In this document: positions 1-64,000 of the stretch, piece after piece
Layout: each line of letters begins with the position of its first letter
Numbering within the stretch: position 1 is the first letter of the stretch
Source: Dioscorea cayenensis subsp. rotundata
Lineage: Eukaryota > Streptophyta > Magnoliopsida > Dioscoreales > Dioscoreaceae
DNA: 64,000 bases
Direction: 5' to 3'
Assembly: GCF_009730915.1 (NCBI RefSeq)
Contig: NC_052475.1
Coordinates: forward strand, 186,001-250,000
Program-made: the position numbers and the translations under genes
Notes under the pieces: model-generated
Told to the model about the DNA's origin: nothing
Databases searched by the model: none
What the model saw: only the letters and a program-made list of their open reading frames with translations

Positions 1-574
1 GATAACATTGAACAAATTAAACTAGAAAGGGTTATCAATATTTATCATGCAAAACAGAGTAGCTAATCAGGGGATGTTAACTAAGCTTGCTCAAGCTCTA
101 TAGGGAACAAGTAAGGGTTATAATAAACACAAACATTTTTGTGATGCAAATTAATCATGATGCGAGGAGGACATGTCTTCAAGTCGGATAACAAGCGAGT
201 TGAAAACCCAAACATTTGAATCATAATGCAGTAACAAGAGCATATGTTCCCTCTTATCCTCAGTGGAAAGTGGAAGGAAGTCCGTCTCCAAATTGCCATC
301 CACTTGCCAACGCCTATATAACCTTTGCCATGTTCTACAGCCTTGCTGCATACCATACAACAATTAGCTTACATTAGCAATCTCAACCAGTTTCAAAAAT
401 GGTAATGATCTTATTAGTACCTTGCTTGGATTCTCTTCTGATATACTATGCATAATATGCATATATATATATAGATCGTGCAGATATGGATGTTGATTAG
501 TGAGCCATATATTTATGTATTATTAACCAACCATTTTGATCACTCACTTGTATATATATCTTATATGTTGGCAG
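1..574. other. Upstream stretch, first exon of gene 1 not resolved
   Basis: No protein family is recognisable here. A minus-strand open stretch (about 151-363) follows an AG-like acceptor but resembles nothing I know. An ATG at 399-401 is followed directly by GTAATG and could be a minimal first exon joined to the acceptor at 573-574, which would keep frame with gene 1. This is speculative, because the true first exon may lie before the window. Confidence 0.3.
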
Positions 575-1141
575 AGGTGCGCTGCAGCATGCCGTTCCTA
601 CCGCCCATGTGGTTACCCTGGATGTCCCCATACAGAGGACGTCCAAATCGGAGTGGACAACAATGCTTACGGTGACTACAACATGGACATCCTTGACAAC
701 CATGTCCTTGGCGGACGTGGAAAAGTGAGGCTGGGTGTGGGGAACGACGCTTGGGGTGACAATCGCGGCAGCATAAGAGACAACGATGTCTACAACGCAG
801 ATGGGACTGTTGACATTGGAGTGGCAAACACTGCTGGGCGTAACAGCTACATGGAAATTTATCGGAACAAGGTGGATGGCAGCAGCCCTGGTGCTCATGT
901 TCGTATGGGAGTTGCTAACGATGCATGCTGTGATAACCGCATGAAAGTCATGCGTAACACTGTGAAGAACGCCACGGATGATGTGGACATTGGCGTGGGA
1001 AACAGAGCTGGAAGGCATAACAATATGCAAGTTTATGACAACGAGGTTCTCGGCGGAACCGGAAGGGTTAAAATTGGAACCGGAAATACGGCCACCACCG
1101 ATAACAACTGCCGGATTCGTGGCAACAAGGTTTATCGTTAA
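575..1141 (+). CDS. Gene 1: six-coil tandem-repeat protein, last exon (5' end unresolved)
   Basis: Not a family I can name. After the acceptor TTGGCAG at 568-574, the frame runs 188 codons to TAA. It opens with a Cys-rich stretch (CAAACRSYRPCGYPGC) and then has six units of 24-30 residues starting at 641, 725, 809, 899, 983 and 1067. The unit pattern is V-x-[IL]-G-V-x-N-x-A-x(5-6)-[MCS]-x-[IV]-x-x-N-x-V. Alternating hydrophobics, a repeated Asn and a constant period suggest a parallel beta-helix or solenoid. No catalytic motif or membrane segment is seen. The last, shorter unit ends RIRGNKVYR and closely matches the C-terminus of gene 2 (RITGNRILR). The 5' exon is uncertain, so a signal peptide cannot be judged. 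Confidence 0.65.
   Translation, partial: RCAAACRSYRPCGYPGCPHTEDVQIGVDNNAYGDYNMDILDNHVLGGRGKVRLGVGNDAWGDNRGSIRDNDVYNADGTVDIGVANTAGRNSYMEIYRNKVDGSSPGAHVRMGVANDACCDNRMKVMRNTVKNATDDVDIGVGNRAGRHNNMQVYDNEVLGGTGRVKIGTGNTATTDNNCRIRGNKVYR
641..1138 (+). repeat. Six tandem protein coils encoded in gene 1
   Basis: Units lie at 641-724, 725-808, 809-898, 899-982, 983-1066 and 1067-1138. They are 84 bp except the third (90 bp) and the last (72 bp). They are diverged in DNA but clear in protein, so the array is old and kept by selection rather than a recent expansion. Confidence 0.8.
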
Positions 1142-1596
1142 GTACCACGAACGCAAGTCAAGAATATATCTACATATACTAGCAACCTGCTGTTGCCTGT
1201 CATAAGTCTATTAACTGGTTGTGGTCGCTGCTTTACTATATACTGTTTGATATATAAGGGCAGTTAGTTGTATTGCGTATGTCATGTGTGAAAGCTTGTC
1301 AGCTCTATATTATCTTTGATGAAATAATATGGCAGCAGTATATATATAAATATATTAAACGCTTTGTGATGCCCTGTCCCCTACAGGTTGTTGGTCTTTG
1401 TTTATATATATCATTATCATATATGGACCGGAGGAGGATGTTAAATACTTTATTTCTTTGTTCTTTTTTAATTATTTATTAAGGGAGCCGGTAAGGAAGT
1501 CCATTCCACCACCCTGGCTGCTTATAATGATCGTCTAGCTTCAGAGAGGGCAGTGACCCAAGTCTTCCCCTGTTTTTGGGTCCTCAGCTTACAACA
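1142..1596. other. Intergenic, gene 1 to gene 2
   Basis: This is the 3' flank of gene 1 and the presumed promoter of gene 2. It holds short TA runs (about 1335-1360, 1400-1425) and a CT-rich stretch beginning just before the proposed gene 2 start. No other gene or element is recognised. Confidence 0.5.
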
Positions 1597-4500
1597 ATGG
1601 TATTCTCTCTCTCTCCCTTCGAACAGAAGAACCAGGAGATCCATCATCTTGTAATCGGCCCAGGCCCATTTATTCATGGACATTAAACCGTTGATGTATT
1701 GTTCACTGGTCTTGTCTTGTTTTGTTTGTTTTCCAGGTTGGCGAAGTTGAAACTCCAACATCTGGCCCAACGGTGGACGCCGACGAGACAACAAGTTCTC
1801 CTCACCAACCAATCAACGACCAACTGGCTATGGTACCTCTGCCAGTGCCAACTGGGGACACTCCTCTGACCACTGACTTCCAGGTAACGAACTCCTCTTG
1901 GACTTGATTGCATGTACAGCTCTTCCTGCCTATTGTACAGAGGATTTGAGATTCATATGCCTTTTCCATTCTCTTGACATCCAGTTTTAACCCTTGATTG
2001 TTTTATTATTTTATTTTATTTTATTTTATTTTTTTGTTGAAATTTTGAGATTTATGATATTGATCATGCTTGTGCTAATTCATTCCATAAATGACGTCTA
2101 TTGTTAGATGTTTGACATTTGATTTTAGTGAGGTTTTTAATAGAGATTGTGAAAACACATGCTTCGAAAATAGAAAGAAAGCAATAATCTCCATCCCGTC
2201 AAAAACAAAAATAGATATCCAGATTTTACCACCATGTGAGCATTGATGATGTGCCTTTGAAAGGGAAACCATATTGCAAACCTGGATTTTTGTTTCGATT
2301 TTAGATTGGATGACAACTCCAGTTTCTTCTTCCTATTCATACATAATAGGTTCTCAAAAAACAAACTTTTTTTTTTTCCCCTTTTCAGAATGAACCATAT
2401 TTACTTGCACCTCGATCCTAATGATAATGTTGAACCATTCATCTCCCTCTCAAAATTGTCTCCACTGTATTGTGCTGTGTCTTCTGATCTCAGTTGTGTG
2501 GATAAAAATGACTACAATATTGAGAAAGCTCAAACAACACCATTGCAAATTCACAATCCGGATGGTATGGAAACAAGGATTTAGTGTGATGTAATAATAA
2601 TTACACACTATTGGCCTAGTTTGAGATAGATTTTTGAGCCTTTTTTGGTAGGCGTTCAGTCATCAGAAGATAGCTTCTTTAGTTCTGGAATTTCAAGAAT
2701 ACCTTTGTCTTCTCATCCAAACCTTCAGCCCAATGACATTGAGGCAACTACCATAGAAATTGGAGGGCTTCAATCGGCTTGTGGTGATCCATTTCATAAA
2801 TGCTTTGCACTGATAGATATTTTTTGCATTTTATTTTAGTGAGGTTGTTAAAGACACAATGAAAATGCATGCTTCAAAATTGGAAAGAAAGAAACAGTCT
2901 CATCCAATCAAAAGCAGAAATAAATATTCTAGATTTCACAATCATTTGACCATTGATGTGTCTTTGAGAAGGAATCCATATCGCAAACCTGTATTTTTAT
3001 TTCAGAGTTATATTGGATGACAAACCAATTTCTTTTTCCCGCCAAATTAATTTTTACTTGTAATGCTGAGCAATTATCAACTACCCTTTTCATTTGCAAT
3101 TCTACAAAACTATGTTTCTCCTCTCCCCCTTTTCAGAATGAACTAGGTCTAATTGCAACTCCTAGTACTATTGGTGGACCATTTAATTCTCTCTCAGAAA
3201 TGTCTATGTTGTGCGGTGGTGTGTCTTCTGATCCCAGTGGTGTGGAGAAACATGACTATGATTTTGAGAAAGCTCAGACAATGCCATCACAAATCCACAA
3301 TCCTGATGGTATGGTAACGAGGATATAGTGTGAGTTAAGAATGATTAGACACTGTTGGTCTAGTTTGAGCTGATGTTCATCTTTTTTGGTTGGTGTTGAG
3401 TGATCAGATGATACCTTCCATGGTTCTGCCATGTCAAGAATGCCTTTGTCTTCTGATTCATACCCTCAGAGCAAGGGCATGGAGGAAGCTGCCATAGAAA
3501 TTGGTGGGCTTCAATCAGCTGTCGTAAAACTCCAGATTCAGGTAAGTACTAGAATTAGTGTGCGATCATAGTGCTTTGTGAGTATCTTTTAAATTGTGAG
3601 TCATTTTGCTACTTCTTGTGTGTCGCAAATGTCATACTCCTTTTCCTCAATAGACATGATATGCCCATCTGGTAAGGGTGTTCTTTTGACATAAAATTGA
3701 GGGCATGGATCCAAGCTAGTCGAGGAAGTTGCTTGTCAGTTTTTGATTCTAGATGTTGGATATGAAATCCTTGGTTTACATAATGAATTCTAGATTTTGA
3801 ATTTAGAATTTTTTTGATTTACAGAATGGACCAAGTTTGCGCACTCCAGATAATTCTAGTGAGCTATTCAGTATTCCCCCAGAGGCATGTCTTTCTGGTG
3901 GGGCTTTGTCTTCTGAGCCGAATTATGCAGAGAAACATGAACATCATACTCAGAGAACTCAAGCAACACCAGTTGACATTGTATTTCGTGATGGGTCCGA
4001 ACCAAGAATCGGGTGCAAGGTAATTAATAAAATTCACTAATCCTTCCAATATTTGTAAGATTTAGGGTGTTGAAATCCTTAGCCAAGTACTCCTTGAAAA
4101 TACTCAGACCCATCTTTTGTGCATGTTTGGTTTCAGTCGCCAAGCTCAAAATCTTCCTCAGCTTAACTGCAGACTGGTATTATTTTCAGGAAAGTCATCT
4201 GTCACCAGGGTTGCCAGATGCAGTCACCAGGGCTACTGAAGTATCTGCATCTTCAGGTTCACCAGCACCAGCTTCTGAAGTGACTTTGTCTTCATTTTCC
4301 ACGCCTCATCTGCCTTGTTTGCAAGCACCCATGCTGCAGATTGGAGGGACTCAATTGAGCAATGATGAAACCCAGACCACATTGGTTGAACCTTCGAGTT
4401 CAACAGACATAATGAAACCTGCAAGGCATCCACCTTCCCTTCCTTATGACATACAGCCATTATCCCATTCAAACTTAGCACCAGCTAGGGAAGCCTGTGA

Positions 4501-6124
4501 TCCTGTTCAAGAAAGCCAAAGCCCATTGTACAGTGAAGAACACATACGGCAGCAAGACTATGATCCAGTCGATGGTTCATTTCCAACTGCCACTGTGAAT
4601 AGAGGTAGATACACAGGCCCGAATGCCATGCCGGTTCAGTACTCTCCATATGAAAGTTCCCAAATAAGGAGATCTCCAGTGCAAGATTACTACCCTAATG
4701 AGCCCAATTATCGGCTCCCGCGCTATAGGCAGGGAGCTCGATACCAAGGACAAAGGGAGAGCTCAAGTGCTTCAGAATTGACCTATGAGCGTCGGTCATT
4801 TGGTGGTCAGTATCAAGGACAAGAATATGATGTCTCTCGACCATATAGAGTTAGTAACCGATGGCAGAGGTACTACCCTGTTAATGATATACCAGATGAC
4901 AGGCCCTGGTCTCGTGGACGGTCCTGCCCTGTTAATGATATACCAGATGACAGGACCTGGTCTCATGGAGGTCGACATCGAGGGCGCGATTATCATGATA
5001 GCAATGGTGACAACTTTGATGATGTGAGCCAACCATTTGAAGTTCGATACAAAGAGCAGGTCTATCATCTTGGAAATGTGGAGTCTGATGATATGGCTCA
5101 ACCACATGCACATCAATACAGAAAGCATGATTATTCGGATGGGACTAATTTCTTGAATGATATGCGGCAACAACGCAGAGTTAGATATCAACAGCAAAGT
5201 CATTGCCTTGATGAGCGATACTTGGGAGAAGCACCTCTACCATATGGAAGTCATCATGAGACACAAGAGGACTGGCCTGCAGGGAAAAACTGCCCAGCCA
5301 TGCCGCAACCATGTAGAGTTCATTACCAAAGACAGGGGAATCGGCTTGGCGACAACACTGTGGATGGGGCGCCTCCTCATCATACCTCTCAATACCAAGG
5401 GAGACAGAGTTGGTCTAGCATTGATGACTTTGCTGATGTGCAGAGAAGTGAACGAGAACCAGCTAACTTCCCTGGCAATAACGATTTTGCTGATATGCCA
5501 AGGACTGAACGAGAACCTGCTAATTTCCCTGGCAATAACGACTTTGCTTACGTGCCAAGAACTGAACAAGAACCTGCTAACTTTCCTGGCAATGATGACT
5601 TTGCTGATGAGCAGAGAACCGAAAGAGGATCTGCCAACTTCCTTAGCCGTGATTCTATCCACAACGTGGCTTCTGAATGGAAGGATCACTCTCAGAGACC
5701 TGAATTTGCAGAATTTAAATCTCACGATGTTTTTCCAACCAACCATGAGACACAGGGAGGTGATTTTAAGGGAGTGTATCAAACAAGTGCTGATCCTGAA
5801 TTTCAGAAAGACCCACACAGAAGTCAGAGGTCCTGCTATCGTGCTTATGTGTTGAACCATGAACTGCAATCACAGAAAGATCAGTACTATGGTATTGGAT
5901 CAGCTTCAAAGGATGAAAACACCCCACAGCTCACTGGAGAAAATTGTGCCACGGGAGGAAAAATGTCCTCCCAAGCTGGTGAGGGAGTGGGCTGTGAATC
6001 GGGCACTCTTGTTTGTGATAATATTGTTAGTGTGCCAAACTCAGTAAATGTAGTGATTGGAGAAAGGAATCGAGCTGGTGGGAGAAGTGGTGGTCGCATC
6101 ACAGGCAATCGCATTCTCCGCTGA
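1597..6124 (+). CDS. Gene 2: long low-complexity protein ending in one gene-1-type coil (6 exons)
   Basis: Unknown family. Proposed exons are 1597-1650, 1737-1883, 3137-3308, 3408-3541, 3825-4019 and 4190-6124. All introns are GT..AG, phases agree, and the total is 2,637 nt (878 aa). The last four joins are supported by homology between exons. The first exon (18 codons from the ATG at 1597) is the weakest. The protein is Ser/Pro-rich at first, then rich in Arg, Tyr, Asp and Gln with internal duplications: a 17-residue unit at about 4876-4977 and a 19-residue unit repeated four times at 5426-5645. It is probably disordered. The last 26 residues (VNVVIGERNRAG... RITGNRILR) match one coil of gene 1, with the same distance to the stop. 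No signal peptide or membrane segment is visible. The function is unknown. The shared tail suggests it pairs with, or shares a partner with, gene 1. Confidence 0.6.
2110..3541 (+). repeat. Tandem duplication of a two-exon module within gene 2
   Basis: Two direct copies of about 710 bp: A about 2110-2822, B about 2823-3541. Similarity covers intron and exon, for example GATTTTAGTGAGG at 2121 against TATTTTAGTGAGG at 2831, and both share an exon ending in the peptide HNPDGM. Copy B holds exons 3137-3308 and 3408-3541. In copy A the first exon has a +4-nt length change and early stops, and the second lacks a usable donor, so A reads as a dead copy inside intron 2. The exon at 3825-4019 and the start of the last exon are an older third copy (shared ...LSS and ...IGG pattern). 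Confidence 0.7.
5426..5645 (+). repeat. 57-bp coding minisatellite in gene 2
   Basis: Four consecutive 57-bp units start at 5426, 5483, 5540 and 5597. Each encodes a 19-residue unit of the form DFADxxRTEREPANFPGNN. Identity is high and the frame is kept, so this is a recent, likely length-variable array. Confidence 0.85.
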
Positions 6125-6892
6125 TTGGCATGCGCATGCAACATAGCCATCACTTAATCTGTGCATCTCTTCTTTTCTTGACCTTGTTCTTGGTCGTGAT
6201 GTAATTTATTATGCAGTTTGCAGCTCTATCTGTTATTGTTGCACTAAATAATCCTTTTTATAAGGACATGATTGCCGCATTTCAGTCTCTTGTCTTCTCC
6301 ATGTTATCTTGAGTTTCCACAGTTCTGAGAACTTTGTGCTGATGTACGCATTCTTGTATTGCTCTGGATTTCCCCTTGGTATCTACTTGTGTTACTCCAG
6401 AACTCCCGATGGTATGTGGTGGTTCGTTGTGTTGAATGTCATGCATGTTCTAGTCTATCTTAAAATTATCTATGATTTTGAATACATTAGTAGGTACACA
6501 TGAGGGTTTATATCGAATGCTAATGATCTCTTTATTTTTCCTGATATTGAGTCATTTGTATATAGAATGTTTGTGTTTTTTAAGAAAATAATATCAAATC
6601 TCAATTCACACATGATAAGAGCACTAATAAGTTGAGATATTACCTCCTTATTTATGCACACTCTTAACATGGGTTATCCACTTTGTAAAAAATATAGAAT
6701 TAAATAAAACAAAATTTAATTTTTAACAATATTTGTATTTTCCAAACAACACTTCAGATAAAAATAATTAAACCACATGCATACAAAACATACAGGGAGT
6801 CTCTTTCTCATATACGCCATCAGTTTTATTTAAAAAATAATAATAATAATAAATAAATAAACGCTTATGCTATGTATTATCCAATGTTAGAG
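6125..6892. other. 3' flank of gene 2
   Basis: Holds the presumed 3' UTR, AT-rich DNA and a TAA/TAAA run at about 6838-6862. No gene is recognised. Confidence 0.5.
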
Positions 6893-7114
6893 TGCCAACG
6901 ACTTTCGGGTCTATTGGTACACGGGTCGCCGATAAAGCTCTCACCGAGTGGTGAGAGTTCGATTTCGGCTGACACATTTCTAGGAGTTATGAATAGTAGT
7001 TGTGTCACAGTGGTTCCCAAAGACTCACGTGAGCCGCCCTGCCCCCACTTGTTCCATCGAGGTTTGTGCACGCCTCCTGCCTCAGTGGGTTCGCCCGCTC
7101 CTTTTCTCCAAAAA
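6893..7114 (+). mobile_element. tRNA-derived SINE, copy 1
   Basis: About 220 bp. Near its start it holds a Pol III box-B-like sequence (GAGTTCGATTTC, about 6955-6966) beside CTCACCGAGTGGTGAG. It ends in a GC-rich 3' part and a short A-run. It aligns along its full length with the inverted copy at 12305-12534. The layout recalls the Au family of plant SINEs, but I assign only 'tRNA-related SINE'. Its target duplication is no longer clear, so it is probably the older copy. Confidence 0.7.
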
Positions 7115-7358
7115 GGTGCAACATATCAATTAGCCATAGCAATATTGGTGAGTGATGACCTCTCACCTCCTGGCATTTTTAGTGTAATTTTTTGATTGAA
7201 GCGGCCAAATCACGCTTCTCGGAATATTAGTCCAGTCCACTAAAAGCGCAAGTCTTCCGCCCACTAATGGTCTTTCTTTTTTCATTATCCACTAATCTGT
7301 TAATTAAAGTTTAAAGTCTAAACAACCACCACAGTCCATCCTCCCTCATCCTCATGGT

Positions 7359-7618
7359 CATGGTCTTTTTATAATCCGTTTTCCAATCATTATCAAAGCA
7401 AGTCCTCGTCCAAAGTCATGGTATTTTTATATATAATCCGTTTTCCAATCACTATCAAAGCAGGTCCTCGTCCAAAGTCATGGTATTTTTATATATAATC
7501 CGTTTTCCAATCACTATCAAAGCAGGTCCTCCTCCAAAGTCATGGTCTTTTTATAATCCGTTTTCAGGTCTTCCTCCAGAAGTCCAGACGGACTCATGGT
7601 CTTTTTATATACAATTTA
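7359..7618 (+). repeat. Promoter minisatellite upstream of gene A
   Basis: Direct repeats start at 7359, 7417, 7479, 7541 and 7595 (spacing 58, 62, 62 and 54 bp; the last is partial). Each begins CATGGT(C/A)TTTTTATA and continues with AATCCGTTTTCCAATCA. Units 2 and 3 are almost identical. The array ends about 210 bp before the ATG of gene A. The unit head resembles the GGTCTTTGTTTAAT motif upstream of genes B, C and D. Confidence 0.85.
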
Positions 7619-7826
7619 CAAAGTCGACGACGTCCTGAATTTGTTCATCCTTGACATTGAATGTAAATGTACGTGATCATGATCATGAGAAGTTACTAAT
7701 TAACACGGATATATGCCAAGTTGGCCGATCATGACTCCACTAATTATAAAATAAGCCAGCAAATTCCCTGCAGTTGGCTTTGCACTGATCTGGACGGAGG
7801 GAGGGAGAGAGAGCAGGCCGCTCATC

Positions 7827-8552
7827 ATGTCATACGGCAGACAACAACAGTATGGAAGCTACGACGGACGTTATGGTGCTCGAAACTATCCACCCAGGCG
7901 ACCATGGGAGAACATGAAGGAGGAAAACAACAAGGAAGCACCTCAATATCAACATCAGAGGCCTCAAGCTAATCACTGGGGTCATAACAACTCGTCAAGA
8001 CCTTCACATCAAACTAGAAACAATGAACACCCGCCAAAAGAAAAAGAAGAAGAAAAAGCAACAGCAACATATGGTTATAAACCCCAGTCAAGACACTGTA
8101 ATGGAGCATCAGGATCAGCATCAACAGACAACTACTACAGAACTGGTGGTGCTGACAAGACCAAATTAGAGGAAGATGGGAAGAGAGAGTCCAATAGTCA
8201 TTCCAATTCAAATGATTCAAAGGCTAGCAAGGACAAACATAGGGAGGAGCAGGATGTGTATCCAAGAAGTAGGCCCACCCTGGCGCACCAAGCTTACCAG
8301 CCTTACAATAATGTTGATGAAGAGGATGAAGACGATGAAGAAGAGGAAACCGGTGAGGATTTGGTGAACCAGCTGCTGACGTTGTCCCCACGTGGCCGCC
8401 ATGTCATTCCGAGGAAGGCCGGAGAACCGAGGAACGGAAACACAAAGATTGTGGTCGAAGACTTGCATGTATTCATGGGCGACAACGAGATAGAGACCTT
8501 CCAATGGAATAATAATAGGAGGGATAGAGGTAAAGGCAGCAACGCCAAATAG
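7827..8552 (+). CDS. Gene A: disordered acidic protein with cluster-type C-terminal module
   Basis: Intronless, 241 aa, no recognised domain. Residues 1-150 are rich in Gln, Asn, Tyr, Lys and Ser. Residues about 154-178 are a Glu/Asp run. The C-terminus (about 180-230) has LTLSPRGRHVIPRKAGEP and then HVFMGDNEIETFQWN, followed by a basic tail. This C-terminal block aligns with gene B and more loosely with gene C, which defines the family. No signal peptide or membrane helix is seen. The start at 7827 is the first ATG in frame, and an AT-rich TATA-like stretch (ATTATAAAATA, about 7744-7754) lies 75 bp upstream. The function is unknown. Confidence 0.75.
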   Translation: MSYGRQQQYGSYDGRYGARNYPPRRPWENMKEENNKEAPQYQHQRPQANHWGHNNSSRPSHQTRNNEHPPKEKEEEKATATYGYKPQSRHCNGASGSASTDNYYRTGGADKTKLEEDGKRESNSHSNSNDSKASKDKHREEQDVYPRSRPTLAHQAYQPYNNVDEEDEDDEEEETGEDLVNQLLTLSPRGRHVIPRKAGEPRNGNTKIVVEDLHVFMGDNEIETFQWNNNRRDRGKGSNAK

Positions 8553-9030
8553 CCTTCATCTCATCTCATCTCAAATCACTGTATTCCATGCTCTCCATTT
8601 CTTTCCTTGCTATTCTTGAATAAATGGATATAAAAAAAAACCTCGTTTAATTTGACTCTGTTTTTTTTGGGGAATGTATTAATGATTTGTGTGGAAAATT
8701 GTTGTTATTATTGTCGTCGTTGTTTTTTTTTAATATGTATGAATAAATATGAAATTAAAAGAAACCTCCATAATTTATTTTTATGTACTATTTTTCTAAA
8801 ATTTTTTTAGAAAAACTTTGTTTTACTTTGTTTGTGGACTTCTGTTGTACTTTGTTTGTTCTGGTTTTTTATGACATAAAAGAAAAACTGAAAACCACTC
8901 GTATTAAATTAAAAGAAGAACAACATATAAAAAAAACCCTGAACATAACTAAACAACAGAAAATTGAAACATAGAGTACATAATAACAAAAGAGAGAACA
9001 AGACGAAAAAAATGAGAAAATACTAAAGGA
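8553..9030. other. 3' flank of gene A
   Basis: AT-rich, with a candidate polyadenylation signal AATAAA at about 8620. No gene is recognised. Confidence 0.5.
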
Positions 9031-9039
9031 AAAAAAGAA

Positions 9040-9910
9040 AAGAACAGGGATCCACTAGGGGTGGACCAACAAACAATAATAACAACAAAAGAAACCATGG
9101 GAAAACCAAGTGACAAAACAAACTCTGAGAAAACGCTAGCTCATGTCTTAGGTGTAGACCTCGTCTCCAGTGACACTTGTTTTGGCTGACAATATTGAAT
9201 GGGATACCATAAACTCTAGACTGCGTCGAACAGTCACAATGGAATCCTTTAGCTTTGCTTTCTTTTCTTTCTGATGTTGCAAAGAACCACAACAGAAGTA
9301 TATGAACAATCTTTAAGATAATCAAAGACAAATGCAGAGATTTATCATTAAAGATGCATGCATTTTGTTCTAGCCAACTATTCCAAGTGATTTGCTCAAA
9401 TGAGCAAATCCCCGAATTCCCACATAGAAGGCCGCGGAGTCAATATCCACGAAGACAACACTTCTTGGAGAGAAAGAAGAAATAGCTGGAAGCTGAAGAA
9501 GGCACCCAAAATAGCCCCAGATTTGTTCCGCAAAATTACAACGAAGAAAAAGTAGTCTACAGATTCTCCCATCAACACATAATAAATGTCATAGTTGGCA
9601 AAGTGTTACACTTTCTCTTGATCAAATTTTTTAGAGTAAAAATTTTGTTTTTCCAAATTAGCCAATTGAAAAGATTGATCTTTTTCGGGCAAATAGACTT
9701 CTAGAAGTGACGAATCATCTAACACCGGAGACCTCTTTCATTTAGAAAGTAGTAAAAAGATTTGACAGTGAACCTGCCATTTGAAGTGAGGCACCACCAC
9801 TTCAAATCTCTATCTTCAACATTATGAGTAAGGAGTTTTGAGTAGTGCTCATTTGCATCTGAATCTAGCATCAAAAGGTGCATAGTTAGAAGATGTGCTA
9901 GCTTTCTTAC
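9040..9910 (-). mobile_element. LINE (L1-type) 3' relic
   Basis: Reading the minus strand from about 9830 downward gives the end of a plant LINE ORF2: the zf-RVT entry motif NGRFTVKSFYYFL, and further on a CRLLFLRCNFAEQIWGYF-like block. Stops and frame changes interrupt it. It is related to, but well diverged from, the LINE at 14150-18205, which has NGIFSVKSFYNLL in the same place. Only the C-terminal third of ORF2 is left. Confidence 0.7.
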
Positions 9911-11031
9911 CGTACCCTAAGGTTTTTTTTTTTTTGCAAAAGGAACTATAAGAGCTGACAAAAAACAAGAAAAAACAGCTAGAAAGCATTGAACACATCT
10001 TGCCAGATATACATAGGGGTGTGACCATTAAACTATAGTGACTCCATCCCGAACAACATGATTAATACATCCCCATTTTCTAATTTGCATGTATTTACAA
10101 TTATATTTTTTATTTTTATTTCAGTAATAAACCACTCTTTTTGTTAACATAACCTTGATAAATCATATTTACATGCATTAGAAAATATTATCTCTATTAA
10201 AAAGTCAAACTATTCATGTTTTTTAGCTAACATAGCAATGAGATTATTATAGACAATTTAATAAAGTTGAATTTAAATAAAATATTTTATAATTTTTTTT
10301 TGGATAAAAATTGATAAACCACAGATTTATTGAAAATAAAATACAACATATAAGCACAGAACAGATAGAAAAGTAGGAACAGAAACTCTCACCAGAGGTG
10401 AGGCATAAATATTTCTAGAAATTATAAAAATAAATTAGCTGATCATATTCTACTATATTATATTATCATTCACTACCATTTCATAAATTAGCTAAATTTA
10501 TTAAAGTTGAATTAATCAATCGTTCGCTACCATTATATAAATCATAATGAATAGATTTATATTCTGTAGTGAAAATAGGTTCAGATGTCATATTAAATCG
10601 AGTGGTATATGAGTTTTTTTTTTTTAAAAAAAAGAATAAACCACGTTAATTACGCAAAAGCAAAGTAAACAGACGATAAACATTGGAGAGGCATATGTAA
10701 AATTCAAACAAAATAATAAATAGGCTTGCGAATGCAATGGTCTTTGTTTAATCTTAAATTCCTGTCAATTATTTAGAATCAGCAACAGCCTGCACATTCT
10801 ACAAGATATAATAATGGTCCACCGAAGTTAAGTAGTCTTCCATCGTGGTCTTTGTTTAATTGGTGGACGCTTGCCCAGTTGCCCCTCAATTATTATTCTT
10901 TAATCACTCTGAATAAGCACCCATTCATTCGGCAGGCCTCTTATTCATATCTCTCTAGCTTTACAATTAATTACAGAGAGTGGCAAAACAGAGGAGTCAA
11001 AGCGTGCATAGCCTGATTAGCTAGCAATAGC
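9911..11031. other. Intergenic upstream of gene B, with minus-strand retroelement tails
   Basis: AT-rich. Two minus-strand poly(A)-type tails with the TAAACCAC signature (about 10290-10325 and 10612-10645) look like 3' ends of short LINE copies. The promoter of gene B follows from about 10730. Confidence 0.45.
10739..10860 (+). promoter_or_regulatory. Two copies of GGTCTTTGTTTAAT upstream of gene B
   Basis: The 14-mer occurs at 10739-10752 and 10847-10860, the nearer one 185 bp before the gene B ATG. The same 14-mer lies 198 bp before gene C, and a one-base variant lies before pseudogene D. A shared cis element is an inference from this conserved placement. Confidence 0.45.
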
Positions 11032-11838
11032 ATGGCACACCGCAGGCAACCATATGGTGGCTGGCGCGACCACGGTCGCAGAGGTGCCGATAATGATGAC
11101 TATGAAGCCCCAAACCAGCGAGCAGCCTATGATCGTTATCCCTCACACCAGCGATCAGCCCATGCTGATGACCAACCCTCCAACCAGCGAACAGAACTAG
11201 TCCATGATCGACATCTCCCAAACCAACGGGCAGTCTATGCTCACCAACCCTCAAGCCAGCAAGCAGTCTATCCTCACCAGCCATCGGAAAGAAAGAAGAA
11301 CAACGACTATGACAAAGAAGACGATGATAATAATGATGAGACGGAGGAGAAGGCCGATGAAGAAACAATATCCGAGAAGGCTCAACCAAATGCACCTGCT
11401 AATAAATACGTTGGTGGTTATGGAACAGCATACAACAGGCCTGATCAGGATAACTCCAGCAACAGGTATAGAGATTATCGTAACAATGAAAGAACAACGC
11501 ACTCGAATCGCTGGGCGGACAGCAGGGGTGGTGCTGGGGTTGGGTATTCTGCTGGTTATGGACATAATTATAACAATGGGAAGAATGCTGCTGCTGTAGT
11601 TGCAGATGATGGTGTCGACAATGATGATGAAGAGCAGATGAGGAAAGAGTTTGCAAACCGCTTCACTCTGTCTCCAAGGCGCCAACATGTTGTTGAAAAG
11701 AAGGCCGGAGAAGCTAGCCATGGGCAGCCCAACGTTATGGTCGTCAAGGAAATGAAACTCTACTTGGAGCATAACAAGATTGAGAACTTTGCATGGAACA
11801 AGAGAGAGAAAGGGGGAAAGGCCAAAAAAACAGGATAA
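11032..11838 (+). CDS. Gene B: disordered acidic protein, paralog of gene A
   Basis: Intronless, 268 aa. The N-terminus (about residues 26-85) has five loose repeats of about 12-15 residues built on NQRA-Y-x-HQPS, then Lys/Asp/Glu-rich and Gly/Asn/Tyr-rich stretches. The C-terminus has FTLSPRRQHVVEKKAGEA and KLYLEHNKIENFAWNK plus a lysine-rich tail, aligning with gene A across about 50 residues. No catalytic motif, signal peptide or membrane segment is seen. It has the same orientation as genes A and C, each with its own promoter. The family is unnamed and the function unknown. Confidence 0.75.
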   Translation: MAHRRQPYGGWRDHGRRGADNDDYEAPNQRAAYDRYPSHQRSAHADDQPSNQRTELVHDRHLPNQRAVYAHQPSSQQAVYPHQPSERKKNNDYDKEDDDNNDETEEKADEETISEKAQPNAPANKYVGGYGTAYNRPDQDNSSNRYRDYRNNERTTHSNRWADSRGGAGVGYSAGYGHNYNNGKNAAAVVADDGVDNDDEEQMRKEFANRFTLSPRRQHVVEKKAGEASHGQPNVMVVKEMKLYLEHNKIENFAWNKREKGGKAKKTG

Positions 11839-12304
11839 GTAAATCAGTTTCTGATTTGCTTCGAAAATGCGGTCATGTGTTACTATTTGTCTTATTATTC
11901 GTGTTTGCACTGTTGTCAGAATTGCTTTGTTTTTAGGCTTTGCCAACTTTACACATTAACCTTTCCGGCTTTCCGACCATCTTCTATGATAATTGATATT
12001 TAATAAGGTTATCAATGAAATTTTATTTTCCTCATACAACAACCTTGTTGCCTTTCATACATTCCACCTCATTACTCTGTTTTCTCATGAATAAAAAAAA
12101 GTAGATACTCATTTTACTCTGTTTTCCCTTAAAAAAAAAGGCAGATATATATCACTCAAGCCAAAAAAATCACTGATAGTCTTCTAATAATTGAATGTAA
12201 AATATGTAAAGAAGTGAGATTCAAAACTTGATGTTACAGTATTATTTATCTTCAATATTATTCACATACTATAAGTTAGGTTCTAATGTTATGCATCATA
12301 GTTG
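11839..12304. other. 3' flank of gene B
   Basis: AT-rich non-coding DNA ending in the left copy of the SINE target duplication (12285-12304). No gene is recognised. Confidence 0.5.
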
Positions 12305-12534
12305 TTTTTTAGGGAAGAGGAGCGGGGCGAACCCACTAGAAACCCAGGGACGTGCACAAGCCTCGGTGGAACAAGTGGGGACGAGACCGCGCTCGCGTGG
12401 GCGCTAGAACCACTCGTACACAATCACTATTCACAACTCCCAGAAATGTGCCCTCAGCCAAGAATCGAACTCTCACCACTCGGTGAGAGCTCTATTGGCG
12501 ACCCGTGTACCAATAGACCCGCAGGTCATTGGCA
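12305..12534 (-). mobile_element. tRNA-derived SINE, copy 2, intact ends
   Basis: Inverted relative of the copy at 6893-7114. On the minus strand it runs from TGCCAATGACC through the box-B-like GAGTTCGATTC to a GC-rich end and an oligo(A) tail. It is bounded by a perfect 20-bp direct repeat, AATGTTATGCATCATAGTTG, at 12285-12304 and 12535-12554. That is the footprint of target-primed insertion and points to a fairly recent event. Confidence 0.85.
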
Positions 12535-13118
12535 AATGTTATGCATCATAGTTGCATGACAGAGGATTTATATTAATGAACATTCAAGTTTCATTCATTT
12601 AAAAAATAATCAACGCATCATTTCTATGGTGTTTAGGATTTAATAAATTACTGATTTTTTTGTATATATATATATATATATCTTTAAGGGGTCGTTAAGC
12701 CACTGTAACATATGCACCTCCGTATTTGTCTGGATAAATCAAATGCATCAATTGGATTCAACATAAACCAAGAGCAAGAAATGTGAAAGAAGCTAAGCAT
12801 ATATATTATTGTCTATATATATAGATATGAACCAAGTAGGAAGCAAGGTTAAGGTTAAACAAAGACATTCTTCCTGAGGCCATTGACAAATAATATGAGA
12901 GGTAAGGTAAGCAATTGGATAGGTCATGTCAACGTCGGTGGTGTCACCAACCGATCGATCGATCAGCAACAGCAAAATAATTTAACACGTCCAAAGTCCA
13001 CTCAAAGGTTGGATGAACATTATATACAATTAATGTTGATTTATTTAAGAAAGACTGATTTTTCTTAAATTAAGAAGGAAAGGTCAGAAATTCTTATTCA
13101 ACGATCATTCGTTCATGT
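12535..13118. other. Intergenic, SINE to gene C promoter
   Basis: AT-rich with a TA microsatellite at about 12661-12680. From about 13070 the sequence is duplicated at about 20700 (pseudogene D). No gene is recognised. Confidence 0.5.
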
Positions 13119-13220
13119 GGTCTTTGTTTAATGTGTTTTGAATCAGCCCAAGCTTCATTCACTGTCAACTAATCAAGCCCCACCCACCCTTTTTTTTTCC
13201 TTTCTCCCTTGCTAATATAT
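13119..13220 (+). promoter_or_regulatory. Gene C promoter: shared motif and TATA-like box
   Basis: GGTCTTTGTTTAAT lies at 13119-13132, and a TATA-like CTAATATATG at about 13212-13221, roughly 100 bp before the ATG. Both survive in the duplicated locus D (20742-20755 and about 20838). This marks the extent of the duplication and suggests these are the working elements. Confidence 0.5.
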
Positions 13221-13316
13221 GTCCAATGATAAACTCTTCACAATTTACAAGAAAAATAACTTGATCTTGCAGTCTGTCTAGATTCAAACCACATCTGAGT
13301 GATCAGTTTCATTGTG

Positions 13317-13826
13317 ATGGGATCAACCATGCGGCGCTGGAACCGGTACTACGATGAAGACGATGGTGATGATGATGACTATGCACAGAGAACAAGGGTG
13401 GTGCCATGGCAAGGAGGAGATGATGATGACGATGATGATGATCAGAGAGAGAGAGGGCATTCAAGGGCGCCTCCTCCAAGACGTCCCATCCCGCAGCCTC
13501 CAACACGCAGAGATAATCCGGATGATGATGATGGTGGTGGTGATAAGAAGGAGGTTGTTGATGACAATGATAAGGAGGAGGATGATGATGGGAGAGAGAG
13601 TGAGGATTTAGGAGCTCGTCCAAGGAAAGTTTATCCAAAACCAAAGGATGGTAAAGATGATGTAAGTGGTGCGTTAGCAGGGTTACTTGACAAGTTAAAT
13701 GTATCTGCTGAAGATGGCCATGACTCTAAGGGTGGCAACATCAATGTGCACCTTCATTTGGAAGGTAATTATTTTGAGAATTTCACATTTAGCAAGAAGG
13801 AGAAGGGTGGAGGCCGGCGTCATTGA
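13317..13826 (+). CDS. Gene C: aspartate-rich small protein of the cluster
   Basis: Intronless, 169 aa from the ATG at 13317; a second in-frame ATG is at 13329. The middle is dominated by Asp/Glu runs encoded by GAT repeats, with a Pro/Arg stretch (APPPRRPIPQPPTRR). The C-terminus has ALAGLLDKLNVS and then INVHLHLEGNYFENFTFS plus a basic tail. The latter matches the HVFMGDNEIETF and KLYLEHNKIENF blocks of genes A and B. It is highly acidic and probably disordered except for the tail. In duplicate D the first ATG position is GTG and only the second ATG is kept, so the start may be 13329. The function is unknown. Confidence 0.7.
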   Translation: MGSTMRRWNRYYDEDDGDDDDYAQRTRVVPWQGGDDDDDDDDQRERGHSRAPPPRRPIPQPPTRRDNPDDDDGGGDKKEVVDDNDKEEDDDGRESEDLGARPRKVYPKPKDGKDDVSGALAGLLDKLNVSAEDGHDSKGGNINVHLHLEGNYFENFTFSKKEKGGGRRH

Positions 13827-14140
13827 CAGCCTCCCAGTGAAAATTGCATTAAGATATATCATCCATTCATCCATCCATCCACGGTATCCACCCATCCATT
13901 TGCTAGCTGTGTCTTTGCTGGAGTGAATGTTTTGTGATTCAGTTCTTTCTCCTGGTTGAGTTGTGTGATAATGAATAAATGCACTGTTAAGTTTTAAACA
14001 AAAATTGAAAAAGAAATTACGAGAAAAATGTGGTTTATCCACATTTTCAAGAAAAGAAAAAAAAAATTGGAGAAAATATAAAACCAATAATTCAAAGGAT
14101 TATTTTTGAGATTGGAAACCCACAAATATATTAAGTTATA
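13827..14140. other. 3' flank of gene C with a LINE-tail-like segment
   Basis: The 3' UTR (to about 13985) is matched by locus D. At 14029-14067, TGTGGTTTATCCACATTTTC followed by A-rich DNA resembles the 3' tail of the LINE that follows, so a small LINE end fragment may sit here. Confidence 0.45.
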
Positions 14141-14149
14141 ATAAGAAAC

Positions 14150-17100
14150 ATATAGATCATCTATTGAGAACAAAACTTCGTCCAAACCCTGCCTTATTTC
14201 CGATTGGAATGATGTGCAACTTGTTAAATTTTGCGATGCATGTGGTATCTCGTTTACACATTCTGAAAATGCATGTTTGAATCACATTCGCCACTTGGAA
14301 CAGTCACATTTAGCCCCTTCTAGGGATTTGGCGTCCTCCTATGAGGATCGCGTTAACACTAGTTGCCCATGAATATTATTACCTGGAATGTTAGAGGGCT
14401 AGGGAAACCAGCCAAAAGGTTTCTAGTGAAGGATTTCTTAAATATGCACTTTGCCGATGTATGTTGTCTTCAAGAGTCTAAACTCGAAGAGATTTCCCCT
14501 TCATGTTGGAGGGAGATTGGTGGGACTCGACTTGATCAATTTTGTTTCCTCCCGGCTCGCGGCTCTGCGGGGGGTATTATCCTTGGTTGGAATGGTGCGT
14601 TTTTAACGGGAACGGTCGTCTTGAGGGGGTCCTTTAGTATGACTGTGGAGTTTCTGTCCATAAGAGAGAATTTGGCTTGGAGATGTACTACGGTCTATGG
14701 GCCTAATGCTCGATCATTGAAAGCGTGTTTTTTTGGGATGAGTTGCGTGCCAGTGTGGGCCCCCCTGGGTTACCTTGGATTATCTGCGGCGATTTTAATG
14801 CTACATTTGACTTGGGCGATAAAATTTCAGGTCAGCCAAATTTTGAGGACATTAGAATGGCAAATTCGTTTCTTCAGGATCTCAAATTGGTCGAACCACC
14901 GGCGGTGGGTCGCAGATTCTCCTGGACCAATGGACAAGCTGATCCGATCTGGGTGAAGCTTGACCGTTTCATTGTGAATGACGACTGTGCTCGCTTATTT
15001 CCTAAGTTGATCCAGAACAGTTTACCCCGGCTGGGTTCCGATCATGTCCCTATCAGGCTCGAATTCGAATGTCATCATTTTGTCCCGCGGCCTTTTAGGT
15101 ATGAACTGGCTTGGTCCACTAATGAGGAATTCGAGAGCCATGTTAGGAAGTGGTGGGAGGAATGTGTCCCCACTGGCTGTGGTGCTTTCATCTTAGCTAA
15201 AAAGTTAATCTTTCTTAGAGGGCAGCTGCGCCACTGGGCAAAGTTTTCATTCGGCTCCATCAAACTTAGGAAACTTGCTCTGCTCCTTGAGTTGGATAAG
15301 CTAGATTCGGAGGCTGAAAATAGGATTCTTTCTCACTCTGAATCTAAACGTGAGGAGGATTTGAGAATTGAGATGTCCATGATCAGTAAGCAGGAGGAGT
15401 TATACTGGAAGCAAAGATCGAGACTGCAGTGGTTGAAAGAGGGTGATGACAACACGAGGTTCTTCCATATGGTGGCGAATGGCCGTAAGAATAGGAATTT
15501 TATTCCTAGTATCAATCTTAATGGAACCACAACGACGGATTCTAAGGAGATTGGGAAGGTTTTCGCTTGCCAATTTCAACACCAATTTGGTCAAAAAGCG
15601 CTCGGATCGGTTCATGATCGACTTCGGAAACTCCTTTCGAATAGGAATTATGTTGATTTGTCCCATCTCGAAAGACCGCTCACGTTGGAGGAAGTTAAAG
15701 GCGCGGTTTTTTTGAACTTGGGAAGGATAAGGCACCGGGTCCCGATGGTTTTCCTCTATGTTTCTTTAGACAATTCGGGAGACTATCAAAAAAATTGACT
15801 TGCTTATTCTTTGTGAGGATTTCTATTGGGGGAGAGCTAATCTTGAGCGTATCAATTGGGCTAATATTGCTCTTATTCCCAAGGTTGACTCCCCGAGTCG
15901 CCAGGGGATTATCGCCCAATTAGCCTTATCAATTCCTCATTAAAAAAATCTTATCTAAGATTTTAGCGACTCGCCTTGGTGATGTGATTAACGTGCTTAT
16001 CGATTCGGATCAGTCGGCGTTTTTGAAAGGGAGATGTATTTTAGATAATATCGCTACTGCAGAGGAACTGATCTTTAGTTTGCACAAGAGGAATCTCCCT
16101 GGTCACATTTTAAAAGTTGACTTTGCCAAGGCTTTCGATGTTGTGGATTGGGACTTTATCTTTGATCTTCTGTCGGCTAGAGGTTTTGGGGCTAGATGGG
16201 TTGGATGGATCAAATGTATCCTGGCTTCATCAAAAGCTTCAATCCTGGTGAATGGATCTCCAAACGGGTATATCAGATATCACAGAGGTCTGAGGCAGGG
16301 TGACCCTCTGTCGCCATTACTCTTTGTTTTAGTAACTGACGTTCTTAGCTCGATGTTTGCGCACGCTCTCAGCTCGAAAGTGTTAGTGGGGGTCCCTTTG
16401 GGATCGTTTGGGAGGAGATGCAATCTGCACTACGCGGACGATCTTCTGATTCTGACTGCTGGTGGGTGTGAGGACCTCAGGATTATCAAGCTGATCCTCT
16501 ATTTATTTGAAGGGATGTCTGGACTTGAAACGAATTTTTCAAAAACATGCCTTTTCTCTAGTCGACCGGTGTCTCGCCTAGTCATGCGGTCAGAGATACC
16601 TTTGCAGGTCAAGGTGGGCTTACTACCAGTTGTTTACTTGGGTATTCCAATATCTGGTAGAAGACCGCGCAAGCAGGATTGGGAAGGGGTCATTCTCAAG
16701 GTTCGAAAAAGGTTGGCGGCTTGGAAATTGCAACATTTGTCTTTAGGTGGTCGCCTCATTCTTGTGAATTCGGTGTTATCGGCTATCCCAACTTCATCGG
16801 ATGTCCATTTTCCGCTTACCTGGTTGGGTAGTTAAAGGTATTGATCGCATTAGAAGGGACTTTCTCTGGTCAGGGCCTGATATTAATCATCCGGGTTGTC
16901 GACTGGTTTGCTGGAAAAATCTCTGTCGACCTCGGGATCAGGGGGGTTGGGGGATTCTGGACCTGGATTGATTCAATAAGGCCCTGCTGGGGAAATGGTG
17001 GTGGAAGTTCATGACGGACCCTAATTGGAATGGTGCGGAGGTGATTCAATTTAATTATGGGTTATCTCGATCGAATCTTTGGCCTAATCAATCTGGAAGA

Positions 17101-18205
17101 ATCTCCTTCTTTTGGAAAGGGGTGTTGAGCTGTCTTCCGGCTTTAAGGAGTTGTCTCTCCCACAAAATCTCTACAGGCAAGGAGACATTCTTTTGGAGAG
17201 ACTGCTGGATCAACGGTGTCGCCCCTATGCATCTTTGGCCTGTCGAGTACAGTGAGTGCCGCCACACTAATAGCACTATCTATGAGCTTAGACACTTATT
17301 GGAGGAGCAGCCGTTCACCGACAATGAATTCGTCAGAATGTGTTCTATTGGTGTTCAGACATCGGATAGTCACTCAAGAGACATTAAGAGTTGGAGACTT
17401 ACTGGAAATGGGATTTTCTCGGTCAAATCCTTCTATAATCTTTTAATTGATGGAGGACTCAGATGCCCGATCTCACGATTCTTCTGGAGAAATTGGTGTC
17501 CGAGAAAAATCAATCTATTTAACTGGCTTGTGTGGCAAAACAGAATCCTTTCGTTGGAGAACTTAGCTCGAAGGAGATGTAACAGACTTTACCCATCGCT
17601 ACGTGCGTCATGTGTAACGGCGGGATTGAAACGGTCGACCACTTGTTTATCCACTGCTCCTATGCCAATCTTGTCTGGGATTACTTCATCAGAATCCTTC
17701 GCCTTCCACGCTACTGCTATCGATTCGGGATCTTTGGGGTCGGTGGAGATATGGTTTTGCACTCGGAGAGGAGGGCCTTTGGGGACTTAGTGGCGAAAAG
17801 CAATAATTTGGAATCTTTGGATAGCTAGGAATGATTGCATTTTCAATGCCAATATTTTGCATGCTCGCTGTCTCATTGTGAAAATTGATCGTATGCTTGT
17901 ATCTTGGTACTCTTCTCTCACTGGATGGACCAAAGTTGAAGTTGGAGGAGGATTTCAACACCGCTGCATCGAAGCTTAGAGTTCCTTGGCCCTCGTGGTG
18001 AAGGCATTCGAGGAGACCCGGTCTTCGAGGAGACGCTTGACCCTAGCACCGCTAGTCTTAGTGTTTTTGTTCATGGCTTTTTTGGGGGTAGATGGCCCCG
18101 GCTTGGTTGTTCTTTTTTCTCACTCATCACGCCCTAGTGGTTCGAGTCTCCGACTTTTCTATCTTATTAATGCATTGTGGTTTATCCACTTTTTCAAAAA
18201 GAAAA
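14150..18205 (+). mobile_element. 5'-truncated L1-type LINE, nearly complete ORF2
   Basis: The end of ORF1 (to TGA at 14370-14372) includes a C2H2-like motif (FCDACG ... HIRH). ORF2 starts at 14369 in an ATGA stop-start overlap. It contains the APE endonuclease (IITWNVRGLGKP, CLQESK, CGDFNA, SDHVP), the reverse transcriptase (SAFLKGR at 16014, LRQGDPLSP, YADD at about 16434) and the zf-RVT region (16980-17830). The reading frame breaks at about 14730, 15720, 15940, 16800, 16970 and 17600, so ORF2 cannot make an intact protein. The 3' end is GTGGTTTATCCAC plus a short A-rich tail near 18178-18215. The target duplication is not clear. The LINE separates gene C from its duplicate D. Confidence 0.9.
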
Positions 18206-19290
18206 AGGCCAAAAGCAAAGAAGTAATAAGTCCACGAGAAATGAAAAAATACAACACAAAAAACTACCAATAGAGATAAGATGATTTGAACGTTGTTCTA
18301 TTTCTCCTATCATTGATGTGTTGTATTGTTTTATTTTCAATAAATTGTGATTTATTTATTTATTTATTTATTATATAATAATAGTTTATCTTAAAAATAG
18401 ATAAATCACTTGAATTAAAAACCAAGTAGAGTACAGCAAGCTAATTAATACATGAGAAAGAAAAACAAACAAGCTCAATAAGCTTACAAATAATTAATAA
18501 TAATAATAACAATAATAATAATAATAATTCAAAGGAGTTAAGAAAAAACCCAGACTACCACTAAATAGCATAGTCGAAATCATTATGAATAATAGGTGAG
18601 TGATGTAAGGTTAAATCTATTGTGCCGTAGTACTATATAGTAATGTGGATCATATTATAAATATATTGTATTATTACTGTTCACTAAGTCCCATGTGGGA
18701 GAAACCATATTGTCCACCTCTCCAAGGTTGCTAAACATGAAGGATTTACCATTATGGAGTGGTGGTTATTGATATATTATTTTAAACATACATGGCATGC
18801 GCCTAATTATATTACCTAACTAACTATAACCCAATGAACTTTAAAGGTCTCCAACTCTCTTCATCTTGTTCTTCTTTTAAAACAAGCACATGCTCGGTCT
18901 CTAATTATCCTGTCGTTGCAACTAGTGTTTTTTTCCTCCATCTTTGAAGCTTCTCCATCTCCTTCCTTCGTTTTCCTATAGCATCTCATCTCTCAATTTT
19001 TTTTTTCTCTTCCTATAGCATCTCAGCTCTCAATATATATATATATATATATATTGTGTTAGGAAGACTCAATTTTTCTTCTTCAATTAAACGCTGCAAT
19101 AATTCACTGTAATAACTAACTATAATAACTAGCTACAACAATGAGCCAAATTAAAACTACAGTAATGAGCCACATAATTTAAAGCATCACAATTACGCCT
19201 GTTGTGCCTGTGATTGTTGTGTTTATTTCAGGTTGCTTGTTAATGAATGTTGTGTTCTTGACACAATATATTAATAATATGCTCTTTGGT
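18206..19290. other. Intergenic, AT-rich
   Basis: Holds TTTA and TAA microsatellites (about 18351-18372, 18495-18528), a short direct repeat (TTCCTATAGCATCTCA at about 18973 and 19011) and a TA run (about 19034-19054). No gene is recognised. Confidence 0.5.
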
Positions 19291-19299
19291 GGAAAGAGT

Positions 19300-20215
19300 T
19301 TTTGGGGTTCCCGGCATTGCAATAGTGAAAACTCAGTAGAAGTTACTGTAGCAACATTATATTTTATGGTATTGTAGCACTATTACTGTTTATGTATGCG
19401 ATCTCTATGTGGACCGCAAGACACTCGCAAACCTCTCTGCCTACCCATATATGTGGGTCGCAAGGCACCTGCAAGGCTTACTGTCAACTCTATGCAGCCT
19501 TTATGCGGGCCGCAAGGCTTTTAGGCAACTCTATGCGGTCTCTATACAGGCTTATAACCCTCCTAAGTCAAATACAACCTTAGCAATTGCAATTCTAACC
19601 CCTATTTATGATTTGGAAAGAGGTAATGTCTACAAAAGTGACGAAATGCATACAATTAATGGAAGATAACAAATTTTAACGTGGAAACCCTTCAAATCAA
19701 GAAAAAACCCACGAGGCCCCTTAGAGTCTCTTAAAATTTTCACTATATCAACAATGGGATAACAAGAGGGTTCTTTCTCTGGATGCAACTAGAGGTTTAC
19801 AACAAAAAGGCAAGATGCGCATCAACAAGATCCTCACAAACAACACATACACCTCATCAACTCAATGATGGATAGATCTGACTAAGAAGTCAGGCCCGGA
19901 AAAGGCTCTAATAGGTCTTTTCCATTCGAACAAGAAGAGATTAAAGAAAGATCAAACCCAGTAGGTTAAGAGAGCTATCCGCAATGATTCATTAACTAAA
20001 ATTAATTTGAGCGAAATCCGGCACCGTTTTGCATCAGATTATCTTGCTTGCTCAAACCCTAACCCCTTTCTTCTTCCTCTTTATTTTGGTTTCCCGCCTC
20101 TTTCCCAAACAAGCTACAGCGCGCAACCCCTTTTAACATATCTCTTTCTTCCCTTCACACGAGTGAATTTCTCATTTTGCCTTTCAAACCTTCCACTGTT
20201 GACATAGTGTTTTTT
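19300..20215 (+). mobile_element. Possible LTR-retrotransposon fragment (Copia-like LTR relic)
   Basis: The segment carries AACGTGGAAACCCTTCAAAT followed by a AAAAAACCCACG block, a phrase I associate with Copia-type LTRs in plants. A GC-rich stretch with an imperfect repeat precedes it. No internal coding region is recognisable and the ends are uncertain. It is best read as an old, broken fragment or solo LTR. Age and exact family cannot be told from this copy. Confidence 0.3.
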
Positions 20216-20340
20216 TCCTTTGTCACTTAATGTATTTGGCCAAAACCCCATTTATTTTTTTCAGTCAAAATACCAAAGTGGTTTCTCTATTTTGCGTTTT
20301 TCGCCATTTTAATCTCTATAATATAAAATCCGTCTTTTTG

Positions 20341-20568
20341 GTCATCATATTTGCACATTTCCGTCCTTTATTACCTGACGAATCCATCCTTTTGATTCTC
20401 GTATTTGCACATTTCCGTTTTTTTTGTCCCTCCAGTTCATTAGCTGGAGAGACCAAAAGGGTGGATCCGTAAACTGGAGAGACAAAAAAAAAACCGAAAA
20501 TGTGCAAATATACAATGACCAAAAAGATGAATCTGTTAGCTAAAGGACAGAAATGTGCAAATATGAGA
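20341..20568. mobile_element. Fold-back element with 95-bp inverted arms
   Basis: The left arm (20341-20435) and right arm (20474-20568) are inverted copies around a 38-bp loop. Shared features include ATATTTGCACATTTC, repeated twice in each arm, and a T-rich stretch before TGTC(C/T)CTCCAG. There is no coding capacity. This fits a MITE or fold-back transposon. Similarity fades outside the arms, so the element may extend further, about 20300-20620. Confidence 0.7.
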
Positions 20569-20699
20569 TAGTAGAAAGATTATTTTGATATTTTAATATA
20601 TTTCTTCTACCCCACAAATATGGCTGAAACCAAACAAGCTGAACAATATTCACAATTAATTGTGATTAAAAAAGTTTGTAAGTTGGTTTTAATTAAGAA

Positions 20700-22045
20700 T
20701 GCAAGGTCAGAAATACTTATTCAACGATGATTCATTCATGTGGTCTTTGTCTAATGTGTTTTGAACCAGCCCAAGCTTCATTCATCATTAGCTAACCAAG
20801 CCCCACACACCCCCTCCCCCTTCTTTCTTTCTCCCCTGCTAATATATGCCCCAATGATCACTCTTGACAATTTGCAAGAGAAAAAGAAAAAAACACTTTC
20901 AGTCTAGCTTCAAACTACATCTGATTGAGTTTCATTGTGGTGGAATCAACCATGCAACGCTTTCTTTCAGCCATCGATGAAACCGCAGAAGACTTTGCAG
21001 GTGTGATAAAGTCGGCATGTCGAGGAAAAGATGATGAAGATGCGAGAAGGAGTAAGCATTCAAGAGGTCGTCCAAGGACAAGCAGGATGATGACGCGAGA
21101 GAGAGTCCAACAGGCAGAGATGAACCAGATGAGGATGATGATGATGATGAGCAGGGAGCAGTGGCGGTGCCAGGACTCATTAGAGGGTGTGGCAAAAGTT
21201 GACAGAAAAAAATTTCCAGCCGTTGAATAAACTTTTCGACCAGTCAACAAAAAATCTGGCATAAAATTTTCAGCAGTCGAGTGAGAAATTTTTCGATTTA
21301 ATTTTTTTCTAATTTTTTTCAAAAAAATCTAAATTTTTTAAAGTTTTTTAAAAAAAGACAATCAAAAAGATTTAAACAATAAAAATGAATACAATTAAAA
21401 ATAAAAAAATATATGAACCAATTTGAACCTAATAGATATATGAAAGAAGTCCGGTGTAAGTTGAATGTGTTTTTTTCCGTTGAAATTATGGAACTTTCTC
21501 GGATGTTTGCGTGGATTTAGTAATCATGTACTGCAGATGAAAAAAATCTAGAACCTTTGTAATTTATAATTATGAAATTTTTTTCGAGGGTTGTCTTGGT
21601 AAAATACTCCCAAAATCCGCTATCTTGAGACCACGTGTTAAAATGAGTTCGCGACGACCCGTTCAAAGAAAGCATGTGGTCCACGCTGAGTCGGTTTCGG
21701 GAATTCTTCGCTTCCACACCTCCACGCTTCTTCATATTCTAAACCGACTTAAATAACTATTAAAAAACCTAATAATTAATTTGACCGTTCAATCCCACTC
21801 CAACCGTTTAATCTCCACCGTTCGTCTGTTGCACAACTCAATCCTCAGAAGTCATAAGCTAATAATTTTTTTTTTTCCAGCGAAGGGTGTGGCGGATGTC
21901 CCTCCTCGCCACACCCCGGCGCCGCCACTGGCAGGGAGTATTCAAGAGCTCATCCACCCATGCACCACCCTCCAACACGCATGTGTCTTTGCTGTGATTC
22001 AGTTCTTCTCTTGCTTAAGCTGTGTGATAATGAACAAATAATACA
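20700..22045 (+). pseudogene. Locus D: decayed duplicate of gene C, split by a hAT element
   Basis: The 5' flank matches that of gene C closely (shared GGTCTTTG(T/C)TTAAT-type motif at 20742, CCCAAGCTTCATTCA, CTAATATATG). The 3' flank (about 21960-22045) matches the gene C 3' UTR (GTGATTCAGTTC, GTGTGATAATGAA). The coding part keeps the second ATG (20952) but only about 69 codons remain before the insertion. The poly-Asp middle is mostly lost or out of frame (GAT runs read as Met), and the C-terminal FENF module is absent. The inserted element at 21159-21930 supplies a chance stop. A functional product is unlikely. Confidence 0.8.
21159..21930. mobile_element. Non-autonomous hAT-type transposon (772 bp)
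   Basis: The ends are imperfect terminal inverted repeats: CAGTGGCGGTGCCAGG on the left, and the complement of CAGTGGCGGCGCCGGGG on the right. It is flanked by a perfect 8-bp target duplication GCAGGGAG (21151-21158 and 21931-21938). The 8-bp duplication and the CAG(T/G)G(C)GG-type ends are diagnostic of the hAT superfamily. No transposase is encoded. It interrupts pseudogene D. Confidence 0.9.
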
Positions 22046-23316
22046 CTATATGTATATATGTATATATAAACATTTAAGTGGATTCAACTAGGTTATTCTA
22101 TATCTTTCCAGCAGCTTGAAACCTGAGTATCATGGAATTAGTGTTTGTCTTTGTTCATCAGCCAAATCATCTAATAAAAAACAGTAACAATTACAATTTA
22201 CAAAAAAGAGAACCTAGTCTCCAACCAAACATGCCCAGCTTTCACCAAATTAAAAGGAAAGCCCAAATACAACAAACCAACCACGGAAGCAATCAAAGAT
22301 TAACCGACAAGGCACATGACAGATTGCCATTTCCAGGCTAATAAATTAGCAAATGCATCAAAACTAGATAGAATTGTGGCCCAACTCACACCTCGCCCAC
22401 TAACACCAACATATTGTAGGATCAGGATGTACAATGTATTAAAACAAAATTCTTTATATTAATTAATTGATGATTAATTTTACTCACCGAAAGAGGGAAG
22501 GTTAAAACAAACATATATATACATATATGTGTGTGTGTTAGTATTTCAGGTATTATTGGCGGACTGAACATGCAATGCAATAGGAAAAAGAAATTAAGAG
22601 AGAGAAATTCAATTGAGAAGCCAATTAGAAGTTGGCACGTCGACCATGCCTTGAGAGACACATAATACCCACGCAAGAAGAGACGATGATATCCAGAAAC
22701 AAGCTCCACTTTGGAGGCGTGTCAGTGGCAGTGGCCAGTGTGACAGCATAAGTTATCACCAATAGCCCAGAAAAAAGGAACTAGGGAGGCGTCTCGTCTC
22801 TACTCGACTCCAATCTCGTCCCTCCAACTGCATCTTCTTACTTTTTTTTTTTCTTTTCTTTTCAAAGCGACGACTCGAATATATAAAGCAACTAATTAAC
22901 TTATTAAAAAAAAATGGAAACTTAAAAGTAAATTTGAAAACCACAATTAAATAATAAAAAAAAAGGAATACTCCTACTAAAAAGGCAGAGAGTGAAGTGA
23001 CTTTAATTGCTTGGATATTCAAACCTTATGGAGATGCCAAGGGGCAACCAATACCCCCGCACCAGAACTCTATTTGTCTTCGTCTTCTTCTGATTTTATT
23101 TATAGATTTATTAAAAGGATCAAGGCCAACGCGAAGGCAAAGTTGGGAATGGGAATGGCAATGGCTGCCAAAGAGCGAGGGACATCATCCTCATCCTCAA
23201 CCTCCGCCTTCTTTTCCTTGTTATTTTGATCTTTTAGGGTTTCAGATGCCCCAGCGTGGGAATAGAGGTAGAGATCTGAAGCAAGGCAAGGTTGCTTCCA
23301 TATAGAGCAAGACAGG
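22046..23316. other. Intergenic and ATL promoter
   Basis: AT-rich with small TA/TG runs (about 22510-22540). The last few hundred bases are the presumed promoter and 5' UTR of the RING-H2 gene. No other gene is recognised. Confidence 0.5.
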
Positions 23317-26304
23317 ATGATATCATCGGGGATCAATCTGGTGATGACGGTGATCGGCTTCGCCGTCAGCACCATGTTCATCGTCTTTGTCTGCACTCGC
23401 CTCATCTGCGCTCGAATCCATCTCTCCGCCTCCCGCAGGTCCTTCCCCACCGCTTCCAGATCCGATCTCAGCATCGTAAGTATCTTCTCTCCCTCTCAAT
23501 CAATCAATCAATCAATCAATCAATCTACTTTCAACTTCATGCTCCGTCGTTGAGTCGGCTCACATCTTTCCCTCCAACAGCTCGAGCGCGGCATCCATGG
23601 CCTGGAGCCTGTAGTTGTGGCGGGCTTTCCCATTCAGAAGTTTGGAGAGCACTTCGCCACGTCCGGGCAGGACACCCAGTATGCTCTTGGATTACTCTAT
23701 TGTTTCTCATTATGCCAGTCGACTTCGTGCCTTTTTTCTTTTTTCATGGGTTTAATCTGATAGAAAATTCACTATTTGATATGAAGACACCCAATGAGTT
23801 TATTTTTTATTTTTGTTAAATTTAGTTGTAAATTGAATTGGTTCTGTTTGCATCTTTCGCCTTCACAGACACCTCTCTTCACTGTTGAAAATATGCATTT
23901 TAGTTCTGTTTTTGTTCATGCAACGAATTCTCCAACTGGGAATTGTGTCAATTGTCCTTGAGTTTCTTTAGTATACTCTTCATCATATGTCAGTTTCACA
24001 TCTTGTTCCCTACCTGACATGGCCTGTGCATTCCACAGCCTTTGTTTGGTTGGAAGAATCCTGTCTTGGGTTGTGTTTAGCCTCCACTATTTGTGTTCAC
24101 CGCAAGTGTTTCTGTTGTCCAGTTATCTTGCCAATACTCTGCGCCATTCTTATCAAAGCTTGTTCAGGATTCTTTGTCAACCCTGACTTGGGTAAACTTT
24201 CCATGGTAATTAGCATAGAAGATGGGAGCACATGACCTGTCTTCCCTTGTTATGTTACATTTTCAATGATACATGAATTGCAAGGACTTTTGTTTTTCCC
24301 TTTCATTTTAGACACCCTTATCCCATTGTTTCTATTTCATGTTGTCTTTGTCATGCAATACCTTCTTGACTTTCACTAACTGTTGTCATAACAAATACAT
24401 GTCAGTCAGAACTCCTCAGTTTATATTCTGTGGCATTACAAATACACAGTCTCAATTCTATTCATCTAGCATGGCATATGTCATTGATCCTAGCTTTACA
24501 TGCTCCGGTGCCGATGACTCTGCTGGTACTGTCTATAATAGCTGTCTATTGTTTTTGCCTGCTTCCATATATGTTACTACTTGAAACTTCAAAGTCAAAC
24601 TGACTATTGAAATGTTATTGAACTCAGTTTTAAGAGCGCTTTTTTAACAATCTACCTGCCCCTGTTTTAGAGGAGATAGATAAATGAGGTGTTTCAGTCC
24701 AAACTAAATGGTTTAGTATCTCTCAGTCAAGTGTTGTCAGGTCTCTACGAAATTCACTTATTTTCTCAACATGATTGTGCATAATATATTGCCTCTTGTG
24801 CTTGTTCTTTTTTGGATTGCATTCTAGTTATGAAGTGGAATGCAATAATTGTTTAAACCACCATATCTTTTTCCCCCTTTTGGGGGATCCTATAAGTGGC
24901 TAGCAGGACATTGGGCCCAGATGGTCACACTACTAGTTGTTTGGTTCTAAAACAGCGGTGAAAGTGTTGATTGTGTGCTTTAGGCAACTAGCTGTAAATT
25001 GTCTATGATGATTTTTGGAGAACCATCTATCAAGTCATTCATTGGTCCATTATCCTACATTAAGTAAAGAAGTATCTTCCTGGTTTTTTATTATTTGAAC
25101 ATTAATTTTTTTTTTTTTTCAATTTCTTGCTCATTATTGCCCAATTCGTACGACTTGGTCAATTGTATATATGCACAACATGGGATTGGAATAAAATTTT
25201 CATCAGTGCTAATCCTCTCCAGGTAGTGGAATCTACTTTCAATATGGGCATCACCATGAACTTCCCTATGTTACTTTTAACCCCAAGTCTGTTAAAGCAT
25301 AATCATAATAACGTAGCATCTGAGATATATATGTATATTCAGAATTTCATAGAGGCTTTGGTGGATGAATGATTTTTTATTCACACTTTCTCATATATAT
25401 GTGGCATATCACAGACATTTGTATACGTTAAATCCAACAGCTGTCTTAGAATATCTTTATACTTTCCAGTTGTGTGTGTTTGATCTCTCACTTGTGTGTC
25501 TGATATTGTGGTTCCGAGTCTTCCGACAAATGGATTGTTAATGTTCTGGCGGGTCATGTATCATCATTTTATTTGGTCTGGTTAAATAAGATCTTTCACA
25601 ATTTTCGTTGGTTCAAGAATTAGTTCTGTTTTCTAATAATGAGATGATTGAACCCTTTTAGACATGTTTCTCTGATGTATCTATTTCTTATTGTGTAATC
25701 TACATTGTTTCCGCTTTTTTTTCCCTTGAACTCAAGTAATTTGTTGATCTGGTTTTATTTTTTAAAGTTTTTTATCTTCTTGTTTTTTTTTTTAATCTAA
25801 AACTCTCGATATCTTATTAAGTTGCTGTGTTTAGGTATTGTGTAAGTTATACTTCTAACTAGAGCTCCCTGCATTAGGTGTACTGTATGCCTTGCAGAAT
25901 ACCAAGAGAAGGATGTTCTACGCGTACTTCCTTATTGTGGACATGCTTTCCATGTTGCCTGCATAGACATTTGGCTCAAGCAACATTCTACATGCCCAGT
26001 ATGCAGAATCTCACTGAGAGATTCACCTGATCAAAAACGTGCGATACAGCCCATTGCAGCAATAAGATCTCTTTACCCCCCAGGGAATTTCGACTTGAAC
26101 TCTTATGATTATCTACAAGCTGGCCCAGATTGTTCAGGAGTAGCAGACAAGCAAAGAGCAGATGTTCAGGATGACCAATTCAGGTCCGGGCCATCTGGAG
26201 CCAGGGAGATAGTACCCATTGTAGCAGAGGTTAACGGCTCTGTCAAAAGTAATTGCCAGCATGAGTTTGAAGGAAAGTATCCTCAGAGTCCGTCTAATTG
26301 TTAG
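23317..26304 (+). CDS. ATL-type RING-H2 E3 ubiquitin ligase (3 exons)
   Basis: Exons are 23317-23475, 23581-23678 and 25878-26304; phases 0 and 2 agree and the product is 227 aa. An N-terminal membrane helix (residues about 7-33) is followed by a basic stretch, a [11 protein letters not shown] segment equivalent to the GLD motif of the ATL family, and a canonical RING-H2 (C87, C90, C106, H108, H111, C114, C125, C128; W118 for E2 contact). By family it is a membrane-anchored E3 that passes ubiquitin from an E2 to a substrate. Substrates cannot be told from sequence, and the Ser/Gly/Gln-rich C-tail (about 150-227) gives no hint. Intron 1 has a CAAT microsatellite (23497-23524). Intron 2 is 2.2 kb with nothing recognised in it. 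Confidence 0.9.
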
Positions 26305-27955
26305 CCCCATTAGGCTTTTTAGGCGACAAGGTGCCAGAAGTTGAATTTTCTTTAGTCTACTTTTTTGTTTCATGCTTGGTGTACATATGACAAATTTCAT
26401 GATTCCGGGGATGGTAAAAGCCATTTCCTAGGCGAATTTTTTTTGTTCAGCCAAAAGATCATAATGGTGAAGATTGTCTTCTAACTTTTTTCCGGTGCTT
26501 CTTTTGTGCCTGCACATTATTCTCTTGTCCGAGTGGTTGGCTGGTAAATGCCTTTATCATGTGAATTACTCGTATTTTTTAATGATCACGTCTTGCTAAT
26601 GGCTACTTCTCACAAGTCACACATACTGCAACATATTAATAGTACATCTTAACATGTGAGAAGTCTTGTGACGGGGACTGTATGTTATGTTGGGAAAGGG
26701 TGAAGTGATAGAATTTAATCCCCAGATCTATCAGTTGATGGGAAGTTGTATAAAGATTACAGCTGGTTTTGTCTAACTGGGACTCGTGGATTTATTTCTT
26801 ATGGTACACTGCAGTTGGCATAATAAATTTGTGGGAGTGAAAGTTAAACTTTTTACAGTTTTTCTCTAACTGGGACTCGTGGATTTATTTCTTATGGTAC
26901 ACTGCAGTTGGCATAATAAATTTGTGGGAGTGAAAGTTAAACTTTTTACAGTTTGTCCCCTTTCTGACTCTCGGGCTTACATATTTTCACTGTTGCAGAC
27001 GAAGATAGGCGGTTCAGGGCATGTAGGCTGTTATTCCTGACATTCTGATCCAGCAACTCTACTCTGGAGTCTGGAGTGTTACATGTGTGTTCCTATTTAC
27101 TATTAACTGTAGAATCGGCATCTATGGAATGCTCAGGTCTGACTACCCGCTCGCCATTGCCAGGAGGGTTTCTTCAATCTCGTAACCATTAAATGCGTCA
27201 ACGTGGTTTAGGTTTGCGCTAATGGCACACCTAACTGGAACTGGACCCCTTAGCATGAATGCGCTTTTGCTGGACAAACTGATGAGAATTGTTGACCTGT
27301 GTGGCCGCTTGCCTTTTGGCATTATCTCATTTTTCTTGCAGATCTAATCGGGCGAAATTTAAGAGTACATTTATTGCGGCCAACATGGGCCAGCAAAAGA
27401 GGATTTTTGTGCTCATCCAAGTGCTGAGGATAAGAGTCAAAAACAAGTGAAGCTGAGGAAAATTGTGATTTACATGCATGTGTGTGTGGAAAAGGCAAGG
27501 CGACCATGGTAACCTTTTTATTCTTTGTATTCTTCGCAGCTCATACTACGTTATTGGAAACAGTTTTCAGGGAATGAATTTAATTTTCGCTGTTAAGTGA
27601 ATTTAGGATATAATAAATAAAAGCAAACATGATAATGAAAATAATAAATAGAAGATGGAGATGATGGTCCATTTTTCATCTACTGTAAATGTAAATTCCT
27701 TCCTCGTTGAATCTTTCTTTCCTCGATTAACAAATACCATACTAGCCAGTAGCAGTATAATAGCAGCAGCAGCAGCAACAGCAACAATAATTAATCATTA
27801 GTGGTAGTAGCAGTAGTAGCTGGCCATAAACCAGAAGGACAAACAAGGCACCATCACTCTCGTAATAGAAAATGTAACAACTACGTATAGAATTGAAAAT
27901 CAATTCCTTCTCGCTGGACAGAGTATGCGTTGCACGCGCGCGTACTTGACTTGAG
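26305..27955. other. Between ATL and CYP77A (convergent 3' ends)
   Basis: 3' flanks of two convergent genes. It contains a perfect 93-bp tandem duplication (26772-26957) and CAG/CAA and AGT microsatellites (about 27763-27822). No gene is recognised. Confidence 0.55.
26772..26957 (+). repeat. 93-bp tandem duplication
   Basis: Two consecutive, essentially identical 93-bp units (starts 26772 and 26865), both beginning TCTAACTGGGACTCGTGG. This is a very recent duplication, or an assembly artefact, in the 3' flank of the ATL gene. Confidence 0.9.
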
Positions 27956-29527
27956 TTACTGCCTGGACTTGACCATGGCCAAGAGAGCCTGGTTCATGAC
28001 AACAGTGAACTCTTGCTTGTCAGCAAACTCCAAGTTGGGTTGGGAGGGGTGGACGCACCACTCGAACTCTTGGACCATCCTGGCCACCATGAGTGTGATG
28101 TGAGTGACACCCATCCCAAGCCCCGGGCATATCCTCCGACCACATCCGAAGGGTATCATCTTGATCCCTGTCACCCCGGTGATGTCGGCGCTTTCTCCAC
28201 CTGACAAGAACCTCTCAGGATCGAAGGTCCCTTCGTTGCTCCACAGCTTGGGATCCTCGCTGATGGTAGGCAGATATATCTCCAAGTTGGTGCCCATGGG
28301 GATGTCGTATCCACCGAGCTTCGCACCAGGCTCCGCAGCCGCATGGGTCAATGAGAAGAAGGTCGGGGGGTGCTTGCGTAGCAACTCCTTCACGAACGCT
28401 TGCAGGTACACCATTTTCTCCGTGTCCTTTTCGTCCACCGGCCTTTCTCCGACAGCCGACACGATCTCCTGGTAGAGCTTGGTCTGAATGAGTGGGTTCT
28501 CGATGAGGCGGGCGATGGCCCACTCGATGGCTGTGGCCGTTGTGTCGGTACCACCATTGAGGAACTCTGAGCAGAGGGTGACGAGCTCGACGTCGTCCGG
28601 GGCAGACTTTCTCCCGTCGACCTTGAGGTCGAGGAGGGAGTCTAGGTAGGAGAAAGACACGGCTTTGGGGTCCTTGCTGGGACTCCGGAGTATCTGGCGG
28701 CGCATGTCGATGAGTGGGACGAGTGTCTGGATTTGTTCGGCTCGGACAACAAGCGCCTCCTTCTGTTGTTTTGAAAAGAAGGGTCTGAGGAGAGGGAGGT
28801 AGTCATCCATTCTAGGGTTGAGCGTGATGAGCACCCTCTTCATCACCTGATCGATCTTTATGATGGTCTCCTCGTCCAAGTCCACGCCAAAGCACATGGA
28901 TAACAGGATGCAAAACACCGCGAAGCGTGCGTTCTTGAGCACCCAGACGGCGCCGTCGTTGGCCTCGGCCTCGTTGCGAATTCTTTGGATGAAGCGTTCC
29001 ATGGCTGACTCACGGACTCCGCGGAACTCCCTGAGGCGACTGTTGCTGAGCATGCCGGAGACCATGTTGCGCCGAAGGGAGCGCCACTCTGGGCCGTAAA
29101 CGGCGGAGTTGACCGTGAACTTGTCGCAACTGAAAATGTTGCGCGTGGGGTTCTCGGCAGGTCGACTCGCGAACATCTGGCCTTTCTCGATGAGTGCCTC
29201 ATGCGCAAGCTCCGCACTTGAGACAATGATGAGCGTACGTGCGCCCATACGGAGCGTGAATATAGGTCCATAGATGCCAATGAGATCTCGAACGTAGTGG
29301 ATGAAGGGTTTGCTGGCGCGGGCCACTTGGAAGAGATTGCCCACGACCGGCCAACCGGAGGGCCCTGGTGGCAGGTTGAGTGCCTTGGTTTTGTTCTTGT
29401 TGTTTTTGTTTTTGTTGAGGAGCAACAGTACAAGGATAGACAATAGAGGGACAGCTATGGCCGTCATGAAGACGAGGCAATTACTGTTATCAGGCAGCAA
29501 GCTGGAAGAGAAGGCAAGAGAAGCCAT
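27956..29527 (-). CDS. CYP77A: Cytochrome P450, CYP77A subfamily
   Basis: Intronless, 523 aa, full length for the family. It has an N-terminal membrane anchor (about residues 17-38), the proline hinge LPPGPSGWPVVGNLFQ (52-67), the I-helix GGTDTT (325-330), the ExxR motif ELLR (381-384), PERF (437-440) and the heme loop FGCGRRICPG (460-469, ligand Cys467). The absence of introns and the FTVNSAVYGPEWRSLRRNM segment point to CYP77A rather than CYP78A. Characterised CYP77A enzymes sit in the endoplasmic reticulum and oxidise C16/C18 fatty acids in-chain or epoxidise them, feeding cutin monomer synthesis; this substrate is inferred here. GC-rich coding sequence in an AT-rich region. A TATA box lies upstream at 29635-29642. 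Confidence 0.9.
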   Translation of the reverse strand: MASLAFSSSLLPDNSNCLVFMTAIAVPLLSILVLLLLNKNKNNKNKTKALNLPPGPSGWPVVGNLFQVARASKPFIHYVRDLIGIYGPIFTLRMGARTLIIVSSAELAHEALIEKGQMFASRPAENPTRNIFSCDKFTVNSAVYGPEWRSLRRNMVSGMLSNSRLREFRGVRESAMERFIQRIRNEAEANDGAVWVLKNARFAVFCILLSMCFGVDLDEETIIKIDQVMKRVLITLNPRMDDYLPLLRPFFSKQQKEALVVRAEQIQTLVPLIDMRRQILRSPSKDPKAVSFSYLDSLLDLKVDGRKSAPDDVELVTLCSEFLNGGTDTTATAIEWAIARLIENPLIQTKLYQEIVSAVGERPVDEKDTEKMVYLQAFVKELLRKHPPTFFSLTHAAAEPGAKLGGYDIPMGTNLEIYLPTISEDPKLWSNEGTFDPERFLSGGESADITGVTGIKMIPFGCGRRICPGLGMGVTHITLMVARMVQEFEWCVHPSQPNLEFADKQEFTVVMNQALLAMVKSRQ

Positions 29528-29570
29528 ATATGAAGATTGAAAGCTGAAAGCTGAAAGCTGAAAGAAGGGT

Positions 29571-29642
29571 GGTGGTGGTGGTGGTGGTGGTGGTGATCAG
29601 GACGAAGAGGTGAAGTAACTAGTAGAAAGTGGTTTATTTATA
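29571..29642 (-). promoter_or_regulatory. CYP77A core promoter and repeat-bearing 5' leader
   Basis: On the minus strand TATAAATA lies at 29642-29635, about 110 bp before the ATG. Between them the leader contains an ACC repeat (GGT on the plus strand, about 29568-29595) and, nearer the ATG, tandem CTTTCAGCTTT units (about 29541-29566). Confidence 0.6.
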
Positions 29643-31746
29643 GTGTGTGTGTGGGACTTGAAAATATGGTTGGGGGTGGAGATTAATCATCCTCAACTGT
29701 AAATCATTAGTATCCCATAAAGAAGAGAGTCAAGAGAGTATGGCCCAGCCCTCATGACGATGGTAACGAGTTTGTGAGCAATTAACTAACAAACCGATCA
29801 GCATTATGATTTCCCCGCCGCAATGAGCTCCCAACGTACTTGTTGTGAATCCTCTCCTCTGTAATGAAAGCAGGTCAAAACCAATGGCTAGGTTGGTTTA
29901 ATTATTGATCGTATGAAAGTCATGAAGCCATTCATGAGTCATGACGTCCTTTATAATGAAGGCCTTGGGATTAGAACCCGCTACCATGGGGTTGAAAGTT
30001 GAAACCATTCATGACGTCCATCTACCACTTGGTGAATCAGAGGCTAAATTTGGGCCCTCGGTTTGCTTGGCAAAGTTATTGTCATTAAAAATTGTGCCCT
30101 ATGATGAGAGGGGGATGGTGGGTGTACTATACTCCTTGTTGGTGTGGCTGGAATTGATCATGGAAATAACACCTCAGAACTATCACATGGTACAGAAATA
30201 CTGAAAAACAAACACGGTAACATCGGGTATTAGTAAATTGAGAGGCTAAATAAAGTAAGGTAAGCTAATTAGCTTTTGATTCGAGTTTACAACCACCATT
30301 TTGACAAAAGGAAAAGTGGGAGGCAACCTCATTTAAGAGCAACAGGGATTGGTAAGCGGTTCATTAACATGATATAAAATGAACGACAAAGACTTTTTTC
30401 AAAGCTAGCGGTAGGTTTATACACCAAAATCTAGCCTTAAAAATTAGTGCTTTAAATGGGGTCAGCATAAAGAAGGCCATTTGAATGATGCCTTCTTGTT
30501 TTGACAGTGGGATTTCAAATTCCACGGGCAGTGTAATTGAAGCATTAACAGAGAGGTCCCCTTCACCAATGGAGACCATTTATGGCGCTGCAAAATTCGG
30601 TAAAGAATTTGTTATCTGTCAATGAAGTAGGTGCACCTGTTACCCTGCTGGCCTTATGAAGAAGGAGGTCGTTCAAATTCAGTAAAGAATTTGGCATCCG
30701 TCTAGAATGTGGTAAAGATGATGCAGGGAACTTTGTCTTCAAATTAAATTAATTTCTTATAACCATTTGAATTTGTATCACCATGTTTTTTTTTTTAGCT
30801 ATTATTTTTGTATGTCAAAGGCAATCAACATCTAGAAGACCAGATGCGTTTCCTCTTCTGATTCCATTTTTACATACTACAATGCATGGCCAGGATCAGG
30901 TGAACCATTGCCATGATAATACGTTATCCAGGCCAGACTGTAAAACATGGTAACATGAAAAAGTAGCGGCACAATCTAGCCAGCCAGCAAGGAGGATCTA
31001 GTGAACAATTACAAATCACACAGAAGCACTTTAAGAGTTTTTGGTTTGTTTTCTTGGACAACCACCGGTAAAAAATACACGGCCGACATTTGCTCCCAGA
31101 AGAGAAGATGCTAACTTGATCCTAATACAGAAAATTACAGAAAAATACCTACTTCTCTAAATCAAAATAAAGTTGCTTTGGCTAATACTAGTATATAAAT
31201 CCTAGTCCAGCAACTTTGACAGTACCTGTAACAAATCAATGACACCATCTGGCCATAGTTGAGAAGCATCAGAATAAAGAAAAAAAAAATCATAAAGATA
31301 ACACAAATAGCTACTGACAATGAAACTGAAGCAACCGAATTTAAATCATAACCTATGGGAAACAAATGCCATACACTGATAGAAACAAACCGGTAGGTCG
31401 CTGTCAGATTATTCAACAACAAAATGATAAGAGAAGACAGCAACAGGGAAAGATAAACTAAAAATATTAATAGCTTACAACAAGTTTCACATCAGGGGGG
31501 GCAAAATTAAGCTTTTGTGTCTGATTAACAGCAGACAACCTCAAAAGGATTAGTTCCTGAGAGGTGATAGTGCCCTACAACTCTTATTCAAGGGAAAACC
31601 CTCTTGACCGGCACGGTAATGTAATTTACTCTGAAAGCAAAAGGAAAACCAAAGAGAAACAGCTATTTGGTGGCTTATGCGAACTGAACTTCATTCCATC
31701 TAGTTCTGCTCTTAAACAGAGCAGAAATATCAACCGAAAAATGATA
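29643..31746. other. Between CYP77A and FBA
   Basis: Upstream region of CYP77A and 3' flank of the aldolase. A GTAAAGAATTTG-type phrase is repeated at about 30598 and 30682. No gene or classifiable element is recognised. Confidence 0.5.
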
Positions 31747-34326
31747 TCAGTATTTGTAGTCCTTAACATGGAGGCTCTCCGAAACACCTTCTCCGTTTGC
31801 GGCGTCACCCTTGTATGTCCCAAGTGTGGCCTCAGAGTTTGCCTTGCACCTACAGAGGAATGCAGTCCTTGCCTTTTCAATATTCTCCTCCTTCCCAGCC
31901 CACGCCTTGAGCGTGCTCTGCTGCAGTGCACGACCAAAAGAGAAGGAGAGTGACCATGGTTTCTTCCCCTTGAGTTGGTTCATGGCATTCAGGTTCAAAG
32001 TTGCCTCCTCCTCACTCTGCCCTCCAGAGAGGAAAACAATTGCCGGGACTGCTGGAGGGACGGTTCTTTGCAGGGTACGCACCGTGTACTCTGCAATAAC
32101 CTCTGGTGCTACCTTCTTTGCATCCGAACCAGGAGTCACCATGTTAGGCTTCAAGAGGGTGCCTTCCAACAGTACATGGTGATCATTCAGTGCCTTGTAG
32201 CAAGCAGCAAGCACACTCTCTGTTACTTGGGCGCAGCGATTGATATCATGCGGCCCATCCACAAGTATCTCTGGCTCCACAATCGGAACAAGACCATTTT
32301 CCTGGCAGATGATAGCGTAGCGAGCCAAACCATTCGCATTCTCATTGATTGCTAGTTGGGATGGCTCGGTAGGCCCAATGTTAAGAACAGCACGCCACTT
32401 GGCAAATCGAGCTCCAGCATCATAGTACTTGGCACATCGCTTACCAAGGTCATCATGGCCTTGTGTTGTTGTCTCACCATTAGTTCCCTTAAGATCCACA
32501 GTGCCCTTATCCACTTTAATTCCAGGAAGAACCCCACCTTCCTTGAGGACTTCAACAAATGGTTTTCCGCTAGCAGTCTGCTGGTAAAGGGTCTCCTCAA
32601 ACAGGATGACACCACTAAGGTATTGAAGAGCACCAGGGGTGCAAAAGAGGAGTTCCCTGAGGCCACGTCGATTCGTCTCTATATTCTCTATATTGATGCT
32701 GGCAAGGCGCTTGCCAATGGTGCCAGTTGACTCATCAGCTGCAAGAATCCCCTTTCCTGGAGTGCCAATGTAAGCAGCATTGGCAATGAGCTCATCTGCA
32801 ATTGAAAACAACAACAACAACAACAACAACATTAGTCACGTATCAACTCAAAAGTCAAACACACATAAAATTCAATATATATTTACGTCATAAGCGCATG
32901 ATAACACAAGGGATATAAATACAAGAGAACAAAGCATGCGGGATGATGGACAACCTCCACACATCGCAAGATACATGACGTATGTTGAACAGGAAAGACC
33001 TTGAAAATGACTTTGAGAGAGCTCTAATTGATGGCCAGAGTACATTTTTCCCAGAACAGAAATTCATTCTTGTTGGTACATAGTCATGAAGAATTATAGA
33101 TCCAAATCAAACCAGAAAGATGGTGGTCAAATTCAGGGGTATATCTATCTAGAATATGCTTTACTGTTGTTTCTCTTTGTACTGTTATTTTTCTTTTAAT
33201 AAATGTGGTTTATCCACATTTAATAAAAAAAATATATATATATATATATATATATGCTTTACTGATGCACAAATTTCTATCTAGTTGGAGTTGCTCATCA
33301 GCTAAGCAAATAATGTTAGCAATAGCTGACACAATCTCGCACCATAATCTTCCTTTGTCTAGTTGTTCTACATGATCATCCTCTAACATGGACACAAATT
33401 TATATATAATTAACATGACATCTAGGAAACCCATTGTTGTTAAGCCCTTCTCCTTTTTGCCCGTCATGCATCATAATAGCAATTGATTATCTTAAAGAAC
33501 ATGTGTAAGATACATTGGCAAAAAGAAGAAAAAAAAAAATACCAGATTATAAGAGGAAGGGACAAGCAATTTTCTACTTAGTTTAAAACCGTCTGTCAAC
33601 CAGGAAATCCTTATAGATTTTATATCAGTCCATTCACCAATCCAATTCTGTCTCAAGTTTAACCCGATATCACAATAGAATTCAATCCTAAGAAATTTAC
33701 ATCAATTTTCCTCAGATCCCAAACTAAACCAGTAAAAATCTACCCAATCATCAATTGTTGTGCCACAAACCTCACAAGATGGTCTAGTTCGAACTCTGAT
33801 TGTCACTATGCCATCATAAGACATGAATGAGGAACATGTAGGGTAAAATCTTCACTCTAAGGCCATCCTTCTCAATAAATCCCCAAAGAGATTAATTTGG
33901 CTAAAAGAATATAATCACATTGGTCAAATAAAAATTTGATATTTGCATGAGCGCGCATGCATACAATTATAAATACATGATTACTACGGAATTGAGTTAT
34001 GTATTAAATCCTATGGCATGATTTGGGGAATTCAAGGGACGAAACAAATACATGTAAATCAACATATCACGCTCAACATAACAAAAGTGCAGAGATGTTC
34101 AAGATAGATATTGGCCGAATCTATGTTTGTAGCAGAACAAAACACAAGACTTTATATATATATATATATATATATAAATGAATAAACACAAGAATTGGAA
34201 AACCACATCAAATATTCACTAAAAAAATAATTTAAAGGTGAAAAGAAGATGATCGAAAGAGAAGCATATATTAGATTGAGAAAGAGGTGTGGGATGACCG
34301 TGATATTTTCCGCAGTATGCCGACAT
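31747..34326 (-). CDS. FBA: Fructose-bisphosphate aldolase, class I, cytosolic (2 exons)
   Basis: Exon 1 is 34326-34299 (28 nt) and exon 2 is 32795-31747, giving exactly 358 aa, the usual cytosolic length. Exon 1 encodes MSAYCGKYH plus one base. Joining G to AT gives the Asp of [18 protein letters not shown], matching the family. An open frame running straight through into intron sequence (start at 32832) would give a false N-terminus. Key residues are the ADES segment (Asp30), KWRAVL, VEPEIL (Glu184/186) and the Schiff-base Lys225 in LLKPNMV; the protein ends in Tyr (HVKDYKY). There is no plastid transit peptide. It cleaves fructose-1,6-bisphosphate to DHAP and glyceraldehyde-3-phosphate in glycolysis and gluconeogenesis. 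The 1.5-kb intron holds a GTT run next to the acceptor and a LINE-tail-like segment (33160-33230). Confidence 0.95.
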
Positions 34327-34410
34327 GGCTGTTGGTTGTGTCTTCTTCCTGTTTGTTCCTCGTGTGCAGTTGGGGATGAAAAAGCAATGGAGCGACAGAA
34401 AAGGGGTGAG

Positions 34411-34520
34411 TATATAAAGTGGAAAAGGTCAATGAGATGCAAGGCCCATGGCGAATGACATGGGCTTCGGCCACGTGGCACTACGTCATGGCCGGTGTAG
34501 GGCTTCAGCGGCCCAATCAC
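34411..34520 (-). promoter_or_regulatory. FBA promoter: G-box and site-II-like elements
   Basis: A CACGTG G-box (34472-34477) lies about 150 bp before the ATG, beside TACGTCA (34482-34488). TGGGC(C/T) site-II-like motifs occur at about 34442-34448, 34460-34466 and 34511-34517. A TATATA stretch is at 34411-34417. G-boxes bind bZIP/bHLH factors, and site II is common in plant housekeeping promoters. Use here is inferred. Confidence 0.4.
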
Positions 34521-35466
34521 ATGATTCATATCCCTTGTGTGTTTGTATGGTTTAAAATAAGTAATAGTCCATCCTCAACTGCTCAATGCTCATCCTTGGC
34601 CTCACAAAGCACGCGGGAATCACACCGTCTTCTCCGTTCTTCTGATCTGTATTTAACTATTTAAGACCAGGCAATGCCCATCTTGTCTACCTCTACCCCT
34701 TGTCTCTCTCCTTTCATATAATATATATATATATATATAGATGAATTTAAAAAATAACAATCTTATTCTATTTCAACCAACTAACTCCCACATTCGACTT
34801 TTTTAATGAAAACTGCTCCGAAAGAGGGTTTTTTTACGAAGTGGATAAACAGGTTTAATTTTACAAACTGAATCCTTTAATTTCCAAGAAACTCTCTTGT
34901 CAGTCCTCTTGCTGAAAATCTCAACCACACTACCGCAGGTTGTGTATAAAGCTTCTAATTCAGCTTGTAGGCTTTGAGTTAGCTTGAACAGCAGATGCTC
35001 CAATCAAAATAAAGGAAAATAAACTGGAAGTAGGTTCAAGAGTGAGAGTCATCCTGTGTTGCCTTTTGTTCCACAAGGGCTTTGATCTCTCTAGACTCTA
35101 GGTGGTTATTAGATTCCTCACTTGAGTGGGGATTTAGTTTTTAGCTCTGTATGTTTTCTGTTTTATATCTAGTGTTGTTCTGTTTACCGTTTTTGTAATT
35201 TCAGATGTCTTCAGCTAAAACAAAAAAGACACACACACACATTCAATTGTTGTTGGATCACATCACAACTCACCCAGAGTGTAGCTGTGTAGGGGAGAAC
35301 AAAGGTTGATCATCTGATATGAATTTTTTATTTCGTATTACTCGAAATTTAAAACAAAAAAAATAAACAAAGTCATATTTACGTTAGACTTCACTTGGGG
35401 AAGGGTAAGATAAGATAGCTATCCACTTTATTCAAAAATAGCCCGTGGGAGATTAATGCAGAAAAG
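34521..35466. other. Intergenic before the gap, with a minus-strand retroelement tail
   Basis: TA microsatellite at about 34719-34739. At 34831-34866 the minus strand reads TTTAAACCTGTTTATCCACTT followed by an A-run, like the LINE tails elsewhere in the window. The adjacent minus-strand frame to about 35003 may be an old LINE RNase H remnant. No host gene is recognised. Confidence 0.4.
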
Positions 35467-36466
35467 NNNNNNNNNNNNNNNNNNNNNNNNNNNNNNNNNN
35501 NNNNNNNNNNNNNNNNNNNNNNNNNNNNNNNNNNNNNNNNNNNNNNNNNNNNNNNNNNNNNNNNNNNNNNNNNNNNNNNNNNNNNNNNNNNNNNNNNNNN
35601 NNNNNNNNNNNNNNNNNNNNNNNNNNNNNNNNNNNNNNNNNNNNNNNNNNNNNNNNNNNNNNNNNNNNNNNNNNNNNNNNNNNNNNNNNNNNNNNNNNNN
35701 NNNNNNNNNNNNNNNNNNNNNNNNNNNNNNNNNNNNNNNNNNNNNNNNNNNNNNNNNNNNNNNNNNNNNNNNNNNNNNNNNNNNNNNNNNNNNNNNNNNN
35801 NNNNNNNNNNNNNNNNNNNNNNNNNNNNNNNNNNNNNNNNNNNNNNNNNNNNNNNNNNNNNNNNNNNNNNNNNNNNNNNNNNNNNNNNNNNNNNNNNNNN
35901 NNNNNNNNNNNNNNNNNNNNNNNNNNNNNNNNNNNNNNNNNNNNNNNNNNNNNNNNNNNNNNNNNNNNNNNNNNNNNNNNNNNNNNNNNNNNNNNNNNNN
36001 NNNNNNNNNNNNNNNNNNNNNNNNNNNNNNNNNNNNNNNNNNNNNNNNNNNNNNNNNNNNNNNNNNNNNNNNNNNNNNNNNNNNNNNNNNNNNNNNNNNN
36101 NNNNNNNNNNNNNNNNNNNNNNNNNNNNNNNNNNNNNNNNNNNNNNNNNNNNNNNNNNNNNNNNNNNNNNNNNNNNNNNNNNNNNNNNNNNNNNNNNNNN
36201 NNNNNNNNNNNNNNNNNNNNNNNNNNNNNNNNNNNNNNNNNNNNNNNNNNNNNNNNNNNNNNNNNNNNNNNNNNNNNNNNNNNNNNNNNNNNNNNNNNNN
36301 NNNNNNNNNNNNNNNNNNNNNNNNNNNNNNNNNNNNNNNNNNNNNNNNNNNNNNNNNNNNNNNNNNNNNNNNNNNNNNNNNNNNNNNNNNNNNNNNNNNN
36401 NNNNNNNNNNNNNNNNNNNNNNNNNNNNNNNNNNNNNNNNNNNNNNNNNNNNNNNNNNNNNNNNNN
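35467..36466. other. Assembly gap, exactly 1,000 N
   Basis: A round-number run of N, normally a placeholder for a gap of unknown length. Linkage across it is not proven by this sequence. Confidence 0.98.
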
Positions 36467-38853
36467 GAAGAGAGAGAGCATTGTTACTCAACTATGGTGA
36501 AATAATTATTCCATGTTGTTTTAATTATGCTCTCTGCTCTATCTGTCATCATTATCATATTTCTTTCCTTCTCTGTTTCTCATTCTCTCTAACACTCTAT
36601 CTCCTTCATTTGTTTTTTAAAGATTTCATTATCTATATATTTCTATTAAATTTAGTATATACTTCAAACAAATATATTTAAAGATAAATTTGTTATACTT
36701 ATGATTCAAGTGTTAAGGTAACAATGGTGTAATGCTTTTTACATTTTTTCCTTGTTTTTTAAGGGAATGTTTTTATTTCAGAATTATCAACAAAGTTATT
36801 CATATTGTTATTGTTTGGATTTGTGTAGAAATGCATTTGAATTAATGCTTTTCAGATATCTTTATCCAAAATTTTAGGCACGTTTTTCTTTTTATGATGT
36901 TTGCTATCAGGAGGTGGATTTAGTAAATGTATTTGTTCTTTTTTTCCCTTTTGCTAAGATTTGATGTTGATTTTTGATTCTCTCAATAAATTAAATTATT
37001 CTGTGTTATTTTTTATATATATATATATATATATCCATTTCTAATAATTTAGGTTGGAAGTTTGGAATTGTGGCAATCTTTCTTCTCTAGTTTGTTACAA
37101 CAATTTTTTTTAATTATTTAGGTTTAATTTTTTGTTTTCTTTATGTATTTTTCTCAAATGTTTATTTTTTTTCCTTTGTCTTCTATTTGCTTTCTCAAAT
37201 TCTTAACGATCATTTTTTTATTATGTTAGAATGTGAGAGAAGTCTTGTAACTATTTTGAAAAATAAAATAAACCTGAATCATGTTCTCTCCCCAAACATG
37301 AGATTATTAATTAATATCTTTTAATTAATATTAAAGATAATAACAATAATTATTATAATATTAAAACTAAATCTTAACCTCCGGCCGTCCCTTCCATCAT
37401 TCGATGCGCCATCTCCCACGGCAGGGGAACGGATGAGTAGAGGACGTTAGCAGCGGCGTTGAAGAGTCTTGCAGGGATGAAAGCGGTGATCGAGCCGAAG
37501 AATCCAACTACATAACGGAGGGTAGGAAATGAAGGTGCGGGCAAGAGAATTTGCTACGCCATCTCTCACAGCAAGGGGATGGATTCGCTGTACCAACACG
37601 TTTACGATGAGGAATGAAGAGAACCAAAAATGGAGAAAGCAAAGAACTTGGCAAAAAAATGTCATTATCTAAGTTTATGGCAGGCAAAATCAACTGTTCA
37701 GTTGTTTTTTATATTGACAATTTTCGTCTATATCTTTTTGTCTATTTTATATTCTCATGAGTTGTTTTTCCACTAAATTCATTGCACAAATAATATGTGG
37801 CAGCATATGAATTTCATGGCCTTTGTTTAGTCTGTTTGTGGTGTTTTCTTTCTCATGATCCCAATAAACCAATATGAACCAATATGAAAATGGCAAATGT
37901 CAGCTGCAGAGGGTAATAAGTGATCTTTAGGAAGGAGTCTGATTCAAAAATCTGAAGGTTATAGATTTTTCTGATTAAATCCCAGCCATCGATTTTGTAT
38001 TATTGAATACCAAGTTGATATATGATAAACCAATATGAAAGTGCCAAATGTCAGCTGCAAAGAGTCTCGAATACTATTTGTTAAAATTAATATATAGTTA
38101 TAAATGAAAAACAAAAAATATGGATGCCCGTGTTAGTAGAATAATATAAAATGTTGAGAGTGGAGTGCTTGTCATGCTCACCCAGAAAAGACACTTTCTT
38201 TAAAGATAAACTAATATGGATGCCCGTGTTTGTGCTAGAGGCTTCATCTAATAATACAAATCATTTTTTAAAAAAAAAATCACTTAACAAAAATACAAAA
38301 AAAAACACAAACATCAATATTATTAGATTAATTAAATAAAACAAATATAAATAATAATAATAATCATCATCATCATATATATATAAATGAAAAACAATGA
38401 AAACAAAATTAAAATAAAAACACAATATATCTAAAAAAAAGAATATTAAAATATACAAAATCATGTTTATATATATATATATATATTAATATGATATATA
38501 TATATATATATTGAGAGGGATGATGTGTTGGTGTGGGACCCACTCAAGTAAATGAGAGTGTAAGGGCTATTGAGTAATTTCATTTGGTTTGTTTAACCAA
38601 TCTTGTAAGTCCAAATGTCAATTGGAGAGGCTAGGGAGTACTATTAGTTAAGATTAATATATAGTTATATATCTCTCCCTAAGTTGACTATGATGTGAAA
38701 TATTATTTATTAAGGGATAATTCTAGGTTTTAACTAGATTTAATTTAAATATATTTACTCATGTAGATGAAATGACTTCTGAATAAAGTCAATACCTAAT
38801 TTTTTTTTTTTATCTCTCTACTAAAAAATATTTTTGACTAGAAAAGTTTGGGG

Positions 38854-38894
<41 letters not shown>

Positions 38895-39165
38895 ACGAGG
38901 TTGATGTAATTGTACTGTTTCTGGCATCTGAGAATCCACATTTACCAATGACAAGACTGCTTAATTAATAACATGAAGGACATTGAGTTTTTAATATTCA
39001 CATATATGGCACTCTGTTGGTCAATCATTTATGTGCTTTATGAGTTATTTATATTTATTTGTGTGGCCTCAAAACTTAAGAAATTATCATATTACTCTGT
39101 TTTATTAATATTGGTTAAATACTTATAAATAGTAGCTTGTCATGTGCTTTAGTAATTACATGCAG
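36467..39165. other. Intergenic, AT-rich
   Basis: Several TA microsatellites (about 37014-37034, 38468-38488, 38494-38511, 38856-38891). A GC-richer island at 37380-37670 has an internal diverged duplication (CGCCATCTC(C/T)CAC(G/A)GCA at about 37407 and 37557). Similar segments ending in ATTAATATATAGTTATA occur at 38045-38103 and 38612-38669. No gene is recognised. Confidence 0.45.
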
Positions 39166-39170
39166 GGTTG

Positions 39171-39890
39171 TCAAACTCAGACCGGCTCGGCTGATCTGAT
39201 CGAAAAAATTAGGAATAGGCCATGAGGTCGGTCCGGGCATGTCATTAAACTCGGGTTTTAACTAGCCCGTTTAAGACCCGGACAACCCGGTCAGTTTAAC
39301 CAATAACCGGTTAAATCGACCTGGTGAAACCGGTCGGTGCTAACATATGACTAAAAAAGAGAAAGGCTGAGAGAGTGAAGAAGAGGAAAATTGAGAGGAG
39401 AGAGAAGAAGCAGGGGCACACGGTGAGAGGTGACAAACATGAGTGAGAAGAAGATGATTGAACTCTTAAACTTTTCATTATAATTAATAAGGGATGACAT
39501 TAATAATAAAAAAAATTATTTTAAAGAGAGAGAGTGGTCATGTAAGTCCCGAGATGCATGACCACTCGCTCGGGTCTCACATATATCACATGCATTTGAA
39601 TTTTTATTTTTTATTTTTATTTTTTAAAATATTTTATAGGTTTTGAAAGTTAAGAAGGATATATAAAATTAAAATTTTAAATATTAAATTAGATTAATTA
39701 TATTTTTCAGTTATGAAAAATAGTGATTATATTATTTTTTATATTTATTAATTATTATAATATATTTTTAATATTTTATTATTAACTCCGGTTCGACCCG
39801 ATCGAACCCATCGATCCTTGACCCCTGGCTTTGACTGGGTCAATGTCCGGACCGGATCTGACGATCTTGATTCCATGACATTCTAGAATA
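39171..39890. mobile_element. Probable non-autonomous DNA element with CCGG-rich ends
   Basis: Ends rich in CCGG/ACCGGT words (39180-39350 and 39785-39870) flank an AT-rich interior. The outer ends are roughly inverted (TGTCAAACTCAGACCGG on the left against TGTCATGGAATCAAGATCG read from the right). No coding region. Superfamily and target duplication cannot be fixed by eye. Confidence 0.4.
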
Positions 39891-41758
39891 TTATTATTTT
39901 AGTCCTCTGTCATTTTAATTCCTCAAAGATAGACAAAATAGTTGGCTTGTTTATTAAATTTACAAACAATCATCAAATCATACATCTTACGGATATAAAG
40001 GAAATTTTGAGGAATCAAATTAATAAGTAATAATATCAATTTTGTTATAAATCTAAGTCAAGGAGATTTCCTTGGCTTCATGAATTTGATTTTGAGGAAA
40101 ATGAAAAAAAATATATCATTTGACACATATTTCTTGTTTTGCATGGTTTTTTTTTTTTTAAAGTCAACAAACCACTAATACAAAGATAAAAATAAAATAG
40201 AATAAGAAAAATAATATAAGATTGTAACAATGAAACAAAGATAGCACAAGACAGACACTAGAAGGAGGAACATCCACCAAAAGTTGAAAAATAATAAAAA
40301 AAGGTTACAAAAGAGAATTGGAGAAGCAAGATAGATGCAATTAAAGCCAAATGATTATGTCGCGAAAATCACTTTGGGTGAAGCAAGTTCCATAATGGGT
40401 GAAAGTCAATGGTCTCACAAAGTTGAAGCCCCTTTTAATTGTTTGAATGGACTCCCTAAATATAGTTTTCTAAGAGTTTAGAGATGCATTTATTGAAGCA
40501 AAAAGCATATGATCAATTTTACAAATGAATAAAAGATGTGAAGATGTTATGCAGGAAAAAGATGCGATGATTCCGTTCAAGCTAAATAATCCAACAGATT
40601 ACCCAAAAATGGGGGTTTTCGGGTCATAAATGCTTGCTCCCTAAGAGAATAAAGCCTCCTCAAAGGACATGAGGGACTTTGGGACATTAAAAAAAGTGTG
40701 GAGTAGTGCACCAAATCCTATAAGTAGAAGGGCAATTTAATAACAAGTGGCCCACTGTACGTTGTTCAACCAAAAACATTTCAATCGAACTTACAATTAT
40801 ATAAAAAAGAATAAATACAAAATTCCAAATACAAAAGGAAAAAAATTGAAAATAATAATAATAAAACGGTTATGAGAAGCATGGAGTTTGCAGACCTAGG
40901 AGGGGAGAGTCGAGTAGCTCCGGATGATTGAGCTTAGTACGGGCTAGTTTTGCAAAGTCTTTTTTAGTCTCCTAGGGACCTCCCCTTTTCCCTAAGAACA
41001 GTGGTTTATTTTTGTGCTCAGTTGTTCTCCTATTATTCCATTTCTAGTGGACTCTGCTCTTTGTTTTGCTTTTGTTGTTTGGTCTTTTCAACCTTTGCTG
41101 GCTTACGTCGCTCTTGGAGATGTTTATTTGTCACCTTGGTATGTAACCGCTTTGGTTTTTGAATAAATGTGGTTACAAAAAAAGAGGGTTATCACAATAA
41201 TCAAATAGATCAAGTGGGCAACAATAGTAACTTTTTCCCTTGCGGAGAGATAGAAGGATCAACTATGACTCTTTCTCATAATATTGATTAAGATGAATGA
41301 CTTGTCAACCTTATTAAAAATAAAATTTAATGATCGGATAAATTTAATAAAAACAACAAATTTATACTCGTATAAAACACTTGCAAAGATGCGAAGTAAA
41401 CATCGAAGGCTTTCAATTAATGAAGTCAATAGCTTACAATTTATCGTAACACATTATAATTTCCATAGCAGTATCATTTTCTCTAAAATGCAATCCAAAT
41501 TGAAATTAATTATATCCCCTAATTCTCTCATCTCCACAAAAACAACACAAACATAGACACTCGGCCCCTCCCCATATTAACACCAAAAGTTCAGAACAGT
41601 AATTAAAAAAATGAAATAACAGAACAGAGAAATAATCCCAAATTTTCTTAATTTATTTCATACAAAATCTCTAACATATAAAAAAAAAAAACAAAAACAA
41701 AAACAAAACAAAACTACATGAAATAAAGCTCAAATCAAATCAACACCCTTTTCATCAA
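39891..41758. other. Intergenic with two retroelement 3' ends
   Basis: At 40148-40172 a minus-strand A-run plus AGTGGTTTGTTGAC begins a segment (to about 40750) that may be an old minus-strand LINE end. At about 40930-41185 a plus-strand, T-rich segment ends in AATAAATGTGGTTAC plus an A-run, again like an L1 3' UTR. No host gene is recognised. Confidence 0.4.
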
Positions 41759-42613
41759 TCAACTAATACAAGCCCCAAACAACTTCACCACCTTCTTCTC
41801 TTCCTCCTCCTCCTCCTCCTCCTCCTCCATTTTCAACCCAAGCTCCAACTCCACATCTCCATCACCACCATGCTTCACCACATCAATCATACAATAACTC
41901 CTCTCACCCCTTTCTCCCCTCTCCTCACACCTATAAAACACAATCACATCTTTAGCCCTCAACCCTTTCTCCTTCACAAACTTATTCCACCCTTTTGTAA
42001 ACACATAACTCTGACTACTCTTCCAATAACAATACCTAAACATCCACACTCCATCCTCCCTATCCCTAAACTCAAGCATCATCTCCTCCACACTCCCCTC
42101 CATCATCACCGGAAAGTACTGCACCGCATGCTTCTTCGGCACTACCAATCTATTCAACTTCCCGACATCGCTCGGCGTCAACTCCTTATCAAAAAGCTCC
42201 ACACACTTAACTCCATCTTTCCCAAAAGACCCCCCCAACATCGTCTTACTCTTCAATTTTGAATTCCTCATGAAGTGCAAGAACTCGGAGAATCTATTTT
42301 CATAAGACCCATCTCTAATCATGGCAAGAACAGCTTCGGTTGTGAAGAGTTCTTGAAAGTGTGGTTCGAGTGAAGTAAGTTCATTCCAAGGGAAATTCCG
42401 GTGAGCGTTGCTCCGGTGGAGCTTGATGGCCGCACTGTCATAGGCCATGGCAGCGGCGCGCTCCGTCTTGAATGTTCCGAGCCATATTCGGGTGTGATTA
42501 GTGTATATTTGTGCTCCCCAGTGCCCGTTTTGCTGAAGAACTACACCTTTGAATCTTGTCGATGTTTCGGCTTCTTCTTGTCCTGTTAACGTGAAACTGA
42601 GTTTGGTTTCCAT
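41759..42613 (-). CDS. RAV: RAV-type transcription factor (AP2/ERF + B3)
   Basis: Intronless, 284 aa. An AP2/ERF domain at about residues 20-76 (FKGVVLQQNGHWGAQIY, WLGTF, AAAMAYDSAAIKL) is followed by a B3 domain at about 138-245 (LFDKELTPSDVGKLNRLVVP, WMFRYCYWKSSQSYVFTKGW). This pairing is unique to the plant RAV/TEMPRANILLO family, which binds bipartite CAACA + CACCTG sites and mostly represses, for example flowering and growth genes. The C-terminus has LELGL (256-260), which fits the LxLxL EAR repression pattern, a Glu run (263-272), and VKLFGA (276-281), a variant of the family's RLFGV repression motif. A shorter-than-usual N-terminus is normal for single-exon RAVs. Nuclear location is inferred. 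Confidence 0.95.
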   Translation of the reverse strand: METKLSFTLTGQEEAETSTRFKGVVLQQNGHWGAQIYTNHTRIWLGTFKTERAAAMAYDSAAIKLHRSNAHRNFPWNELTSLEPHFQELFTTEAVLAMIRDGSYENRFSEFLHFMRNSKLKSKTMLGGSFGKDGVKCVELFDKELTPSDVGKLNRLVVPKKHAVQYFPVMMEGSVEEMMLEFRDREDGVWMFRYCYWKSSQSYVFTKGWNKFVKEKGLRAKDVIVFYRCEERGERGERSYCMIDVVKHGGDGDVELELGLKMEEEEEEEEEEKKVVKLFGACIS

Positions 42614-43910
42614 GCAAATACATGCACGTACGTTGAGAAATTGATTGATTGTGAATTTGGGAGAGTTTGGGAGGGATGAAGGTGGAAAAGGATGAGGATG
42701 GTTGTAATTATGGAAAGTATTGGTTGGTGAATTGGGGCTAGAATTAGAGGATTGATGAGGATGGAGAGATGGTTTGGCCAGGGGGATGATGATTAATTAA
42801 TTCATGCATGGGATGAAGTCTTAAGTGTTGCCAGATATTTTGGGTTCTATTTTTGGAAAGATTTGGGTTGGTTTAGTATGATTGAGATTTTTTCAAATTA
42901 CCTTCTATTTTTGGAGGTTATTTGTTCCTGATGTGTGGATTTACTGTTTTTTTTTTTAATTTGATTTGATTAATTAATGTGTAATTTAAGAGAACCATTG
43001 ATTTATTTACAGGTTATTCATGTGGTGTGGTGTGGGGTTAGTTTTTTTTTTTTTTGTTATTTTATTTAAAAAATAGGGGGAAATCATTATTATATAAAGA
43101 AAACAAGAAAGTTATTACAAGAGTTGTTGCTTTAAACATAACGCTTCAATTTATACAAAAATGAGTCATGAAATGATATAAATATTATTAATTTAAAAAT
43201 TTGAAGGATATTTGTTGATATAATAATTCATGTTTTATGTTGTTTTTAAAATTTCAAATTCTAACCATATTTAGATTATTTACCCAAATATTTCCATATA
43301 TAGATATGTATATATATATATATATAATCAAATTTTCACCATGATTTTTATTTGAATTCTTTCTTTATATGTTTTAATATTTATAGTAAATTATCTTTCA
43401 ATAATTTTTTTTATGAAATCAGTTTGCACTTGATTACTGATTTGGTTACAAACTTAGGCAAGCCTAAGTTTGACTAAAAGTCAAAGAACGCCAGCGTGAA
43501 CATCCACCACAAATCGGCCTCGAGATGATACTTTAGATCATATCTCAAGATAAATCCTGCGGCTGATATACAACGTGAGGACCTAAGCGTGTTCTTATGT
43601 CGGTGATTTGTCTATATATATATATTTAGCCCTAATTCCGAAACACTACGCGTTTTCTTTGCTTGCGAGGGTTTCTCTTCGTGGCGGAGGTGATCGGCGA
43701 GAAGGGCGGCGTTTCAGGTCAGGGATTCCATAGATTTTTTCTTGTTTTCAGGCAAGGTCTTGGATTTTTCGCTTCAATCTCGTCTGCGGATTTCTAGGGC
43801 TTTGAGATACTTGGTCGATTTTTGAATCGATTTCTAGGGTTTGTGTTTTTTAACCGTATTCATCTAGAAAACCAATTTTTTCCTTCGGATTTTGCTCGAT
43901 TTGATCAATA
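42614..43910. other. Divergent region between RAV and CDKG
   Basis: Shared upstream region of two head-to-head genes. It holds a minus-strand A-rich tail at about 43041-43080, a TA run (43312-43326), and the CDKG 5' leader from about 43640 (GGCGGAGGTG ...). No other gene is recognised. Confidence 0.45.
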
Positions 43911-45921
43911 ATGGCTGCTGCTCGTCATGGGGGATGTAGATTCAATGAAATTGGGAAGCAGGGATTCCATGGGGAATTTCAAAGAAGAAACGAGTACTAT
44001 CAAGATCGGTTTCTTGATAGGAATTTTGATGGAGGCCGTGTCCGTGATTGCAAAGGTAGGTCGGATGTTATGCATGGGGAAATCAAGAAATTGGACCTCG
44101 AGGTTCGTAGATGCCAGTCAGGGGTTTCATCCCCTCCGAGTAGGAAAAGGAAATTGTCGCAGATTCTATCTGATGGAGGTGATGATGAGCAATCTCAGAA
44201 CATGGACTCTGGAAGAAAGAATCATTCGGTGGTGGAGGATGGTGCCGATCCAAACCGTGTTTTTGAGAAGTTTGATGTTGAACTGCCTCAGAACCCTGTA
44301 ATTGAGATGGAGGAGGATCGTGTCCACACAAGGAACATCTCCACATCAAGATGGGCTGATGTTGATGATGAAGATGATGAAGCCCGAGCGGTATCAAGTC
44401 CTGAGGTTGGTGAGATAGTCACTAGAGGGAGTTCCAGGTCATCCGGAGCCAAGTCATCACAATCAGAACAGTCTGGCGCTTCACATAGTGATGGACTGAT
44501 GGATGTTGATGGTGGTGATGATGTTGCAGATTTTGATTCATTGGAAAGCTCACCACCAAAAGGTATAAACATGTTGCAAGGTTGCCGCAGTGTAGATGAG
44601 TTTGAGAAGTTGAATAAGGTTAATGAGGGTACTTATGGAGTAGTTTATAGAGCTAGGGATAAGAAAACTGGGGAGATTGTGGCTTTGAAGAAGGTGAAGA
44701 TGGAGAAGGAGAGGGAGGGGTTTCCCATAACCTCTTTGAGGGAGATCAATATTCTTTTGTCTTCTCACCACTCTTCTATTGTTGAGGTGAAAGAGGTAGT
44801 CATTGGCAGCAGTCTTGATAGTATTTTTATGGTTATGGAGTTCATGGACCATGATCTCAAGGGTTTGATGGACTCGATGAAGCAACCCTTCAGCCAAAGT
44901 GATGTGAAGTGTTTGATGTTGCAATTGTTGGAGGGTGTCAAGTATCTTCATGACAATTGGGTGCTCCACAGGTATCGTCGCATGCATTGTTTCCTGCTAA
45001 AGTGCTTTACCAGTTTAAGTTGTTTATTCTCATGTGTGTCTGGATTTAACTTGTAGGGATCTCAAAACTTCAAACCTTCTTTTGAACAATCGTGGCGAGC
45101 TGAAAATTTGTGACTTTGGGTTATCCCGCCAGTATGGGAGTCCATTAAAGCCATATACTCAGTTAGTTGTGACTTTGTGGTACAGGTAATATTACAGTGG
45201 CCCTGTAGACATATCTGTTTTCTAATCTTACCTGTAAAGCTATCTCATTGGAATCTCATTGTTGGTTTCTACTTTCAGGGCACCTGAGCTTTTGTTAGGA
45301 GCAAAACAATATACAACTGCTATTGACATGTGGTCACTGGGTTGTATAATGGCTGAACTTCTTACGAAGGAGCCATTGTTTAAGGGGAAGACTGAAATGG
45401 ATCAACTTGACAAGGTACCTTATAGTTCCTGAAGTTACTTAAGAATATCATCTTTCTTTTTATCTAAATTATTTTTAAATGAGTGTTATTGTCTTGCAGT
45501 TATTCAAAATGCTTGGCACGCCAAATGATGGGATATGGCCAGGATTTTCAAAATTGGTCCATCCCAATGTTAAATTCACGAAGCAGAAGTAAGTGAACTT
45601 TCTTCCATGTTTCATTTTCTTTTGTTAGCATGAATTTGTAATAGACATGGATGGCAAATTAATGGTCTTGAATTCTGCTTGTTTATGCTTATGTTGACAA
45701 TTATCAGTCTTCCGCTAACCTGCTTGACTTTTACTTCAATACAGGGGTGACAAGCTGCGTGAGAAGTTCCGTCCAACATTCTTTTCTGGGCATCCTGTTC
45801 TGTCTTTAGCTGGTTTGGATTTACTGCACAGACTACTATGTTACAATCCTGCTGAGGTAATTTATATTCTTTGAAAGTCAAGACATGCCATGTTTTTGGA
45901 TTACTATTCTTGACCCTCTCT

Positions 45922-45957
<36 letters not shown>

Positions 45958-46144
45958 TTTTTTTTTAACTTATTGCGTTTATTTTATGCAGCGGATTACT
46001 GCAGAAGAGGCTCTCCAGCATGAGTGGTTTCGTGAAGTTCCCTTGCCGAAATCAAAGGATTTCTTGCCAACTTTTCCCTCTCAAAACACAAGGGAGCGAA
46101 ATCTTGGAGCTACCCTTGAACAAAAACTTTTCCACCTTAAATGA
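43911..46144 (+). CDS. CDKG: CDKG/CDK11-like cyclin-dependent kinase (6 exons)
   Basis: Exons are 43911-44971, 45057-45185, 45279-45414, 45500-45588, 45745-45856 and 45992-46144; phases agree and the product is 559 aa. A charged Ser/Asp-rich N-terminal extension (1-230, [13 protein letters not shown]) precedes a kinase domain: NEGTYGVV (238-245), Lys260, the cyclin-binding helix PITSLRE (272-278, the PLTSLRE signature), HRDLK (353-357), DFGLSR, and [14 protein letters not shown]. Family members pair with L-type cyclins and act in the nucleus on transcription, pre-mRNA splicing and meiotic pairing. After FPTFPSQ-like sequence, the usual basic tail with SPDPLEEQRRKE is replaced by [17 protein letters not shown] and a stop, so the C-terminus is unusual. 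A CT microsatellite (45924-45955) lies in the last intron. Confidence 0.9.
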
Positions 46145-49100
46145 TATGATGCTTCTCCCACACTTCATGTGTACAATAAGTACTTCTTTCTGTGCGCTTC
46201 AGGTGTCTCCAAGGAACAACAACCATACTGTTGCAGTTGGCATTGGGGAGTTGCAGCTAGCTTCTCCTCAGGTGCAAGTCATGTGATACCAAAGTTATGG
46301 CATTTTGCACTTGAGGACATAACTACAACTGGTGGCATTGGAGGACCTGTGTTTTTTCTACAAGGTTCTACCTTTTATTTCATTGTTAGATGAGAGACAT
46401 ACACTTATAGCTAAGTTTTTACCTTGTGCTAGTGTTAGTGGCAGACAACAATCGATGATATTGTCTATCAGGCTCATGATGATTCTTTTGGTGGATAGTT
46501 TATCTTTTCTGCTACACCAGGGAAAAAGGAAAAAAGAATCCTATTGCAGAGATGATGTTCTCCAACTGTTGTTAATCCTCAGAAATTTTCATTTTATGGC
46601 CCTTCACTCAAGGTGTGGCATATCAGTCTTGATTTTTGATATGACTAGTTTCATCTGCAAATTGTAACATATTGCTCATTGAGATCTTGTAAATAAGAAC
46701 TTGTCTGTTAATTCTTATGATGATTTTCATTACCATATTATTTAGCCCTAGTTAATTTCCTTGTCATCTATGTCTGTTTGCAAGAGTTGAATGCCTTGAA
46801 ATTGAAGGGACACATGTTGGTATTGAATCTCAGAAACTAGTGGTCAACTTTGGAAAGGTAATCTTCTGCTTTAGTTTTGATTGATTATGTGAGTAGATAT
46901 TATTTTAAAAACTTGGCGAATGTGAAAGCTTGTTCTAAGTCAATGGTTTTGGGCTTTCATTGCCTTATAACTGACATATATATGTATTGTTTGCTGTAAT
47001 CATGAAATCCAACATGCATCGTTTACAATCCATCTCGGTTTTAAAAAATACTGTGTGATATTATTTTGCCATCCCTGGCAAGTTTCTAGATTTAAAATTT
47101 CTGTGTTAAAAACTTGTGGTCCGTTAGAATGCTTGTCTAATGAATAATGTAGTCATTTCTCACTGGTTCATTAGTGGTTATTGCTCTTTCACAGAAGTTT
47201 TGTTGTGGAGATTTGTTCTTCATCAACTGCCACCATTACATGATTCTTTTTTCCACTCTCAGGTATATTTCTTTCTGATGCCCTTCAAGCTGATGCTGTG
47301 ACGGGTAAAAATTTTTTTTGGCAGAGCCCATTCCTCTTCCTTCTTTTTAGCTTTCATTAGAAGCTTTATTTTGGTGAATGGTCATTTTCAGACAATAGCA
47401 TGCATGTTGGGAGTAACTACATCTTTAATCCTTACGTGTTGTGCCGGATTATATTATTTTAACTATGACAATACTTGCATTTTTTCTTAGCTTGAATTCC
47501 TATTTATTGACTACGGAATAACTATGATAACAGTGATGGGCAATTAAAATCCTTGTTTGTGCTAACTTGTTGTGGAAATTTGTGGGATTGAGAAAATTGG
47601 CTGCTGTAGGATTGAAATCTTAACTTTTTGATTATTTTTCCCCTTAATTTCAAATGGATGAGGATACTGTCTAGTGGTTTATTTTGTTGAATGATTCCTT
47701 CAGATTGCTTAAATCCTGGGGTGTGGCTTACTTAAAATATTGACTAGTGACATTCAGAAGGAAGTACTATAGTTAACAAACTTAAGAGGCTGTGGATGGA
47801 CTTCATTCCTATTGTAGCTTCATTTGTCCTGAAAGGAACTAAAGTTGTATGTTGCTCCTTTTTTTTATTTATTTATTTTTTGAAAGATGCACTTTATATG
47901 CACTGTTTACTTGTTAAGAATCTGCATGATCACAGAAATCTGTTTTTCTACATAGTTAAGGTATCCCTGCTCTGTATGTTTTCTTACTAAACTCTGTTTC
48001 TCATCTGCGTTGTGTGGGCGGGTGTATATATATGCTTGTGCTCTCCTCTTTTGTTCTTATGCAGGATGTTTTGTTTAGATGGAAAAAACAGTGATAAACT
48101 AGTTGTTGATCATCTCTTGAGAATCAGTTATATTCAAGTAAGAATGAGCATCCCAAAGTTATTTTTTTCTTTGTTTCATGTAGATCTCTGGTCTTCAGGC
48201 ATTTACATGGATCACTAGATGTTGAAATCATGGACAAGCAGGCCAGAAATATGTTTTGATATGAAATTTCGCCCTCGATGTTTTGTTTTTTGTTTTGTTT
48301 TGTTTTTTTTTTTTTTTTTAGGGGTTTAAGCAGAACAGGTTTGCATGTGAGTTAACTGTTTTACATTTATGCATCTGCTTCTCCCATGTCTCATGCCTGG
48401 TTCTCTTATCTGCATGTGTTTGCTGTGCTTTTTATGTAGTTTTTATTTTGTCCATAATATATACCTCGCACAGTTTCTGGATTTGTTTGCTGCAGTCAGC
48501 ATTATCAAACTTGTCTGCTTACACTTTTTTTTTTTTTCTCTTCATTTTTTTCTGTTTTATAATATTTTCATATATTTATTCTTGTTTAATCTTTCTGGGC
48601 ATGGTAGCTAAGAAGTGTACGAGTGTATTATGTTTTAGAGTAAAACACAGCATTTTTTGGTTGCGTGTTGAATGAGAGGGATAGGTTTTGGTGGTTGAAA
48701 TTTGCAGAGGAAAAACATAAATGGGTCTATGTAGTTGTGGTTTAATTAAATATTAATTAAAAGTGAGTATTATAATATTAAACTATGTTTTTTGGTAATG
48801 ACCGTTGTTTGTTAATTATCAACTTTTATAATTAATTATCTATTCCAACTGTTTAAAAATAGTAAATTTTGCAAAATGGACTGCTGGCATGAACTTGGTT
48901 TAGTGTATGGATAGCTTTCATGGAAGTGGATTTATCATGACGTTCATAAAAACTTATTGTTCTTGATAATGAAATTTATTGTTTTTAAACTATAAATTAT
49001 AGCTCATGACTTGAATCATTCAAGTCTAGGTTGCTTGATGTTTGCATGAAAGGTGCTTTAAAACATGATCAACTATGTATGACGTTATTTTATGTTAGAA

Positions 49101-49400
49101 GTTGTTATCAATGAAGATTTTATTTATGTGGTCGATATTGTGAACTTTGGACATGTTATTTTATTTAATCTTTTATTATATTCTTGTTGTGAGATCTAAT
49201 AATTGTGAAATTATTTATATTCAATCCATCTGTTACCATTAATCACATTAAAAACAATATCTTTTGTATATGTTCATATTTCAACCTAAAAATGATATAT
49301 ATTTCCTTGACTATAGGGTTCATATCTCAGTTATATTGGGCTCATCATGATCATGTAAGTTGAAAAGTAATTGTAAGAGTTAAAGATATTTCGAGTTAGC
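46145..49400. other. 3' flank of CDKG, no clear gene
   Basis: Transcript-like, moderately AT-rich DNA. A possible extra exon (about 46203-46278, CTTCAG acceptor, CTCAG|GTGCAA donor) could belong to an alternative CDKG 3' end. No coding match is recognised beyond it. Confidence 0.35.
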
Positions 49401-50278
49401 GCTGGCTAATGATTAATTACCGGTTTGTTTGCACGTTCCAAATGTATATACGCTTGTTGTATATATATATATATATATATATATTATTTTTTCATATCTT
49501 TTAAGTAAAGTTGTGAATTATTTTTTTATGATATTTTTTTTAAAAGATACGGGATATTATTTTTTGGTAAGTGTAGGACTTACAAATTGTAGTATATATA
49601 TCAAAATAATTATCTTATATGGATATGATTTTGTAAGAACAGATTTCAATGCGTATGAAAATGGTTTTGTTCGTACGAACATGATTTTTTATAAACCAAT
49701 ATCAACATGTACAAGCATTATTTATCTTGAAATAGTTTTGTTCGTGCAAATATGATTTTTTTAATATATATAAATAAGAATTAATATGTTCAAATTTTAT
49801 TATTTATGTCAAAGCGCATTTATGCTTTCAAAAATGTGTTATTTATAAATAGCAGTCAGTTTGAAAGTGAGATAGATATGTATATATATTTATGTATAAA
49901 CTTTTGTGAGATAAATGTATATATATATATATATATAATTTGCCAAGCATTAATGGTTATTTTTAGATTATTCATTTCTAATGTATGAGTTTTAAGTTAT
50001 ATTTTTTTGAATTCTTAATGTCGATGAAAGTTAATTTTAAATGTATTATGGACGTTTGGGTTTTTTATGTAGATTTACTATGTAGATCATTGGCTTAAAT
50101 TTTATTTTAAAATTTAAAAACATTTAAATTTCGCTTTTAAATCCTAAAATAATATAAAGGATTTAAGTAGGTGTTGTAAAGGCAAGAATCAGACTCTGAA
50201 AATTTAAGTCCTTTATGGTGGTGTTTTTATTTTGATGGTATATATATATATATAATAAAAATGACAACTTTGACAGCC

Positions 50279-50324
<46 letters not shown>

Positions 50325-53300
50325 TCTGTTGAACACTAAAATGATAACATTATGCAAATCAAATTGAAGGAGAAGTATCTTAAGTATCGCATTAAATAAT
50401 GTACAATGAATCAATATCAATTGGTATTAGTTAAATAAGTGTCAATTATAAAAATTTGATTGATTCCGTAAACGCAAGTCAAATGGCAAGAATTATGCAA
50501 TCAAATTTAAGAATTCAATGTCGTATCACATGTACATCGTTTGGAGTACTAAATCATGCCACAAAAAAGTCAATTGGTTTTAATATCAATTAGCTATGAA
50601 TCATTTATTATGTCAAATAAATTAATCCGTATCACCAGTCTCTTGATTTAGTCTCTTGATTTATTAGTATTGAGCTTCAAAACTCATACAAAATGAAGGA
50701 ATATATATTTGTTGTACTTGTGGTGTTTGTTACCTGTTTAAAAAAAAAAATTAATTCATTTATATGTATGATTTTTGAGTAAAGTCAATAAACATCTTTA
50801 TTGGAAGAGAGAGCAGATAACGTTTACAAAATAGTAGTATAGAAATAAGGTATTAAAATATAAGGAGCCATCTTGGTGGGTAAGATATAATATGGGTGGA
50901 TATAATATAGGGATTGGATAGTAATATAAAATGATACTATTTTATGTTTGATATGCACTGGATAAACTATCGGATAATATTTGCTTAAAATAGTGAAATC
51001 GGTGTTCTACTTAATTATTCACAAATTTATTGTACTAACCCTTGGATTTAAAGATTAAAAAAAAAAAGATACAACGAAACCCTAGATGAGAGAGAGACAA
51101 ATCATATAAAAGGGTAAGAAAATTAAATTAAATTTTTTTATCACGTTCTATTCTTTTCTATTCTGACTCTTTTTTTATCGGATTAGTAATCATGTGACTG
51201 GTAGGATAAAATAGATCTATATAAAAAAAAAGACTATCATATTTTATTGGTTCACTGAATAAACGGTAATAGCATAGTGCGGGTCCCAAAGGTAATAATG
51301 CCAATCGCTAAGAATAGACGTGATAGAGTATGGTGTTGTGATAACGTTGGGTATTGGAGGGCAATTCACATGGATTAATAGTGAGAGACCCTATGAAGTT
51401 GAGGCTTTGATTATCAATTCTAAAAAAAAATAAATATATATTGTATTTGATTTGTTTGTAGATGGCTGATCCAATTGAGGCTTATTATATTGATTTTAGG
51501 TAAAATTTGAATGAAAGATGTGGAATATTATAGTTTTTAAAAACTTGCTTAAATTTTGATTTTCTTTTTAAATTAAATATTAATTTAGTTAAAAAATAAT
51601 ATCGTTTTATTTTAAATATTAACTTTTTTTTATCTTTTCACCAATGATACCTTGTATCCTGTGATATCATTTTTTTTAAAAAAAATGAATAAATCACGAA
51701 TTTATTGAGGAAAAAGTTCAAGAAGAGATATAGACGCAAACATACTCATAATCAAACAGAGGAGAAAAGACGGACTAAAGTATCTCATCCGAGATGAGGA
51801 GAAAGAAGAAACAGAGAAAAACATTGAAAGGAGAAAAACTGAGTTAACTAATGCTACTAAAAAGAGACATAGACCTGTTCAGGTTGCAAAAGAGTCTGCT
51901 CTTGATATGAGCTGCGCGCCGTGTTGCTGGAGGTGTTTGCAATCATTTTTTTTTAAAATATTTTCTTGTTTATTAACTATTTTTTTTAGATTGTTGTTTA
52001 GTTCGGATTTTTTTTTTACATCACATAGATTTAATTTTGAATCACTTGTTTAAGTAATCTTAAATATCTAACCATCTGTACTAACTTTTGTTGGTTTTAA
52101 ATACTATTTTTTATGTTTCTAGTCTTAATAATTTGTCAAGATTTTTTAGAAAAATTTTGAACTAATTTTAAAATATCGTTGCAGTAAGTTTTGAAGTGTA
52201 CTTTGGTTTAGAAATAGAATTTGTTTGGCGACAACCAAAGTTCGCTATAAAAATTAACAATTATGTTAATATATTTTTATACTATTTTTGATTGATTAAT
52301 TTTCGATATCCATATGGCTAAAGAAAAATCAACATTAAATATTTCAGAAGCACATGTCTGGGATCTCATCCGTCTATAAAAGAAATTACAAAAAATAAAA
52401 AAATTAATTTTGTAATTCTAATGTTAATATCCTTACAAAAAAAAATTGCTTATATATATACACACAATAAAGTTTTTCATCATTCTATTAAAATTAGTTA
52501 AGAAAATAAGGATTTGCAAGTGCCTGTAATTTCATCAATGCTTGCAGATTTAACGTAAATTTAACAACTTCAAGTTGCTTTAAAAAAAAAAAATTATAAA
52601 GACATTCAGATTTAATAAAATCAAAATTAAAAAAATTAATTTTAAATATTTTAAATCAAATGTTTGGAATTTCATCCATCTACAAAAAAAATAAAGAAAG
52701 GAGTAATTTTCTAATCCAATCTTTTTAAGATTTTTTTATTGTTAAATGATTTTAAAGATCACATTGTTAAATTCACACTTATAATAATTCTTTTTATATT
52801 TTAAAATGTTATTATAAAATACCCTCAAATAAATTTCAAAATAAATTACAAATATTATTATCCTTAAAAAAAAAATGCATATGTATATATATACACACAC
52901 TAAAAGAATACTCACAAAGTATAAAAATTATCTATACCTACATCTCTAATGTTTCGAGACATTCAACTAAATATAATAAAAAATTAAATTTAACATTAAA
53001 ATACAAAAATCTTCTATGTAATTTCATTTTTCTTCATAGCTAAAAGAGTAAAAGTAAAAGTTACTACCTAATAGCATCCCACTCTCACATTCTGCCAACT
53101 GGGGGTTTGGATTGAAGGAATGGATATTATTAAATTTGGATTTATTATGTACAATAATATATTCTCATATTTAAGTATACAACTATTAAAATGAGTATGG
53201 GTAGTGCAGATAATGTGTACAACTATTAAATGACTTTTACCTCGGTTAAAATTTAATTAATTAAAAATTATTGATTCTAACAATTTATAATACCAATTAA

Positions 53301-54096
53301 GATAAATAATAATTAATATTAATTGAGCAATTTAAATATTTAATTAGAATAATTAAGATGATAATAATAATAATAATTAATATGAATTATATATATATAA
53401 TTATAATAATTAAAGTGAAATAACACTTTAACACTTACTAGATATTTAATTAAATAAAAATAATTAATTTAAATGGTTAACTTAAATAATTAAAGCTGAT
53501 TTAAGTCACATACTTAATTTAAATATCTTACCATGATAATTTTTTTGAATATTGATATTTAAAATATTTTATAAATAAAAAATTATCATTACATAATATT
53601 TATTATTTTAAATATAAAATTTATTATATTTATATTAAGTGTATAAAAGTATATCTTTCTTTTACGATCAAGCATTGTTTTTAGTTTTTGTTCTCAATCC
53701 TACACTAAACATAATCAGCAATTAGTCACCCCTTACACATATAATGGCTATTTACATTAAAATCACATCTTACTCGCACAATGAAAAAAAAAAAAATTTG
53801 TTTCCCATTTCTCCATTCCATTGTGATCTAATCACAATTTTTTTTAATAATAGACGACAATCGTATTTTTTATTAATATAAACAGTACCAAACATTACTG
53901 ATGCCCGGATATATAATATATATACAATATAAAAATAATATAAAAATATCGGATAAACAGTACTGTCGGGGAGGAATTTGAACCCATAACTATCCAATGG
54001 TTGACCCTAATCACAATTAATTACAACTTGCACGCACAAAGGTTATTTACGTCAAATTATAAAGATCTTTTCTATCAATAACTTTCTTTATCTGTG
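49401..54096. other. AT-rich intergenic desert
   Basis: Many TA microsatellites (about 49459-49484, 49919-49936, 50282-50321). A minus-strand retroelement tail with AATAAATCACG lies at about 51671-51710 and continues to about 51950. A box-B-like sequence (minus strand GGGTTCAAATTCC, 53970-53982) suggests a SINE scrap at about 53880-54000. No gene is seen. Confidence 0.45.
50282..50321. repeat. TA microsatellite (longest of many)
   Basis: About 20 AT/TA units. Similar, shorter tracts occur throughout the intergenic DNA and in several introns. Confidence 0.9.
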
Positions 54097-54206
54097 TGTG
54101 TATATATATATCTATATCTGACCAACTCCTCGTTGCTATCATCGTTTCTCATCTACATTTCCACTCTCCTTCTTCTCCCTCTGCCTCGGAAGTCGTTCTC
54201 CTCCCG

Positions 54207-57014
54207 ATGGCCAATCCTCCACCGTTCATCAACCCCCGCTCCGGCTACTCTCCGGCCACCAAAACGTTTCACAGCCTTCGTCCCCCCGTTCCCCTCCCAC
54301 CCGTTTCCCAACCCCTCTCCTTCACTTCCTACGCTATTTCCCTTCTCCCAAATCCGTTTCCCTCTCACCCAGCCCTTATCGACGGCTCCACAGGTGTTTC
54401 CCTCTCGTATCCCGACCTCGTTTCCCAGATTCACTTCCTCGCTTCCTCTCTCCACTCCAATCTCGGCATCTCCAAAGGCCACGTGGCATTCATCCTCTCC
54501 CCATCCTGTCTCGAGATCCCCATCCTCTACCTCTCTCTCCTCTCCCTCGGCGCTATCATCACTCCGGCCAACCCCGCCGCCACGCCATCGGAGCTCTCCC
54601 GCCTGATCCACCTCTCCGGCCCAGCCTTCTTCTTCGCCACGTCATCAACCTCCTCCAAACTCCCCGGCCACGTCACCCCCATCCTCATCGACTCCCCTCT
54701 CTTCCGATCCTTCCTCGATTCCGGCTCCTCATTATCGGATCCTATCGAGATTCTCCAATCCGATCCGGCGGCGATCCAGTTCTCATCGGGAACAACCGGG
54801 AGAATAAAAGCCGCCGCACTTCCTCATCGGAGCTTCATTGCGATGATCGCCGGGTTCCACGCTCTCCGGCCATCGGACATGGAGACGACGATGCTTTCAG
54901 CCCCAATGTTCCACTCTCTAGGTTTCTTTGTAGCGCTGAAGGGGATTGCCCTCGCCGAAACCACGGTGGTCGTCGGGGGTGCACCTCTTGAGCGCATCAT
55001 GGCGGTGGCGGAGAGGTATAACGTCACGCAGATGACAGCGGCGCCGCCTCTCGTTGTGGCGATGGCTCAATCGGAAGAGACGCTGAGATTCGATCTCTCG
55101 AGTCTCCGGCGAGTGTTCTGCGGCGGCGCTCCTCTCTCCCTGGACGCCGCAGAGAGATTTCTAGCGAAATTCCCGCTCCTCGAGATCTCCCAGGTGTGCA
55201 TTTTTTATCATAAAAGCCCTTTAACTTTTTATATTTCTTCTTAAACCTTTTTTATTTTATTTTTTTTTAAGTTTGTGTCCCTGGACTACCACTTCTTGTG
55301 GTTAGTTGTTGTTGTTTGTGTTTTATATGTCTTTTACTATCTGCTGCTATGTGAGAGTCATGTATCTTTTCTCCTCTTTTTTTAATTAGCGTGATTTATC
55401 CATTTTTTTCATCTAGTGATTTTGTTTTGCACCAGTGCACAAGACTACTTAATTAATTAGTTTTCATTCTGATTTTTTCCATTTGTTTATATATATATAT
55501 ATATATTTTTTTTTTCTGGATTGGTTTTGTGATTTGGGAATTAGAAGCTATGCTTGATCAATTTGGATTTATTTTATTTAAAAGGAAAAAAAGGCCTTAA
55601 ATTTGTGACTGCTTTTCCTATCATCTATTGTTAATTAATTTATTTTCAGCAACTATTCATTTGAATGATTGAAAGTAACTGTTTTTTTTAAAATGGGAAC
55701 AAACCTTGACTGTAACCCTTGATCTTGAATTAAATAAATAAATAAAATTAAAAAATTACTTTTTTTCTTGTGAACTATTGATGGGTATTCGCTAATATTG
55801 ATTAATATATTATCATATGTGTAAATACTGTGTAGCAAGCAAATATATTATAGCAATATTTTAAACATATCATATAGCTCTTTAATTACTGTTCATTATC
55901 AGTAATATTCTCTATTTCTATAAGAATTGTAAAATAAAAGGATTTATCCTATATAGTAAATTCTCATAAGATCATTAATTAAGGCAATAAGCCTATGTTA
56001 TTTTTTTGTTAAAATAATTTTCTACTTGCTCACCAAGTTTTAATTCTTTATTGACTAAGTAGCAGTCAAAATAATCATATAAAATAATCTCTACAATGGT
56101 AATACAGACTTGATCTCATTTCCATAATTTATGTACGTGAAATCCGTTGACTAAAAATTATATATTCTTTTCTCGGCAACTGATCCATGACTAAATTAAC
56201 TTTTCTTTTTCTTGCCAACTCATGTACCAAGAATCTCATTTCTTTGCCCCTCGTGCGACAATGTAGCAGCATGTTAAGCTTCTAGATATATATGTTTTTT
56301 TTATTATTATTTTAATAGGATTTTTATACATAAAATAATTTAAATTTTGTCTATTGTCAATGTTCTTTGATAATTGTACATCAACTAGCCGTTGTCATAG
56401 ATAAAAACTTATATGAAACTTAATTATTTATACATTATTTTTTTTTTCTCTTTTATAACTGCTGAATTATTACAATACATTGTTTTCAATAATTCTTTAC
56501 TTGAATTAATGTTATTATATATCACTGCATTGACAAAGTAATGATCTTCTTGCTCTGTGAATCCATTAGGGTTATGGTTCCACAGAGGCTGGAGGAATAT
56601 CAAGGATGATCGGGCCGGAAGAATGTCGTCGCGGTAGATCGGTTGGCCGGCTAACTGAAAATGTTGAGGCTAAGGTTGTTCACCATGTTACTGGCAAGGT
56701 ATTGTCTGTAGGGGAGCCAGGAGAGTTATGTCTTAAGGGGCCAGCCACCATGCTAGGTACGTAACAACATGACCATATATATACATATATATATATATAT
56801 GTTGCATTAATGTTGTAAAACTTTTAGTGTGTAGACATGCTAACAGTGCTATATGTATGTATGTCACTAGGATATGTTGGTGATCCTGAGGCTAATGCTC
56901 TTGCCTTTGACTCCGAAGGATGGCTGAAAACAGGAGATCTTTGTTATTTTGATGAAGATGGATTTCTTTTTATTGTTGATAGACTAAAAGAGATGATTAA
57001 GTACAAAGCCTACC

Positions 57015-57053
<39 letters not shown>

Positions 57054-57582
57054 TGTGTTTATATTTCAAATTGTTATTTTGATTTTACTATGTTGTAGGT
57101 TCCTCCTGCTGAACTGGAGCATGTACTGCAATCTCTGCCAGAAATTGTTGATGCTGCAGTTGTGCCGTAATCATCTATTAATCTTAATTAATGTAATTTT
57201 TTTTTGGGTTGTTTTTTCATGCTATGGTTTTATGTATTATTATAGGTATCCACATGAGGAAGCTGGACAGATACCTATGGCGTTTGTGGTAAGGCAACCA
57301 GGAAGCAACCTCACTGAGTTAGAGGTGATGGAGTTTGTTGCCAAGCAGGTATATAGTTTTTCATTTGATAATTATTTATAGCTTACTAACATTTTTTTCC
57401 CTTTGTTTATTTTGTGAACAAAGTAGCATAATTTTCAATTAATTTCATTGATGCAGGTTGCACCATATAAGAAGATACGTAGAGTGGCATTCATAAAGTC
57501 TATCCCAAAATCAGCAGCTGGAAAAGTTTTGAGGAGAGAGCTTGCTAGTTTTGCTCTGTGTGGCTCCTTTTCCAGATTATGA
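54207..57582 (+). CDS. Peroxisomal 4CL-like acyl-CoA synthetase, copy 1 (6 exons, altered motifs)
   Basis: Exons are 54207-55193, 56570-56756, 56871-57016, 57099-57166, 57246-57348 and 57457-57582; phases 0,1,0,2,0; 538 aa. It belongs to the ANL adenylate-forming superfamily, close to OPCL1/4CL-like ligases, which activate OPC-8:0, fatty or cinnamic acids to CoA esters through an acyl-AMP. Motifs: [11 protein letters not shown] (193-203), GYGSTEAG (330-337), [13 protein letters not shown] (411-423), [14 protein letters not shown] (427-440) and the adenylation Lys in SAAGK (520). It ends in SRL, a PTS1 signal. Deviations from the neighbour: the P-loop KG becomes KA, FHVYG becomes FHSLG, and the A8 KGYQ glycine becomes Ala438. 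These could change or weaken activity. The start at 54207 aligns with copy 2; an upstream in-frame ATG at 54096 lies in the TATA-rich leader. Confidence 0.88.
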
Positions 57583-57970
57583 TTTCTCTCTCAAATATAT
57601 ATGCATGACTCTCCAAATTTTGTATATATATATACAAAATTTTCTTTCTTTTATACATTGTGGACAAGTGGTAAATGTTACTGCATGTATAAAAGTTATT
57701 GAAATATATATATATATATATATTTAGAAAAATGGATAAATCAGGGGAGGAGAAGAAATAGAATTATTTCCAGAAATAGATCTGTCATACTGTCAGACTT
57801 GGGACAGAGTTGGACGGCTAGAGCTCAAAAGATATTATTACCTTTAATTTTATTTTTAAAAAATTATAAAAATAAATAAATAACAATATCAAGACCTCTC
57901 TGTAATAAACGAAAGGCTACAGCCTAGACACGTGCTTCTATTGAAAAAAAAAAAAAGCATCGAAGTCTTC
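57583..57970. other. Spacer between the two ligases
   Basis: 388 bp of 3' flank and promoter with a TA run (about 57703-57722). A TATA-like AT-rich stretch lies at about 57860-57885, around 90 bp before the copy 2 ATG. Confidence 0.5.
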
Positions 57971-60900
57971 ATGGCAATCGATCCGCGCTCCGGCTACTCC
58001 CCGGCGACCAAAACGTTTCACAGCCTTCGCCCCGCCGTCGCCTTCCCACCCGTTTCCCAACCCCTATCCATCACTGCGTACGCCGTTTCCCTCCTCCCAA
58101 ACCGTCTCCCCTCCCACCCAGCCTTCATCGACGCCTCCAACAGCGTTTCCCTCTCGTATCCCAACCTCGTTTCCCAGATCCATTCCCTCGCCTCGTCTCT
58201 CCATTCCCATCTCGGCATCTCCGAAGGGCACGTGGCATTCATCCTCTGCCCATCCTGCCTCGAGATCCCCGTCCTCTACCTCGCTCTACTCTCTCTCGGC
58301 GCCATTATCACTCCGGCCAACCCCGCCTCCACGCCATCGGAGCTCTCCCGCCTGATCGACGTCGCCGTACCCACCCACTTCTTCGCCACGTCATCATCTT
58401 CTTCCAAGCTCCCCCGCCACGTCACCCCCATCCTCATCGACTCACATGAGTTCCGATCCTTCCTCGAATCCGGATCGCCGTTATCGGATCCGATCGAGAT
58501 CCGGCAATCGGATCCGGCGGCGATACTCTTCTCCTCAGGCACCACCGGCCATGTTAAGGGCGTTTTGCTGAGCCACCGGAACATCATAACGGAGACGATC
58601 CCCTTCATCTCCATCCTCCGATTGCAGGACCGTCCTCATCCGACGGTCCATATGCTGACAGCGCCGCCGTTCCACGTTTACGGAGTGGTGTTCTTAATTA
58701 AAAGCGTCGTTGTAGGAGAGACGACTGTGATCCAGACGGAGCGTTTCGATCCCGAGAAGATGATCGGAGCCATCGAACGGTTCGGAGTGACGCATCTCGC
58801 GTTAAGCCCTCCTGCGCTGCTGGCGATGGTCAGGGTTTGCGAGCAGGTCGGTGATCGGAGGAGGGGTTTGGGATCGCTGGAGGTGGTCAATTGCGGCGGC
58901 GCTCCGTCGCCTCCGGTGCTAATCCGGCGGTTCAACGGCTTGTTCCCCAATGTGGCATTCCAACAGGTCAGTCATTTCAAAAATTTCATTGCAAAAAGAG
59001 ATTTTTAAATTCTTTTGATTCTTGCGCTGAGTTGATGGTTGATTTGAAGGGATATGGATTGACGGAGTCCACCGGTGGAGTGTTCCGGTGTTTAGGGCTG
59101 GAGGAGAACAGGCGCGTGGGTTCCTGTGGGCGTCTCGCAGCGCATTGTGAAGCAAAAGTGGTGGATCCGGAGAGTGGAGTTGCTTTGCCTCCTGGAAAGC
59201 CTGGGGAGCTTTGGATCAGAGGGCCAACTATTATGGCAGGTATTCATTAATGTACAAGCTATACTAGAATATTGTGAAGACTTATATGTTCAAATTTCGA
59301 TACAGTGGAGGTAGTATCTATATCCATATATATATATAGAGAGACACAAGTTTGACTAAACTAGATTTGGTAAATACAAAATCATTCAATATTAATAGAA
59401 ATTACTCTATCAATTTGTTGAAATTTAGGCAAACATCAGTATAATTTTTATGGAAATTGCTCAATCAATCTGCTGGAGTTTAGAGAAAAACTCAGTATGT
59501 TATCTATGGAAATTGCTCTAGTAATGTGCTGAAGTTTAGTGAGGAATTAATTTGATGTCTTTACTTTTATGTTGGTATCATCTTCTGAAGATTTCTTGTT
59601 GTTTGGTTCGATTTTATTGAAATTCTCTTGCATTGATCAGGATATGTGGGTGATTCAGAAGCAACTGCTGCAGTTTTAGACTCTGAGGGATGGTTGAAAA
59701 CTGGTGACCTTTGTTACATTGATGAGGATGGTTTTCTCTTTGTGGTTGATCGATTGAAAGAATTGATCAAATGCAAAGGATACCAAGTACGTATAATGTA
59801 TTCAAATCCATCTATTTGAATTAGATTTTAAGTAAAAAATTGGTGAGAATTCTTGCTGCTGTTGTTTTTGGATTTAAATCAAAATTTGCATCTTTCAAGT
59901 ACAACTTCAATGGAGAATAAATTGCAAAACTAAACGCTTCAAATTGTCTCATTTTCTGGCTAATTAAAATTATCTTTGTTGGATTTACACATCATATTAG
60001 TAATTTAAGGGAACACTATAACTCAAATAATTCCTGGCTTTTTGTTTAGGTCCCTCCTGCAGAGCTGGAACAGTTGCTTCAAGAGCATCCAGATATCACA
60101 GAGGCAGCTGTGGTTCCGTGAGTATATTTATTTTCTAGTCATTTCTTCATTAATTAGAACCCATGGCACATCAGTTAAACTTTGTGGTTTTAGGTTGGAT
60201 AAATGATTTAGCCTAGCTTATCCATGAATAACTTGCAAAATACCACCTTCAAGTATAGGGATATGTACCATAACAATCTCCCTGGTTAAACTTAGTTGTT
60301 ATTGGTTAAGGGTGAATAAATGTTGGATAACTGGCCAAATACCATACTCTGACCTTTTATGGATTAATTAAAAGCTGTACTACGTTAGTTAAACCTTGTG
60401 GTTTTGTTCTATAAATGAAATGGTTGGACAAAAAGATTTACCACTGCCAATTATCATCCAAGTACAGGGATACATACCAGAATACTCTCCCTAGTTAAAA
60501 CTTAGTCGCTATTTGTTCAGGGTGGTTAAATGTTGGATAGCTTGCCAAATACCATACTTTAACCTTTTCTGGATTAATCATCAGAAGTTGTGCTTCATTA
60601 ATTAGACCTTGTGGTTTTGTTTGCTAGATGGATAAATGTCAGAAAAGTTCATCTGATGTTATCAGTCGATAACTTGCCAAACAATGCCCTAGAAATAGTG
60701 ATAGGTGTTGAGGATTAATTAGAGACTACACGGCAACTATTACTTGAAGGATAGCTCTGCAAAGTTGATCAGAAAGCAGAATGGGTCTCAGCATTGATGA
60801 ACGTGTTTTGAGTATTGGATGCATGTTGTATGTGTTATTATGAGTAAGACTAACTTGTATTGAAGCAAGTGTGTATTTTGTCCTCATTGGTTCTAGCTGT

Positions 60901-61877
60901 ATTATTATGATGTAGCATTTGTATGTCTTTAAAAGACAATGGAATGAATTTAGAACCCAGTTCAGTTCTCCCTCTTCGTTAACTATAACAATAGCCAATA
61001 GGTACATGAAAGGATAGTGTTTCCCTTCAACATTAGTTCCTGGATGGTGATGGATAAATTACCCTTCTATGAAGTGAACCTTGTCATAATTTTATTTTGT
61101 TTTGTGTGCATAGTTTGATGTGATAAGAGTTGTTTTGTTTTCTGTACAAGTATAAAAAACGATGAACTTAAGAGAAATTTATCAACACTCATCAGAATTT
61201 GAATTATTCCAATATAATTATCTATATACAAAATACAAGCTGTTTGTTTCTGTTCATGTGTAGATACCCTGATGAAGAAGCAGGTCAGATTCCCATGGCC
61301 TTCATTGTAAGACAATCTCATATCACTCTCAGTGAAGCTCAAGTCATGGACTTCATTAACAAGCAGGTATGATGATGATAAATTGGGCACACTTTAATGA
61401 AAATTCTTCCATCAGTCATGAGATTTTCAGTGTTTCCATGTGAACAATTTTATTTTCATTCAGGTTTCTAAAAATTCCATAATCAGGTTTATATATACAT
61501 CCTTAGTTGAGTGCATCATTAGCTTTCAAACTGCACAGATTTTTTCAACTAATTTCTCAAGCCTTAGAATATTTACTGTTTAGGACGTCAAAGTTCACTA
61601 CTACAGAGTGGCATATGCTGTAGAAATGTATGGAGACATGCAAACTTATTTATGTTAAGCAATCATAGTCTTACATTTCATAAATCAAAGGATTGATTAA
61701 TAAATGCATGATTTATATATCATTTTTGTTATTTTGCATGATGTTGCGCAGGTTGCCCATTATAAGAAGATAAGGCGTGTTAAATTTGTGAATTCCATAC
61801 CAAGGAATGCTTCAGGCAAGATTTTGAGGAGGGACTTGATAAAGCTGGCAACTTTAACATTAAGCTCGAAGTTGTAG
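57971..61877 (+). CDS. Peroxisomal 4CL-like/OPCL1-type acyl-CoA synthetase, copy 2 (6 exons)
   Basis: Exons are 57971-58966, 59050-59239, 59641-59786, 60050-60117, 61264-61366 and 61752-61877; phases 0,1,0,2,0; 542 aa. All core motifs are intact: [11 protein letters not shown] (187-197), PPFHVYG (232-238), GYGLTESTG (333-341), [27 protein letters not shown], and NASGK with catalytic Lys524. The C-terminus SKL is a strong PTS1, placing the enzyme in peroxisomes, where relatives activate jasmonate precursors for beta-oxidation. The exact acyl substrate is not predictable by eye. It is the tandem duplicate of the upstream gene: exons 3-6 are equal in length and exon 1 is highly similar and GC-rich. 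Introns 2 and 4 contain local tandem repeats. Confidence 0.92.
59397..59562 (+). repeat. Three 56-bp tandem units in ligase 2 intron 2
   Basis: Units start at about 59397, 59452 and 59508. The pattern is (A/G)GAAATT(A/G)CTC ... TGCTG(G/A)AGTTTAG ... TCAGTAT. Divergence is moderate. Confidence 0.75.
60160..60640 (+). repeat. About 210-bp tandem repeat in ligase 2 intron 4
   Basis: Two diverged copies (about 60280-60407 and 60489-60623) share GTTGGATA(A/G)CT(G/T)GCCAAATACCA and ACCTTGTGGTTTTGTT. A partial third copy begins at about 60165 (CTTTGTGGTTTT). Confidence 0.75.
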
Positions 61878-64000
61878 TTTGGGCTTGCTCTAAAAAGTAC
61901 AGAATTATTACCTCATTAATATCATTATCGTTGAAACACAAGATTTTATGGAATCTATGGCCAGAAAGAAACAATCACATTTTTAAGTTGCATGCTCTTA
62001 ATCCACTCCCAGTTATTTTCAAAATTATTCATATGTTTCTTGTTTGAATTTCTGCAACTACAAATTGGGGCCTATGCATCTCAGGTGCTTCCTTGATTTC
62101 TTGAGCGCTTGTTCATTAAGACTCCACCATCAGCCTAGAAGTGATACACTCCCTATGGAGCTTAAGGTCTTAAATATTTGATGGTAGACTTTACCTTCTC
62201 AATTGTTTCTTTCTTTTAGTTTTTCTTGTGTTTTTGTTATTTGATGATACACTCTCATTCATTCGGTTTGTTGTTGTGTTTTGTCGTTTTATTCCTGGTA
62301 TGTTTTATTTTTTGTGTTTTTGTTCTTATTTTTTTATTGATCAAAATACCCATACTTATTTGCAAAAATTACAAGATATTTGATTAATTAATAATATAAT
62401 ATTATTAATATTAATAAATAATATAATACTATTAATTAATATTATTATATTGTTTAATTATATTAATTAATATCATAATATTAATGATATAATTTATTAA
62501 TTAATACTATTATTAATTACTATAATAATAATTAATGGAGAGATTTACGTAAATAATGAAGTGAATTATTTATAAGTTTTATGTAATTGTAAATAAAATT
62601 ACAACTTTGTCTCTTGTCCTGGGGGTAATTTAGTAATATTACTATATAACTTTATCTATAATTACCTTTAAACCAAACATAATAAGGTTTCAAAATTACG
62701 TTACGTTGTCCCTAGTAAAGAAGGTTTAAAACTTCTTTTTACCTTTTATTACTATACTTTATTTTATGAAACTTTCTTATACTTTCATTCAAGCAAACCC
62801 TTAGAATGTGTTTGGATGACATAAAAGATTACCTTTTTTTATTACCCTTTTTTATCACCCCTCAGAGGTAATCACCATTCCCCCTATTTTTGGGGAATGG
62901 AGAAGAGAGAGAAGGGAATGAGTGTCAAATATTTATTTTACCCCTCTATATTTAAACATTATATTAATTAACATAATTTACTTAATTTAGATATTTAATC
63001 CTAATAATTAAAGTAAATTATATTTTTTTTATCTATAATAATATATTTGAATAAATAAAAATAAGTAATTTAAATAACTATTATAATAATTAAAATGAGC
63101 AATAATATTTAAAATATTTGCCATATTTAGTTTTTTAAAATAAATGATTTTATTTAATTTAATTGCTAATCCTAATATTAAAATAAATAATTATATTTTA
63201 AATAATTCAAATAAATATAGACATTAGTTTATCATTATATATATATATAGATATAAAAGTAATTTTCTCACATCTCCTTAACTTATCTTATATTAATAAA
63301 ATGATTAATTAATTTAATGAAACTATAGTAAACATAAAAATTTTATTAATTGTATCAATAAAATAAAGCGTGGATTGACATTTAAAAATGAGAAATTTAT
63401 ATAATTTAAAATATTAATTGTATTAATAAAATAATTAATTAACTTAATTAATTCTTAATGAGGATATTAATAATTAAAAACATTTAAGTCTAATTAAACA
63501 TATATATACATAAATGTTTTTACGAAAAGAGTATAAAAGTAATTGTCTCAAATATTTTTCACTTACTTTTTATATTCTCAATACATAACCTTCATTAATC
63601 AAACACAGTTTTCATTCCTATCCCTTCCCCATTACTCTCATTTCCATCCCTCTCTTCATTATCCTATATTCTTATTCCGTCATCAAAACGCACTCTCAGA
63701 ACTTTGTTGTTATTATAGGATGAGACCCTCTTTGTGCTTAGATTTCTATTTGTCTTAATTGTTACCTCGATCAACTCTAAACTCCAAGTGGATGATGTTT
63801 TTTGTTGTTAGTTTAGCTGTGTCCTTATCTATTTTGTTTAGTTGTACATCTATTTTTATTTTAATTAATTAATAATTTATCTTTTTTTAAAAAATTTTAT
63901 TTCATTTATGCATTTGTGTGCTCTTTTTTTATTTTTTCTCACCCGATCTTTTATTTAGGGTCGATCGGTTAAAAATTATGGAACATAAATCAAATTTTAA
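61878..64000. other. AT-rich 3' end of window
   Basis: 3' flank of ligase 2, then very AT-rich DNA with TTAATATTA-type simple sequence (about 62375-62535). No gene or classifiable element is seen. Confidence 0.5.

Follow-up and report, generated by a model that had tools for sequence, protein, structure and literature searches.

Organization of the locus

The window is a stretch of 64,000 nucleotides (C5:186001-250000) of the 584-Mb genome of a yam and was read as DNA with introns. Five genes on the same strand, termed 1, 2, A, B and C, have open frames, with splice sites that could work, where the original prediction had put them, and a pseudogene, D, follows C. Genes A, B and C each read as one exon. 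The proteins are grouped below into the S type (gene 1), the T type (gene 2), the A type (A, B and C) and the X type, which is found to the left of the window. The features are as follows.

399..401, forward strand: gene 1, exon 1, consisting of just the start codon (ATG|GTAATG), from frame reading
575..1141, forward strand: gene 1, exon 2, a Cys-rich knob and six predicted 28-residue solenoid turns up to the stop codon, from the frame, the repeats and an AF2 model
641-724, 725-808, 809-898, 899-982, 983-1066 and 1067-1138 (641..1138), forward strand: the six turns of gene 1, from repeat reading
1597..6124, forward strand: gene 2 (T type), exons 1597-1599, 1737-1883, 3137-3308, 3408-3541, 3825-4019 and 4190-6124, with splice sites read from sequence alone
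6002..6121, forward strand: tail of gene 2, about 1.5 predicted solenoid turns, GTLVCDNIV...RITGNRILR, from alignment, profile and shuffle comparison
7827..8552, forward strand: gene A (A type), tail 8430-8549, from frame and profile
11032..11838, forward strand: gene B (A type), tail 11716-11835, from frame and profile
13317..13826, forward strand: gene C (A type, with the most divergent tail), tail 13728-13823, from frame and profile
20951..22045, forward strand: pseudogene D, a duplicate of the promoter and N-terminus of C that has no tail, from sequence comparison with C
21159..21930, no strand assigned: insertion in D of 772 bp, with ends CAGTGGCGG and 8-bp target duplications GCAGGGAG at 21151-21158 and 21931-21938
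C5:165137-165646, left of the window: X165, in tandem with X168, an acidic low-complexity protein whose tail reads as 1.5 turns
C5:168399-168887, left of the window: X168, in tandem with X165, an acidic low-complexity protein whose tail reads as 1.5 turns

Gene 1 and the six-turn S proteins

Gene 1 encodes a complete domain, in which a Cys-rich N-terminus is followed by six tandem 28-residue repeats that fill the remainder of the protein. The string RIRGNKVYR, which the original prediction had taken for a short C-terminal coil, is present exactly as quoted, but it is the end of the sixth of six turns. With a profile made from these six repeats themselves, the repeats reach 45.6-54.0 bits, so that the scores are descriptive and do not constitute an independent test. 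The AF2 model of gene 1, made with no relatives in its alignment, is a beta-solenoid with three strands per turn (pLDDT 81.3, pTM 0.80). Structure predictors readily draw tandem repeats as solenoids, and FoldIndex labels 64-75% of the 31-residue windows in two S proteins as unfolded. The S protein is predicted, on the basis of this model, to fold as a six-turn beta-solenoid.

A Cys knob followed by six 28-residue turns, the definition of the S family, is found in gene 1 and in four further intact frames (C5:160786-161349, C10:105133-105696, C10:114572-115135 and C10:49964-50527). Partial or broken copies are located at C10:40110, C10:53794, C10:118082 and C5:177139, and a divergent one at C5:169199-169777. 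A genome search with gene 1 found nine places and one with a C10 relative found 12, all of them on C5 and C10. The cysteines at positions 2, 6, 12 and 17 of the knob are invariant in all four aligned S proteins. Within the turns, conservation falls on V/I, G, A, D and N. All 24 units have N at positions 7 and 20, and N at regular turn positions is typical of stacked N ladders. The motif [VILM]-G-x-x-N occurs in 22 of the 24 units, while V-Q-[IV]-G opens turn 1 in three of the four proteins (3/24 units) and is preceded by D each time, never by G.

ATGGT lies within 300 bp upstream in all seven S places examined, as compared with 30% of random 300-bp pieces, and an ATG directly followed by GTA or GTG lies upstream in six of the seven, as compared with 17% of such pieces. 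No strongly hydrophobic N-terminal stretch is present in the S proteins (the highest 11-residue mean is 0.02 for gene 1 and 0.36 for one C10 copy), which would make an intracellular role likelier than secretion.

Gene 2 and its kinship with gene 1

The product of gene 2 comprises 861 residues with a disordered body, and its first exon consists of ATG only, as in gene 1. The string RITGNRILR, proposed to match the end of gene 1, is exact; its extent of nine residues was underestimated, since the match covers 36-37 residues or about 1.5 repeats. The T-tail alignment contains three genes, namely gene 2, C5:163536-163682 (T163) and C10:112241-112390. Compared with S by hhalign, the T tails give E 1.6e-5 with a probability of 79 over 36 columns, reaching the last residue of both, and a T profile retrieves S frames with E down to 4.8e-7 among 4865 frames. 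None of 1000 shuffles was as good as the observed T-S similarity, nor was any of 2000 in the profile version with two T tails; chance similarity of genes 1 and 2 was rejected. In a genome-wide search the tail of T163 matched ten places, first four of the T type and then six of the S type at E 0.6-6.6. All six S places are on C10, and gene 1 and a frameshifted T copy at C10:47588 are missing from the matches.

Two further genes outside the window bear on the same question. T163 combines a Cys knob like that of gene 1 with a tail like that of gene 2, and its S-like knob exon (GACDPSCSERHPCGVLGCP) sits behind ATG|GT. A T mini-gene on the reverse strand of C14 (C14:12066000-12066188), far from the clusters, encodes about 60 residues in our splice reading, little beyond the 1.5-turn module, and again has ATG|GT and an AG acceptor upstream. 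The profile and shuffle matches, together with the ATG-only exon 1 of both genes, T163 and the mini-gene, lead to the conclusion, at the level of sequence comparison, that genes 1 and 2 are of common descent and that the T tail corresponds to the final 1.5 turns of S. The kinship of these two genes, as first proposed, is thereby supported.

Gene 2 also contains a tandem duplication of two exons, at 2389-2800 and 3137-3541 (79-81%), of which the upstream copy is interrupted by in-frame stops and appears to be dead.

The A-type genes and a possible X bridge

The strings MGDNEIETF, LEHNKIENF and LEGNYFENF in the tails of A, B and C are exact, and basic residues follow them as described in the original prediction. 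A profile from only two distinct A-type genes of C10 finds B at E 2.5e-8, A at E 3.7e-6 and C at E 0.069, above all other frames. A, B and C are thus related to one another beyond chance, as had been claimed, with C being the weakest member. Genome-wide, gene B and a C10 A-type tail match A-type genes on C5 and C10 only, plus a weak match on C17 (E 0.34), and gene C is absent from the matches of both. The A-type proteins are acidic, disordered chains that end in what resembles half a turn, and in a basic tail. A structure model of the A tail (pLDDT 55, pTM 0.31) shows strand-GDN-strand and is too weak for use. The description of all bodies as acidic or low-complexity holds for A, B, C and gene 2, which are charged or low-complexity with negative FoldIndex values, but fails for gene 1, whose 189 residues are not acidic and carry a net charge of +2.

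Common descent of genes 1 and 2 with A, B and C had been proposed from short motifs and was to fall if the profiles of the two groups did not find each other. This is what was observed: the A/B/C profiles and those of gene 1 and S show no mutual match (hhalign E 0.39), and 401 of 1000 shuffles were as good for A-type against S and 90 of 1000 for A-type against T. In the profile shuffle test of the direct comparison, 219 to 1616 of 2000 were as good. Direct homology of the A/B/C tails to gene 1 was rejected on the hhalign value and the shuffles.

The X tails, in contrast to the A-type tails, resemble both groups. Against A-type tails (RDMHIVIDRNRIRN against KDMHVHMSHNRIRN), none of 1000 shuffles was as good by mean and one by maximum, and the same counts were obtained against S by mean and maximum score. 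X168 gave 2 and 5 of 2000 in the profile shuffle test. By hhalign, X against A-type gives E 0.0036 with a probability of 9% (X168 alone, E 0.0017 and 16%), and X against S gives E 0.052 with a probability of 1%, in register over 33 columns. The similarity of X to T is weaker than that to S (2/1000 by mean and 35/1000 by maximum), and the hhalign match of X to T (E 0.042) spans six columns only and is not counted as evidence. The first matches of the X profile after itself, among 4865 frames, are two copies of one A-type gene at E 0.077 and 0.21. The S/T module profile does not retrieve X at E up to 20 in the 4865 open reading frames, an S unit profile places X168 at E 12, and X165 has no genome-wide match beyond itself and X168.

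The bridge that X165 and X168 form from the A type to S is suggestive. It makes common descent of A, B and C with genes 1 and 2, as judged from sequence, probable rather than proven. Likewise probable, and short of proof, is the assignment of the A-type tail to strand 2, turn and strand 3 of one coil.

Distribution of the family in the genome

The S, T and A-type kinds recur on a second chromosome, C10, and the T mini-gene lies on a third, C14. A-type genes adjoin S genes in both clusters, which are situated no more than 0.21 Mb from the start of their contigs (32.8 and 23.5 Mb). The C10 group is present twice, at about 36-54 and 95-118 kb, with 95-98% identity in long alignments, and gaps of 1000 N at 61327-62326 and 119261-120260 lie between and after the copies. 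This suggests that the two may be alleles set side by side without being collapsed. One C10 copy contains a frameshifted S gene, A-type gene and T gene.

Selection and evolution of the repeats

Of the six pairs that four S genes form, five have a dN/dS of 0.12-0.27, and the ratio of the sixth is undefined. As dS exceeds 1 in five of the six pairs, only the ratio for C10_105/C10_114 (dS 0.559, dN/dS 0.274) is reliable, and on this pair the six-turn S proteins appear to be under purifying selection. For the tails, the three T pairs (39-40 codons) give 0.30-0.47; of the six A-type pairs, four give 0.19-0.57 and two are undefined. The label "fast-evolving" given in the original prediction thus suits only the bodies of the T, X and A-type proteins and not the solenoid genes.

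When pairs between the two C10 genes are excluded, turns at the same place in different genes resemble each other more (0.553, n = 30) than do the various turns within a gene (0.472, n = 60). The six-turn plan is thus old and is not being homogenised. The picture of an unnamed tandem family that keeps a small module while the rest diverges stands, but the module had been described incompletely: it is a predicted beta-solenoid turn, complete and sixfold in gene 1.

Comparison with known families and systems

Gene 1, the last exon of gene 2, A and C have no Pfam match at E up to 10, and at the same threshold gene B has two sub-threshold matches (E 0.58 and 1.8). Four S proteins match no Pfam family at E up to 10, and none of the four has a significant match in PHROG (best E 0.065, one of four) or NCBIfam (best E 0.088, one of four). 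A PDB sequence search gave nothing below E 0.5, and Foldseek gave no match at E ≤0.001 (best E 0.065 in PDB and 0.0023 in BFVD). On closer inspection, the structure matches of S are generic beta-helices that share a fold class and are not relatives. Relatives of gene 1 were not found in plasmids by tblastn. In IMG/VR gene 1 had no pattern match and the S alignment had 133, of which none was confirmed; in GTDB genomes none of 31 pattern matches for gene 1 was confirmed. A literature search found nothing on the S/T/A-type family, which is weak evidence of absence since the family has no name to search by.

Compared with parallel beta-helix and beta-solenoid proteins such as the SufB/SufD core and pectate lyases, S differs in its strictly regular 28-residue turns. 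Unlike in those proteins, partial turns occur on other proteins in the yam cluster, and there is no sequence family match. Curlin repeats of the CsgA type carry G-x-x-N-x-A in each repeat and have two strands per turn; S shares this pattern, whereas its model has three strands per turn. Pfam holds both a curlin repeat model and a RHIM model, and membership in either by sequence model was rejected, as neither gene 1 nor any of the four S proteins has a Pfam match at E up to 10. The published RHIM core, G-(I,V)-Q-(I,V)-G (PMC7885112), is absent from S, in which D takes the place of the first G in each of the three V-Q-[IV]-G units.

In the amyloid-signalling clusters of fungi and bacteria, a short solenoid or amyloid motif is common to adjacent genes (PMC7889193). 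The neighbours in the plant cluster share a short solenoid module in the manner of the fungal NWD2/HET-S and PNT1/HELLP clusters. S differs from these systems and from RHIM in its 28-residue turns, six of them in one protein. Reading the open frames near the cluster by eye revealed no NLR, pore-forming or cell-death partner; this, and the lack of a match to a curated motif, makes the likeness one of layout and not of membership.

A tentative model and its alternatives

Tandem turns in gene 1, S-T homology, an A-type family and co-clustering on two chromosomes are the observations from which we propose, tentatively, a small clustered plant family built on one 28-residue beta-solenoid turn, in which the tails of T, X and perhaps also A-type proteins would dock on S. 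S genes would supply a Cys knob and six turns that are predicted to fold alone, and T and X genes would supply disordered proteins ending in about 1.5 turns. The sixth turn of S ends at the stop codon without an added cap and should for this reason expose open strand edges, while the partial coils at the ends of T, X and perhaps A-type proteins would offer first strands that lack a preceding turn. Strand stacking may let such tails dock end-on at the open face of S or on one another. In that case S would be the nucleus, around which the disordered arms may form a brush or a condensate. Docking, assembly and any cellular role are what we infer, and the shared tails could be inherited without binding. 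A rather improbable extension would be to see here heterotypic solenoid stacking, in which disordered clients with 0.5-1.5 terminal turns are added end to end to a six-turn nucleus; plants would then have their own equivalent of the solenoid or amyloid signalling clusters of fungi and bacteria.

S may instead work alone, as a monomeric beta-helix with a ligand or metal bound through the knob cysteines, the partial coils of T, X and A-type proteins being inherited remnants that do not dock. The S model folds alone, the knob cysteines are invariant in the four S proteins and the T bodies have drifted freely, all in keeping with a solitary S. However, T tails have remained recognisable on three chromosomes and the C14 mini-gene is hardly more than a tail, which is odd for a remnant; moreover, what is conserved is mostly the V/I, G, A, D and N that recur in each turn, and no single site stands out in the sequence positions to which this comparison is confined. 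On balance we find a monomeric S somewhat unlikely. Still less probable, in our estimation, is a lineage-specific birth-and-death cluster with no common function, whose copies duplicate, lose turns and decay. The broken or partial copies (C10:40110, C10:53794, C10:118082, C5:177139, C5:169199 and D), the transposable element insertions around copies and the position of both clusters near contig starts would be expected of such a process; five intact six-turn frames, a dN/dS of 0.27 in the reliable pair, turns conserved by position and three kinds kept in two clusters would not.

The likeness of layout raises the prospect of plant amyloid signalling, in which the tails of S, T or X would serve one another as templates for an amyloid beta-solenoid, in the way of fungal NLR/HET-S and PP-motif gene pairs and of RHIM. 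Neighbouring genes that share a short solenoid module, as in the fungal and bacterial clusters (PMC7889193), the frequent [VILM]-G-x-x-N and the nearness of V-Q-[IV]-G to the RHIM core (PMC7885112) speak for it. S is nevertheless predicted to be folded as a monomer, and its repeat has 28 residues as against 21 in HET-S/s (PMC4518210). V-Q-[IV]-G, too, is short, confined to 3/24 units and never preceded by G, and no Pfam match at E up to 10 and no NLR or pore-forming partner recognised by eye accompany it; amyloid signalling is accordingly the least probable of the readings considered here. A different challenge concerns the membership of the cluster, as A, B and C may be mere neighbours of genes 1 and 2 with a separate small motif as their tail. 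The failure of every direct comparison (E 0.39; 401 and 90 of 1000; 219 to 1616 of 2000) is what unrelated genes would give, but the X bridge and the presence of A-type genes beside S in both clusters argue otherwise, and we hold an unrelated origin to be unlikely, if not greatly so.

Docking of partial-coil tails on S is the preferred reading. Whether the paradigm of amyloid signalling also extends to plants is a question raised in a review (PMC7889193). The yam cluster offers small, concrete and testable proteins for it, in a layout that would suit: one gene bears the full predicted solenoid, and its neighbours bear fragments of it. Even if the idea of assembly fails, there is a six-turn family that has no Pfam model and an apparent minimal member of about 60 residues, which is useful for understanding how repeat folds expand from one turn or contract to one. 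The case also illustrates a way of tracing families whose disordered members retain no more than one or two turns and cannot be aligned over the rest of their length.

Pseudogene D and other elements in the window

Pseudogene D had been credited with the shared C-terminal signature. It retains upstream and N-terminal sequence of C without the tail; searched genome-wide, the C tail finds only itself and one stop-containing frame on C18 (E 0.78), so that D lacks the signature. The 772-bp insertion in D fits a hAT-type transposon, and we take it to be a hAT-like, non-autonomous element.

An assembly gap of exactly 1000 N occupies 35467-36466, and open frames called across it are not real. Between C and D, at 14141-18200, lies an L1-like LINE with endonuclease- and reverse-transcriptase-like frames that are broken, as read by eye. 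Genes A and B are surrounded by an inverted pair of short repeats at 6893-7072 and 12351-12534 (72 nt at 93% and 45 nt at 80%), possibly of the kind of a tRNA-derived SINE.
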